Origin: Pleurotus ostreatus/Saccharomyces cerevisiae fusant
Lineage: Eukaryota; Opisthokonta
Reading direction: 5' to 3'
Assembly (NCBI GenBank): GCA_024196135.1
Contig: JAMQCK010000062.1
Location: 1-64,000, forward strand
Length of the DNA: 64,000 nucleotides
Shown: one piece after another, positions 1-64,000 of the stretch
Numbering within the stretch: position 1 is the first letter of the stretch
How the letters are laid out: the number at the start of each line of letters is the position of its first letter
Notes under the pieces: model-generated
Told to the model about the DNA's origin: nothing
Databases searched by the model: none
What the model saw: the letters and a program-made list of their open reading frames with translations, nothing else
Program-made: the position numbers and the translations under genes

Positions 1-725
1 AACCCGACAGATATTTCAGCGCAGAAACGTTGAGTCGTCGACACGCTATCAGCACATCGTAAAAGATTGTAGAAAGCTCTTTGCTATGATCTCTAAGTGA
101 GAGAACTCGTCGAAACGTGCTGTCTCCACGTGAACACAGGTTTTCCCACGATAATTACTGGGCACCTGCAGCGCTATACGAGCACAGATTCCTTACAAGT
201 TATATTGGGTAACAAAGCTTCAGGGACATGTAAGCATTCCAGAGAGTGAGATTCAACGAGGCGATGTTTGCCTATATCACTGCACTCGAAAAACGTGCAT
301 CCCGAACAATGACTTCCCTTTTTGGACAGCCGGCCGGCCCTGTTGCGCCGACTATACAGCTCGATGCTGTCCCGCGGCCGGCTCTGAACTTGGTATACAC
401 ATTGACCCTCCGAGGTAGCACATAATCCATGTTTTCGATAGTTGCTGGACCCTCCCTCAAGTCATTTCCCTTCAAGGGCGGCATGATAACTTGCTTGTCA
501 ATATGAATATCTGAAAATCAGCCATAGGTCATCTTGTACCAGTCGACGTCAGCACAACCCGTCGCATCCGACGCTCGAATTTGGCCTTGCCCGCGCCCTA
601 TTGGCGACGCCGTCTTTTGTGTGGGAAAGTGCAGGTAAACAATGGTCAATTGATGGGCCGGAGTTCCGCGTGCCCACCACCACTTAGAGTATACCAAAAA
701 AAATACTGCAACGTACATTGGACGT
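1..725. other. Left edge, no supported gene
   Basis: This stretch lies 3' of zinc-finger gene A. Only short ORFs without domain features or convincing splice signals are visible on either strand. The neighbouring gene to the left, if any, is outside the window. Confidence 0.5.
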
Positions 726-1635
726 TCAAGTCATCTTCCGCAGAGATAAAGCGCGGTGCGCATGCCGATCGTGGCTTCTGAGAAGCCCGCGTGTGTTGAA
801 ACGCTGTCCGCAGCCAGGAGTCTCGCAGTGGTATCCTAGCTTGTTCAGGTGCAACTTCAGATGCTCTGAGAATGCGTCCATCAGTCATATATCCATGCAG
901 CAAAGTCAGAAGAAATTACCTCTGAGGTTCTGCTTCTTGGTGAACGTCATAGGGCACCCAGGAATGGTGCACGGGATGTCCAAGCTGCTTCCCAAAGAGC
1001 GCCGGTTCTTAGTCGCTCGCTGCCGGTTCGACGTCGAGACGTTCATGCGGAATTTGGGGGAAGGTGTAGGAGCACAATTGTCCGCACTCAGAGCACCACC
1101 TAGACCGCGCGTCAGCTTCTTCATCTCTGACACGACCGGGCGGTGTCCTTTCTGGCACGCCATTACCTGGTAGGACTTGCACCTGAAGGCGCTCCTGAGG
1201 GTTGGTAGCCATACCCGCGTGGTTGCAATGCGCCTGAGGGGCTTGTTCGCTCGGCAAGATTTCTGACGCGTTGATCAGCGCGAGCGTATGGTAAAATATG
1301 AGGAAGGACACTTACCGAAGTGAGGGCTCATGCCCTGAGCACGAGGCACGTTAGTGACACCTGCACTCACGCACAAGGCCGCGCCAGGTGCTGTGGACGA
1401 TGTCAGTTGCGCATATCATTATGAGAACTTTCAGTATACCAATGGGGTGGACTTGCTCCTCTTTGATGGCGGCACCACTTCGAGGAGCCTCAAGACATGC
1501 ACGCGAAGGAGGCATCTCGTGCGCAGGGAGAGATACAGGTGCGCCATTGTTCGGTGCGTGTATATCGAGGAAGGCAAGTTTCTCGTCGGTTGCAATCGTA
1601 GCTATGTCAGGGTGTGAGTGATCGTTCGATTTCAT
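726..1635 (-). CDS. Two-finger C2H2 zinc-finger protein (gene A)
   Basis: The hand model has five exons: 1440-1635, 1316-1390, 1167-1262, 920-1126 and 726-865. It codes for 237 aa with every junction in phase 1. The first about 170 residues are Pro/Ser/Ala-rich and disordered. Finger 1 (about residue 175) is C-x4-C-x12-H-x3-H and begins CTIPGC. Finger 2 is C-x4-C-x12-H-x4-H with the core RFNTRGLLRSH. The phase-1 intron 866-919 splits finger 1 directly before its first His. Intron 1127-1166 is only 40 nt, which is the weakest part of the model. Two-finger C2H2 proteins are usually DNA-binding regulators in the nucleus; the target here is unknown. It is a paralogue of genes B-F. Three TTGTCTGC sites lie 200-380 bp upstream of the ATG. 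Confidence 0.75.
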
Positions 1636-1840
1636 AGGCAGGTCACTACTAACGCATTTCGCTTCCTCTAGAGGACGCTTCTATCTTCATTGCCATTTCA
1701 AGTTGGTGGGCTGCTGGAGAGGCGGTTACTACGCCTTATATCTGGTGCCATCTCGCGTCGCCCGAGAGCGCCCAGCAGTCAACGATCACGCAGAGAAACG
1801 AGAGTCCGAGGGGTCCGACAAGTCATCCCGTTTGCCGTCG

Positions 1841-2016
1841 TTGTCTGCGCAGACCGCCCATTCAGTGCCGGCTTCGAAGCCTTGTCTTGTATGCTGCAGA
1901 CAATCGAAAGACAACGGAGATTACCGGGGTGAGGATAATCGCAGCACATTGCAAACGGCGCGGTCGACATGAGGCGCGTAAGCGCCCAACTCTATCATGT
2001 CACGCGCGTTGTCTGC
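1841..2016. promoter_or_regulatory. TTGTCTGC sites upstream of gene A
   Basis: Copies are at 1841-1848 (+), 1896-1903 (-) and 2009-2016 (+). The first is part of a perfect 12-bp palindrome, GTCTGCGCAGAC, at 1843-1854. The spacing upstream of the gene A start (1635) fits promoter operators. Function is inferred only from the enrichment near this gene family. Confidence 0.4.
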
Positions 2017-2392
2017 TATAGATGACGGATAAGCATACGTCAACGTTCGTCGCAAAGGGAAGTGTACCGGTAACGCACGATGACTGAACAGGCACCGACG
2101 AAGCCGTAAAGCGCATCGGAATATTGGCGAGTCTGGAAAAGCACAGGTCACGGTGTGCCGCTGATCACTAGAGTCGATAGGCTTGCGATAAGCGCTTTGA
2201 GAGCGTTTGAGCGAGAATCGCATGGATCCTGTTGCAATCAGAAAATGAAGTCGCAGTGCGATGATGGTGAAAGTGGGCGAGAGCTAGGACAAGTCACGCG
2301 ACCCGCGGCGTGACCATAGCAGCTCGGCACCGAGCCTCAGGCCTCAGCTCCCAAGTTCGAACAGGTGAGGTCGGTCAGACAGAAAACGTATA

Positions 2393-2400
2393 GCAGACAA
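2393..2400 (-). promoter_or_regulatory. TTGTCTGC site between genes A and B
   Basis: This is an isolated copy (GCAGACAA on the plus strand) about 760 bp upstream of gene A and 220 bp past the stop of gene B. It is followed on the plus strand by TCGAG. Its role is unknown. Confidence 0.3.
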
Positions 2401-2621
2401 TCGAGTAGTATTCTGTCAATATATACGTACATAATAGCGGCGGCTCATTGTATCGGGAGAATGGGTTATCGAAGGGGTGCACCTCTGGCCATGATGCCGT
2501 TCATGGCGACGTTGTTGCATAAAAGCCACTCGTCGCCTCAAGTCACACGTCGACAGCGCCAAACGCTGGTGGCGGTCGTCAGCAATGACTTCAGTGCCGT
2601 GGCAACCTAGGCACCGTACCT

Positions 2622-3561
2622 TCATACTTGACGCTGGGCGTGGACAATCTTGACGTGCCTCTGACGATCATTCTGAGTGTTGAAGCGCGACGAGCAGCCA
2701 GACATCAGGCATGCGTAATCCCTTCGATTATCGTGGCGACGGAAGTGATCTTTCAGGGCATAAGTAGAGGTATACGAGAAACTTGAATAAACACGCACCT
2801 TGGAGGTTCTTCTTCCGCGTGAATGTTTTTAGGCAGCGGTCGCACACGTAGGTAGAGTTGGACGGCGCCAGGGTTCTCCGGCGCTTGAAGGACGCCTCCG
2901 TCTGCGCCTGCGAGCCCACTTCGCGGCGAAAGTTTGCTTGAGGGCCGCTTCCGTCGTCAGGAGCGACGTATGATGAGCTTAAAGTTTCGAACGTCGCATC
3001 CAAGCCGAAGTACGGAGACGTCGAGCTCGGGGGCTGACCTATCAGCGCAACGTCTGGGTATGGAGCCGACGTTGCAGGGGGATATGGAGCGTACGTAGAG
3101 GGCTGCGGACCGGCTCCAGTGAGGATGTCAGGTGTATGAGGGGATGTGGTCGCCACCGATGCGTTGTGGAAGGTATTTTGGTCTGCTGTCGAGCGTTCAG
3201 TCGTATACTCCGAAGAAAAGACAGTTCCCTCGTACCCCAGCTACCAGTTGTGAAGGTTGTATCCGACACGGTACCACAGTTCAGCGTCGGCTTGCAAGTC
3301 GACTCGAAGGGGTTGGGGGGGATCAGTTGGTCGAATAGTCGGTCGGTGGGCCAGTCGTATACTAGGGGGTGTTAGTCGACAGCTGAAGGGGGAGAGAGTC
3401 AGGCGCCTACGTGGCGCAAAGTAGGCGGCCTCGGCGCTGAGTGTGGAGTCGACGCTGGATCGATCGAGCACTGTCATGTATTCGAGCCTGCAGAGGGCAC
3501 TTTTAGAGGCTGAAGCCATCCTCGAGCTCGGCACGCACCAGGTCTCTTCACCGACACCCAT
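2622..3561 (-). CDS. Two-finger C2H2 zinc-finger protein (gene B)
   Basis: Model exons are 3539-3561, 3411-3487, 3245-3361, 2799-3185 and 2622-2749, giving 243 aa. The last three exons are firm. The first exon is less certain because reading through 3488-3538 would also stay open. The linker carries the block REVGSQAQTEASFKRRR, shared almost word for word with gene E. Finger 1 is C-x2-C-x12-H-x3-H (begins CDRC, core FTRKKNLQ). Finger 2 is C-x4-C-x12-H-x4-H, ending RHVKIVH. The phase-1 intron 2750-2798 interrupts finger 1 just before its first His, as in all relatives. It is probably a nuclear DNA-binding protein; the basic stretch KRRR before the fingers could serve as a nuclear localisation signal. 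A TATA box lies near 3631 and an inverted pair of TTGTCTGC sites about 50 bp further upstream. Confidence 0.78.
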
Positions 3562-3626
3562 TATTGAGGAACTCTTTCACAGCCTTGCTACCGTTTGGTG
3601 TGGTCCTTCCCATCGTTGGTTGGGCT

Positions 3627-3635
3627 CCTTTATAA
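3627..3635 (-). promoter_or_regulatory. TATA box of gene B
   Basis: The minus strand reads CTTATAAAGG here, about 67 bp before the proposed ATG at 3561. That spacing suits a short 5' leader and supports the chosen start region. Confidence 0.5.
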
Positions 3636-3678
3636 GGGCGGTTTGGCACAGCACTTGTAAATAACACAGCGGCGAGCA

Positions 3679-3750
3679 TTGTCTGCTCGGAGAGCAGACA
3701 AGTGTCGCGGAAGATAGGACTGGAACGCATTAGGAGGTAGAAGCAGACAA
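3679..3750. promoter_or_regulatory. Inverted TTGTCTGC pair plus third site upstream of gene B
   Basis: Two copies face each other as 10-bp arms, TTGTCTGCTC at 3679-3688 and GAGCAGACAA at 3692-3701, with a 3-nt spacer. A third copy is at 3743-3750. All sit 45-120 bp upstream of the gene B TATA box. An exact inverted repeat in this place is typical of a dimeric operator; the binding protein is unknown. Confidence 0.5.
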
Positions 3751-5366
3751 CGTCGGTCATCACGCTGCGCTGCGTGCACCTTCGGCCCGAAGCAGATCAA
3801 CTCCGGAGGCCAGATTTCACTTGACTCACAAGGAACATTCGATGTTCGAATGCTGGTATGCGGCTGGTGAATATCAGTCTTCCACCGCGGATGAAGAGTA
3901 CAGCTTGACGGCAACGGCCTCTCCTGGACATCAGTATGGGTGGTGAGGTCGTCGATGACTGACCGCAGTGGCGATGATCCTATTCCTGCGATCACGATTG
4001 ACTGAGCTTTTCAGCTGTAAATTGGAAAAGATAATCTCGTACTCACGGGAGCAGGCATGTGAAACGCTCAGTACGACACGGAGTGAAGGCATTCCGCTTT
4101 GTAAGACGTCGACAACCGGTCCAGGACAGGACACTCGACTTGTGGCGAGCCCGGGATTGCCGAAGATACGAATTTCCCCTGGGTATGTCACTTGCTCGAG
4201 GCCCCGCTCATGCTACAGCAGAGACATACCATGATACCATCTAGACCCAATGATCTGCTGATCCTAGTAACTTACCGCCCCTCCCCCCGCCCTCGACTGC
4301 TGCACATCGTTACTAGTTATCTGCTCAGTAACGCAAAATGCGTATTCGGGTGGCACCGTCTGATCCGCCGATTGTGGTACGTGCGGCTTACAACGCGCAT
4401 AATCATGTACCTCCTGCTTGAATCCTTTGATGCAGTGAGATCACCTCTAATAGGCCCGTTGGCAGACTTACAAGTCGCGGTGAGGTAGAGTAGAATATGG
4501 CCAGCGAAAGGGGAATAATCACGTGACAAAGGCAGTAGCCTGCCGGTCCAAGTGCCGATCAATGTTGAAGTGCTTGTTGCGGCAATCTCAGAATCTAAGT
4601 CCGTGTTACCTGTCATTCAGCGTAGACGAAAAACTCAATGCGCGCTGAAGAAGGCGACGAACCTTACAGTCACCATGTGTCGAAACCCGCTGACGACAAT
4701 GCCAGGTATGCATGCTAGACCATCGCGGGAGGCAGTGGCTGGCGGTGGCCCCAAGCGGTAACGCTCCCGTAGAACGATTACTGTGGTCTAGGGATATCGT
4801 GCCGCGAGTTAGATGAGGTGTATATTTTGGTTAAGGTAACGCAGAGCAGCTGGTCTTGCCTGCGCTGTTGCATCCGGTCACGGTGATGAACCGTCCGAAA
4901 ATTTGTGGGCGGTGGGGGTAGCAAACGGTAAGGCTGCAGTGACCGGCTATACGGATACGAAAGTGTGAGAGGCGCTTCCGGTGGTGACCTCCGCAGGATC
5001 TCTGGCGTAGACATGAAAGCGGAAGGGAAGATCGAGTGCCACTGACGACACGAGGGAAGACGTCGAAGGCGGCCCATCTGATAGCTCCCCGTCCCTTGAT
5101 GATATCCACCGTTGACATTCGTGGGACTCGCGCTCAACAGAAGACTGCTGCTGAGTAAGACGATCTCTCGTCGTTGTGGCGGACGTGTAGCCGGAGATGA
5201 CGCCCGTGCTCCTGTACTTGTCACCGCCGTTCTCAGGAGATTTCCCTCCAGGACGTGTGTTCGAGAAAGTATCTGTCCAGGAAGTCGACAAGAAAACTTT
5301 CAATATATAGCACAACAGAGTCCGAGATACGTACTACAAAGACCGATTCATAAGTAGAATAAATGG
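3751..5366. other. Intergenic region, no confident gene
   Basis: Minus-strand ORFs at 4778-5224 and 4947-5315 are the longest, with a TATATATTG element near 5305 that could start a transcript. Neither has recognisable domains, and I could not find a splice form giving finger motifs. They may be a decayed gene or chance. Confidence 0.35.
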
Positions 5367-6071
5367 TTACGACTCAAGACCCGAAGCCTTCTCCTTATGG
5401 GCGTTCGCGCAGTGGCTTCTCAGGAGCCCGCGGTGGTTGAAGCGCTTCCCGCAAGAGGGCACATCGCACACAAATTTCAGCTTGTTCTCGTGCGACATCA
5501 AGTGCACTGTAGCGGGTCGTCGGACGATAGCCTGCAACTGTGTAGAGATTTACGCACCCTTCAAATTGCCCTGCCTGGTAAAGGTGGACGTGCACCCCGT
5601 CAAAGGACAGGGAATAACGGAGGCTTTAGTGTCCTTTCGTCGGGCAGCCGCCGCCTTTTGTCGGAGCGTCGTCGACACGACGCGGGGAGGCAACATCGGC
5701 GGGCCTTCCGGACTGGGCGTCAGTGCCTCAGACGATGGAGTCGTCGCCTCCGACTCGGAGTTGGGGTTTGCAGCCGAAGGACCTTCGCTCGCATCAGCCG
5801 CCGTCGCGAGCATGATAGCAGAGTAGCAGGCGTCCCATTCCTCGGGCGTCAATACATGGCCCGATGAAGTCACCTCTGGAGAACTTGACGGTATCTCTAG
5901 AAGTCCGAGCGCCAGATCTGGCCCTAGAATATCGAGAAGGAGCTCGAGCTCGTCCGCGGAGAGCTCTATCGTCACGCGGGCGGTAAGTTATAAGATCATG
6001 GGGAAAGCACAGTACGCACCGAGTACTTCAGGTTCGTTGGATGTGGATTGGTAGTCTGAAGAGTTCTGCAT
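5367..6071 (-). CDS. Two-finger C2H2 zinc-finger protein (gene C)
   Basis: Three exons, 6020-6071, 5558-5965 and 5367-5506, code for 199 aa with both introns in phase 1. The N-terminal third is acidic (start MQNSSDYQ, then a Leu/Asp/Glu-rich helix-like stretch LSADELELLLDILG). That could be a transactivation segment. Finger 1 begins CPLTGC (C-x4-C-x12-H-x3-H). Finger 2 begins CDVPSC and has the core RFNHRGLLRSH. Intron 5507-5557 cuts finger 1 at the family position; here the split codon gives Val. A TATATAA element lies 40 bp upstream of the ATG. It is a paralogue of genes A, B and D-F. It has only near matches to the TTGTCTGC octamer upstream (about 6443 and 6517). Confidence 0.8.
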
Positions 6072-6110
6072 AGTCGCTTGTTCTGGCCATTAGAGTGGGG
6101 GCTTGCGAGG

Positions 6111-6120
6111 GTTATATAAC
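6111..6120 (-). promoter_or_regulatory. TATA box of gene C
   Basis: The palindromic GTTATATAAC lies 40 bp upstream of the gene C ATG on the minus strand. It supports the start at 6071. Confidence 0.5.
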
Positions 6121-7276
6121 CCTCTCTCCGACATTCTCTGTATGTTTGTACGCAGAGCGTTGCAGGCCACGGGCAAGATGTCAACTGACAAGATGAGAAT
6201 GTTTGGCGGTCGAATGAGCGGTCAACTTGCGAAGAATGAGGAGGGAATTAAGTCACGCACTTACCATATAGGAGGAGCCCTTTTCCACGTCCTGGTAAGG
6301 CTCAAAAGAATGGCGACGGGAGAGAGCGCGGATGCGCATACCGAACTCCAGCCACGGGATTTAGAGATCGAAAATGAACCGCGTCGGCTGCGGCCAACGC
6401 CAGCAAATGACCCAACGCGTCATCCTTGCCGACTAGCGGCAAGCAGACGAGCAGTACAGCAGTAATTGACAAAATCCGAGAAGTAAACGACAAGAGCAAG
6501 CAACGGTTGCGGGCAGGCAGACACGAAGAGGCTCAGCAGTCGTTTGTTCGGTGCGCACAGGGTGCCGAGACCATCATGTCCCCGGCGGCTCGCGACGAGA
6601 GTAACGCAGCCTCGTTTATGCTGCATCCATGGCTTGAGAGCCACACATCTGCCTCATATGTTGTCCGCACGTCATCCGATGGAGGCAGCGCAAAGTCGGC
6701 ACGGCTTGTCGTCTCTTCGCATACAACCAAGTAGCGTGAGGCGGGAATTTTGACGTGAAGGGGAGCGGTTTGTGAGACCCTACACAGAAGCAGAGCCTGT
6801 CCGCTCTGATATAGAGCGCGGAGGCTCTGCAGAGTCGACGGCTGTAGTCCGTGATGGCGGCGAAAGTCAACCTGGGTTTGCTGATGAGTCACACTCGTAT
6901 TCACGGCCACGTGCATTTTTGGCCATCCCCTTGCGGCTTGCTATCGCCCACCCTGGCCGACGCCGCCGTGTCGTCTCAACCAGAAAGATCACCAGGCCTC
7001 CTTACGATGCACATCTCCTAACCATGATCTGCAGATCATAGACCGCTGCATACCCTAGGGGATATCCGGGCAGAATGTTGCACACATTCCATCCTCTATC
7101 TATCGCTTTTGTCTCCTCAAGTCACGTCGTCCGATGAGATAGTAAATTTGCATACACATGGCCGATAGATTACAATGGAGAATACAAGCCCGTCGAGAGA
7201 GAACAGTGGGAAATAGATAGAGTAGTGCGTCAGGTTCTAAACTCGTGTATAGCTACGATTTGTCCAGTTGAATATC
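6121..7276. other. Intergenic region between genes C and D
   Basis: Several 60-130 codon ORFs overlap on both strands at 6100-7040, but none shows a domain or a consistent splice model. No gene is supported. Confidence 0.45.
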
Positions 7277-7336
7277 AGAAGAAGAAGAAGAAGAAGAAGA
7301 AGAAGAAGAAGAAGAAGAAGAAGAAGAAGAAGAAGA
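7277..7336 (+). repeat. (GAA)n microsatellite, about 20 units
   Basis: This is an uninterrupted GAA/AAG trinucleotide run of about 60 bp. It lies about 160 bp downstream of the gene D stop on the opposite strand, so it may be in or near that gene's 3' UTR as (TTC)n. It is probably polymorphic in length. Confidence 0.95.
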
Positions 7337-7495
7337 CTCATGAGATGTGAGTACAGGCGCACGATACACAAAGAGTACGCTGTCGCCAATGCACAAGGAC
7401 AGGTCCATGACACCATGATGGAGGTACGCGTATAGGATGTGAAATCTACTCGAAAAGCATCAGGTGAAGCGAGGTGACGAACATCGAGGCCTACC

Positions 7496-8513
7496 TTAAA
7501 TTGAACTTGCCCTCTGGGGAGGACGAATCCCGTGGATTCGGAGCTTATGGCTCCTCAAGAGTCCCGCCGTGTTAAAGCGCCGCTTGCAAGCGCCAACGTC
7601 GCACCAATACTCCAGTCGATTATAGTGCAACTTCATGTGCTCTGCGCGACGGGATTGTAAGCGTGTCGTCCTCGATTACTTGCTCAGTAGGTGCGCAAAT
7701 CCTTACCGGCACGGTTATGCTCCCGGGTGAACGTAGACCTGCAACCGTCCCACTGGCAAGGGATGGTGTTGCCAGATGGGTTCGCGCGCCGCGCCGCGTT
7801 GGCCCTCTGCCTGTCCTGCGTTGATACGGTATCGCGGTGGGTGGCTGACGACTTGGGCAGGGAGGCTCCCATGTCATCGTTTGAGCTAGTCTTTACCTGC
7901 TCCGCCGTAGCCGCAACAGCAGCAGCCGTCGCGGCAGGCGCATGTTCAAAGTCAAGCATGTCGACGTCGAGATCCTCGATCAGAGGTTCCTCGAAGTAGA
8001 GCCCAAGGCCGTGCTCGCACTTTATGTCATTGGCCAGCCGCTCTGTGCCGCCGATGAGCACGGGCTGACGCAAATAGCAGGCAACGTACCGCCTTCCACG
8101 TTCCAGCCGACACCGTGAGCATGCTCGGGGTCCGCGTGTTCAACAGCAGGGCCTTCGGTTGCTGTTGATCAGGTCAGCCGCGAGCAGAATCGGGCGCAAA
8201 GGACGTACGGGTGGCCGAAGGGAAGCCTAGGTCCGGAGCCACGTCCATCGGGACGGGAGTGAGCGTAGAGGAGTAATCCACGGGGAAGGGATCCATTGGA
8301 GGGTCGAAAGGCTGAGCGAGGTGTTGTTTGGGAGTAAGTTGTTGCTCGCCGAGGAGGGCCTCATCGTAGGTCGAGGCAGCAGGGTCAGCAGGGAACCAGG
8401 AAGGGTCAACGCCGTGCCAAAAGATGTCTACGAAAACGAACGTTAGTCAACGCGAGGTATAGGACGGTGATACTTGTCTTACAGTCCTCGTGTTGGTCCG
8501 CGCTGTATTCCAT
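7496..8513 (-). CDS. Two-finger C2H2 zinc-finger protein (gene D)
   Basis: Five exons, 8483-8513, 8209-8427, 8090-8161, 7707-8042 and 7496-7641, code for 267 aa. All four introns are in phase 1, as in gene A. The first 200 residues are Pro/Asp/Ala-rich and disordered (start MEYSADQHED). Finger 1 begins CQWDGC (C-x4-C-x12-H-x3-H) and is split by intron 7642-7706 before its first His. Finger 2 begins CDVGAC with the core RFNTAGLLRSH. A TTTAAAT element near 8600 and a TTGTCTGC site at 8612 are immediately upstream of the start. It is probably a nuclear DNA-binding protein with unknown targets. The protein is closest in finger 2 to A and C. Confidence 0.8.
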
Positions 8514-8611
8514 GTCTCCTGGGTGTCAATGTCGACTGAGCTGAGCGGCGGTGACGGTGGGTTGTGGTGAGCACATTTGAGTGTTTGCAAAGGTCATTTA
8601 AAGGCAGGCGG

Positions 8612-8619
8612 TTGTCTGC
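8612..8619 (+). promoter_or_regulatory. TTGTCTGC site next to gene D TATA-like element
   Basis: The octamer lies about 100 bp upstream of the gene D ATG, directly beyond a TTTAAATG element at 8596-8603. This is the most promoter-proximal copy in the left arm. Confidence 0.4.
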
Positions 8620-10049
8620 CCAAGCAGTCTTCTCCGACAAAGTTCGCGGCTGAGGCGTGGGCGTTGTCCGAGAAGAAGGCAGCCAACACCGAGAAGACAT
8701 AAATAATCGACGGTCAGGGAGGGAGGACGAGGAGGCTGCTGCCGCAGAAAAAAAAAAACAGAGAACATACATCGATGTGCGGCGGCGAGTCGGTAGGCTA
8801 CGCGATGTTCACCGACCACGGAGGACGGCGTCGGAGACGCCGTTCGTGCATCTAGGTAGACGGGAGGAGGCCACGAGCCACATAGCCGCCCAGGGGGGGT
8901 GCAGACAAGAATTCAACCCGGGCGGCACGCGACAGCCCAATCCTGTTGCCTGCTTATGACCAGTTCTGACCCTTCTGGCGGTTTAGCGTGCGTCGCTTGC
9001 GCGAGTGGGGCTCGCCACGAAGCAGCACGGGGAGGGGTCTGCAGACAACTGGAAGACCGTCTTCGAGGCCGCCGAGAACGTCCGCCGTGCCGGGATCATC
9101 CGCCTCTATTGTCTGCTTGTCTGCTCGTAGATGCACGCCTCGCATCACTCGCCTATCTTCGCGCATCGCGCGCGTTCGGCGCGATCCCGACGATTCCTGG
9201 AACCTGCGCAGAATTTCTGTTCAATTTTGTATCGGTCGCGCAGAGGTGAGGGAAGTAAGATACTCACTATGCGGCCTGCCCCAGACAGAATGAAGGGAAA
9301 ATGACGGTAAATGTTTCCATTTTCTCCCTCTCATGCTGCAGAGGAGGTCAATGTAGTGGTCTCCAGCCGGAGCTGAATATTTCTATAATTTACTTTCAGC
9401 GAAGGAAAGGATTTTCTAGGCAGAGATTCGATGGATGCAGTGTATCAGCGCCCGGCGAAGGGGAATGAACTGGTATCATCAATGGATTCATCTGCCTCAT
9501 GCGGGCCAACGTCGGTGAATGGCTGATCATGGAGGGAGGCAAGATGCGATCACATGTATTCCCACGTGCGCGGCGGCTTCATCTTGCGTCCTACCGTCAT
9601 CTCGCCAGCAAACCACCATATACCCCATCCTCCCCACCCTGTACCTTCCTCCCTTCGACCCCGCCAACAAACATTGCGCCCTTCTTGACTCTCATCTGAC
9701 TCCTGTCAACGGCTTCGAAACCCAAGGACGCGAAGATCCGAGCCTGTACGTGTTCCCCTACGTCTCCAGTCGCGCCCTCGATCCCGAACGATATACATGA
9801 ACACGCACAACAGTGTGGGCTGAGGAAAGCACCCCCTCAGCGTGACTTGTCCACATTGCCCTTCAATTCCCCGTACATCCGCTGTCACCTTGACCGGTGA
9901 ACGCGTCTCTCAGTGCTGCCCTGCCGAACCAGATGCACCTATGCCTACACATCTCGTCGCTTGTACTCGTCCCCTTGCATATCGCCACGTAGAGTGGACG
10001 ACATCAATCCCCTAGCTCACATCGTAATGCAGAGACTACACCTGCTATC
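8620..10049. other. Intergenic region between gene D and the ELMO gene
   Basis: No gene is supported. The region includes an A-rich run near 8750, four octamer copies at 8901-9124, and the 5' flank of the ELMO gene, which is C/T-rich (9590-9700). Confidence 0.45.
8901..9124. promoter_or_regulatory. Cluster of four TTGTCTGC sites, two in direct tandem
   Basis: Copies are at 8901-8908 (-), 9041-9048 (-), 9109-9116 (+) and 9117-9124 (+). The last two abut head to tail. The 9041 copy lies in a palindrome, GTCTGCAGAC. The cluster is 390-610 bp upstream of gene D and about 930 bp upstream of the ELMO gene, so assignment to D is inference. Confidence 0.4.
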
Positions 10050-13000
10050 ATGTCCGCTGGCGAGACCTCCGCTATCCCCTCAGGCTCGTCTGCACCAGCC
10101 AAGGCGCCACAGAAGACCCTTGTCCCCACCAACACGGTGCTCACGCCCGAGGGACACCAAGTGCGCGCGCGAATTGACCCGACGTTGACCGTGGCGGACG
10201 TGGTGAAGCAGCTGGTCCTGAACCTCAAGCTCGATGAGCCCCCCACCAACTTCGCGCTGAGGAGCGATATGGACGAGCTGGTGACGAATGATAACATGCG
10301 GAAGATGATCAAGGGGAAGGCGAACCTCAAGTGCGTGTGCTTGCTGTTCAATTTGAACTACGAGCTGATGGGGAGGTCACTATCAGACTCGTCAAGTCGC
10401 CGAAGCGGGAGGCGAGGGATATAGCACACAAGCTGAGCGAGCGCGATGATAAGAACCTCAAGTTCTCCCTCTTCTCACTCCAGAAGCATATCAAGGTGCG
10501 TGGCGTGCTTCATATGCGAGTCAATCTCAACGCAATCTTATCCAGGAGGAAGACTTCGCGCACGAGTTTATCAACTCCGGAGGCGTCATGTACCTCGTCG
10601 AGACCATATACGCTACGCACGGCAACACCCTCGCAGTGCGCATCTATGCCCTTCCTCCGTACTTTTCCCACTGACTTCGAGACGCAGTACGCCCTTACCG
10701 CCATGCAAAACCTCATGGAACTCGACTACGGTTGGGACACCCTCGACGAGCACTTCATCTACAAAGTCGTCCAGATCCTCTCCTCCCCGCAGTCCCTTAT
10801 CAACGTCTGTCGCCCCGCCACGGCGATCCTGAAGAAGTTCGTTGAGGCGGATCCGGCGAATACCACGTCGGCGGGCTCGACCAGTAGTCCGGTCGTGATA
10901 CCGCCCGGGTCGGTCGACCGCTATGGGTTCACGATCGTGTTCGAGCAGATGCGAAAGCAACGAGGATTGTTGGAGACCGTGATCAGCAGATTGGGGAGTG
11001 CGGACACGGCGATGGCGCTGCATAGGTGAGCAGTGCAGTGTACGCTTTCGCTCGTGTATCTTACTTGACAACAGCATGATGTTGATCAACTCCCTGCTTG
11101 CGCATGCCAAGGAAGATCGTTGGGAAGAGTTCGTCACTGAGCTCGAGAAGCTGAACATACGCAAGGCCGTCGTCGTGCGTACTCACTTCCCTCCCTTGCC
11201 TCTCCGCCTCATCTAACATACCTCTTCAGCGTCTCATGGCTTCGCACACCATGGAGGACCTCTCTTCCAGCATCCTCGACTTCCAGGCCAACATCATCCG
11301 CATCACGAACCGCAAGAAGATGACTATGGTCGAGCCGGGCGTGGAGCCCGGGCACGCGGCAGCGCTCAAGTTCATCTGGCTGAACAGCAAGCTCGAGGAA
11401 GAGAAGGACGAGCTGGGGCAGACGCTGAAGTGGCGGAAGTTGGGCTTTGAGAGCGAGGATGTGACCGCGGGCTTCCATGATGTGGGCGTGCTGGGCTTGG
11501 AGTGTTTGGTGAGTTGACTTGGCGAAGTGGAGATATTTGAATCTGGCGCTAACGTTTCTACAGCGTAGCTTCGTCCAGAGCAATCCGGAGTTCTCCAAGG
11601 TGCGGCTTCGAACACTTCACAACGTCGACAACCTTGTACTGACTACCTCCAAGCTCGTCTACGAGCAACTCAGCCGCCCTCAAGAGCGCCGCTGTCCCAT
11701 CGCGCGGGCGTCCAACGAAGTCGTCGAGCTGCTATCGGAACACTGGGCCATCTTCGCACCCGGATGTCAGTGAGAACCTCCTTTTGCCGTTTCAGCCGAG
11801 GCCGAAGTGGCGCGCGCTGTGTTCCGATGCTGTTGCGCTCGGAGAGGTTGGCGCGCTCCGGCCTCTCCTTCGTCCTTCCTCTTGCCCTCATTTTCGTCTG
11901 CTAACCACTCTCTTTTCGACCCTATACCTTATAACACCTGACTAACGCTCTCATATAATCCGCAGACTCCACCTCAACCGCCTTCCAGCCTTTCTTCCTC
12001 GACTTTGCCCGCGTACACGCGCTCGCGACGCACTTCTTCATTCGCATGTGGACGGAGAGTGGCGCGGCGACGGATAGCAACGCCTCTCGGGACGACTTCA
12101 ACCGGATTGTTGCCTTGGTGCGCAGCCAGTGAGTGTCATTCCCCTTCGTTACGCCGGCGTCGAGGCCATTCGTCGTCGCTGTGGTTTGGTCGCGGTCCTG
12201 GTCGTTGTGGGCGTGCTCGTTGACGCTGCGGGACCCTTGTCGCTGCCGTGAGGCGTTTATTTCCGCTACAAGGGTCCGTTCCACGTCGCCCTGGGCCCTG
12301 CCATCGTCACCAACAGAGACCCTGGCTTGGGGCTGACAATTTACCCCAGGATCAAGGTCGCGTTGCGAGACGAGAACACGCGCTCGTGGAACGAGGTTGA
12401 GCGGGACTTCCTTGACTCGGAGTATCGTGCCGTGCGGGATAGGCAGATGAAGGAGCTCGAGCTTGAGGATGACTTGCTTAGCAAGGTTCCGGTCAGGTAT
12501 GCTGTGTCTGAGTCTGTGGGGAGAACATGGATCACTGATCACGGTGTGCAGGAATCTGAAGAAGAAACTTTACAAGGAGTCCTTCGAGTTCGTCCGCCAG
12601 CAGCGAATACAGTGCTTATTGCAGGGCGCTTGGTTCATGAATGGGGTTCCTGTCGGTTCGTCAGGCTCAAAAGAGTCATCGCGAAGACCTGCACGGCCAT
12701 GGCGCTTCATGCGGATTGTAAGTACACTATTAGGTGCTCTATGACAGTCTGTTGACACTTGTACAAGGACAACGGCCTCCGATACCTTCACTACGTCGAC
12801 AGTGCCGTCAAGTTCCCTGTCCGCGCCGGACTTGAGGATCTGCCGGAGCGCATTGACATATCCGCCATCAGCGAAGTCGCAACCGGGACCTGCGCGCCAC
12901 CCGCGCACCTCCACGACGGACCTGCGCCCGGCGAAGCATCTCCACTCTCGTTCTCCTTGCTCAACGCACACGCGGGCTCGCTAGCAGACCAAATCGCGCC

Positions 13001-13287
13001 TGATGCAAGTCGGTGGGCAGACTGGACGGATGGGCTGAACATGGTGCGCCCAGACGCCGGGCATGTGGCGTCGCAGGAGACGGCAGGCTTTGTGGACGCG
13101 TTGACGGATATTGGGCTGAAGATTCAGTTGTTGAGTGAGTTGTTTGTTCGTATGTGGTATGTGCTGGGATCCGCTGCTGATGCATGTCCTTGCAGATCTG
13201 TCGGGCGAGATGGTGGATATACCCAGCGGACTGTCAGCAGGGCAGCCGCCGCGAGATCAGGATTTCTTCTTCGCGGACTTTGCTTGA
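10050..13287 (+). CDS. ELMO/CED-12 family protein
   Basis: Thirteen exons: 10050-10330, 10387-10495, 10546-10635, 10688-11025, 11075-11174, 11230-11508, 11564-11599, 11654-11765, 11966-12128, 12350-12496, 12552-12717, 12768-13134 and 13196-13287. They code for 759 aa, and all junction phases agree. The ELMO signature is clear around residues 390-470 (WRKLGFESED; GVLGLECL; FSKLVYEQ across a junction; CPIARASNEVVELL). It is followed by the post-ELMO block RDFLDSEYRAVRDRQMKEL and a C-terminal PH-like region with FVRQQRIQCLLQGAWF. In animals ELMO proteins pair with DOCK exchange factors to activate Rac at the membrane; in this fungus a DOCK partner is expected but not in the window. Two introns, 11766-11965 and 12129-12349, are four times the usual length. 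Confidence 0.88.
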
Positions 13288-13617
13288 GATCATGTACTGT
13301 AAGATATTCTTTATTATGTGTGTATTTACTTTGTGTCCGTAGGCATTAACCGCTCCGTTTTGACTGTCAAGGTGTTGTCGGGATAACCGATCCGCATCCT
13401 TTATCGACGTAGCGGTTCGGCACCGAAGGCCTCACGCCTCCCAGGCGATTAGCTTGAGGGGTGTTTACGTCTAGAGGGGCAAGGCTCGGTACCGGATCCT
13501 CATGCCCACCGGTGACTTGCCTGGGTAGGGCGCGTTATAAGGGCACGGCGACGGCGGTCTTTTCCATCCTCCCTCTCCCTTCGACGACCTTCAGCACTTC
13601 TACTAAGCTCCGACAGT

Positions 13618-15198
13618 ATGTCCCAGGACTTCGACGCGAAGTTGCTTGCCGTTCGGGATGCCATATCCAAGCGGCCTCCCTTCGTCAGCGGCACGCTTGA
13701 TGTCCCCGACGTCGACCTCAAGCTTTACTTTGGGGATGTGGTGAACCACGAGTGCGTAGCCATGTCCTCTTGCCCTGCCTCTCCACTCAAACGTTTCGTC
13801 TTCAGCTGCATGAACCTTGGCCAAGCGACCGATGAGAAACTGGCTTCACTGGTCGCAACATGTCAGCCCGCTACTTTCGGCCTAAACCAAGAAGACGTCC
13901 TGGACGAGACGTACCGTAAGGCCGTCACGCTCGACAACACCATGTTCGCCTCCCTGCTTAAGCCCGCGGGCTATGGCTTGATCGACACGATCCGCGATCA
14001 GCTCTTGCAAGAGGGCGCGGAGAGCACGAAGCAGATTGCGCATGAAGTGTATAGGCTCAACGTATACGGTGCACTGTCTTCATCCCTCCCGCGTGCCGAT
14101 ACTCATTTCTCCCTTACAGAGCAAGGCTCGTTCTTCAAGCCGCACAAGGACACACCACGCAGCGAGCGCATGTTTGGCTCGCTTGTCATCATTTTCCCCA
14201 CGCCCCACGAGGGCGGCGCGCTCGTCCTCCGCGAGAATGGGAGGGAGTGGACTTTCGACTACGCGGCCGAGCTCACCGGGTCTTCCACAAAGATTGCCTA
14301 TGTCGCATTTTTCGGCGACATCGAGCATGAGGTCCTTCCCGTCACCTCCGGACACCGCATCACCTTGACCTACAACCTCTACTTTGACGGCCTACCTAGT
14401 GGTGGCGCTCGATGCGACGCATTGCCTGCCTTTCCACGCAGCGTCGAGGATGAGGACGCGCGGCTTCGTGGGGCATTGCAGGCATTTGTGCAGGACTCGA
14501 AGCTGCTGCCGAACGGCGGCTACTTGGCATTCGGCCTGCGCTTTATGTTTCCGCTTCAGCGCGACAAGAAAGCCAATCTTCAGGACTTGCTGCCGCATCT
14601 AAAGGGTGGGGACGCCATGGTCGTGCGCGTTTGCCAGTCGCTCGGACTCGTGGGCAAGTTGATGCTCCTGTATGAGGAGGACAGGCAATACAGGGCCACG
14701 ATTTTGCCGTACTATCATGGCGGCGGGATTCCGGGCGGTGAAAATGATGATGATGATAGGCGCAAGTCCGAACCCTCTCGGACGGAGCAGCGCACCCGTT
14801 CTCTCTACGCTCGCATCGCGGTCGATCATTTCCCGAACATTGAATATGCGGACCAATGCGGCTTCGCTGAAGCCCTCATCGATGATGAGAGGGGCGAGCG
14901 TATACGGCACATGGGCACTGGCCCACTCAGGATGGATCTGCGTGGTTTGAGTATCGAGGATATATTGTCGAGACCAACCTATCCTTCGACGGAGGCCTTG
15001 TGGGTGACCGAGGTCAGCGCGCTCAATAGCGTCAAAGAAACTTACAGTATGTGCACCATCTGCTTTTACGCGATGTTCGCCCTGCTGAACAACTGTTCAG
15101 TGATCTATGGCAACCAGTATGATTTGGAGCATGCGTATGGCAGCTTGGCGTATCTTGTGAAGGTCGATCGCCCCGCAGAGGGGGTATCTACTGCGTGA
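13618..15198 (+). CDS. 2-oxoglutarate/Fe(II) oxygenase domain protein
   Basis: The spliced model is 13618-13751, 13806-14068, 14120-15046 and 15101-15198, giving 473 aa. A prolyl-4-hydroxylase-like double-stranded beta-helix lies in the N-terminal half. The spliced read gives LNVYEQGSFFKPHKDTPR, holding the H-x-D iron ligands. The distal His is in DIEHEV and the 2OG-binding Arg in GHRITLTY. Such enzymes hydroxylate proteins or small molecules using O2 and 2-oxoglutarate; the substrate here is unknown. The C-terminal end YGNQYDLEHAYG is a block I recall from fungal members of this family. All three introns are multiples of three (54, 51 and 54 nt) and free of stops, so the unspliced frame also reads through. 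A GTTATAAGG TATA element lies near 13535. An alternative reading as one 526-aa exon is less likely, since splicing restores the family motif. Confidence 0.82.
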   Translation: MSQDFDAKLLAVRDAISKRPPFVSGTLDVPDVDLKLYFGDVVNHECVAMSSCPASPLKRFVFSCMNLGQATDEKLASLVATCQPATFGLNQEDVLDETYRKAVTLDNTMFASLLKPAGYGLIDTIRDQLLQEGAESTKQIAHEVYRLNVYGALSSSLPRADTHFSLTEQGSFFKPHKDTPRSERMFGSLVIIFPTPHEGGALVLRENGREWTFDYAAELTGSSTKIAYVAFFGDIEHEVLPVTSGHRITLTYNLYFDGLPSGGARCDALPAFPRSVEDEDARLRGALQAFVQDSKLLPNGGYLAFGLRFMFPLQRDKKANLQDLLPHLKGGDAMVVRVCQSLGLVGKLMLLYEEDRQYRATILPYYHGGGIPGGENDDDDRRKSEPSRTEQRTRSLYARIAVDHFPNIEYADQCGFAEALIDDERGERIRHMGTGPLRMDLRGLSIEDILSRPTYPSTEALWVTEVSALNSVKETYSMCTICFYAMFALLNNCSVIYGNQYDLEHAYGSLAYLVKVDRPAEGVSTA

Positions 15199-15621
15199 AC
15201 ATAATTTTTCATAATCCGATCCTTGTCTGTATCATATTCCATGCCTCCAACAACGTATTGGACTGCAGCTTGACCGTTCTGAAGCTTGAAGACTTAAGAG
15301 TGCACGGCTGGATGATGCTCACGTGACACCGTGCAGTCCTCTGTCCAAAACTTGCCATTATCTGCTTTTCTGCCTCTCAATACATTGCTGTATCTCCCAG
15401 AGGTCCAGATTATCGGTGAACCCTTTCTCGTCGGCAGCCTCCTAGGTCCACGGCCCTCACATTGTGCACTGAAGCGTGCCACGTGCGCATTGTTCGACTT
15501 CGGACGGGGAAGTCCGAGATCGGCGCGGTGACTGCCGGGGTATGAGATCGTGCTATTCTGGGCTGCGCGCACCTTGTTCTCCTCCCCCACCACTTCCTTC
15601 CCTGTTTCCCTTGGGTTCATC
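15199..15621. other. Intergenic region upstream of MTHFR
   Basis: No gene is seen. The last about 60 bp are C/T-rich (CTCCCCCACC...), as is common in fungal promoters of highly expressed genes. Confidence 0.5.
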
Positions 15622-17847
15622 ATGAAAATCAGCCAAAAGATCCAGCAGTCGGCCAAGGACGACAAAGTCTGGTGGTCCTTCGAGTACTTCCCTCCCCGGA
15701 CTGCTCAGGTCAGCGCAGCACGCCGCACGCATGCTTACCGCGATTGAACCTCATGTCTTCGCAGGGACTGCAAAACTTGCTGGATCGGATAGAGCGCATG
15801 CGCGGGCTGGGTCCGGAATTCATAGATATAACATGGTGCGTTGCAAAACCCTTGCGCAGGTGAGCGCGTGCTGACTGCGGCGCGAAGGAATGCGGGGGGA
15901 AGGACGTCCGATCTTACGTCGGAGATGGTCAAGACGTGCCAGGGCCTCATCGGCATTGAGACATGCATGCACCTGACGTGCACGAACATGCCGAAGGAGA
16001 AGGTGGACATCGCGCTCAAGGTGAGTCGCCTCGTATTGTTCCTGCCGAATGCGGCTAAGCAGACAACAGGATGCGAAAGCGCACGGCTGCCGCAACATCT
16101 TGGCCCTGCGAGGGGACCCACCAGCCGGTAAGGACGAGTGGGAGGCAACCGAGGGAGGCTTCGTCCACGGCATCGACCTCGTGCGCCACATCCGCCGCGA
16201 GTACGGCGACTACTTCGACATCGCCGTCCCTGGCTTCCCCCAGCACATGACGCTACCGAGGGAGGAGCGCGACCAGGAGATGAAGTGGCTCAAGGAGAAG
16301 ATTGATGCCGGCGTCAACTTCATCTTCACCCAGATGTTCTACGACGTGCAGATCTTCATCGACTGGGTTCGCGAGGTTCGCGCAGCCGGCATCACTATCC
16401 CTATTGTCCCTGGTATCGCTCCCATCCAAACATGGAACGGCTTCTTGCGCGCCACAAGCCTTGCGAAGACGATCATTCCCCAGCACTTCATGGATGCATT
16501 AGAGCCTGTGAAGAACGACGATGAAAAGGTCCGCGCCACTGGTACGAAGCTCGTCGCTGAGATGTGCAGGCGGATCCTCTCTGAGGACATCGGCATCCGC
16601 GGACTCCACTTCTACACCATGAACTTGGAGAAGGCGACGCGCATGCTCCTGGAGGAGTTGCAGCTCGTCCCGAGAGTCGAGACCATCAAGCCCTTGCCCT
16701 GGAGACAAGTACGTCGTGTACTCTCCCTTACATGATTCTTGCTAACCGTCCTCTCAGTGCCTCACCCCCAGCCGCCGTCAAGAGAGCATCCGCCCCATCT
16801 TCTGGGCCAACCGCACGAAGTCTTACATCTCACGTACCGAGAACTGGGACGAGTACCCCAACGGTCGGTTCGGTGACTCGCGCAGTCCTGCTTACGGTGA
16901 ACTCGACGGCTACGGTGTGTCGTTGCACCAGAGCGTGAGTATATCCACTCATCATGCGCCTCTACCCTTGCTCACGAGACCCACACAGATGGAAGACGCG
17001 CACCGGTTGTGGGGCGAGCCGCAGACGGTCGAAGACATCTGCAAGCTCTTCGCGAAGCGGTGTCGGGGCGAGGTCAAGGCTTTGCCGTGGTCGGAGCAGG
17101 AGCTTAGCGCGGAGACGACGACCATCTCCGAGCAGCTCGCGCGCATGAACGAGCTCGGGTTCCTCACCATCAACTCGCAGCCCGCCGTTAATGGCGCGCG
17201 CAGCGACGACCGTGTCTTCGGCTGGGGCCCCAGCAATGGTTATGTCTACCAGAAGGTTCGTTGTGCCATCTTGACCCACCATGGACCCAGTCCGTGGTGA
17301 ATCGGGTGTTGGAAGTCGGCGCTGACACAACGCCCCTCAGGCCTACCTCGAGTTCTTCGTCAGCCCGACGCTCCTGTCCCTACTCCTCACGTACATCGAG
17401 CAAGACAGCAACATCACGTACTACGTGATCAACAAGAACGGCGACTTGCGCACTAATACGCGCTCGGATGGGCCGAATGCCGTCACCTGGGGCGTGTTCC
17501 CTGGGAAGGAGATCGTCCAGCCTACCATCGTCGAGGCCGTGAGCTTTATGGCGTGGAAGGTGCGTGTCTCGATGCCATCGCCTTGTACCGAAACATGGTG
17601 TCGACCTGAGGCTGACATCGTTCTACAGGACGAAGCCTACGAGCTCGGCTCGCAATGGGCGAAGGTCTACGGCCCCGACTCGCCCTCATACAAGCTCATC
17701 TCCGAGATCATGGACACCTGGTACCTGGTGAACGTCGTGCACAACGACTTCCAGGACCGCGACGCCATCTTCCAGCCGTTCTTCAAGGCCGGCGAGGAGT
17801 ACGCCGCGAAGGCAAAGGCCAACGGCGTCAACGGCTCTGCGCACTAG
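15622..17847 (+). CDS. Methylenetetrahydrofolate reductase
   Basis: Eight exons, 15622-15708, 15765-15835, 15888-16020, 16070-16708, 16758-16934, 16989-17255, 17341-17559 and 17629-17847, code for 603 aa, the usual eukaryotic length. The enzyme reduces 5,10-methylene-THF to 5-methyl-THF for methionine synthesis in the cytosol. The FAD-binding TIM barrel covers about residues 1-300, with SFEYFPPRT at the N-terminus, NAGGRTSDLT, RNILALRGDPP and FIFTQMFYD. The C-terminal half matches the eukaryotic AdoMet-regulatory domain (RPIFWANRTKSYI, EDICKLF, VTWGVFPGKEI). The start is the first ATG, directly before MKISQKI. It is the MET12/MET13 type; I cannot say which yeast gene is the orthologue. It is the most securely identified metabolic gene in the window. 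Confidence 0.95.
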
Positions 17848-18842
17848 AGCGTTCGCCGAACCGCGTGTTCGAGGGCTCGCCATACTGCCATGATCGGGCT
17901 CAGAACCATCATGAGCGGTCGTGCAACCCTCATCCCCACCCTACTCATCTCCTAGTACTTTGACCTCGACTCTTGTATTATACTTATTGCGTGGCAGTTC
18001 GGGTTCAACCCCCGTTAACTCTCCCGTTGCTTTCCCTTCACCCTCATCCTCACCCTACCTAATTTAGCACCCATCTACTCGATGTTTCTCCACCATCTAC
18101 CTCCCGCCTACCCTCCCATCTCCCCAAACGCCCCCGTCTACCCTCCCTTACCCTACCCTCCTTCCCATACTGACTCTCATTGCTCTCGACTCTCGTCTGC
18201 TACCCCGCCACCTCGTCTGCTGTTACGCCACTGCCACCGCAACCCACTGTATTCTTAGCATCAACTGCTCGCATCGCATCTTGTATACGCATATCTGCAT
18301 CCAACTGCATACCCCCCTGCATCCAACTGCACACATGTTATCTGCATTGCTACGCTTTAGAACTCTACGTACTTACGACGACGTACCTAGTCCTTATCGA
18401 CTGGAACGCAGGTGTTGTCTCCACCGGAAGGCTTGCATGTCGGTGAAGGGCGTGTGCGTTGTTGAGGACGACTGGCGAATGTCTGAGTTCGTCGGGATTT
18501 ATGAACGTTTTCCTGCTCCGGCAAATGCCGATTCGTCGGGACCGAAGTTCAACTTGACACGTGACAGAATATTGCAAATTTTGTTACCGTAGCGCACTTC
18601 CAGCCTTCATAAGACTTTCAGAGTAGCAGAACGCTTCGTTGCTTACTGTTATAATTAGTAGTTCAATTCTTGCAGTCCTGAGAGAGGCTATCGAAGTCTG
18701 AACCCCATCTTGCAGTTCAAACACGTCGCGAGATGGAGCACACAGAAGTGGAATTTGCGTAGTTCATTGTGGTACGAATCATTCGTTCTGAATACGGTCC
18801 CATGCATTGCTTATCGTATCGTATTCTCCCTCCTTTGGGCAT
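17848..18842. other. Pyrimidine-rich intergenic region between convergent genes
   Basis: The stretch 18020-18180 is strongly C/T-rich on the plus strand. Near 18297-18332 a 13-nt unit, CTGCATCCAACTG, occurs twice. No coding feature is supported; this is the shared 3' flank of MTHFR and the minus-strand secreted protein. Confidence 0.5.
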
Positions 18843-19229
18843 TTACGGGTTCGTGAACTCGTAGTTCAGGTAGTGCCCATCACCCAAATCCTGGTGATAG
18901 TACCCACCAACCTTCCCGTCCTTCCCGCACTGGTCGATCAGCTGCTGCGTAAACTTGCCCGCGCTCGCCGGGTCCGAGCACTGCGGCTCCGTGCCGTCCT
19001 GCATGCAGAGCACGAACGCGCAGCCCTCGTTGTTCGACGCGGTCGTGCGGCAGCCGGAGCCGTAGGGCTGCGCGCAGTCGGGGTCGGCGCCCTGCTGGAA
19101 GCCGGTGGAGAGGTCCTGGCAGCCCTTGAGGTTGGGGCTGCCGTCGGTGGTCTCGCACTTGACGTAGTCGTCGGCGAGGGCGGCGGTAGCGGCGAGCGCG
19201 ACGGCGAGGAAGAGCTTGGTGGCGAACAT
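18843..19229 (-). CDS. Small secreted cysteine-rich protein
   Basis: A single exon codes for 128 aa. Residues 1-19 (MFATKLFLAVALAATAALA) are a textbook signal peptide with an Ala-x-Ala cleavage site. The mature chain of about 109 residues has eight cysteines, in the blocks KCETT, GCQD, DCAQ, GCRT, GCAF, LCMQ, QCSD and QCGK. These could form four disulfides. No catalytic motif or transmembrane segment is seen. It has the profile of a fungal small secreted protein or effector-like candidate; the function is not known. A GTATAAAAG box at 19437-19447 lies about 210 bp upstream on the minus strand. That leaves a long 5' UTR which might hold an intron. Confidence 0.8.
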   Translation of the reverse strand: MFATKLFLAVALAATAALADDYVKCETTDGSPNLKGCQDLSTGFQQGADPDCAQPYGSGCRTTASNNEGCAFVLCMQDGTEPQCSDPASAGKFTQQLIDQCGKDGKVGGYYHQDLGDGHYLNYEFTNP

Positions 19230-20381
19230 GGCTGGGAATGATGTGAGCGGTTGTGTACTAGGGGTGAAGAGGCCGCGAGCTGACCTATCGGCTTGTAAGG
19301 CGAGTAAGTAGCAGAGGATTTAAGAAATGCGGATGTCGAGCTGTACGACGATGAGTGGGTGAGAAAAAAGTCGGAGAAGTCGTATTTACCTCAGAAGAAA
19401 GATGCCTGAGAGGATGAGGAAAAGACGTCTAGGTCCAGCTTTTATACCTGCTCGAAGGCCCGATGTTCTAACTGGTATGACTTAGCGTCGTAAACGAGGC
19501 GGTGGGGGAGTACCCATCAGACGACAGCAGCACCACAATCATAATGGGCTTTTGCTTCAGGGAGTCGAGGAATGTGGGGTCCATGACTGCAGAGGAAATG
19601 TCCCGCGGAGGGGCCAGCGTTTATGACGTCGCATAGTCCTACGGAGTCGGGTGCCGAGCAGTAGCAAAAAGCGTAAAAGGAGCGCTCGAGAGACGGTCTT
19701 TCTGAGCGATATTCCCGCGATTCCTTCGTGGGCCATAGCAGGCCATGATCTGCTTTGCTTCTCGTACAAGGCAGGTCTTCGAAGGCAGACACCAGCACAA
19801 GTTGAGGGAGGGTGGTTACTCGAGTGACGTTGTAGACTTTTCTGCCTTAGAATAGTTGTCTATTGCACTGGGTTTGAGCCGTATACGCGCGCTGTCCTTG
19901 TGACGGATGTGGACTTCCGAGAATAGTCGAAACATTGGGGCAATAGCAATTTAGGCGTCGCTCCAGTTTGAGGCACGGAGGAAGATGGCTGCCGACCGCA
20001 AGCCTTTCGGGGAGCATGGCCGTGCAGGCGGGTGTTTCGATACGTTCAAGTTGCTGCTGATCGCAGCCGTACGAGTTCAAGGTGGGCTACGCAATGAGAA
20101 TTAGGACCACGGTGGTCGGCACGAGCTGTAATCCTGATTATAGTTGGGCCTCTAGTCCATGGGCGCTGAGCAGGGAGCACAGGACCCACTCTGGCTGAGA
20201 CACAACTGCTCCGTTGATGCGACATGACGGGAAGGAGCAAGGAAAGTTCAACATGTCACCGGTCCGGCTGCGCCGCGTAACTAAGTCTCGTGATCGTGAC
20301 AAGCGCGCCTCGCGTCCGCAAATCACGATCACGACGCGTCTTGCTCTCAGCTTCCATCTTGTCCTGCACTTGCTGCCCTCC
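19230..20381. other. Intergenic region between divergent genes
   Basis: It holds the promoter of the secreted-protein gene (TATA near 19442) and that of the primase gene. Minus-strand ORFs at 19517-19798 start with GTG and show no domain, so no further gene is supported. Confidence 0.5.
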
Positions 20382-21963
20382 ATGGCCGTCCCAGATGTCG
20401 AGGAACTCTCGCAAGAGATTATGCGCACATTCTACAAACGGCTATACCCCTTCAAAGCCATCTTCAACTGGCTCAACCAGGATCACGTCCCGACACCCCT
20501 CTTCACTCAGCGCGAGTTCGCGTTTACGCTCTCGAACGACGCGTACCTTCGCTACCAGTCCTTCAACAACGCGGATGACATGAAGAAGCAAGTGCTAGCC
20601 ATGAATCCGACGCGTTTTGAGATCGGACCAACGTATTCGGCGAAGGTACGTCCTTAGCCAGATCGCCATCCACATTCACTCACCTTTTCCCCCAGCCCCG
20701 CGACCGCAAACTCCTCCGTCCGGGAAACTTCACCCCCCAAAAGCGCGAGCTCGTCTTCGATATTGATATGACCGACTACGACCCCGTCCGCACCTGCTGC
20801 TCTGGCGCGGATATCTGCAGACGGTGCTGGGGCTTCATCACCGCTGCCGTCAAGGTCATCGATGCGGCGATCCGGGACCAGTACGGCTACGAGCACCTGC
20901 TGTGGGTGTACTCCGGTCGCCGTGGTATCCATTTGTGGATCTCGGACCAGGAGGCGATGGAGCTCACGGACGACCAGCGGAGAGCGATAGTGAATTGGTT
21001 GACGGTGGTGCCGCCGAGCAATAAGGGGGAGGGAAAGAAGATTAATGTCCGTATTGGCAATAGGCCGGTGCCTGCATGTATAAGGTGAGATATGTTTGTC
21101 GCGACCATTCTTATAAGTACCTGACGCGTCGTACAGAGACGCCATCGAAGAACTGAAGACCATCTTTGCCGAACTCATCCTGGAGGACCAGGATTGCTTC
21201 GCCTCCGAGGAGGGATACGAGACTCTGCTCAAGCTCATCCCCGACGGCAGCATCGTCGCCACCCTCACCGAACGATGGCAAGACGACCCGCATCGGTCGT
21301 CCGTCGATAAGTGGGAAGATATCAGGAAAGAGATGAAGAAATACGAGCGGAACTCGAGGGAACGGGTGCGTATTGTCTCCCCTTGCTGACTCGTTCAGGC
21401 CTGCATCCTCGTGTACCAACTCCTTGGCCCCTCACCAACCACTAACCCCCTCCCCAGACAATCATGACCAACGCCCTCGAGGACATCGTCCTCCAATACA
21501 CCTACCCCCGCCTCGACACCGAGGTCTCCAAGCACCGCAACCATCTCCTCAAGGCCCCCTTCTGCATCCACCCGAAGACAGGGCGCGTCTGTGTGCCGGT
21601 GAACCCGGCGGAGATTGATAGTTTCGACCCGATGGGGGTGCCGACGGTGCAGCAGTTGCTACGGGAGTTGGATAAGGCGAGCGCGGGGGAGGGTGTTGGG
21701 GCGGGGGATAAGGCGGGGGATAAGGCGGGGGAGGAGAGGGAGCATGGTGAGTGGGGTTGTTTGAATCGGAATGTGCGTGACGCTGAGATTTATGTGATAG
21801 ACTACGAGAAGACGTCGCTCAAGCCCTACGTCGACATGCTCGAAAAGCATAACTCGAGCATCATCAACCAAGCAAGACGAGGGAAGAAGCCTGCAGAGGG
21901 TGAGTCTTATGGTCTATACGTCCGGTGACGTTGCTGATGAAGCGTACAGATTTGTCTTGGTGA
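20382..21963 (+). CDS. PRI1: DNA primase small (catalytic) subunit
   Basis: Six exons, 20382-20645, 20696-21084, 21137-21365, 21458-21746, 21801-21899 and 21950-21963, code for 427 aa, the size of eukaryotic p48/p49 primase. It synthesises RNA primers at replication origins and lagging strands within polymerase alpha-primase. The catalytic aspartates are in LVFDIDMTDYD, the nucleotide-binding block is YSGRRGIHLW, and a zinc-binding set is visible in CCSGADICRRC. The ATG at 20382 (MAVPDVEEL) is chosen because it begins the conserved fold; an upstream in-frame start would add an unrelated basic leader. The last exon is only 14 nt and adds four residues after a phase-1 junction. A short Gly/Lys/Glu repeat (AGDKAGDKAGEE) sits in a loop near residue 385. 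Confidence 0.93.
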
Positions 21964-22606
21964 CATCGGATTGCATTGGGTTACTGGACTGTAAGCCCTC
22001 GTCTAGCTGTTCTCTTGCTTTGCTGTATGCTCTACATAGTTGCGCTATGAATATGTTGTATCACTCTCCATGTCAAGGCATAGTGGTCTCTTCGACTTGA
22101 GAGAGGCGCTTCGGAGCTCAACTCATAGTAAGTCACACAAAAACATTCCGAGTTTGGCAGGCAGAGTTGCATTCCGTGACGAGAGATAGTAAGTATGAGA
22201 CGATCCAGACGATCCAGGTAGCTATGCAGATCCTATATCGATACAGTCCATTGAGTAACGATACAGTCGGTGGGTAGTATGTAGCCAAATCCGTCACTAT
22301 GAGACACCTAGTGTACACGTAGGTACACAATACCAGGAATAAGCTAGAGCACGATAACCGATAAGATAGAGATGGGGAAGGAGGCGGGGAATGGGATGGG
22401 GAATGTGGATGATGGTGAGTGGACCCGACGCGTTCAGACCGTGAGGAGACCAGGATGAGAACGATGAGTGGATGAGGATGCAGACGATGAGCAGATGCCG
22501 AGTGGTGGTGATACATTGGGCGTTGGGAGCGATGAGAGGGGTAGTAGACGATGGTGCGGAGGGTAATGGGTGTCGCAGAGGCGGAGGTCGACGTCGGCGA
22601 AGACAT
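21964..22606. other. Intergenic region between convergent genes
   Basis: No gene is supported. The stretch 22370-22560 is purine-rich (GATGAG-like runs) and lies just past the stop of the minus-strand gene at 22607. Confidence 0.5.
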
Positions 22607-24071
22607 CTAGTACTTGCGCCTCGAGCGCTTTTCCGCCAACGCAGCGCCGTACGGGCTCGCGTTCATCCTGCCCGCGAGGCGGTGGCGCCTCGGTCCGACG
22701 ACGTTGTAGTCCGCCGTGTCCTCGACGATGAACTTGTTGTGCGCCCTGTCGTCGACGACCACCAGCCTCTCCTCGACCGGAAGCACCCTGTCCGAGGGCA
22801 CGTCCAGGAGGACATCATCCAGCGCCTGCTGCTGCCCCTCGAGGGCCCGCAGCGTCCGGCGGTTCTGTACATCACGCTTCTTGCTGGCCTGCTTCTCGAG
22901 TCGCGCCTGCTTCTTCGCCTCGCGGTAGGCGGCCTTGCGTGCGGTCTGATTGTCGGCGTCGACGGCCATCGACTGGTCGTCAATAACCATCGCGTCCACG
23001 GTCATCGAGTGCGCGTCAACCGACGTCCGCGAGGAACTCGCGACGGGCTGCGCCAGTGGGACCGCCGCCACCGAGGGCTTCGCCTTCGTCATCCCCAGCT
23101 GCTCCTCCATCTCGGCCAGGAACATCCTTGTCTCCACCTCAATCTCCATCTGGCGCATCGGCGACGGCTTCGGCTGCAGGTCCTCCTCGAAGCAGACACG
23201 CTTGGCCTGCTTCTCATCGCAGCCACCGACATTCAGGCTGCGCTCCGTCACACGCGTGAGCGAGTCAATGTCGTAGTTCTCCTGCACTGCGCAGGCGCCG
23301 CCGAGAAGCGAGGTGAGCTCGTCCATCTCCCGGATGTTGCGGCGGAAGTTAACGACGGCGGCCTTGGAGATCTTGATCTTGAGCGGCTTGCGCTCGACGG
23401 ACTCTGGGGTTCTGTGCGAGTGTTAGTCATCTATAAGGACCAGTGGCAAGGGAGGAAGACATACTCTTCGTCATCAAGGTCGAGGCCGCCAGAAGGGGGA
23501 GGAGGAGGAGGGCAGCCACCAGCCGCGGCTTCCTCAATAGTCTTGTTGACAGAGCGCATGATGCGGCCTATCTCATTCTCGGCCTGCTTGCGGGTGCGCA
23601 GACCCGCGGTGCTAGGTGCTTCGGGGATGCTAGGATGGGCGTCAGCTACCCATCGTCCCGCGCGCCATAAATGTGTACTCACTCATTGTAGGCCTTGGCC
23701 TTCTTCTCGGCGCGCTTCGCGCGGGCGGTTTGGTAGTCAGGTCTGGTGTGGCAATGGTGAGTCACGGTGATGATGACGACAAAAGCAATGAAGAACGCAC
23801 CCAGCGCGCTTGCTCTGGCGCGTCGGCTTGGGGTCTTCGGGGTCTCGGTGCTTGGGGAGGGTGAGGCGGACGCGGCTGGCCGTGGGTGGGGGCCGGCTCC
23901 GGGGAGCGGGCTTGGGGAGGGTGGTCTGTGTATGGACGCATCAGTGAGGGCGATCGTCGAGTAGCAGACTAGTAGACGCACGATAGCAGGCATGTAGCCG
24001 GCGTAGTGCATGGGCGCATACGTCTCCATGTTCGGGTAGGGGAAGCGGTTCATGTTCTCGACGGCCAACAT
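22607..24071 (-). CDS. Basic low-complexity protein of unknown function
   Basis: Five exons, 23982-24071, 23801-23925, 23683-23742, 23465-23629 and 22607-23411, code for 414 aa with consistent phases. I do not recognise the family. Visible features are a Pro/Arg-rich N-terminal third, a basic helix (RAKRAEKKAKAY), a Pro-rich run followed by LDLDDEE, a central MEIEVETRMFLAEMEEQ helix, and a second basic helix (REAKKQARLEKQASKKRD). The C-terminus is basic and ends KRSRRKY. No membrane segment or signal peptide is seen. The charge pattern suggests a nuclear or nucleolar protein, which is inference. The repeated MTVDA/MAVDA units near residue 285 are low complexity. Confidence 0.65.
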
Positions 24072-24989
24072 AGTGGGCTGTGTTCGATGACGCTTGACGA
24101 CGGGGCGGTAGAGTAGGTTGTTGCTGTTGTTGAGTGCCGAGTGACGATCGCTAGTGTGGCAAGGCGCTTGCGGTCGTGTAGATGGCTTGCTGGAGTGCTG
24201 GCTGAGAGCTGGCTGGGTGGTGGTGGGAGGCAAGAGATTGGTGGTGGTTTAAGCACGGTGCTTGCCCTTATGTGCAGGGTGCCATGGCCTTCCGGGACGC
24301 GGTCCGCGCTGATCATGCACAGGCGCCGCCTCGTGGACCATCTCCGTGACAAACAAGGGCCCTTCCATCCGGGGATCAAAACGAACAATAGGCGTAATAT
24401 ACGCATCGACCAATCAGATAAGAGATTTCGCGCAGAGTTGACCAGCGCATTTGTAAGTAGACAACCTTCTGGTGCCCATATGTGCCAGAGATATGAAGCC
24501 GAAGCCAGTGAGTTCTCAATCTCGACATGGATGTGGGAGTAAGTGCCGTCCAATCTGCTTCCGCGCGTTCATTATGGGGCGGCAGAAGCCGAAATGTGTG
24601 GCTGTGCTAGTCAAGTCGCCGGCGCCCCTGATGGTACGGCCGGATCGCTGTAGATCGCCCATCGCATTGGCCGCCGATGCATGCTTATGTTGATAGATCT
24701 CGGAAGAGTAGAGACATTGAGAATGTCTCTGATGCGATCTTCGGAGATGGTCGAGGGTTTCTGGGTTCGCGCAGGCACCCAAGCGAGTGCAGACCTTCTG
24801 CAAGCATCACCGGGTCACCGCATTGCGCCATGAGCGGGGGAATGGCATTAGACAGGAGATCAGAGCTGTATATAAGGGGAGGTCGAGCGCACACTCGAGC
24901 TCCGGCCATTTCTCTTCTTGCCAGTAAATTCACGTGGACCAGACAGCCGCGCTACATCCACCTTCGTCCACCATCGCATTACGCCCACC
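24072..24989. other. Intergenic region between divergent genes
   Basis: The right part is the promoter of the first DOPA-dioxygenase-like gene, with a TATA box at 24868-24876. A minus-strand ORF at 24050-24553 overlaps the 5' flank of the 22607-24071 gene and is probably untranslated or chance. Confidence 0.45.
24868..24876 (+). promoter_or_regulatory. TATA box of first DOPA-dioxygenase-like gene
   Basis: GTATATAAG lies 114 bp upstream of the ATG at 24990, in front of a purine-rich stretch. The second tandem copy has a TATA box at nearly the same distance. Confidence 0.55.
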
Positions 24990-25677
24990 ATGTCTCCTAC
25001 CAGATACCCATTTCCCCTCGAGGGTATCGATACCTCTACTCCTCTTCCTACTACGAAGAATGCGGATGGCAAGTCATTGACGAACCTGACACCGACTGAG
25101 CGGTCACGAGCATACGACAAGTTCGTCGAGCCGATAACGAAGGCGGGGTTTGATTTCCACAGTAAGTCTGCAGTGAACGCGCAAATACTACAACCGGGAT
25201 AAGGTGCACCGCTGCTCATGATCATGACAGTATACTACATGGAAAACATCCCTGCGCAAAAGCAGTTCGCACGCGAGCTGCACGAACGCATACGACGCGA
25301 GTTCCCTGAGGTATGCTCCCCGTCTCCCCTCCCTCTGCAGATTCACCTTCACTCATCGAACCACCATAGCTCCACATCAAGACGTTCTGGGAGAAGCCCA
25401 TAGGTGCGCCTCCTCTCTTCCCCACCCCTTCCCTGCATTTCTCCTTCTCCTTCTCAATCAACCTATCCCCATCTCAGGCCCCCACCCCGTCGCCATGTTC
25501 GAAGTCGACACCTTCACCCCGCACACCACCGGCGTCATGTTCTCCTGGCTCGCCGTCCACCGCGGGCCACTCAGCGTGCTCATTCATCCCAACACGGGTG
25601 ACGACTACCGGGACCATACAGAGTTGCCGATATGGATGGGCCAGCCGTGGCCGTTGGCGGTGGAGTTGTTGAGGTGA
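24990..25677 (+). CDS. DOPA 4,5-dioxygenase-like protein (copy 1)
   Basis: Four exons, 24990-25161, 25231-25310, 25370-25403 and 25478-25677, code for 161 aa. The protein matches the DOPA-dioxygenase family of fungi and bacteria, whose Amanita member cleaves L-DOPA to a betalamic acid precursor. Conserved blocks are FHIYY (first metal-binding His), FARELHERIRREFPE, GPHPVAMFEV, SWLAVHRGPLSVLIHPNT and DDYRDH. It forms a head-to-tail tandem with the copy at 26131. Substrate identity is inferred from the family only; members occur in fungi that make no betalain pigment. The start is the first ATG after a TATA box at the usual distance. Confidence 0.88.
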
Positions 25678-26130
25678 AGAAAGTGTGGAGAGTAGAGGCG
25701 AGGCGAGGGTTGGGTGAGTAGAAAGGAGGTTGGCAAGGCGCGTTCGAGTATCCTCCGCGCACGTGCTCCCGCGGCATCTGCCGAAAGTTCAACTTGCAGT
25801 CGAATACTGCCAGGTCGTGCCGCCAGCCGCCCATCCCTAAGCAGGAATTATGGTCAACTCGCATGCTGAATGTTCAGCACGATAGAGACCCGCCCTCGTC
25901 CACACTGAATGCTTCAGTAAGGATTCTTCGACTCTGTAAAGACATCGTAAGCACGGACGTGTCAGAGATCGCGCCATGACCAAGGACATGACATGCGGAA
26001 GCGTATAAGAGGGGGGCGTCGAAGCGGAGGCGAGTACTCACAGAAAGAGCCGTACCGTCAAGTACTCGAATCAGTTACCTCACTCCACCCCACGACCCCT
26101 TTTATTCCCTGCACTATACCGCTCGCCGTC
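25678..26130. other. Spacer between tandem DOPA-dioxygenase-like genes
   Basis: It holds the 3' end of copy 1 and the promoter of copy 2, with GTATAAG at 26003-26009. No additional gene is seen. Confidence 0.6.
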
Positions 26131-26782
26131 ATGGCCTCCCGCCTCCCCACAAACCCCGCACCTACCACCTACCCCTCACCCCTCGAGGGTATCGACACAT
26201 CCGTACCCCTTCCCACGACGAAGAACGCGGACGGGAAGTCTCTGACGAACCTCGAGCCCACGGTGCGGTCGAGAGCGTATGAGGAGTTCGTGGAGCCGAT
26301 CACGAAGAATAATAATGGCTTTGACTTCCATAGTGAGTGGGAAGGGATGAGGAGTGGAATAGACGGTGGCTAACGTACCTTCCAGTCTACTACATGCAAA
26401 GCGTACCCGCCCAACTCCAGTTCGCGCGCGAGCTCCATGAGCGCATACGTAGGGAATTCCCTGAGTTGCGCATCTATACGTTCTGGGAGAAGCCTGTCGG
26501 TGAGTCACATCCTTCCAGCCTCCCTCTTCCCAGAGCCCCTACGTCCACCAACACTCAAGCTAACACACGCTCTTAGGCCCCCACCCCGTAGCAATGTTCG
26601 AGGTGAACACCTTCACGCCGCATCAGACCGGCGCGCTGTTCTCCTGGCTCGCGGTGCACCGTGGCCCGCTGAGCGTGCTGATCCACCCGAACACGGACGA
26701 CGCGTACAGGGACCACACGGAGCTGCCGACGTGGATGGGGAAGCCATGGCCGCTGTATACTGATCTGCTGAAGGGGCATTGA
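26131..26782 (+). CDS. DOPA 4,5-dioxygenase-like protein (copy 2)
   Basis: Three exons, 26131-26332, 26386-26499 and 26577-26782, code for 173 aa. It is a close paralogue of the gene at 24990, sharing the N-terminal block PLPTTKNADGKSLTNL and the domain blocks FARELHERIRREFPE and SWLAVHRGPLSVLIHPNT. The intron that splits copy 1 after REFPE (25311-25369) is absent here, so the two genes differ by one intron. The N-terminus is longer (MASRLPTNPAP...) and the C-terminus ends KGH. The reaction expected from the family is extradiol ring cleavage of catechols such as DOPA in the cytosol; the actual substrate is unknown. Confidence 0.88.
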
Positions 26783-26926
26783 GGGTGGAAAGATGCGCAA
26801 ATCGAGAGGCTGAGCTTGAAGAGGCGGGCAATTTGAGGAGTGCGCGACCAGCTTGCTCAGCGGACGTCGACACAAACATTGACTGCTTGTATACCGGTTT
26901 AGTAAGGATATAATATACATGGCTTG

Positions 26927-27433
26927 CTATCGCTTGGTGAAGATGTGCTTCCCCCGGTTCACGTAGCTGGCAAAGCCTAGCCGGGAGTCGAAGTCGTCGA
27001 TGGTCCTGCTCAAGATTAACAGATTCCAGTATGACATGTATGGCTTGACACGCACCTCGTCCTCATCTCGCTCGCCCATGAGATCTCCTTCAGTGGTGGT
27101 ATGCGCAGGCACGCGCCGAGAGTACCGAGGATGAGTGCGATGAAAGCCTCTGCTTGGATCTGCAGAAGAGTTGAGAGAGGGTAGACAGGAGAGGATTGAC
27201 AACGCACATCCCAAGGCAAAGAACCCTCCGGCCGTCCCATAGCCTTCAAGTGTGAGAGGTCTACCAGCGCGTCAATTGACTGAGGGAACTGACAAGCGCT
27301 ATGCAGACGTACGCTCATAAGTCGAGTACGCGGCTGCAACTCCATCAGCCTTCGGCCCAACACACTTCTGCTATATTCACGCACTGTGCAGCACCAGCAG
27401 CAACGCCGCAAAAAGCATGAGGCGGCCGAGCAT
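26927..27433 (-). CDS. EMC5: EMC5 / membrane magnesium transporter family protein
   Basis: Five exons, 27385-27433, 27313-27333, 27208-27260, 27056-27159 and 26927-27005, code for 101 aa. EMC5 is a subunit of the ER membrane protein complex that inserts tail-anchored and multipass proteins; the family was first described as Mg2+ transporters. TM1 is LMLFAALLLVLHTAYS and TM2 is AFIALILGTLGACLRIPPL. The C-terminal block SRLGFASYVNRGKHIF is typical of the family. Exon 2 is a 21-nt micro-exon needed to restore AYSTYEHLSHLK. The gene is not evident from any single open frame. It is divergent from the ZW10-like gene, with about 117 bp between start codons. Confidence 0.85.
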
Positions 27434-27550
27434 GGCGCCAATGGAGGGGGGAGGCAAGAACAATGCACGCACGTGTCCGTGACGCGCCTTTCCTTCCCCG
27501 CCCACGTCGTGCTACCGACGACAGCACGCTCTCCTCCTCCCCCCACCATC

Positions 27551-30500
27551 ATGGCCTTCCAGGTCCCCTCTCACCTCCCGCGCAGGGCCGCGCCGCAGGA
27601 TGTAACGTCTGCGATACTGACGAAGATGGACGAGGCGACGGCGAAGACGCTTGATGCCGCAAAGGCTCGCGTCTGGCTAGGCGACCTCGACGAGACGATC
27701 GCGGCGACACGGGTGAGTTACGTGCTACATTTGCAAGATAGTGCCTGACGCTGGCATAGCGCCGCATACATGACAGGATACACAAGGACCTGCCCGAATT
27801 CCAGCGGCAGCTTGAGACCTCGCGCGCGGTTCAGCAGCGGCTGAAGACATTGAGTGATAACGTGGACGCTCTGGACGACGGGATCAGCAACCCAGAGGTG
27901 CGGGCATACGCCCCCACTCTGTCTTATACTGACGCTTCTTCAGACTGGCCTGTTACCTACACTAGTCAACAAGCTCACCGCGCATTCCGCTCTCGCGCAG
28001 GAAGCCTCCGATGTAGCCGTCAACTGGGAGGCAATATCCCACCTCACCAAATCCAGAGACCACCTCCGCGTTCTCGAAGTGCTTCTCAATGCAGGGAAGC
28101 TTCCTGCAGCAGTGACAGCTACCGGCGTCCTCGACGAGCTGCTCAATAAAGGTCCAACATATCTAAACGACACTGACATCATCAAGACCCTCCGACGCGC
28201 CCTCTCGCAGGCAAAGACACGACTGGACGACCAGCTGAACGACGCATACTCACGCTCCATTGTTGTATCCCCCACTCAAATTACGGTCCGACCATCTGTA
28301 CAAGGTATGCGCCGTGGTGATTATATTGTTGAGCTTGAACTGATTTAAAGCAGTACGTCGGTCGGACCAAGTTCTTTCTTTACAAGATATTGTGTCGTCC
28401 CTCTCCCCCACGGCACGGGCCGAACATCTCTCCCTTCTTCGACGAGACTTGACCGCGCACTACATCGAGCGCGTCCTCTCCCAAGATGTCGAAATCGACG
28501 TCACGTCTACACCCGACGAGGTCACCCTTCGTGCCACCCCCGCACCTCCGAACGGCGCCAGCCTCCCCGCGCGTCTACATAACATCGCCACCGTCCTCGA
28601 TTTCTGCAACACGCACATATTCACCGCACTGCCGCCTTCGTCCGGCCCGTCCTTCGAGCGCACGCTTTGCAAGCCGCTGACGGACAGTGTACTCAACAAT
28701 TTACTCATCCCCTCGTTGCCGAACTCGTTCGACCAGCTGCCGCCCTTCCTTGACCTTGCCAAGCAAGCGGCGCGTTTCGAACAGGAGTGGATCATTGGGA
28801 AGCTCGGCAGCGACGCGCATGACCGAAGAATACAGTCCTGGGCGGACGGCGTCGTAGGGCATTATGAGAGGCAGCGGCGGTTGGACATTCTGGAGCGCTG
28901 TCGCATGCTGCTTGTAGCGGACGAGTCGACATTCGAGACGTTCAAGTGGGAGACAATGGATGCTGCGCCAGCAGAAGTGGTCCCAGTGCAACAGGAGGAC
29001 GAGCCGCAGCAGGACGAGGCCTGGGGCTTCGACAATGCAGAGTATGCGTGGGGGCTCGACGAAGAAGCCAAGGAGGCCGACGCGGACGGCTGGGGCCTCG
29101 AGGATGACGCGGAACCGACACAGGACGATGCGCCAGCACCAGTGAACGGCAAACCGCACGCCGTCGAGTCAGAAGTACCTGCCGACACTGGGGATGGCTG
29201 GGGTCTCGATGATGACGCACCGGGTCCCGATGAACCTCCTCCCGACGCCGAAGATGCATGGGGCCTCAACGACGACAGCGGCAGCGCCGGCGCAGACGAC
29301 ACCGCGTGGGACGACCCCTGGGCGGAGCCTGCGCCCGATCCTGAACCGCAGCCTGCCCCAATCCCCTCGCCCGCCAAACCCGCGACACGACTGGAAAAGC
29401 TTGCGGCGAAGGGGAAAAAGAAGGAGAAGGAGAGAGAGCAGGAACCCTCATCCGGCTCGTCGTTCTCCTCCCCACCATCGTCCTTTTCTTCGTCGTTGTT
29501 GTCTTCGTCGCCGTCGCCACCGCCGGGTGCTAGCTCGAATGTCACGCCGTCGACGTCTACCGCACCACCCTCGACCTCTACGGCGACCCCGTCGATCTCG
29601 ATCTCGCCGCCCACGACGAGATTGAAGAACCGGCCGTCACAGCTGCGCGTGCCGGAGCCGCCAAAGGAGACGTGTCTGGTGTCGACGCGGGCGCGGCAGG
29701 TGCTTGACCTTGTCCGTGTCGTGCTTGATGAGTGGCGCGAGTTCGCGGCCAGCGAGGTCGTGACGTCTACAACGCCTTCGTCCAATGGCACGACAACTTC
29801 GTCGACGCCTGGCACTATCCTGCTACAGTCTTCGGCATCCATACTCGACCTGTTCCGCGCGCTGTACCCTGTGAAGTTCAGTGAAGCGCTCGCAGCGCCG
29901 GATGTGGGGATGAGATTCGCCAATGGCTGCTTGTATCTGAGTCGCGAGCTTGCGCGCATCCCGCCGCCCGAGGCAGTGCGCGACCGCTGGGCAGAGTGCA
30001 TTGAGCGGTTGAAGGTGCTCAACGAGAGCTGGTACTATGACGTTATTGTGCGTACAACCTTCGCACCCTCTTCCCCGCCTCAGACCTGACAATCTCACCT
30101 GCCATCCCTGTAGGAAACCCAACGCCGCGCCGTCGACACCGTCCTCACCACCGGGGCCCAAGGCTTCACCTTTACCGGCGACCAGGACCGCTACGACGAG
30201 TGCGAGGCCGCCATGAGCGAGGTGCTCAGCGACATTCGGCGCTTGGCCGCGCGCTGGCAGGGTGTCCTCGCGAAGAGCAAGTACTACACTGCGCTGGGGC
30301 TCGTCATCGACGCGGCGCTGTCGAGAGTTCTAGCGGACGTGCTGGCGCTGCCGGATATCCCGGAGGTGGAGAGTCATCGGCTGAGCGAGCTGTGTAGGAT
30401 CTTGAACTCGTTGGAGGGGTTGTTTGTGGAGGATGCGGCGCAGGTGGGTGTTGGTTTATAAAGTGGAGGGGAGGATGCTCATGGGGATTGTTGCAGCCTT

Positions 30501-30783
30501 CGTTCATCGTCGCCTATGTGCCCTCATGGCTCAAGTTCTCGTACTTGTCGGAGTTGCTTGTGCGTCCCCCAATTGTTCTACGTCGCACACCGCGTTGACG
30601 CCTTCACAGGAAGCCTCGATGGCGGACATCACTTACCTCTTCGAGACCGGCGCCCTGGTGGACTTCAGCGTCGACGAGCTCGTACGCCTGGTGCAGGCCC
30701 TGTTTGCCGACACGGCGTTGCGGGCGACGACGATCCACAAAATCCAGGAGGGGCACCCATCGGCTGCTGTGCCGGAGCTATAA
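27551..30783 (+). CDS. ZW10/Dsl1-type vesicle tethering protein
   Basis: Seven exons, 27551-27712, 27760-27897, 27944-28304, 28354-30047, 30114-30443, 30497-30559 and 30610-30783, code for 973 aa. The N-terminal coiled coil, central ZW10 region (HNIATVLDFCNTHIF; FEQEWI) and C-terminal block WLKFSYLSELLEASMADITY match fungal ZW10 homologues. These tether COPI vesicles at the ER; in animals ZW10 also acts at kinetochores. Residues about 440-545 form an acidic insert with repeated Trp motifs (AWGLDEE, GWGLEDD, GWGLDDD, AWGLNDD). This is followed by a Ser/Thr/Pro-rich low-complexity stretch to about residue 640. Dsl1 of yeast uses acidic Trp motifs to bind COPI coat subunits, so the insert is probably a coat-capture loop. 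Confidence 0.88.
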
Positions 30784-31086
30784 CCATAGGATATGGTGCC
30801 TTTTTAGCTATCCCTTTGTAACTCGCCGCTTTCCTTGTTCTTGGACATATGGATGACATGGTTGTTTGCATCAGAGAACGGCATGGACACTGACGACGCT
30901 GAGGTAGACTGTTTGGTGACAAATTCCACTTCTCCCTTTGCGAGCTCTCCGGCCGACGACTTCACCTGCCTCCTCTGCTGACCGCTTCGATAGGCCTGCT
31001 TGTCGGCGTCGTTCTCCAACGCACGCCACAGGCCTCTCGACTTCGCCTTCGTCTTCTGCCCCTCGACTTCGCCCCCACCGACGGCT
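30784..31086. other. 3' flank of the ZW10-like gene
   Basis: A minus-strand ORF at 30804-31124 starts with TTG and runs through this stretch. It could be a retained 3' region of the candidate small gene to the right, but no splice form joins the two frames. Confidence 0.35.
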
Positions 31087-31355
31087 TCACTGGTCACTCG
31101 AGCTCGACTGCGACGTGCCCTCAACCTCTATCTCGTCTCCGACCTTATGCTCCTCCTCGATGCGAACGCGACGCGCATGCAACGCTGCACTGCAAGCTGC
31201 AGCCCGAGCCTCGCGCGAGTGTCCTCGGTTTCCGCGCTTTGGTTGCGAGCAGCACAGCCACTCGCTCACGTGATACGACTAAACAAGCACCCACACGCGT
31301 CAAAAATCAACAAACGGTAAACCAGCACCGCCACCTCGCCTTTTACTTCCGCCAT
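31087..31355 (-). CDS. Candidate small gene, unknown function
   Basis: A two-exon model, 31323-31355 and 31087-31278, with a 44-nt intron ending TTTAG, gives 74 aa. The start is MAEVKGEVAVL and the end is acidic (RIEEEHKVGDEIEVEG, then a Ser run). A TTAAAAA element near 31440 could be its promoter. No family is recognised. Support is only the ATG, the splice signals and convergence with the ZW10-like gene; it may be spurious. Confidence 0.3.
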
Positions 31356-32408
31356 GGGTACATAGGGCAGCGGCGCTCTCCCTTTCAACCCGTGGACTGT
31401 TTGGCAAACTCCCCGTGCGAGGGCGTCCTTCGGGGCGTTTTTAAGCGGAGTCGGGTCGTGGGGACACGGGTTTGTGGACATGGCGTGGCGGCTTGGGGGT
31501 TGGGGGCAACCTCAGTCCAAGGCGACACGTCACCCGCCTGGCCCTGTTTTTCACTCCGGCATGCGCGGCGGGCCTACAAGATCGGGGCCCGTCGTGAGGA
31601 GAGTGACGGCGGCGTCTGGCCTTGAGCGAGATGTGCGTTGAAGCGAGTGTAGTCATCAGACCTGAACCCTTTCCCGCCAACCTCGCCCTTCCCTATGTAA
31701 ACACCCCCCTCCTGGCGCGGTGGCTCACTTGGGAGCCCTTGCGCGTTCGAATCGCGGCCCTGTCCTTCTACATACGCCGTTGTAATCGATTACCAAGATG
31801 CACGCTCCTTTCGCCTCTCTCCTGCGCTAGCGTGACCGTGTCGTCCTCAATTTCAGTTTGCACAGCGTTCACCTGTCCGTCCGCTCTCGCTCTCGGTGAA
31901 TAAAGCCATATATAAACCGTTCATCTCGATCAATTCTTGAGAGGGCTCAGAGCGTCAAGGCAGCGCGTGTGTATAGCATACTAGAAGGGTGGACTCATGC
32001 GATCCCGTGAATGTGCGTATCGTCGACGGGACACTTGCGGGGGCGGACGATCTTCGAAGCAGCATTTTTGGGCCTTGAATCAGCCAGTCTCCTCTCTTGC
32101 CTTCATCCTCCACCCATCTACGTCGTCTTATTTCATACATACCTCGTGTTTCACCTTCCCCGTCATACTCACTACCTCTCGGCGCCGTCTCTCAACAATC
32201 AAAGATGTGGAAGAGAAAGTCGTAGGAATATAATCATTACTACCACAAGCTGCGAGTTCAATGCGAACGCTGGTCAAGTTGAGATGACTCATTCCAAGCT
32301 TCCATTGCTCTACAAACGACACAAATCCAGCACCTTTTGCGCTCACCATCCGCTCATCAACAGACAAGCAGAAAAGGTGAAGCTCAAAGGGAGCGGAAGA
32401 GGAGGATT
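31356..32408. other. Intergenic region with a tRNA-like motif
   Basis: No protein gene is supported. A tRNA-like pair of promoter boxes is at 31713-31753 (listed separately). The right end is the 3' flank of the first U2 snRNA gene. Confidence 0.45.
31713..31753 (+). other. tRNA-like A-box/B-box remnant
   Basis: TGGCGCGGTGG at 31713 resembles a Pol III A box and GTTCGAATC at 31745 is a perfect B box. A 5-bp D-arm-like hairpin (GGCTC/GAGCC) lies between them. The spacing of 21 nt is about 11 nt too short for a tRNA, the acceptor stem does not pair, and no T-run terminator follows. It is more likely a tRNA-derived remnant than a working tRNA. Confidence 0.3.
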
Positions 32409-32596
32409 CCCCCGACGACGCAAGCCGGTACTGCAGTGGTAAGGTCATCGCGCCCCCAGGTTGCAAGCAGAGCCCGGGGAACAGGGGCGACAAAAATTGG
32501 ATAACCATAACACGAAGCAGTGCTTCGGTAAAAGTGGTTAAACTTTTAAGAACAGATACTACACTTGATCTAAGCCAAAAGGCCAGAGTGGTGAAG
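32409..32596 (-). ncRNA. U2 spliceosomal snRNA, copy 1
   Basis: The minus strand contains the U2 hallmark blocks. GGCCTTTTGGCTTAGATCAA is near the 5' end and AGTGTAGTATCTGTTCTT carries the GUAGUA branch-site recognition sequence. An Sm site AATTTTTG (32491-32498) falls at nt 98-105 of the RNA, as in animal U2. A 3' segment with CTGCAGTACC matches the loop bound by U2B''. The ends are set by homology and are approximate. A CTATAAAG box at 32619-32626 is about 25 bp upstream, consistent with Pol II transcription. U2 pairs with the intron branch site in the nucleus. The second copy lies 5,715 bp away in the same orientation. Confidence 0.93.
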
Positions 32597-32618
32597 AATC
32601 GGGGTGAGAAGGAAGGGT

Positions 32619-32626
32619 CTTTATAG
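32619..32626 (-). promoter_or_regulatory. TATA box of U2 copy 1
   Basis: CTATAAAG on the minus strand lies about 25 bp before the presumed U2 5' end. Copy 2 has CTATAAG at the equivalent place. Confidence 0.5.
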
Positions 32627-33371
32627 TGGAAGGGCGACGCACGGACCAGATGATCGATGATCGGAGGTGGGCGCGAGGAAGTTCAACTCGCACATGGCAT
32701 GCACGTGCACGCGTCAGGATCGTCTCTTGAACTCCGTACGTCCTCCTCCTTATCCGTCCGTTGTCCCTCTGGATATGCCTCCATTGTGTTTCTCTGAGCC
32801 GTGCATGTCAAAGACGCTGGCGATGAACGAAAGTTGCCTACTGCGCGCGACGCGAGACCTCAATAAGTTCTTCAGTCCGCTGTAAAGCCGGTGAATGGGG
32901 AAGTCGTGAGTTACGGCACTTGTGAAAGATGGGCGACATGGGCTCATTGTCAGCTCATTGTCTTCTATGATTCTCTGACGCTTTAATGTGCTGCTGCCTG
33001 CAGCTACACTCCTTGCAATCGACACTCAGGAGTTGAGACGCGTGACGCACACGAGGCGGGCGTATGCGATCGAGCGCCACCTACAAATTCACCATCGTCC
33101 TGCAAGTCCTCGACTCGTAAATCCTCGTCGTTCTCTCTGTCAATCTCTTCTCTTCCCCTCTCGTCTCGCATCGCGCAGATGTCGGATTGCTCAATATCTC
33201 ACGTGGCGCATCACTATTGGGATCATGACGGTTGCGCCTAGGCCGTACTTCCCTCTTCAGGCAGTCGTCGCGCTGAAGGGGACGCGATGCTTGACATAAC
33301 TGTCGGAGACCAGCATGCAGTGCGTAGCCTGCCAAGTGGAAGGGGGACATTGCTGAAGCTCTGGACAGGCA
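32627..33371. other. Intergenic region upstream of the F-box gene
   Basis: No independent gene is supported. If the F-box gene has a 5' exon carrying its ATG it must lie here, but I found no convincing donor and acceptor pair. Confidence 0.4.
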
Positions 33372-34691
33372 GTGAGACGGCTCCCTGCTGAGCTTCTGGG
33401 GGAAACATTCATGCTCGTATGCGCGGGAGAGGCCGACCCCCATGAACGGCTTTTGGCAACACTCAACATCCTCCACGTCTGTCGGTCTTGGCGACACATT
33501 GCGCGGCACACACCCAGACTTTTCACCTCCCTCACGGTCACCTCCTTCGCGCGCTACGCCAACCATTTGCCAGTCACCGCCGACTGGATCGCCCGCTCCT
33601 CCCCCCACCTCCTCCACTTCGTCTTCGATGTCGCCGAACTCGAGGGCTGGAACGCCCCCGCCGTGCACCATTGCCTCCAACTCGTCGCCCCCCGGCTCGG
33701 GCAGCTCACCATCGGCACAAGCGCCGCGCTCTACGCCGCCCTCGCCCGCATGCGCGTCGCCTTCCTCCGCCTCACCCAGCTCCTCGTCTTCATCGTAAAC
33801 GAGGACCCCTGGTCCGGCCCGCCCGTCGAGCTTTCGCCTCTCCTCCCCCGCCTCCGCACCCTCGAGCTCGCCGCGCCCGTCCACCTCGCGCACTTCCGCT
33901 TCCCTTGGGCGCAGCTCACCTCTCTCGTCCTCCGCGGTGACGTCGATCACACGGAGTACGACGATCCGTACGTGGTCACTGCCGTCCTCGCGCAGTGCGC
34001 CGCGCTCGAGCGCGCCGAGCTCGTTTTGCGTCCGTTTCTGGAGTCCGAGGTCGCCGCGGGTGCGCCGGCGATCGCCTTGAACCACCTTTCGTACTTGTCG
34101 CTCATCTTCGACGATGAGCTGCAGGCGAGTGGGGATGCGTCGCCCGCGCCGCTGCTTTCTCGATTACATCTTCCACTGCTACGACATCTCATTCTCGGCT
34201 GGAACCTCGCTCGCGCGACGCTCATCCCTCCCGCACTCCCCTTCCTCGCACGCAACGGCACAAAAATCGAGACCCTGGAGCTTATGAACACTCCACTGGA
34301 AGCGCGCGAGCTCGATAGCGTCCTCTCCCGCACGCCCGCCCTGCGCTCGCTCACTCTCATGTGGGTCATGGTCCTCGACTACGCCGGGGTGGTTTGGGAC
34401 GTCCTGAAATGGGATGAGGAACGAAAACGTGTGCCCAAGCTGAGGGACCTAGCGATCTACGTCCAGGCGGGCGGGCAATGGCCGTACGAAGAGGACGACC
34501 TGGCGATGGAGCGCATGCTACGCTCTCGCTGGTGGGAGGACGCGGAGGACGCGATGCCGCACGAGCAGTGTAGGCTGCGCTCGTTGACGCTCGAGCTCTC
34601 GGAGCGCAACGTGTCGCGGGACGTCGTCGCGCGGCTCGATAGTCTCGTCGACGAAGGGTTTGATTTGCACCTGGAGCATAGCAGTCAGTGA
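33372..34691 (+). CDS. F-box protein, 5' end unresolved
   Basis: One long open frame codes for about 439 aa. An F-box is at the very N-terminus (RLPAELLGETFMLV, then LNILHVCRSWRHIARHTPRLF), followed by a Leu-rich C-terminal region typical of agaricomycete F-box proteins. These serve as substrate adaptors of SCF ubiquitin ligases; the targets are unknown. The frame opens at 33357 after a TGA. There is no ATG before the F-box, since the first in-frame ATG (33411) would remove half of it. An upstream exon is likely, joining at a CAG near 33368-33371, or the copy lacks a start and is decaying. The frame is otherwise intact. Confidence 0.72.
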   Translation: MRRLPAELLGETFMLVCAGEADPHERLLATLNILHVCRSWRHIARHTPRLFTSLTVTSFARYANHLPVTADWIARSSPHLLHFVFDVAELEGWNAPAVHHCLQLVAPRLGQLTIGTSAALYAALARMRVAFLRLTQLLVFIVNEDPWSGPPVELSPLLPRLRTLELAAPVHLAHFRFPWAQLTSLVLRGDVDHTEYDDPYVVTAVLAQCAALERAELVLRPFLESEVAAGAPAIALNHLSYLSLIFDDELQASGDASPAPLLSRLHLPLLRHLILGWNLARATLIPPALPFLARNGTKIETLELMNTPLEARELDSVLSRTPALRSLTLMWVMVLDYAGVVWDVLKWDEERKRVPKLRDLAIYVQAGGQWPYEEDDLAMERMLRSRWWEDAEDAMPHEQCRLRSLTLELSERNVSRDVVARLDSLVDEGFDLHLEHSSQ

Positions 34692-35255
34692 CGCTTTTCG
34701 ACGGTGTACTCCTTCGTTACTGACTTTCTCCAGCGCACTCCTGGTTCCTCAGCGGGCCGGCGCCGTCTCCTAGTGAAGGTGCAGAAAATGGTTGAATATC
34801 AGCGCTCACCAGGGCCATATTGGTTGCTGTCCAGTCCCTAGTTCCCACCAATCTGCAACGGCATGCGGGAGTCCACGCCTATTTCCTCGTCAGCAGCGTG
34901 TACCGGGCAAGCAATCGAAGCGACACGACTTGCTGAGCCTGCGAACCCAACCCAACGCGAGCGGATGTCCACCGTGAACGACCATACTAGGATCAAAAGG
35001 GAATGATGCTCCCCTGTCACCCTCTCGTCTTACAAACACCGTCGATGCGTTGAGGAGATCTAGTCAAGTACCGTAAGGACACCCACTTCATATATTTGTT
35101 TGGCCGCACGATACACCTGTTACGCAAGACATCTTCCTCACCTTGTCAACGTCGCGATTCACCGTGTTGTTCTGAAACTGAATTCGGAGGCATAACAATA
35201 CGATGGAACCAACTCGCTACGTGAGAGCTTGCCATTGGTTCTATCGACTCCACAC
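34692..35255. other. Intergenic region between convergent genes
   Basis: It contains only the 3' flanks of the F-box gene and ERG4 copy A. No feature is supported. Confidence 0.5.
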
Positions 35256-37155
35256 CTAGTAGACGTAGGGTATAAACTTGTAGGGAACGGCCTTGCAGTA
35301 CCTCTCCCAGTCCTCGCCGTACTTGCGGGAGCAGCTGCGACGATGATCAATCAGTACCCTGCCTTTATACACGAAAAGAAGGATCTCACCGCTCGAAGTC
35401 GCGCCCACAGCGATGGATGAGGACGACGATAAAGAACACGGAGTAAAAGTACGGGATGATGGACGCCGTGCCGACGATTGCGCCCCAGGTGAAGCTCTGG
35501 ATCCAGTCGGCGACGTAGTTGGGCTTGCGGCTGTACGCCCAGAAGCCACTGGTGAGGAGCTTGTTGCTGGGGGAGAGGTCAGTCTTCGGAGAGCGGACAG
35601 CTGGGAAAGGGAAAATTGAGGGAAGAGTGGATAGTACACGGCAAAACGAAGGATGGGAGATGAGGCTGCACTCGAGCTCACCCGTGCGCGGTCTGTATGT
35701 AGCTCGGGTTCTCGACGGTGTTCCAGGGGAGTTGCGGGAATGCGCGGCGGAACTTGTCGGGAGTGATACCCTGCTGCTGCATCTTGAAGTGGCTCTTCTG
35801 CGCCATGGCGGTGTCGAAGCTGAAAGAGAGTGAGGAAAGGGCTTGTTAGCAATGACTGAAGGAAAGCGTACCAGTAGTACGCCAAGAGGAGGGTCGAGTA
35901 GAGCAGGACGTAGACCGGAGTCGAGAAGTGGTACTTCGAGGGGTCGTGCGAGGCCATGTAGACGACGGAGTATACGTAGGACTGGCGCAGAAGATCAGAG
36001 GATGTGGGGAAGAGTAAGGGTGAGTGCACATACGAAGGGGACGCCAGCGAAGTTCCAGAAGATGACCATAAAGCCCCACTTCTCATGGTACATGTCCCAG
36101 GTCTGCGGGATGCACTCCTCAGCCTTGCAGCTGTTATGGCGTCAGGAAAATACAATGAGGGAGAAAACATGCTCAAGCTCGTACCAAGCGTTCAGGTAAA
36201 GCCATGTCGCGAGGCACATGAAGGCCATGTTCTGTGCACGAGTGAGGGCGATTCATTGTATAACGCAGAATCAGATACGCACCGGCGTCACGTAGCCATA
36301 CTGCTCGTACTGCTTGCAAGCGCCAGACACTGCGAGGAAGAACACGATGACCCACGGAATGCGGACCTCAGCCCACATCTTCAGGTCGATGTGCGCAATG
36401 CGCGGGTTCAACGACGCGCCCATGAACACGTCGTACAAGAAGTTACCCGACATGCGCATCTGCGTGCCAGTCGCGACCGCGATGAAATACATGCCGAACG
36501 AGACGCCGAAGCCCCAGATCATCGCGACGGTCATGATGTGGCCGTAGTTGTCGATGATCTCGGTGAGGCGGAAGAGGCCGGAGAGGTGGAGGCCGGCAGC
36601 GATGACCATCGTCGCGTAGACGGCCGAGAGCGCGTTGCAGTAGTAGGTGAGGGTCCTGTAGCCGAGGGACGGGACGGGGAGGCCCTCCTGCTTGAAGCCG
36701 GGCAGGACGTAGGCGAGGAAGAGCTGGAGGAAAATGTTGCCAGAGTAGACCTTCCAGGCGTATGCGGTCGGGTACGCATCCTATAGATCGTCATAAAATG
36801 GACTTGCAGGAACGAGAGCTTGACCTACCACGCGTACATGCGTCCACATCTGGTGAAGGAAGGGAACGATGTCATCGAACGACGTCGGGTGAACGAGCTT
36901 GCCATCGTAGAACCAGAGGCAGATCCACAAATAGTACATTAAGAGCGGGAAGCCCGTCATGATAGCCAGCACACCGAAAGGCCCGCCGAATTCATAGCTA
37001 GGACGCTTCGATCAGCACCAAAAGAAGAACAATAGGCACTCAGGTACGCACTTCTCGTGCTGGTCGAGGCGCTCATCGAGCTTCTTGCCTTCCGCGGTCA
37101 CGACCAGCTTGGGCCTGTTCACCGCACCGTACGACTGGGGGCGAGAATCCGCCAT
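35256..37155 (-). CDS. ERG4: C-24(28) sterol reductase (ERG4), copy A
   Basis: Nine exons, 37052-37155, 36829-36997, 36283-36780, 36185-36231, 36034-36130, 35872-35981, 35682-35819, 35390-35566 and 35256-35334, code for 472 aa. It is a polytopic ER protein of the ERG4/ERG24 family that catalyses the last NADPH-dependent step to ergosterol. Conserved blocks are [46 protein letters not shown] and the C-terminal [20 protein letters not shown]. The ERG4 rather than ERG24 assignment is by overall similarity. A paralogue lies at 57660 (+); seven of nine exon lengths are identical between them. Copy A has FW where copy B has WW in the reductase signature. Confidence 0.9.
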
Positions 37156-38123
37156 GGTGGTCGTTGCGGACGTCCAAACGCACCTTTGCAATTAAGGCAG
37201 GAAAAGATGGTACGATTTGGGTGCCTCCTGAGCGCTGGGCGACTCAGGGCGTTCTCCGCAGGTCGGCATAGCGTCGGCACAAGGAACAGAGACGGAGACG
37301 AGTACCAAGATACGCGTTTGAGAGGCTTTTACCCACGTCATGGGCTTTATTGTCCGTTTCAGGACGCGCAAACATGGTTATCTTGCTTCGATGGACTTGG
37401 AGAAAGCCTGCCTATTTCCCAGAATGCGATCCGGGTGTCGTTTGTCCAAGGAAAACGATTCCGAGGCGTCGAAGAAAGGCCTGAAGTGGCCTCTACAGTT
37501 GAGTCTGTAGTGATACCTCGGCCATTATAATCTTCGTAGCAGTGTCGCCCTTCCGTAAGAATGCGGATTCATTCCGGATTACGAGCACAAGGAGCGTAGC
37601 AGGATAAATGCTTCTGCGAAAAGGCTCGCTTCTTCGGCGGCTGGACATAGGCGATAGCACAGGCAGTAATCGAAAGAGTGTAGGTAGATGAGAGAAAGAA
37701 GAAGAGGCCACACCGTGTGAAATGAACGATCGCACGCTCACGTGTGAAGTTGAAAACATTCTTGCCTCTGTCTTGTCGTCCCTGTAAGCTTACAACTCTG
37801 TACCCGTAAGTAGCTACAGATACCAAGATGTGCCAGGCACCTCTGACCATTGCTGGCTTGATCCGGTCGAAGTCAGAATGCGGCTCGTGCCGCGTGCAGT
37901 TGGTGAAGGAGACCTTCGTTGGGTCGAAAAGACTAATCTTGGGAAGTGTAACACCAATGATGGAACTTGGCGATGAGTCATCCCAGTCTTCCGCCCAGAC
38001 ATGCTGTTGAGAGTTATCCCTGCGTCTACATCCTATTCCATCCATATCCATTTGAGCCCACCCTCCCCTCGTCGACAGACGAGCGAATAGAGTGAAGCTC
38101 AAAGGGAGCAGAAGAAGAGGGTT
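37156..38123. other. Intergenic region between ERG4-A and U2 copy 2
   Basis: A long minus-strand ORF at 37569-38138 overlaps the U2 3' end and has no coherent domain. No gene is supported. Confidence 0.45.
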
Positions 38124-38311
38124 CCCCCGACGACACAAGCCGGTACTGCAGCGGCAAGGTCATCGCGTCCCCAGGTTGCAAGCAGAGCCCAGGGAGCAGG
38201 GGCGACAAAAATTGGATAACCATAACACGAAGCAGTGCTTCGGTAAAAGTGGTTAAACTTTTAAGAACAGATACTACACTTGATCTAAGCCAAAAGGCCA
38301 GAGTGGTGAGG
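38124..38311 (-). ncRNA. U2 spliceosomal snRNA, copy 2
   Basis: It has the same hallmark blocks as the copy at 32409. The 5' half is identical over the branch-recognition region through the Sm site (AATTTTTG, 38206-38213). Only a few substitutions fall in the 3' stem-loops, for example GCGCCCC versus GCGTCCC. Flanking sequence diverges quickly except for the TATA element CTATAAG at 38335-38341. The pattern fits two working genes kept alike by selection or gene conversion. The ends are placed by alignment to copy 1. Confidence 0.92.
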
Positions 38312-38664
38312 AAACCGGGTGAGAAGGAACGGCTCTTATAGCGGTGGGGGACGCACGGACCAGTGCCGGCTAGATACATAGTAGCTTCGGTGATCGGGGA
38401 TGTTGAAGTTTGGGACGCACGTGAGATTCACGTGTTCGCGTTTGGGGCGGGAACTTCAAGTTGAAGCTCTAGGCTTAGCCCAACTTCTAAGTGAGGCCCA
38501 TTGGAGCTGACCCTGCTGCAGTATCTCACATTGCTACTGATCAGAAAGCTTTGATTGGCTGCCACACAAAAGGTTGGACAGGATTGTGCACGGAAACAGG
38601 TCACATTCGCGAGCCCTTCAACCGCGACAGCAACAGATTACAGTGAGTACTTGCAGCCCTTACT
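38312..38664. other. Promoter region of U2 copy 2 and 3' flank of RED gene
   Basis: It contains the U2 TATA element near 38338. Nothing else is recognised. Confidence 0.5.
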
Positions 38665-40156
38665 TCAGCTCGGCGGCGCAGCGGGCGCACCTCCCGTGCC
38701 CTTCTTCTTCTTTTCTTTCCTCTTCTGCCGCTTCTCCAATGCCTCCCTCGCCTCATCCATCGCCAGCAAGTCCTTGATCGACGGCACGGCAGATGACTCC
38801 AGCGGCGCAAGGCGCGCGGGCGTCTCGTCGTCGGACTGCACCTCGCCATCCTCGGCACCAACTGCAGGAGTCGCCTTCTGCTTGCCCTTCGCCTGCTTGA
38901 GCGCCTTAAGCGCCGGTGGCGTTGCGGGTCTGGGCGGCAGGACGGGTTCCCGTGGTTCATCGTCGTCGAACCAGCGCGCGCGGGGTACGGACAGTTCGGT
39001 CTGCTCAACGCCCTGCATGGCGTTGGGGTCGGTAGGTGCTGTTCCTGATACCTCGCCGGGTTCCGCGCTGCCAGGCCGTGGCCGTGCATCTTCGTGGTCG
39101 CTCGCATCCTCCTCGTCTGGTATGCCCTCGTAATCACCCGCTCCGGCGAAGATATCGAAATCTTCGGGTATTGGCTCGGGTGAGGGCTCCTTCGGTCTCG
39201 TAGGTTGCGGCGCGGGCGCAGGCGTCGCTGAAGTTGAGGCTGGTGGTGGCGCAGACTCGGCGGCAGCTGGCGATGACGCTTCTCCTGCAGCCGATGCCTT
39301 CCCCTCGCCGCCCTCAACCTTGCGCTTCTTCTTTTTCCGCTCCCCGTCTCCCTCCGTCTTCGCTTTCTTCTTCTTGGGCTTGTCCCCCGCGGGCTTGAAT
39401 CCGATCGACTTGAACTTGCTCTTGTCGATCGTCTTGTCCTCCTTCGGCGGCAGCGCAGTCGCAGCGACGGGTGCATCGGTCGCGGCCTGCCCCTTCCGCT
39501 TCTCCTTTATCTGCTTGATGATGTCGGCGCGCGAGCGTTTCTTGGGTGCGTCGGCGGGTGCGGGGGAGGCCGAGGCTTCAGCAGGTGGCGAGACGTCTTC
39601 ACCGCGGTATGCGGCTTCGAGGAGGTCGTCATCGTCGGTGTTGCGTGATTCCTTCGCGCGGTTGGCTTCGAGGAGGGACAGATCGAGTCCCTTCACGAGT
39701 ACAGTGTGCGTGCTGTCGCCACCGAGATAGCGGCGTTGCTGTTCGACCTAAGATAGTGTTAGCAAATGCATCAGTACGAGGCGAAAAGACCCACGTACCA
39801 CATCCTTGTCCTCATTCGCCGTTCGCTTCTCAAAGTCCTGCAGCAGAGCTTCCGCCTGCGCGTAGTCGCTCGCCTTCCCCTCTCGTCGTTCGGAGGCGCG
39901 ATCACGATATTTGCCCTCGGTCTGCTTCTTGACCTTTCGCGGCTGGAAAGCCGGCTTGGACGCGTCTACCGCCTTGCTTCGCGAGCTGTCAGGATGTGGG
40001 GGAACGGGGGAGCGTGTGCACGCACGGTTTAGACTTGTCCGGCTTCCCATTGGCCTTGTCCCTCGGAGGAGCGGGGGTGCTGAGTAGTTTCCTGAAAGAA
40101 TCCTACTGCCGTGAGTACGTCTTCCCCTCGGCAGCGAGTCTCCGCACCTGGTCCAT
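38665..40156 (-). CDS. RED/IK-type splicing factor
   Basis: Four exons, 40148-40156, 40026-40102, 39799-39985 and 38665-39747, code for 451 aa. The RED N-terminal domain is clear: MDQDSFRKLLS, then GKYRDRASERREGKASDY, then RRYLGGDSTHTVLVKGLD directly after a phase-0 junction. RED (human IK, nematode SMU-2) is a component of the spliceosomal B complex in the nucleus. The rest is Lys/Glu/Pro/Ala-rich and disordered (KKKKRKVEGGEG), with the conserved DFDIFAGAGDYEG near the middle. The first exon is only 9 nt (Met-Asp-Gln). It is required to give the family start and would be missed by most predictors. A weaker alternative start is the ATG near 40254, whose frame lacks the family N-terminus. Confidence 0.88.
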
Positions 40157-40332
40157 CGAGGCGGGAGGAGAGCGAGGCCCGAGGTCAAAGCGCGGGCCAT
40201 TCTGCTAAGTCCGGGCGATGTGGCGGGCCGCTCACTTCGTTTCGACGTCATCACCTTTGGACGCGCCGACGCGTCCTGCCGCTCCTTAGCTTTCTACCAC
40301 CACCTTCTTCGGCCTGGTTGCCGTCCTCCAAC

Positions 40333-42546
40333 ATGCCCGTAGACGCAGCAGCGACGACGACAGAGGCGCTTGCCGCGCGGACCGGCGGCGAGGGGCTCGA
40401 GACGCCCGCGGGCACCCTCTACGTCTCCAAGCCCTTCCGCTCCAAGTCCTCCAAGAAGCTGCGCGCCCTTATCACCTTCACCCCCCGCAAGTCCGCCTTT
40501 GACACTACCAACGAGCTGAGCGGGGCCAATGAGTTCCGAGTGCGTGCTGTCGTGTCCCCTCGTACTTCACCTCGTACTGACCTCCCTCACAGGGTTTCTT
40601 CACCCTCTTTTGGATATCCATGTTCATCTTCACCATCCGGACGTACATCTCCAGCATAGAGACCCAGGGCGCACCGCTCAATCTCGCTTTCGCTACCATG
40701 TTCTCGCAGGACGCAGTAACACTCTTCTGGAGCGACATGTTGCTTATCGCCAGCTCCGTCCTCTGCGTCCCCTTCGCCAAGGCGATTGCGACGAACACCA
40801 TACAGTACTACTGGACTGGTGTCATCCTTCAGCACATTTTCCAGACTTCCATCCTCTTCATTGCCGTCTCGTGGACATACCACAGGTATGCACCTCCCCT
40901 CCGCCCTTGACCGCTCTTCCCGCGTTGACGTGCACGTCTGCAGGCAATGGCCGTGGGTTCAGTCTGGCTTCCTCACCCTGCACACCCTCGTACGTGTCCC
41001 CTCTGCCCCTCCCCCTCGCTCCATCAGTGCCACCGCCTCGTCTCACCGCCACCTAGGTCATGATCATGAAGATGCACTCCTACATCAACGTGAACGGTTA
41101 CATGCAATACATCACCGCTCAATCGCAACAAGTACTTGACCAGATGCGCAAGGCTACCGAGACGATAGGCGGGGGCTGGGACCATGCTATCGAAGTCGCG
41201 AAAGCGCACCGCGCAGAGCTTGACAATGCCGCCGGAATGTCGAGCGGTACGGACTCGCCACCATCGATGGACACGACGCCGCCGGTCATGGCCACTCCAC
41301 CTATCGCTACGGGCGCGAGCGCGTCGTATGTGGACGCCGACACCGCGACCGCCCTCCGCAAGCGTCTCGCTTCTGTAGCGCCCGGCGTCGCCAACGATAT
41401 GCGCAAGGCCGAGAAAGCCCAGGAAGCAGCAGCAGCCGACGAGAAATCCGGCGTCCGTACGCACGTCGTCAGCGCCCTTGAGCCGCACCCGCTCGTCGAC
41501 CACCCGAACGAGGAGATCGCGCAGATGGCGAAGGACTACTCCGAGATGCAGGGCGAGCTGACGAGCACGGGGCCCGAGCGGATAACGTGGCCCAACAACG
41601 TCACGTACAAAAACTTTGGACTGTACTTGTTGATCCCGTCGTTGGTGTACGAGCTGGAGTATCCGAGGACGGATAAGTACGTGCTTTGTCTGACCCAGGA
41701 CCGACTGACGTGCTTACCTCTCCGCATAGAATCCGCCCTATCTACGTCTTCGAGAAGGTCACTGCCTTCTTTGGGTCTTTCGCCCTCCTCTACACCATCA
41801 CCGAGACCTTCATCCTCCCGAAGATCCCCACCGCAGACCAGTCGTTCCTCCTGAGCCTCCTCGACCTCGCGATGCCGTTCATGTTCGGATACTTGATGAT
41901 CTTCTACATCATCTTTGGTGAGCGCGGTCGTCGTTCATCTGCCTCTTCTCACGATATTGACGCCGTCTCGCAGAGTGCATCTGCAACGCCTTCGCCGAAA
42001 TTTCATAGTGCGCCTATCTCCTTCTCTCCTCACCCACTCCCCATACTCACCGCCAAACCCCTCCCCACCCAGCTTCGCCGACCGCCAATTCTACGAAGAC
42101 TGGTGGAACTCGACCTCCTGGGACGAGTTCTCGCGCAAGTGGAATCGGCCGGTGCACTCGTTCCTGCTGCGGCATGTGTACGCGTCGACGATTACGGGGT
42201 ACGGGCTGTCGCGAACGCAGGCGATGTTCGCGACGTTCTTGTTGAGCGCGTGCGCGCATGAGCTGGTGATGATTGTGGTGACGCATAAGATTAGGTGAGT
42301 AGGAGGGCCATTCTTGAGCGTCGGGCGTCTAGCACTCGCCTCGACCAGATCCAGCAGAAATACGCACTTTACTGACGCAGCCTTTCCAGGATGTACCTCT
42401 TCTCCCTCCAGCTCATCCAGATTCCGCTCATCGCCATCGGACGCCATCCGGTCATCAAACGCAATAAGTTGGCTGGGAATATCAATTTCTGGCTCGGCTT
42501 GTACGCGGGCTTCCCGCTGCTTTGCGTGGCATACTGCGCGTACTGA
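40333..42546 (+). CDS. Sterol O-acyltransferase (ARE/ACAT type, MBOAT)
   Basis: Eight exons, 40333-40539, 40593-40885, 40944-40989, 41057-41676, 41730-41917, 41974-42007, 42073-42294 and 42390-42546, code for 588 aa. It esterifies sterols with acyl-CoA in the ER for storage in lipid droplets. The MBOAT hallmark FYEDWWN spans the junction after exon 6, and the catalytic His is in SACAHELVMI. Multiple membrane segments are visible (TLFWISMFIFTIRTYI; FLLSLLDLAMPFMFGYLMIF). A Ser/Ala/Asp-rich cytosolic loop lies near residues 215-290. It belongs with the two ERG4 copies in sterol handling; it is divergent from RED (about 175 bp between starts). Confidence 0.92.
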
Positions 42547-43574
42547 GGGGAAATTATGAGGATCAGTGTCGATCGCTTGGATAGATGGAGAGCGGCCTAC
42601 GAGTGCGCTCCTCCGCGCTCAAGATGTGGGAGGGTAAGGGTCGTGGAAAACGGAGAGGACGGTGCACCGAGCATTCTTCTCGCTTATTTATCTACGTCGA
42701 TATACTGCTGTGGGATCATCCATACGCATGCTACAGTACCTATCTCAGTAATTGCATAGTTCCGGGCTGTATTATAGCACGGGGAATTCTTTCTTTCTTA
42801 TCTTGTCCCAAGCCTTCAGTTCCGTCTGAACTGTCGGAAACCGAGCCAAAACGATGGTACTCCTCTGTACATCCACGTAAAATTGTCATGATACTTGACA
42901 CTACAATACTCTCGGCCTTCAACTTGCCCTCGGCGGGGGCTTTCCCTTTTAAGTCACACTGAATTGTGTGACATCGTGACAATCGCTGCTTGCCACCTCC
43001 CGTCTCGTGTTGCCCCCTCCATCATCATAACTCTCCCTTGGACCCTTGTACCTCGTCCGCAAAATTTCACGCTCGAATCATACGACTCTACATCGCCCAT
43101 GACGCATTCGCGCAGATGGCGCCCTAAACTCGCGAGGTCGCAGCATGGCCGCGACGCTGCCTTCCTCAAGTCAGGATAGCCCATCGCACTCATATCGATG
43201 TCTACCGCCAACAAGACCGTCAACCAACCGTCAAAACACAGCCCGACCGACAACTGCAGACAACGCCGCCACAGCTTGCGTTCGAGAAGCCGACAATGGG
43301 CACGTGCGTTGTCTGCCACTCAGTCCGCTGCGCGCGGGTTCCGGAATGAAAGAAGGCTTCGAGATCCCTAGTACGATGAGTTGTCGGCACGGGAAGAAAG
43401 GAGGGTGTGCAAGGCACGTTGCCGCCATTCCCGTAAGATGCGGGGCTCGAAGCGCCGCATATGAATACGCCATTGTCGGGCTCAGTCCACCAATGCTCTG
43501 ATGTGCAGGCGAACATCCATACGGGGGATCCATATCCGAGCAATGCACACCAGCAGTCAACGCTTGCCTATAAG
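42547..43574. other. Intergenic region upstream of gene E
   Basis: No gene is supported. It contains two TTGTCTGC sites about 260-320 bp before the presumed 5' region of gene E, and a TATAAG element at 43569-43574. Confidence 0.45.
43256..43316. promoter_or_regulatory. Pair of TTGTCTGC sites upstream of gene E
   Basis: Copies are at 43256-43263 (-) and 43309-43316 (+), both in the extended form CGTTGTCTGC, 53 bp apart in opposite orientation. This mirrors the arrangement upstream of genes A and B. Confidence 0.45.
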
Positions 43575-43936
43575 ATGTTACAAGACGTCCTCCACCCCAC
43601 ACGATGGGCCCTCTGCACCCTTCGAACGTATGTCGCCTTACGGCTACCTAGATATGCTTACTAACCAATTATCTCTAGATCCTTCGAAACATATATTGAA
43701 GAGAACACGAGCCCCTTCGACGCTCTCACATCCTTCACCAATCAAGACGTAAGTTAGTGGCCACCCTCGTTCAAATCCGTTCGCTGATATTTGCAAGTGG
43801 CAGATATGTACATACAAACGCCGCCTCACTGCGAGAACGACAGACGAGAGGCGCCTCGAGTCACTCAAGTCAATTTTGGGATTGAACATTCATCGCAATG
43901 TGATTTCGGTGTGTCCACTCGCATTTTACTCTGCAG

Positions 43937-44540
43937 GCACGCAGATTGAATTATGGCATAGCAAATCACGACGCCTTTGCTAGCAGCGGGACCGGGACAC
44001 CCTCGGGAAACACTTCCTCTGCATTTGCTCCTTCGGGACCCCCAGCGCTTGTCGATGCTTCTATGGCGCCTATCGTCTACTCTGACGTGCTGTACTGCCC
44101 AGACGAGGTTTATTCGTCCTGGATTCCAGCGACTCTTCCTCACGATCCATCTATTGCCATGACACCTAACGACGACACGCTCTTTCCATCGTCGTGCGCC
44201 CCGGATGTCAGCTCTCTCGAGCACTACAAGCGCGAGGTCGGGTCTCAGGCGCAGACTCAGGCATCACTGAAGCGAAGGAAAATTACACCTTCCGATTCTC
44301 CCAGGCCGTTCTCCTGCTCGCTATGTTCGAAGACATTCACGCGGAAGAAGAACCTCGATGGTGTGTCCAATATAAATCTCACTTCTGCCCAATGCTTATT
44401 CTCGCGTAGATCACAAACTTAGGCACGAGAATAATAGGCAATTTGTTTGCTTCGTCATGTACTGCCTATCGCGCTTCAATACGAAGGGCGATCTCGCCAG
44501 ACATGTCAAGATCGTGCATCGACTCAGATTGCTCTGGTGA
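43937..44540 (+). CDS. Two-finger C2H2 zinc-finger protein (gene E), 5' end unresolved
   Basis: The firm exons are 43937-44360 and 44410-44540. The acceptor CTCTGCAG before 43937 shows that upstream exons exist, probably within 43575-43902. One in-phase chain starts at the ATG 43575, but a TATAAG only 6 bp before it argues against that start. The linker contains REVGSQAQTQASLKRRK, nearly identical to gene B. Finger 1 begins CSLC (core FTRKKNLD, C-x2-C-x12-H-x3-H). Finger 2 begins CFVMYC and ends RHVKIVH. The phase-1 intron 44361-44409 cuts finger 1 before its first His. B and E are the closest pair in the family although 41 kb apart and in opposite orientation. Confidence 0.75.
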
Positions 44541-45494
44541 AGGTAGGACCATTGACATTCAGCCTTGGCGCATTCCCTGACTACCGTTTTTAGCAGCTGT
44601 TTCTCTTCGTTAAATCTCGTTCGCCTGACCCGCTCTGATGCGCTTCTTGTGCTACTGTATATCCTATGGACCTGATTTTTGTGGTTTGTTATAATCTTAT
44701 CGCCGCGATTGAATTGTGTACGAGCGCGATCTTCGATTGTATGCTGTAGCTAATAATACTAGCAGTCGAAGAGCGCCTGTCGAAGCTGGGCATCGTATCG
44801 TGACCTGGCTTCATGAAGGTACGTATAACTCACTGAATGACAGACAATCTGTAGGGAGGGTAGAGCGGCAGCGACCGTCAAGCGTCTTCGGTGATCGTAC
44901 GGAACTGCTTGTCTGCGCCTTCGCAGGCCTTACCTCTTTTGGTCAGTTTGGATCACTTCCTTTGCCCCAATCTGTGGGCACAGTCATCCTTTTCTCTACT
45001 GAATGCCCCACCAGAGTCCCCACGTCGTCTTCCGGAATCATGTTTAACGAGTTATGGCTTTCGTGGCGCCGCTGTATGACAAGCTGAATGATACTTCTCG
45101 AGCATGCAACGCGCGTGGCCCGATAATTTCGCTCTCAACACGTTGTCGGTTTCTCGGTCTTGTACGTTGTCGGTATCCGCAGCCTTGACTGCACCTCGTT
45201 GTAATCGTTCACAGACCCAGTCGGGAGAGCAACGTTCCGTGGCGAGCTTGCAGTCGGTGGTCGCTTCCCGAGTGCTACATGCACGAAATCTGTGGCTCAT
45301 GAGGTGCGTCGCATTTTTTTTCCTCGACAACTCACTGTCGGTTCAAGCACCAGCCATGTCCAAGGCAATAGTCCGATAATCGTTGTCTGCCTTGTCGGTA
45401 CTGGGATCGTTGTCGTCTGTCGTCAATCTTGATATAGCTGGTTGGGCTGGTACATAAACCATGCCTCCCCTCGCCAGACCTCTCTCAGGACGCT
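44541..45494. other. Intergenic region between genes E and F
   Basis: Plus-strand ORFs at 44716-45087 and 45104-45379 have no domain. The stretch carries two TTGTCTGC sites and several related CGTTGTCGG elements (about 45139, 45166, 45409). Confidence 0.45.
44909..45390 (+). promoter_or_regulatory. TTGTCTGC sites and CGTTGTCGG variants upstream of gene F
   Basis: Exact copies are at 44909-44916 and 45383-45390, the latter 105 bp before the gene F ATG. Between and after them, ACGTTGTCGG-type variants occur two or three times. Density and placement match the other family promoters. Confidence 0.4.
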
Positions 45495-47024
45495 ATGTCA
45501 TACTCCGTATACGCGCCACGAGCTTCGTCGCCGAGAGCTGAGGAGCTTCAATGCCTCTACGACGCATACAAATGGCCCTCGTCGTATGCGTATGATCAGC
45601 CGCCGCTCCGTCACGCCCCTTCATCCTCGCATGGAAGTCTTCGCTCCGCGGTCGCACCTACTGGAGGTGCCTTCCCTGAGGCTCCTGAACAGACCAACTT
45701 CGGGGAGGAGCTTCGGTCGTGGCCAGTTCAGTCCAGAGGTTCGTCCTGCGGTCATTCAACATCTCATACCTAATGTTGCCTGCGCCCAGATTCTTATGGT
45801 CTCGTCAACGGGGGTTGGTTCGATGGTAGCGCTTATCCAGAGAACGCGCAAGCGGCAGCAGCTCATAGTAGGTTCACAATGGCGACCTCAGTCTCAACCC
45901 GCCCTAACGAGCACAGCTTGGCAGAGTCCGGGGAGCGAGTTTCTCGCTGACCACTGCTCCCCCAACCAATCCAACATCCCCTCTTGGGACGGGCAAAACT
46001 GGCTCTCCCCCTACGGCGTTCCCGAGGTGTACTGGCGTAAGGACACGATGGGCAGCATCACTCGGGTCGCTGGGCCAAGCTATGGTCCTCGAGTCAACGC
46101 GACCGGCGGCATCGATCCCTCCACCTTCCCTTCACCCGCCAGCGCTCTCAGGCCAGCGAGCCGTCCTTCCCTGAACCCCGTATACTATACCCATTCATTG
46201 CACGCCATTGACGAGCACATTGATCCTCTTTACACCGGTGCTAACGACTTCATGTCGCGCACTCCTGGGCACGTAGACGGGATGGCCGATGCACAGCTTG
46301 CTTCCGGGCCTGCATCGTTCGTCTCGCAGGACAAGTACCATACCGATGGGCATGTCGCCATTAGGCCTGGCGGCGGGCCATTTGACTCGGCTCTCGTCGA
46401 TGGCCTTGTCGAGACCTTCAACAACGCGAGTGGCTTTTCACCAGCTTCGCAATTCCCCGTCAACATGCAGGTCGCCGCAGACGTCGGCCTTGACAGCCAA
46501 ATCCTTATCCATCCCTCCTTTTCCGTGCCTTCGACGATGCAAACCAACGGGGCGCATGTCAGCGGACTCAACGGCAGCGCTGATCACTCTTGCTCCGTCG
46601 CTGCGTCAGAGAGCCCACCCTACACCTCTCCATCGCCGATCGCGACAAGCTCGGCGGCGGTTACACCCTGCGCCATGCCTACGGACCCGCCTCTTCAAAT
46701 CAAACGCCCAACCGTGTCGACGGACGGCCGAATGCGTGGCGCGAGCAAACGCCGCACCAGTCTTGCGAACGTCGTTTGCCCTATACCCTCCTGTGGAGCC
46801 GTTTTCACCAGGAAGGCGCATCTCAAAGGTAAGTCCTTCCAGGCCTGCATGGGGGTCGGCCCATAAATGATGTGGTGGTCGCAGAACATATGCAGGCGCA
46901 CGAAGACAAGAGGGCGTACATCTGTCCAATGGAATGCTGCCGCAAGACGGGGTTCAATACATATGGGAACCTCAAGAGTCATCTGCAGCGTATTCATAAG
47001 TGCGTGCGCCTACGTTTTCCATAA
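45495..47024 (+). CDS. Two-finger C2H2 zinc-finger protein (gene F)
   Basis: Four exons, 45495-45738, 45790-45867, 45917-46828 and 46885-47024, code for 457 aa, with all introns in phase 1. It is the longest member. The N-terminal about 390 residues are Ser/Pro/Tyr-rich and disordered (start MSYSVYAPRASS). Finger 1 begins CPIPSC (core FTRKAHLK) and is split by intron 46829-46884 at the family position. Finger 2 begins CPMECC with FNTYGNLKSH and has one extra residue between Cys and Phe. A GTGCGT directly after the last finger could be a donor for a further exon, so the C-terminus is slightly uncertain. Probably a nuclear regulator; targets unknown. Confidence 0.78.
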
Positions 47025-47323
47025 AACTATTGAACTGAGGCCAGTTCAGACTTCGAATGCGGAAGGGTGCCGATGGCCTCCCCGTATATACGAATCTTCA
47101 GGCTCCCGGTCATGCACCGTAGTTATATCATTCCTCGAATTGCCGCAATGCTGATATGTGGACCGCTTGCGATGTGACTTACCATTGCGATGAGTGTCGA
47201 CGACCGTGCATTACTCTGCTCATTGATTCAGGACTGGCTGTCGAAATTGTCTAAGCTCTTGAATATATTTTTCAGGACGACGCCGCGTATGAGACAAAGC
47301 GCCTCGCGCGATTGTTACATTAT

Positions 47324-48356
47324 CTAACTTGCCTCTTCGGCCTCCGCTCCCTCGCTATCCTCGCTATCTTCGTCATCTTCGATAGGTAAAATCTTGTACT
47401 CTCGATACTTCTTGATACGCGGAGGTCCTGCGAACGGACGAGCCGGGAGTTGCAGTCGCAAGAGGATGGTTTTCCCGACGACGAAGTCGACAATGGAGCC
47501 ATCGTCGGCGCAGAAGGTCTCGGTGGCCCCTTCTGGCCATTCGGATTTCTTGAGGTCGAAGCAACAGCCCTCCTCTATCGAGGCGAGACGGATCTTGTCA
47601 CCATCGTCATAGGAGTAAATCTTCAAGTTGGAAGGCCGCAGTTGAGGCTTGCCGGTTTTATTGTCCATGAAGTTCCAGCAGACGAGTCGTGTGTTATCCA
47701 GGCAGCCAGTCCAGAGACGTATGTGGTACGTGCGGCCGGGTATCGGGATATCACGAATGGAGGGGTCGTCGGGACGAGGAGTTCCCTGCAAAGATTATCG
47801 TTAGACACCGCACGTAGATTGGTGCCAGCGACGTACCCCAATGACATCGGCCTTCTCGGATAACACTCGCATGAATTTCCTTCCTAGCTCGACGCTGCCA
47901 AACTCGGCCATGTGCGACGCATCCACCATCTCCTCGCTCCAGTTCACAAGGCGCTCCTGTCCTTTGTGTGAGGTGACTGGGGCACCCGGTTGAATCGCGG
48001 TGCCCTGCGGGATGGCATGATTCTGCATGTAGCTGTAGTGACTGGCATAGACAGGCGCTTCTGCGCCCTCGGGCAGAGTCCCGTTCAACGCTTGTCTCAT
48101 CCTAGCACTGGCTGCAGCGAACTCCGGGGAAGTCAGATCAGTAGGAACGTGGCCTGGCACTGTACAGGTCCGATACAGTTCTTCAAGCTCGCTCAAAGGC
48201 TGAGGCTTCGCCTTGGGTTTACGCTGCTGGTTCTGAAAGTGGCTCGCTTTGGGTGTTTTACGCTTCGCATGGTAGCGAACGGCCCCGGAGTGCTCGTGCG
48301 CCTTCAATGCGTTGCCTGGCACGGCGAACAGTCGTATTGGTCCTTTCTATAGGCAT
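47324..48356 (-). pseudogene. Paralogue U1 of an acidic-tailed protein family, frameshifted N-terminus
   Basis: The gene parallels U2 and U3: one phase-0 intron (47786-47836), the same core blocks (SHYSYMQNHAIPQGT, GSVELGRKFM, DDPSIRDIPIPGRTYHIRLW, RPFAGPPRIKKYREYKILP) and an acidic tail. The expected start at 48356 (MPIERTNTTVRRARQR) aligns with the starts of U2 and U3. It is in a different frame from the rest, since exon 47837-48356 is 520 nt rather than a multiple of three, and no intron can repair it. A one-base indel near 48300 is the simplest reading. Either this copy is disrupted, or it starts further in, or the base is a sequence error. The family is not one I recognise. Confidence 0.6.
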
Positions 48357-48702
48357 GATAAAAGCAAGCAGCGTCTTGTGAGGTGTCGAGCGAGCAGTTG
48401 TTGATGGTTGAGAGCAAGAAGCGTTTTGATGCCGCGGTGGCAAATTCCCGCGGAAATATACACGTGATCACAAGCGCATTTCCTTTTTTGTCACAATAGC
48501 CACTCAACCCCTTCGTGGCAATTGCAACTCGTTTGTGCTCAGTAATCCCTCCATATACAGCACATCTTACGCGTGAAATGCCTATTTCTGTCCTGCCGTA
48601 GCCCTTTACTTGCGGGAGTCGGGAACTGCTGCGAGCACAGAGAGTTTGTTGTCATTCGCAAGTGGTACAGTATGCTTTAAGCGCGTCGCGCAAAAGTAGA
48701 AT
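48357..48702. other. Spacer between U1 and U2
   Basis: It holds the U1 promoter and U2 3' flank. No feature is supported. Confidence 0.5.
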
Positions 48703-49771
48703 TCAGTGTTCCTCTTCCTCGTCACCGCTGTGCTTCTCGCCCTCCTCCTCGTCATCCTCGTCGTCCTCAATAGGCAAGATCTTGTGCTCCCGATACTTCT
48801 TGATGCGCGGAGGTCCTGCGAACGGACGAGACGGCAGCTGTAGTCGCAAGAGCATGGTCTTTCCGATGATAAATTCGACGACAATACCGTCCTCAGCGCA
48901 GAACGTCTCTGTCGCGCCTTCCGGCCACTTGGACTTCTTCAGATCGAAGTTGCAGCCTTCCTCCAACGAGACAAGGCGTGTTTTCTCGCCTTCAAAGTGA
49001 GCGTAGATCTTCAGGTTGGATGGCCGCAGTCGAGGTTTGCCGGTCTTGCTATCGATGAAGTTCCAGCAGACTAGTCGCGATTGATCCATGCCACCGGTCC
49101 ATAGTCGGAGGTGGTACGTGCGGCCGGGAATTGCGATGGTGCGAATGGATGGATCGTCCGGGCGGGGCGTCCCCTGAGAGGTGCACTTATTAGACAACGA
49201 CAGCCCAGCACAAGCGATATATTTGACGCACCCCAATGGTGTCCGCATTCTCGGTAACATGACGCAGCCACTTCCTCCCCAGCTCAACGCTGCCGAATTC
49301 TGCCAAAAGCGCGAGGTCCGTCGTCTCCTCACTCCATAGAATATTGCGTTTTGTGCCTCCGTTCGAAGTCGCCGGGGCGCCGGCCGGGATGACGGTACCC
49401 TGCGGGATGCGATACTGTTCGGGGAGGTAGCTGTAGTGACTTGCGTAGACGGGCGGTTCTGTGCCCTCGGGTAGAGTCCCGTCCCAAGCCTGTTCCATTC
49501 TCGTGCAGGCCGCGTCAAACTCGGGAGTGTCCAGGTCGCCGACGACGTGACCTGGTACGACGCAAGACAGAAACATCTGCTCGTACTCGCTCACAGGTTC
49601 AGAATCGGTGTTGTTCTTTCTCTGCTTCGCTGGAGGAGGTTCTGATGAAACTGTCTTCTGCTTCGTGGAGTGGCGGACAACCCGCTCCTCGGGAGCATTT
49701 GAGTGTCCGACGCGCGATTGCACGCGCTGCCTAGCTTGACGCGTCACTTGATTTGCTCCTTCTTTGGGCAT
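48703..49771 (-). CDS. Acidic-tailed protein of unknown function (U2)
   Basis: Two exons, 49232-49771 and 48703-49173, code for 336 aa. I do not recognise the family. It has a basic N-terminus (VTRQARQRVQSR), an invariant CVVPGHV, a Tyr/Pro block (PPVYASHYSYLPEQYRIPQG), GSVELGRKWLR, and a second-exon domain with PSIRTIAIPGRTYHLRLWTG and RLVCWNF. The Asp/Glu-rich C-terminus (DDEDDEEEGEKHSGDEEEEH) is reminiscent of histone chaperones and other nuclear proteins, but that is only inference. No signal peptide or membrane segment is seen. It is a close paralogue of U3 (52223) and, more distantly, of U1. The stop of D1 lies 221 bp beyond its ATG. Confidence 0.8.
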
Positions 49772-49991
49772 AGCAGCAGCAAGTGGCAGCTAGTGAGACG
49801 TTGGAAGAACGCGGTGTTGAAGGTCGAGAGGAAGTGCCGAGCCAGCCTTTGATGACTACGTTCTGCGGCAATCATTTCACGTGTATGTCTCCCACGATGT
49901 CACAAAGCTTTCCTATTCTGTAACAACAGCCGCGCAGCCTCTTCCCACTCTTACTCTTACTTGCTTGTGATCAGTACTACAGATTTCTTTC

Positions 49992-50826
49992 CTAGACCAA
50001 GCCATGAACGGCCGCAAACTCATCATCGTCCTGATCCTTCGCGCGCATCTCTAGCCCCATCTGAATCATCTTCGCCGCAGGCTCACCCGCAAGCTGCGCA
50101 ACGAAGGCGTTGGCCATATCCATGCCTGTGATTGTTCGTCAGCGCCCTGACATAATTCGCGTTGTCTGCAAAGGAGTGCACGACAACAAGCACTCTCCAA
50201 GTCTCACTCACCTGCAGTAACACCCGAGCTCGTCCAGAACTTGCCGTCGACGACCCAGCGAGCGCGCGCGACCCAGTCAATGTTGCGCGAGGCCGTATCC
50301 GCGACCATGGCCTTGAACATGAACTTGTTGCCCGTGGCGCGCTTGCCGTCGAGGGCGCCCGTGCGCGCAAGGATCCAGGAGCCCGTACACACGGTCAGCA
50401 CATACTTTGCGCCGGGAACCTGGCGGACGAGGAAATCCGTCAACTCCTGCGGGACGTCCGGCGGGCCTGGAAGATACGTTAGCTCGGCCATTCACAGCCT
50501 CTCATCGCCCCTCCCGCGCCCTCAAAGCAGCCCAACTTACCTCCCGGTATCAACAAAATATCAAAGTGCTCCTTCGCCTCCCCATAGGTCTTATCTGGCG
50601 TCATCCGCGGGCCCGCCTCGCCAGAAAAGCCCGGCGCCACGGGCTCGAGCGTGTGCGAGAGGTATACGAAGGGCCCGAGCGTGGGCAGGGCGTCCGCTTG
50701 CTCCTTGAAAATGAAGGGCTTGACTTTGTCGGAGAGCGCGGCGAGGAACTCGATGGGGCCCTGATAGTCGAGGGCGGTGAGCTTGGGGTAGAGGCAGACG
50801 GCGACAGAGAGGGATGGGGAGGACAT
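49992..50826 (-). CDS. DJ-1/PfpI family protein (D1)
   Basis: Three exons, 50541-50826, 50212-50466 and 49992-50125, code for 224 aa. The DJ-1/PfpI glutamine-amidotransferase-like fold is marked by the nucleophile elbow LTVCTGSWILARTG (Cys about residue 125) and the preceding FDILLIPGG. The N-terminal block LTALDYQGPIEFLAAL resembles isonitrile hydratase-type members. Members of this superfamily act as deglycases, chaperones, hydratases or transcription-factor domains. Here no extra domain is attached and the reaction is unknown. The paralogue D2 at 54855 has the same length and near-identical first and last exons, plus one extra intron. Confidence 0.87.
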
Positions 50827-52222
50827 GGTGGTGGGCTTTGAATGAAGAGGTGCGAGGTTTTGTTTCTGAGGATGAGGGATTGAAAGTGCGACGAGTTGGC
50901 GCTGGCGGTTTTGAGTATAGACGAAGATGAGGGGGTTTATATGGTCGTCCCTCCCCGCGTTCTAACGCCGGTGCGAGATCGCCAACTGTATACCCATCAC
51001 CTGCCTATCACCAGCAGGTCAGATTCTGAACAACGGCGGGCACCCATGCCCGAGTCCAAGTCGTGTGGTCGTCTGCCGCGCCGCTGCGCGTCAGTGCGGC
51101 AGCAGCGACGTCGAGTCGCCCGTGGGCATTTCTCGTGAAAGGTATTGCTTGAAGCGCAGTCTATGACGCTTCTCGGAGGAGTTCGAATCACGACTTGGGG
51201 AGGTCCCGCAACTCCCCGAGGACGTGTACGCCCTCCGCGGAGGCGGTCGGGGTGATGCGCTACTCGGTGGTGGAGGTCTAGAGGTTGTTGTCAACGATAC
51301 GCCAAATAACGTAGCTTCTTGTGATGCCGGGAGGCTGCGCGTCGTACCGGCAGCACCCAAAGTCGGGGACAGGTAGGTGTTATGAAGCTGCCTGGAGGTG
51401 AGGAACGTTCAGGCTGAGCATCTACTTGGCATCTGCATCATCCGCTCGAGCTCGGAACCGGTGAGGCTGCCGGGGACGACCCGGGTCTGGCAGGTTGGTT
51501 GGACGAAGACAGATTTGCGCTGGGTGGAAATTACTGACCTGTTCCCCATCTTCGGAATCTTCTCTCCTTTCTCGCCCTCGTCATTTCTAATCTCCTCGAT
51601 GGTACGCTCGATGTAGTCCCACACCCGCGTCCGCACAGGTTTGTCGCCGAGTAGCTTGTCAAGTGACGAAGCTTCTTCCCGCAGCTCGGGCAGATGAAGT
51701 CGCGCTGCGTCCGGATACACTCCTCGCATCACGAGTGCCGCGACGGAGGGAGCGGATACATACCACAAGCTGGCAGTGGCTCTGCCGGTCGTGCTCAACG
51801 ACGACGGCACGGCTGCCCCATGTACCACCAGTTGCTCCCGCGTCTGCGCTAACATTGTTTTGAGGGATGACCCATCGTTATCCGCGCAGACTCCTGACTC
51901 TTCTGCTTGTCCTCGAGGATTCCTTCCGGCTCCGCGAACTGACTGATCTTCGTCTCGAGCTGCGCGAGCGTGTGGGCGAACAATTGCTAGGATTGATCAT
52001 TTAGCGATTTCATAGTCTGACAGTGTTTCGTAGGGTACAGCCAGGTACCCATTTACATCCGTTTGCAGCGTATATACTTGAAAGCGAGCTCGATAGCTGA
52101 TAAATATATGGACAAGATATCGTGAGTAGATTGCCGGCACGCGCAGCATGCAACAGCACTGGGAGGTCAACCGTCAGCATACGGCGAAGGGCCACTGTAT
52201 GACTGACTCACGCACCTGGCGT
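50827..52222. other. Region between D1 and U3, with duplicated 5' flank
   Basis: The first about 300 bp resemble the flank of D2 (55754-56060), including a TATAAA element read on the minus strand near 50937 and a plus-strand start MPESK at 51048 whose frame soon closes. A separate minus-strand ORF lies at 51409-51855. Confidence 0.5.
51409..51855 (-). CDS. Possible gene fragment, unknown function
   Basis: An ATG-initiated frame of 148 codons includes a plausible helical segment (VRTRVWDYIERTIEEIRNDE). A GTCAGT donor near 51538 with acceptor CTGCCAG about 50 nt later would give a short Ser-rich C-terminus. Upstream on the same strand, another frame at about 51860-51990 has a similar coiled-coil look (LAQLETKISQFAEPEG). 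No family is recognised; it may be part of a larger or decayed gene. Confidence 0.3.
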   Translation of the reverse strand: MLAQTREQLVVHGAAVPSSLSTTGRATASLWYVSAPSVAALVMRGVYPDAARLHLPELREEASSLDKLLGDKPVRTRVWDYIERTIEEIRNDEGEKGEKIPKMGNRSVISTQRKSVFVQPTCQTRVVPGSLTGSELERMMQMPSRCSA

Positions 52223-53302
52223 TCATTCCTCCTCTTCCTCGTCGTCGTTCGCTGCCTCGCCTTCCTCCTCCTCGCTATCGTCCTCGTCATCTTCGATGGG
52301 TAATATTTTGTACTCCCGATACTTCTTGATGCGCGGAGGTCCGGCGAACGGACGAGACGGTAGTTGTAATCGCAGGAGGGTGGTTTTTCCAATCATGAAG
52401 TCGACGACGGTGCCGTCTTCGACGCAGAAGGTCTCGGTGGCCCCTTCTGGCCACTCGGACTTCTTGAGGTCGAAGCGGTAGCCTTCCTCTAACGAGGCGA
52501 GACGCGTCTTCTCGCCATCACAGTAGCCGTAGATCTTGAGGTTGGTGGGTCGTAGCCTGAGCTTGCCGGTTTTGGTGGTGATGAAGTTCCAGCAGACCAA
52601 TCGTGATTGATCCATGCCACCAGTCCACAGGCGGATGTGGTACGTACGACCAGGAATCGGGATTTCGCGAATAGACGGGTCGTCCGGGCGGGGTGTGCCC
52701 TACGTAATAACACCGTCAGACAACTGCGTCGTATGGGAACATAATTTGTGACGCACCCCGATGGTATCTGCACCCTCAGTAACAGAACGCAGCCACTTCC
52801 TCCCCAGCTCAACGCTACCAAACTCAGCCAGCAGCGCGAGATCCGTCGTCTCCTCGCTCCAGTTGATGTTGCGCGAGGTGCCACCGTGCGAGGTCACCGG
52901 GACACCTGGCGGAATGACGGTACCCTGCGGGATGCGATACTGCTCCGGTAGATAGCTGTAGTGTGTGGCGTACACGGGCGGTTCCGTGCCCTCCGGTAGA
53001 GTACCTTCCCAGGCCTGTTCCATTCTCCTGCAGGCCGCATCGAACTCGGGAGTATCCAGATCGGTGACGACGTGCCCTGGCACTACGCAAGACAAGAACC
53101 TCTTCTCGTACTCGCTAAGGGGCGGCGAGGAGGCTCTCTTCTTGGCAGACTTCTTGGATGGCTTGCGGGTTTTGGCGGCCTGTTTGTTTGCAGGAGCAGC
53201 CGCGACCGACTTCTGCGAAGCCTTTCTGGCAACTACTTCATCGGAACGCTGAGCGCGTTGCCGCGCCTGGCGTGTTACTCGAGTGGTCTCGTTCTTGGGC
53301 AT
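52223..53302 (-). CDS. Acidic-tailed protein of unknown function (U3)
   Basis: Two exons, 52757-53302 and 52223-52699, code for 340 aa. It has the same architecture as U2: N-terminus MPKNETTRVTRQARQRAQR, a Lys-rich stretch (RKPSKKSAKKR), CVVPGHVVTDLDTPEFDAA, TLPEGTEPPVYATHYSYLPE, then after the phase-0 intron 52700-52756 PSIREIPIPGRTYHIRLWTG and RPFAGPPRIKKYREYKILP. It ends with a run of Asp/Glu. Basic start and acidic end suggest nucleic-acid or histone association, which is inference only. The tail and N-terminal linker vary most among U1-U3, while the central and second-exon blocks are nearly fixed. Confidence 0.8.
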
Positions 53303-54854
53303 CGGGATGCAAGAAGTGATGGAGGGGTGCGCGGAGTAGGTTGAAAACCAGTCGTGAGATGAAGGTAGGTGGAGAATCGTGATAAGCCGCCTCGAGCGTT
53401 TGTGATGCATCAAAACAAACACACGACCACAATCAACAAATCGGTCACGTGATCTCTCAGACGCTGTCCCCCACTTCTTAGGTCCTCGTTCGTCGCTCAC
53501 CAGCACGCTATACATATATTCGTCTGAGCTCTGAAATTGAAAGTTCCGCAAACATAACATTTATAGTACATATGAAAATTCATGTGTTCGAGAAGAGGTG
53601 ATCAGTCCGATTACGATTGGAGGTGGCGAAGCGCTGACTGCTGATGTGCAGACCCGCGGCTTCTCGTCCGGTAGTCAATGGCAAACTGACGACTATATAT
53701 CAGCAACCACACAGGAAGACAATTACTGATGTATTCTCACCTAATCTTGGACGAACATTGGGCCGAGTTCAGCGCGAGCTCAGTATCCAGCTCGCCAATT
53801 CTGCACCTGCGTGGACCACACTAGGTTGCGAAACGATCGCTTGGCAATTGCAGGGCGATCGATTTTGGCCAATATAGCGGTGCCCCGTCGCGTATGCTTA
53901 TAATAATGCATTTTGCGGTTGCGATGAATCATCGTCGCTCGGATTTTGTGGTGCCAGCGAAGGGTGAAGCCGTATGCTAACACCGGAGGGCGCGGAGCAC
54001 CGTTCGCGAGGGGAGGGTTGAGGTCTGGTACCAAGCGATGGTGCGCTTGCAAAATGACCACTGGTGGCGCAGGCCCTAGCGGCGGCCACCTTCCAAAATC
54101 GCGAACGACGACGGGCGGCGGAAGCGGATGAGGGCGCCATTCCAGCTGGCCCACTTGCGGGTTCATCCGATAAGACTCTCTGTACATGAAGACAATCCTT
54201 CCCGCCATGCATTGCGACACGAGTCGGTCCGCCCCCTGAAGCGGCGTTCCGTTCTGTTGGATGCGCTTGTTGAACATGATGTCAGTCTGTGCACGACCGA
54301 CGCAGAATTTGCCGGTGGCTCCGAGCATGCCGTTGCGTCCCATGAGTGCGATAGCGATGTGGGCGAAAGTTGGTGTGTACCTATCCACCGCCCTTGAGCG
54401 CCGGTATAAATATCGTCGCGGCGTTGCCTATTCACACGGAGCAGACGACGGCGTACTCACGAGAACAACTGCGATTGAATGCATACTTCCGTCCAATGCT
54501 CGACTTACCGTAATGGCCTGAATGCAGAAGACGGGAAAGCACTGGTCAATCAAGCTTCGCGGAACCAAAGTGATGGAACAACGGACTTGCCATTCTGGGA
54601 ACAATAAGAATTACGAGTTTGGAACAATAAACACTTTCGCTTGGAACAATTATCTTGCCGCCTCCTCTGCGGGCCTCGCTTGGTAGACGACGCCCGCATC
54701 AGAAAAGTGGGTCACTGGGAAGGAGAATGCGTTGCTGATCGGGTGTACGTGAAGCTGGAATTGCAGTGCTCATGGCAGCGTATGGAACTTCCTATGAACA
54801 ATTAGATATGTTCGGTTGAGATGTGCGGTTGAGCGGACGTCGCCGACTTACGAT
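53303..54854. other. Region between U3 and D2, no confident gene
   Basis: This spacer is 1.5 kb, against 0.2 kb between U2 and D1, so about 1.3 kb is extra relative to the other unit. A minus-strand ORF at 53780-54388 (203 codons) starts with GTG and has no recognisable domain; 53523-53720 is AT-rich. Confidence 0.4.
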
Positions 54855-55753
54855 TTACACCAGACCATGTATAGCCGCAAACTCGTCGTCGTCCTGGCCC
54901 TTCGCGCGCATCTCCAGCATCGCCTGGATCATCTGCGCCGTTGGCTCGCCCGCAAGCTGAGCGACGAAGGCGTTCGCCATATCCATGCCTGTTGTTCGAC
55001 GTCAGCATCAATTCGCAGGCTTGTGTTCCCGCCGCAGAGACCCTTCACCCAGACTGGGAAGCTCGAGAGAGAAGCTCACCTGCAGTCACACCCGAGCTTG
55101 TCCAGAACTTGCCGTCGACCACCCAGCGAGCGCGCGCGACCCAGTCAATGTTGCGCGAGGCCGTGTCCGCGAGCATGGCCTTGAACATGAACTTGTTGCC
55201 TGTAGCACGCTTTCCGTCCAGCGCGCCAGTGCGCGCGAGGATCCAGGAGCCTTAGGACAAACGTCAGTCAGACTCGCTCTTGGAAAAGTCGAAGGAAAGC
55301 ATACGTACCAGTGCACACGGTCAGCACATACTTCGCACCAGGAACCTGGCGGACGAGGAAGTCGGTCAACTCCTGCGGGACGTCCGGGGGACCTGGAAAA
55401 TATATTAGCTCGGCCTTTTACAGCGTCTCGTCCGCCCCTCCCGCGCCCTCAAAGCAGCCCAACTCACCTCCCGGCACCAACAAGATATCGAACTGCTCCT
55501 TGGCTTCCCCGTAAATCTTGTCGGGCGTCATCCTCGGGCCTGCCTCGCCCGAGAAACCCGGCGCCACGGGCTCGAGCGAGTGCGAGAGGTAGACGAAGGG
55601 GCCGAGCGTGGGCAGGGCGTCGGCCTGCTCCTTGAACATGAAGGGTTTAGCCTTGGCGGAGAGCGCGGCGAGGAACTCGATGGGGCCTTGGTAGTCGAGG
55701 GCGGTGAGGTTGGGGTAGAGGCAGATGGCGACGGAGAGGGAGGGGGAGGCCAT
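54855..55753 (-). CDS. DJ-1/PfpI family protein (D2)
   Basis: Four exons, 55468-55753, 55309-55392, 55080-55250 and 54855-54988, code for 224 aa, the same length as D1. The elbow motif LTVCTGSWILARTG is recreated across intron 55251-55308, which splits the codon two residues after the nucleophile Cys. D1 has no intron there. FDILLVPGG and LTALDYQGPIEFLAAL are conserved. First and last coding exons have the same lengths as in D1 (286 and 134 nt). The function is unknown beyond the superfamily. The promoter carries a TATAAA element (minus strand, near 55857) in a stretch like that of D1. Confidence 0.87.
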
Positions 55754-56500
55754 GGTGATGGTGGTTTTGGGTGTGAAGAGGAGAGAATTTACTTGTGAGG
55801 GTGTGTCGATTGAGAGAGGCTGAATGTTCTGAGGAAAAGTGAAGATGAGGGGGTTTATATGTACATTCCTTACCATCCCATTGTTCCCGCAGCGTTCTAT
55901 ACCACTGCGAGATCACCAGCTGTAGCATACCTATCACCAGCATAACAGATCTCGAGCAACGTCGGCCACCATGCCCGAGACCAAGGTGTCTGCCGCGACG
56001 CGCGTTCAGACGGCGCCTGCAACGTCGAGTGGCTCGTGGGCGTTTCTCGTGAAGCGTATTGCTCATAGCGCAGCCCACAATCCCTTTCGGAGGACTTCCA
56101 AGAGCGAGTCAGGGGGGTCCCACAGCGACCCGAACGTGGATGCGCCCTTTACGATGGCTTTGGGCCTACTCGGGGAAAGTCTAGAGGGAACTTGTCAGTG
56201 ATCTTTGGCAACATCGTAGTCTCGAGAGCGCGCCGGGGACATACGCGTCGCGTCGGCGACATCCCGAGTCGGGAGGAGTAGGTGAAATGGAGGGCTTCAA
56301 CGACGGCAGGTCGGTAGTTGACGGTAAAACGAACGCTCAGTTTGGCCGCTAGGCGCCCAAGGTCGGGTCTGGTGGGTACAGCAGTCGGCTTGGGATCGCT
56401 GAGGCGCGTTCTTCGAACTTTTACACGACTTGTCCGCCGCTGCTTAGACTTTCATGCACGATCTCTGCGAGCGGAGTAGGGAGGATGTCCCAAGGTGCAT
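55754..56500. other. 5' flank of D2 with a divergent short ORF
   Basis: The left half resembles the D1 flank at 50827-51130. The plus-strand ORF 55971-56201 is listed separately. No other gene is seen up to the COQ3 stop at 56501. Confidence 0.45.
55971..56201 (+). CDS. Possible short gene divergent from D2
   Basis: An ATG-initiated frame of 76 codons starts MPETKVSAATRVQ and contains WAFLVKRIAHSAAHNPFRR. The duplicate at 51048 begins MPESK and keeps DNA similarity for about 120 bp, but its frame closes after 30 codons. This shows the region was carried in the duplication. Whether either is expressed is unknown; it may be the 5' exon of a lost gene. Confidence 0.3.
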   Translation: MPETKVSAATRVQTAPATSSGSWAFLVKRIAHSAAHNPFRRTSKSESGGSHSDPNVDAPFTMALGLLGESLEGTCQ

Positions 56501-57512
56501 TCACTTGCTCTCTACAGTGGGCTTGCGTACCCAGAATACGTAGTTGCAGTTGTCCGCGCCCCAAGCGTCGCGCGGGGCGAGGGACCAGCGACCACTTAAG
56601 GGGTTGTATATCATCCCGCGCACCTCCGCTTGCATGCGCATTGGTAGCTGACTGCCGATCCAGCCCCTCTGTTAGGTTGCTTTAGCATCTCGTCCTGGAC
56701 ATGACATCACGAACAACGCACCTCCTTGAAGTGGTCCATCAGCTCGCCCGGGTTGATGTACTTCGAGTACGTATGTGTTCCTGGCGAGACCCTCCCGAGC
56801 ACGTTCTCCGCCATGAAAATGGTGAGGAAGTATGCGAGGGGTGTGCGCGCCATTGTGGAGAGGAAGAGGTGCCCGTTCGGCTTGAGCAGACGGCTGCAGG
56901 TGTCGAGGAAGGCGGCGGGGTGGTCGACATGCTCGAGGACTTCCATGGAACAGACGACGTCGAATTGTTTGCCTTCTTCGACAAGGGTCTCTGCGGCGCT
57001 ATGTCGGTACTCGAGGTTGCGGGCGAGGGAAGGATCGGAGGAGGCGTGGAGGGAAGCAATCTGGATATTGGATTGGGATGCGTCTATAGCGAGGGTGTTG
57101 GCACCTAGGCGCGCAAGACTCTAAGGGGAAAGTTGAGCGAAGGAACACGCCGAGAAGGCCTGATTCGCACCTCAGACAACAGTCCGCCACCACATCCTAC
57201 GTCCAGGACATTCAAATCGCGCAGGACATCGGTTGGTGATACTGCATTCTTTCCTGGAGAACGGAAATCGTCCGGCCTCTCATCAAGCGCGACTTCATGC
57301 AGCTTGTCGCGTATGAACTGCACGCGCAGGGGGTTCATCCGGTGCAGGAAGCCGAACTCGCCCGTCTCGTCCCACCATTGCGAAGAGAGCTTGGAGAAGA
57401 ATGCAATCTCTTCAGGATTCACTGACCCTCCGGTCGCTGCCGCACTGGTCTGCAAGCATCGCGCGAGCCGTGGACGCGCGACGGTGAGCGCGCGCGCGAA
57501 GGGAATAAACAT
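56501..57512 (-). CDS. COQ3: Ubiquinone biosynthesis O-methyltransferase (COQ3/UbiG type)
   Basis: Three exons, 57171-57512, 56722-57120 and 56501-56668, code for 302 aa. The enzyme carries out the two SAM-dependent O-methylations of ubiquinone synthesis in the mitochondrial matrix. SAM motif I is LNVLDVGCGGGLLSE, cut right after by intron 57121-57170. Post-I and motif II regions include FDVVCSMEVLEHVDHP and LLKPNGHLFLSTMAR. The C-terminus ends with YNPLSGRW and NYVFWVRKP. The chosen start, MFIPFARALTVARPRLARC, reads as a mitochondrial presequence. An upstream in-frame ATG at 57614 would add 34 residues and leave only 45 bp to the divergent ERG4-B start. Its shared promoter with ERG4-B is therefore about 147 bp at most. 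Confidence 0.9.
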
Positions 57513-57659
57513 GATCTGTTTGTCCGCATACGCGCCCATGTGCTCAATCAAGCCTGCCGGCACCCGGGCCGAGCAAAATCCGCATCGTGCGATTCGGTTC
57601 AAAGTCCGGCTCATTGTTGCAAGCGCGCCCTCCTCTCTTCACTGCGTACGACGACGACC

Positions 57660-59507
57660 ATGTCCGACCTCAGGCAGCGGACGAACGGCAAGGTTAACGG
57701 GAACGGCACGACGAACGGCAATGGGCAGCCCAAGGTCGTCGTGACCGAAGAGGGCAAGAAGCTCGACCAGCGGCTCGACAAGCACGAGAGGTACGATCGT
57801 TCATGTTGGGCGCGTCGGGGACTGACGAGCGCGTAGCTATGAGTTTGGCGGCCCTTGGGGTGTGCTGGCAATTATGACGGGCTTCCCGGTGCTCATGTAC
57901 TACCTCTGGATATGCCTCTGGTTCTACGACGGCCGGCTTGTCTACCCAAAATCGACGGACGACATTGTCCCCTTCCTCCAGCGCATGTGGTACCATGTCA
58001 GCGTTGTAAGTACAAATGTTATCTTGCTCATAAAACACTGCTAAGCTTCGTAGGACGCATTCCCCAACGCCTACGCCTGGAAGGTCTACTCTGGCAACAT
58101 CTTCTTCCAGCTCTTCCTCGCCTGGGTCATGCCCGGCTTTAAGCAGGAAGGCCTCCCCGTCCCCTCCCTCGGCTACAAGACCCTCATCTACAACTGCAAC
58201 GCTCTCTGGTCTCTCTACGCGACCATGGCTACCGCCGCCGCCCTCCACCTCTCCGGTATCTTCCGCCTCACCGAGATCATCGACAACTACGGCCCTCTCA
58301 TGACGGTCGCGATGATCTGGGGCTTCGCAGTGTCGTTCGGGATGTACTTCGTGGCGGTGGCGACGGGAACGCAGATGCGCATGTCGGGCAACTTCATCTA
58401 CGATGTGTTCATGGGCGCGTCGTTGAACCCGCGTATTGGGCCTATCGACTTGAAGATGTGGGCGGAGGTTCGCATTCCGTGGGTCATCGTGTTCTTCCTG
58501 GCGGTGTCGGGCGCTTGCAAGCAGTACGAGGTTTATGGCTACGTGACGCCGGTCAGTCCATATCTCCTTCGTGCTTGTACGTCTCCTTGCTCACCGGCTT
58601 GAACAGAACATGGCCTTCATGTGTCTCGCTACCTGGTTCTACATCAACGCCTGGTGGGCTCAACACTAACGTTTGTGCTATGTATCCTGATCCCTTGTTC
58701 AGCGCCAAGGGTGAGGAGTGCATTCCGCAGACCTGGGATATGTATCACGAGAAGTGGGGCTTCATGGTCATCTTCTGGAACCTTGCTGGCGTCCCCTTCG
58801 TACGTGCCGCTTCCTTGCTATCCTCGCAGCCTTCTTACCCTTTACGCAGTCCTACGTCTACTCCGTGGTCTACATGGCTTCGCACGACCCGTCGAAGTAC
58901 CGCTTCTCAACGCCGACGTATGTGCTGCTGTACGGCACGCTCATCACCGCGTACTACATGTGAGTTAGCACGCAGAATTGCACGCGGAGTGGATCTGACG
59001 ATGGCGCAGCTGGGACACCGCGATGGCGCAGAAGAGCCACTTCAAGATGCAGCAGCAGGGCATCACCGAGTTCCGCAAGGCCTTCCCGCAACTGCCCGGC
59101 AACACGGTCAAGAACCCGACATACATCCAGACGAAGCATGGGTGAGTTCAAGGGGCACTCTCCCCATTTCCCTCGGCTAAACGACATTTTCTCCTCAGCA
59201 ACAAGCTGCTCACTTCTGGCTGGTGGGCGTACAGCCGCAAGCCGAACTACGTCGCGGACTGGATCATGAGCTTCACCTGGGGCGCGTGCATCGGCACTGC
59301 GTCTATCATCCCCTACTTCTACTCCGTCTTCTTCATCACGGTGCTCATTCACCGCTGTGGGCGTGACTTCGAGCGGTGAGTGGCTGCTTTGTCTTGTTGA
59401 ACTTTACTGAGAAATATCCTTTACTCAGGTGCTCGATCAAGTACGGCGAAGACTGGCAGCGCTACTGCAAGGTCGTGCCGTACAAGTTCATCCCTTACGT
59501 CTATTAG
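57660..59507 (+). CDS. ERG4: C-24(28) sterol reductase (ERG4), copy B
   Basis: Nine exons, 57660-57790, 57837-58005, 58054-58551, 58607-58653, 58703-58799, 58850-58959, 59010-59141, 59199-59375 and 59429-59507, code for 479 aa. It is the same family as copy A at 35256, with [46 protein letters not shown] and [20 protein letters not shown]. Exons 2-6, 8 and 9 have the same length as in copy A. The N-terminus adds a Gly/Asn-rich stretch ([11 protein letters not shown]). Both copies keep all motifs, so both may be active; division of labour is unknown. It is head to head with COQ3. Confidence 0.92.
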
Positions 59508-60098
59508 ATGTGGGTGGGCGATTGACGAGGGTCGCCTTGTAAGGGGCAACCTAGTACGATACTCACGTTCATGACGCGAGATAAAATGCTACTTAAAGTA
59601 CATACTACTCATCTTGGAGTATACCATAATGAATGTACCGCGTATCTTGAAAGCTCCAGCGCGTACCTCTGAGCCATGAGAGCCCGCCGAACCCGCATAA
59701 TTGCCTCCTCATTCGAGGCACTTGTGCGGCGATGTGCGCGCCGGAAGTTCGTGACACGTGCGTGACATTGTTCGTCGCCACCGGAAGCACAAGGTGTTGT
59801 CCTCCTCCCCAACGACCTTCAGGCTGTCATTTGCCTTACACTTAGGCGCAGGCCGCTACAGGATTATCGTGCAGGAGCACCAGACTTTTTGGCCCACACT
59901 CGTTGTCTTGCCTCCCCCTTTGCTTTCTCACTCATCGCCCTTATTCACTGACTAATTCATCTGCGCATAATTCCCCCGGCTGTCGGAGATCTCGATTCTT
60001 CGCTCGTCTTCATCCGGCCACCACCACTAACCAGCACCGCCTGACCCGACGCTATAGCCCCCACTTCGCCACTGACACCCTTGTCATCCGCACCTGCC
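59508..60098. other. Intergenic region upstream of the Cu-ATPase gene
   Basis: It contains the 3' flank of ERG4-B and a C/T-rich promoter of the Cu-ATPase gene (59890-60090). No further gene is supported. Confidence 0.5.
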
Positions 60099-63000
60099 AT
60101 GGCAAGCTTCATACGCGATGTGCTGGCGAAGACGCCGCTCAGTGCGTCGTTTGCCCGCGCGCAGATCGAGCTGCCGTCGGGGTCGAACGAGCCGCTCATG
60201 AACAACGCGGACAAGGAGCTCGCGCTGGGCGACACGACGGAGAAGAGCGAATTCAGGATAGAGGGGATGACATGCAGTGCATGTGTTGAGGTGCGGGCGG
60301 AGGGTCGAGGACGTGAATCAGGGTGCTGACAAGGTTACAGTCCATCGAGGGCATGTTACGACAACAGGACGGTATACGTTCGGTCAAGGTTGCACTGCTG
60401 GCAGAGCGCGGCGTCGTTGAATACGACCCCGCTGTGTGGAATCCAGAGAAGATCGCTGAGGTGCGTAGCCTACTCGTACTCCCCACATTCACCCGGCTGA
60501 CCCTCGCGCAGGAAATATCAGACATCGGTTTCGACGCTACCCACATCCCCCCAAGCAGCGCAGACAAGATCATCCTGCGAATATACGGCATGACCTGCTC
60601 CTCATGCACCAGCTCCATCGAGAAGGGGCTCACCGCGATGCCGGGCGTCCGCTCGGTCGCTGTCTCTCTCGCCACGGAAACATGTAACATAGATTTCGAC
60701 CCCGGCCTCGTCAAGCCTCGCGAACTCGTCGACGCCATCGAGGACATGGGCTTCGACGCAGTCCTCTCCGACGAGAACGACGCGACACAGCTCAAGTCCC
60801 TCACCCGTGCGAAGGAAATCCTCGAATGGCGCGGTCGGTTCCTCGCCGCGCTCTCCTTCGCCATCCCTGTATTCCTCCTTTCTATGGTGCTCCCGAAGTT
60901 CCCCTTCTTCAAGCACTTCTTGGGTCACCGGATGTGTACAGGGCTCTACCTCGGTGATCTGCTCGTCCTCGCGCTCACCACCCCCGCGCAATTCTGGGTC
61001 GGCTCCCGCTTTTACCGCAATGCCTGGAAAGCGCTCAAGCACGGCTCCGCGACGATGGACGTGCTCGTCGTGATTGGCACGTCTGCAGCGTACTTTTACT
61101 CGGTCGGCGCGATGTTCTTCGCGATCTTCAATGAGAATCCGGAGTTTCGCCCTATGGTCTTCTTCGATACAACGACCATGCTCATGACCTTCGTCTCGTT
61201 TGGCCGGTACCTGGAGAACAAGGCCAAAGGGAAGACGAGCGCAGCCCTGACTGACCTTATGGCCCTGGCGCCTTCAATGGCCACTATCTACACGGATGCG
61301 CCCGCGTGTACGCAGGAGAAGCGTATTGCCACGGAGCTCGTACAAGTTGGAGACACGGTCAAGCTTGTTCCCGGCGACAAGATCCCTGCGGATGGCACTG
61401 TGCTTCGTGGCACGTCTACCGTAGACGAGAGCGCGCTCACGGGAGAGGCGATGCCCGTCACGAAACACCCGGGGGACAGCGTCATTGGTGGCACCGTCAA
61501 CGGACTCGGCACCTTCGACATGATCGTGACGCGCGCTGGCAAGGACACTGCACTCAAGCAGATTGTCCGCCTCGTCGAGGAGGCGCAGACGAACAAGGCG
61601 CCTATCCAGGCCTTCGCTGACCGCGTCGCTGGCTACTTCGTACCCGCTGTCATCTCCCTCGCCCTCCTCACCTTCATTCTGTGGCTCGTCGCGTCGCATG
61701 TCGTTCCCGAGGACCATCTGCCGATGATGTTCCACCGTCACGGTGCAAGCAAGTTCGCTACGTGCTTGCAGATGTGCATCTCGGTCGTCGTCGTTGCCTG
61801 CCCGTGCGCGCTTGGTCTCAGCACGCCGACTGCTATCATGGTCGGCACCGGAATGGGCGCGAAGAACGGCATCCTGATCAAAGGCGGACGCGCGCTCGAG
61901 GCCAGTCGCAGCATCAAGCGTGTCGTGCTGGACAAGACGGGGACCGTCACCGCTGGCAAACTCAGCGTCGCTGGTCTCTGCTGGGTGCCCGCGGCTGCTT
62001 CAACGGAGGAGCCGTTCGGTGACGCGAGCCTGGACGGCATGTGTGCAGATGGAGTAACCCCTCGTCGGACCGCATTGGCGATGGTCAGCGCGACGGAGGC
62101 CAAGTCTGAGCACCCGCTTGCGCGCGCTATCGCTGGACACGGCCGCGAGCTGCTCCAGGGTGTCTCTATCCCCAGCACCGAGGTCCTCAGCTTCGAGAGC
62201 GTCACCGGCGCCGGTGTGCGCGCGACCATCGCATGCTCAGACGCCAAGGCCACTCTCGTCGTCGGTAACGTGCAGCTCCTTAATCAAGATGGCGCCTACC
62301 TTCCCGCCTCACTCTCCGCCTTCAATGATCGCGAGTCTGAGCTTGGGCGCACGGTCATCTATGTTGCGCTGAAGAGGTCGACTGTCAGCAGCGCAGTGCC
62401 TATCCTCGGGGTCTCGCTCGCGGACGCGCCGAAGCCGTCAAGCAAGCATGCCATCAAGGCGCTCAGGGATATGGGCATTGAGGTGGACATGATGACGGGC
62501 GATTCGCGGGCCACGGCATTGGCAGTGGCGAAGCAGGTTGGCATCCGGCCGGAGGGCGTTATGGCGGAAATGAGCCCACAAGGCAAGGCGACGAAGGTCA
62601 CCGAGCTGATGGAGCAGCAGAAGGGTGGCGTGGCCATGGCAAGTGCTCACTGTATACCGATTGTCGGGCTTAGCTAACAAGTCTGTGCAGGTCGGCGATG
62701 GAATCAACGACTCGCCCGCCCTCGTGGCTGCCACCGTGGGCATCGCCTTGTCATCTGGTACCTCTGTCGCCGTCGAGGCGGCGGACATCGTACTCGTGCG
62801 AAGCGACCTCCTCGACGTTGTCGCAGCACTCTACCTCTCTCGCAAGATCTACTCCGTCATCAAGCGCAATCTCGTATGGGCATGCGTGTACAACATCGTT
62901 GGCATCCCCTTCGCCATGGGTGTCTTCCTTCCTCTCGGCCTTTATATGCACCCCATGCTCGCAGGCGCTGCTATGGCGTTTTCGAGCGTCAGTGTCGTGA

Positions 63001-63239
63001 CGAGCTCCCTAACCCTCAAGTGGTGGAGACGACCTAAGGCGAGCATCATGCCTGGCGACCAGTTGCCAGCGTCAGAGCAAGCCGGATGGTTCACGGTTGT
63101 GCTGGAGAGCGCAAGAGGCGTCCTCTCGGATATCTGGGATGGAGTTCGCGGTCTCGTCAGGGGACGACCAGCAGAGGAGCTTGGGTATAGCCAGCTGCCT
63201 GTGGAGATGGCGTCGACGACGAACGTGAATAGGGTATGA
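60099..63239 (+). CDS. CCC2: Copper-transporting P1B-type ATPase
   Basis: Four exons, 60099-60290, 60341-60460, 60512-62638 and 62691-63239, code for 995 aa. It pumps Cu(I) into the trans-Golgi to load enzymes such as laccase and multicopper oxidases; it is the orthologue type of yeast CCC2 and human ATP7A/B. Two N-terminal HMA domains carry GMTCSAC and GMTCSSC. Membrane motif CPC is in VACPCALGLS, the phosphorylation site is DKTGT, the N-domain His-Pro is SEHPLARAI, and the hinge is GDGIND. The last intron (62639-62690) has a GC donor, ATG/GCAAGT, needed to join VAM to VGDGIND. The C-terminus is short, without a dileucine-type signal that I can see. Confidence 0.95.
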
Positions 63240-63663
63240 TAGATGTTTTCGGACGTTGTCGATGCTTGTATCCCTAGCGTGTGCGTATTTATTGATCTTT
63301 AAGGACCTCCTATTTTCCCTGGACTCATCTCACTCATTCTACTGCATAGGTACGTTTGCTATAGACTTTTGGACATCTCTTGTGTTTATCGGTGTGGCTA
63401 GTTCGGTGACCCCCGAGCACTGGGCCTTGTCACGAGCGTGTAGTCAGCGCGTCTGACTGTCTGACAAAAGCCGACCATTCGGGCTCGCCTCTTCCGTCAT
63501 CCGTTTACCGGAAATAAGCGCCTAACTAATGGCCTTGGCTGAGTACTTCCCGGCGTCATCAGTCAGGCTATTGAAGTCTATGATACTGTCATGCAAAACT
63601 CGGTAGTACTATAAGGACCCGTGGAAGCTGCGAAACTGCACTTGCAAGCCTTTCGACACCACC
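63240..63663. other. Intergenic region
   Basis: It holds the 3' flank of the Cu-ATPase gene and the promoter of the last gene, with CTATAAGG near 63610. No gene is seen. Confidence 0.5.
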
Positions 63664-64000
63664 ATGATCACCGAACGCACGATAACCACCCAGTGTGGCA
63701 CGAAATTCAGGGCCATTGACAATGGCGCGCCCGCGAAGGCAGACTACCTGACGCTGCTCTTCTTGCATGGATGGGGCATGCCTTCTGCCGCAGGTGCGTG
63801 CCATGTCACGCTATCGAGGGACTTTGTACTGAGGAGACGACAGGCATTGCCCACCGTATCGCTGAAGCTGCTCATGAGAAAGGCGTGCGCTTCGTCGGTA
63901 TAAATCGTCGGGGGTACGCCGGCTCGACACCCTATTCCCAGGAGGAGGAGCGCGTCTTCGCCGAGGGTTCAGCAGACGAGAAAAACATCCTCTATCGTCA
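63664..64000 (+). CDS. Alpha/beta hydrolase, 3' end outside the window
   Basis: Exon 1 is 63664-63793. Exon 2 starts at 63844 and runs off the right edge. The N-terminal beta-strands and oxyanion-hole motif FLHGWG, followed by VRFVGINRRGYAGSTPYS, are typical of alpha/beta-hydrolase-fold proteins. The nucleophile elbow and the rest of the triad lie beyond the window, so the substrate class cannot be given. The first intron (63794-63843) is supported by the restored frame GIAHRIAEAAHEKG. Confidence 0.75.

Follow-up and report, generated by a model that had tools for sequence, protein, structure and literature searches.

Zinc-finger genes of the window

The window (the whole stretch of 64,000 nucleotides that was analysed) was found to contain six zinc-finger genes, A-F (Table 1), which belong to a two-finger C2H2 family of at least 33 members on 14 contigs, annotated by protein similarity (tblastn). 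It is a product of gene duplication, with several members lying next to one another. A profile scan of the partial proteins of four of the six window genes (B, D, E and F) placed E (31.2 bits), B (28.6 bits) and F (28.6 bits) above the 25.2-bit cut-off of Pfam zf-C2H2 (PF00096), whereas D scored 22.8 bits, under the cut-off, with an E-value of 1.2e-4; no KRAB match was found in these four partial proteins. The zinc ligands H2, H6, C14, C19 and H32 were invariant and H37 was conserved in at least 90% of 28 aligned segments, which begin late in finger 1 and take in finger 2, the finger-1 cysteines being read from translations.

The members L010a, L020 and L021 were assigned from the finger-1 region alone, and L010a, which bears the motif described below, is a weak match there (E 0.003). 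L017, L018 and L023 contain conventional zinc-finger genes, which were left out of the counts; the upstream stretch examined for them contained no octamer. The weaker tblastn places C1181, C265, C816, C706, C729, C232, C586 and C96 also stand outside the counts, those whose aligned parts did not resemble the family being judged by eye.

Table 1. Zinc-finger genes, octamers and promoter features, in positions of the window
Feature	Position	Strand	Remarks
Gene A finger exons	756..1052	-	finger 2 756-866, finger 1 region 918-1052; tblastn
Gene A TATA-like box TATAAGGCG	1732..1740	-	nearest octamer 108 bp upstream of box
TTGTCTGC, gene A upstream	1841..1848	+	with next bases, 12-bp palindrome GTCTGCGCAGAC
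TTGTCTGC, gene A upstream	1896..1903	-	
TTGTCTGC, gene A upstream	2009..2016	+	
TTGTCTGC	2393..2400	-	downstream side of gene B, upstream side of gene A
Gene B finger exons	2640..2934	-	finger-2 helix TQNDRQR (Asp3/Arg6); tblastn and translation
Gene B TATA box TATAAAGGA	3626..3634	-	52 bp to nearest octamer
Inverted repeat TTGTCTGCTC-GGA-GAGCAGACAA	3679..3701	.	perfect; octamers 3679 (+) and 3694 (-)
TTGTCTGC, gene B upstream	3743..3750	-	
Gene C finger exons	5397..5663	-	tblastn
Gene D finger exons	7532..7845	-	Ser6 member; tblastn
TTGTCTGC, gene D upstream	8612..8619	+	about 14 bp from TATA-like TTTAAAT (by eye)
TTGTCTGC, gene D upstream	8901..8908	-	
TTGTCTGC, gene D upstream	9041..9048	-	overlaps palindrome GTCTGCAGAC
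Two TTGTCTGC in tandem, gene D upstream	9109..9124	+	head-to-tail
TTGTCTGC, gene E upstream	43256..43263	-	
TTGTCTGC, gene E upstream	43309..43316	+	
Gene E TATA-like box TATAAGATG	43569..43577	+	nearest octamer 260 bp upstream of box
Gene E finger exons	44222..44537	+	finger-2 helix TKGDLAR (Asp3/Arg6); tblastn
TTGTCTGC, between genes E and F	44909..44916	+	gene F upstream
Sister word TTGTCGGT, pair, gene F upstream	45143..45174	+	
TTGTCTGC, gene F upstream	45383..45390	+	
Gene F finger exons	46726..46997	+	tblastn

The octamer in the window

The octamer TTGTCTGC/GCAGACAA was found 19 times in the window, and the recount returned exactly the positions given in a preliminary description of this DNA, 16 of them flanking genes A, B, D, E and F as described there and the other three at 16059, 50162 and 60560. 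About two copies had been expected there by chance, and the shuffled-sequence control proposed at the same time bore this out with a mean of 2.20 copies (maximum 7), none of the 100 shuffles reaching 19. The perfect inverted repeat, with arms of 10 nt, and the head-to-tail tandem that had been reported were both located (Table 1), and the extended word CGTTGTCTGC was present in 7 copies (173 in the genome against 99 of its reversed word).

The octamers were found on the promoter side of the zinc-finger genes, those lying 3' of gene B, C or E being within the upstream stretch of the next gene A, B or F, respectively. The octamer was not found within 2.2 kb upstream of gene C. The word CTCAAGTCA, considered as a second family element, was rejected, being found only in the window.

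Enrichment upstream of the family

The genome of 40,051,388 bases contained 1776 octamers (2.84 per 64 kb) against 1006 copies of the reversed word. The DNA upstream of 30 members contained 39 octamers against 2.64 expected and no copy of the reversed word, whereas their downstream-only DNA contained 2 against 2.04 expected, by which a downstream or gene-body signal was rejected. Enrichment at other members of the family, the further test proposed in the preliminary description, was found upstream of 24 members outside the window (23 octamers against 2.07 expected). An octamer equally common in all intergenic DNA would have spoken against the proposal; its density was 0.655 per kb upstream of the family against 0.044 in the genome, 0.043 on the downstream side and 0.060 over the remainder of these loci, backgrounds in which coding and intergenic DNA are mixed. 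The word GCAGACAA ranked first among 25,113 8-mers in all family upstream regions and first among 23,861 in the upstream regions of 27 members outside the window.

Counted by gene, 15 of 32 members contained at least one upstream copy (about 2.5 expected; reversed word 0 of 32) and 12 contained at least two (0.1 expected), and the exact octamer was absent upstream in 17, gene C included. These counts cover 32 of the 33 members, each with at least 1.5 kb of upstream DNA, L004 being left out as it has none; when the weak match L010a was dropped, at least one copy was found in 14 of 31 members and at least two in 11. The Poisson expectations assume independent sites, and the per-gene counts are insensitive to clustering within a gene. 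In the row for L011a and in the TTGTCNNN tallies, the upstream side took in almost the whole of L011; the octamer (39/11) and sister-word (16/6) totals agree with a count free of this over-extension, L011a having no octamer. The octamer is very probably a genuine cis-regulatory element of the family as a whole.

Paired sites, TATA boxes and the sister word

Octamer pairs at most 61 bp apart were found 26 times in the genome, 14 of them upstream of family members (7 of 19 outside the window). Only two convergent pairs in the genome were separated by 30 nt or less, both upstream of family members, and one of these is the inverted repeat of Table 1. Ten close pairs were not at known family members. 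No family member was found in the 3.5-3.7 kb read at the pairs on C3:35115, C198, C476, C897 and C873; the C587 pair is a tandem repeat, and the contigs C811, C814, C1075, C447 and C459 were not among the family's tblastn places.

A TATA box was found 15-120 bp downstream of an octamer in 6 of the 15 motif-bearing members, against 2.2 expected by shifting (P 0.005); the reverse-strand control was raised too (4 against 1.6, P 0.04), to which the palindromic nature of TATATA contributes.

The sister word TTGTCGGT was found in 16 copies upstream of the family, about 2.1 being expected from its 1400 copies in the genome. Its direct pairs within 30 bp numbered six, of which only one was at the family and two were one tandem repeat on C91. 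The sister site ACCGACAA keeps the GACAA half of GCAGACAA. As a marker of a different finger-2 helix TTGTCGGT was rejected, since it did not cleanly track the members, five copies being present in L011c (an Asp3/Arg6 member) and four in L007b (not Asp3/Arg6).

The finger-2 helix and the candidate binder

At least two octamers were found upstream of each of the five members whose finger 2 carries Asp3/Arg6 and of 7 of the 27 others (Fisher P 0.004), a comparison chosen after the data were seen and made on five members that are not independent because they are probably one clade; the seven others lack the Asp3/Arg6 helix or have a helix that was not read. By the classical zinc-finger code, Arg6 and Asp3 in finger 2 are expected to recognise 5'-GC, and Asn3 in finger 1 an A (compare GCAGAC); the same code predicts a preference for G from the Arg at position -1 of finger 1, but C stands there in the site.

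The mechanism most likely to lie behind the octamer is binding by members of the family. We infer both that a protein binds there and that the binder is a family member, and either activation or repression would fit the several sites, the inverted repeat and the position near the TATA box.

Discussion

The packing of octamers on the promoter side suggests that the family is under one shared switch, and the zinc-finger family may control itself. This supports the preliminary description, which proposed either that the family regulates itself or its siblings or that a single outside factor controls it. The reading that we favour, with moderate confidence, is that the octamer is the predicted core of a transcription-factor site in the promoters of this family of small two-finger C2H2 proteins, which is both expanded and dispersed, and that the site is most likely recognised by one or more of the family's own members, chiefly the subgroup with Asp3 and Arg6 in the finger-2 helix. 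Such binders would act on the promoters of their own genes and of sibling genes, in many cases through several sites close to the TATA box.

A single regulator from outside the family, with part of the family as its regulon, could instead bind TTGTCTGC; we consider this unlikely, though deserving of attention. Members that differ greatly in their finger helices have the octamer upstream, many members lack it, its genome-wide excess over the reversed word leaves room for other targets, as do the close pairs away from known family members, and none of the tests made requires self-binding. However, the concentration of more than half of all close pairs at a single gene family would be odd for a general regulator, and the subgroup whose helix is expected to read 5'-GC has the octamer in every member.

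That the octamers are functionless promoter remnants of gene duplication, or part of a dispersed repeat, is improbable. The origin of the family by duplication and the neighbouring position of several members would fit remnants, but the flanks of 40 upstream octamers were found to contain no consensus apart from a weak CG preceding and A/T following the octamer. When physically separate upstream regions were compared by blastn (E up to 1e-3), no match covered an octamer. With such unrelated flanks the octamer is not part of a dispersed repeat, an origin that the preliminary description had named as counting against its proposal. The number, order and orientation of the sites also vary between the family genes, and the decay of all but the 8-mer would point to selection.

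An action of the octamer on chromatin or recombination (such as the exclusion of nucleosomes, silencing, or a signal for recombination at the loci of gene families) appears slightly more improbable still. The octamers do cluster at tandem gene-family loci, and the human ZNF274 system, as described in passages of PMC2999557, marks zinc-finger gene loci by chromatin: ZNF274, itself a zinc-finger protein with zinc-finger genes among its targets, has its binding sites at the 3' ends of ZNF genes and acts together with KAP1/SETDB1 via KRAB. Unlike those sites, the octamers lie upstream, some near TATA boxes, and are at background level downstream; silencing of the KRAB/ZNF274 type was rejected, there being neither an excess of 3'-end sites nor a KRAB match in the four partial proteins. 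Chance or base composition can practically be dismissed: the octamer is 1.8 times commoner than its reversed word genome-wide, but neither the shuffles nor the excess and first rank outside the window agree with it.

Binding by family members resembles direct transcriptional autoregulation, described in passages of PMC6212560 as a factor having binding sites in its own gene, in that one kind of site stands, several per promoter, before genes for DNA-binding regulators; it differs in that between 12 and 15 diverged paralogues, located on several contigs, share the octamer and that its binder is a predicted one. A survey of C2H2 proteins in 30 Basidiomycota (PMC12295980) likewise describes lineage-specific expansions with dispersed and tandem duplicates, and counts promoter elements, taken from PlantCARE, in 2-kb upstream regions; unlike here, a family-specific site is not reported in its passages on these subjects, and its text contains neither "autoregul-" nor "binding site". 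Searches of the literature for the octamer as a whole word returned nothing related by title, and no such element was found for fungal, basidiomycete or autoregulated zinc-finger families among the matches listed.

More tentatively, the family of at least 33 proteins could form a self-referring network, in which a core subgroup and its siblings would read the shared putative operator GCAGACAA and its sister ACCGACAA in each other's promoters; each duplication would add a pre-wired node and loss of the site would be the exit. As an operator should be, the octamer is enriched in the promoters of candidate regulator genes.

To our knowledge, the role of expanded fungal C2H2 families is mostly uncharacterised, and a site that marks promoters offers a direct handle on one of them. 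The octamer makes it testable whether mutual regulation is what keeps lineage-specific transcription-factor families together, and in what way their wiring changes with the divergence of finger helices and sites. A motif spotted by eye in a single window can thus predict promoters elsewhere in the genome.

The octamer in the window and the genome

All 19 copies of the octamer TTGTCTGC/GCAGACAA, one word on two strands, that the preliminary description had placed in the window were recovered by exact count, every coordinate being correct. Shuffled versions of the window were found to contain a mean of 2.20 copies, and 19 copies were reached in 0 of 100 shuffles. As had been claimed, 16 of the 19 adjoin the zinc-finger genes, and the concentration at these genes is real. 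Among all 8-mers of the window, four outnumbered the octamer, namely three AAG words and CGACGACG, all simple-repeat-like. The genome (40,051,388 bases, 1277 contigs), in which the window is positions 1-64000 of contig C858, was found to contain 1776 copies of the octamer versus 1006 of the word read backwards, a mean of 2.84 per 64 kb. The window exceeds this genome average about 7 times.

The zinc-finger genes of the window

The window contained six two-finger C2H2 genes, A to F. The predicted model of gene E would require an intron within finger 1, after ...TRKKNLD. In the four partial proteins scanned, general C2H2 domains only were found above the Pfam cut-off, and the top sequence matches among solved structures were generic C2H2 proteins. 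The linker between C2H2 fingers usually has a TGEKP-like sequence; here the residue number was found to be usual and such a sequence was missing. Intron density and gene content, which includes an ERG4/ERG24 sterol gene, suggest a fungus and probably a basidiomycete.

Coordinates of the features observed in the window and on other contigs
Feature	Position	Strand	Remark
Two-finger C2H2 genes A, B, C, D	~0.75-8.1 kb	minus	
Two-finger C2H2 genes E, F	~44-47 kb	plus	
AAG microsatellite	about 7276-7335		~200 bp downstream of gene D
9-mer CTCAAGTCA, five window copies	starts 456, 2537, 7116, 43165, 43864	plus (all)	near genes A, B, D, E; 0 in 29 other fetched loci
Gene in three adjacent copies	47324-53560	minus	common stretch FAGPPRIKKYRE-KILPIEDDED; four ORFs of the copies lack any Pfam match (E limit 0.01)
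TTGTCTGC within short tandem repeat	C587:7942-8019		2 of the 26 close pairs of the genome
Four octamers within 430 bp	1414-1840 of L026 (C198:30500-34200)		

Members of the family

A tblastn search of the genome with the gene-E fingers as query gave 52 matching stretches, and a second query added one contig, C133. Loci were picked by protein-similarity rank down to contig C609, though the octamer-pair search had already been seen; C744, C638, C347 and C133 were added later. The 33 members annotated, 6 in the window and 27 outside, were found on 14 contigs; conventional zinc-finger genes in loci L017, L018 and L023 and weaker tblastn places on eight contigs were left out. The upstream regions of members on C609 (L020) and C744 (L021) were 86% alike over 2.2 kb, and those on C861 (L003) and C635 (L014) 75% alike over 0.5 kb; such likeness may reflect recent duplicates or two haplotypes.

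Enrichment upstream of the family members

The upstream stretch was taken as 300-2500 bp before finger 2 (first 30 members, 59.5 kb in total). These stretches, window included, were found to contain 39 octamers versus 2.64 expected at the genome rate, followed by 2 versus 2.04 downstream of the fingers (DNA shared with a neighbour's upstream excluded) and 9 versus 6.7 in the remaining DNA of the same loci. Judged against these backgrounds, which mix coding and intergenic DNA, the refutation proposed earlier, an octamer equally common in all intergenic DNA, does not hold. Outside the window the enrichment upstream of other members was retained (23 versus 2.07 expected), with 2 octamers in 42.0 kb downstream. 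The reversed word was found 0 times upstream, 2 times downstream and 4 times in the remaining locus DNA. At least one upstream octamer was contained in 15 of 32 members (about 2.5 expected) and at least two in 12 of 32 (0.1 expected). A blind ranking placed GCAGACAA first of 25,113 8-mers, and first of 23,861 with the window excluded (24 upstream versus 8 in the rest). Upstream DNA of roughly half the family members is marked by the octamer.

Two 8-mer families, unrelated-looking yet overlapping, were conspicuous in the upstream ranking: GCAGACAA (39 upstream versus 11 in the other fetched DNA) and ACCGACAA (16 versus 6), the two commonest upstream words starting with TTGTC. The GACAA half is constant and the other half varies, which could, as a suggestion only, reflect a protein with two fingers, of which the first is conserved and the second varies. 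No clean sorting of ACCGACAA with the finger helix was found among the members, and its close pairs lay mostly away from the family.

Surroundings and arrangement of the sites

The 40 upstream octamers were found to prefer a preceding CG (C in 20, G in 24) and a following A or T (30), with no common flank beyond these. No blastn match between upstream regions covered an octamer, barring physically the same DNA of neighbouring genes; the matches found involved mainly members without octamer. A single match, L006a with L007c, involved a member that carries octamers, and it lay away from the sites of that member. A dispersed repeat as the origin of the octamer, proposed earlier as a possible refutation, is ruled out by these unrelated flanks and by matches that miss the sites. 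The same observations suggest that the octamer was kept, or regained, as its surroundings changed.

Most octamers lay 0.86-1.67 kb before finger 2, with singles at 0.63, 1.92 and 1.98 kb (limit 2.5 kb); this is about promoter position, because a coding part precedes the fingers. A TATA box 15-120 bp downstream of the octamer was found in 6 of 15 motif-bearing members (genes A and B, L001, L007a, L010a and L022; 2.2 expected by site shifting, P 0.005). The opposite-strand control was also raised, less strongly (4 versus 1.6 expected, P 0.04), partly because TATATA is identical on both strands.

Octamer pairs at most 61 bp apart, in any orientation, numbered 26 in the genome, and 14 were upstream of family members: seven in the window, where three sites at 3679-3750 alone account for three pairs, and seven on C3, C409, C736 and C625. 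The 12 others comprised two in the tandem repeat on C587 and 10 away from known members. Convergent pairs within 30 bp were found twice in the genome, at gene B and at a family member on C3. No family zinc-finger gene was found in the 3.7 kb read of L026, and its octamer cluster is a possible target outside the family.

Candidate binder of the octamer

Some protein would bind the octamer, and this protein would most likely itself be a family member, a reading favoured by the concentration of octamer pairs at the family and by the finger helices. A second finger with Asp3 and Arg6 in its helix was found in B, E, L001, L007c and L011c; all five carried two to five octamers versus 7 of 27 others with at least two (P 0.004), a comparison chosen after the fact, in which the five are probably one clade. 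Against a family binder, those seven further members also carry at least two octamers. By the classical zinc-finger code, the Asp3/Arg6 helix of finger 2 reads 5'-GC, Asn3 of finger 1 reads A and Arg at -1 prefers G. GC followed by A agrees with GCAGAC, whereas the finger-1 Arg at -1 should favour G and the site has C. All the evidence would fit a core subgroup of the family that controls its own genes as well as those of its siblings, and an outside regulator binding the octamer would fit it nearly as well.
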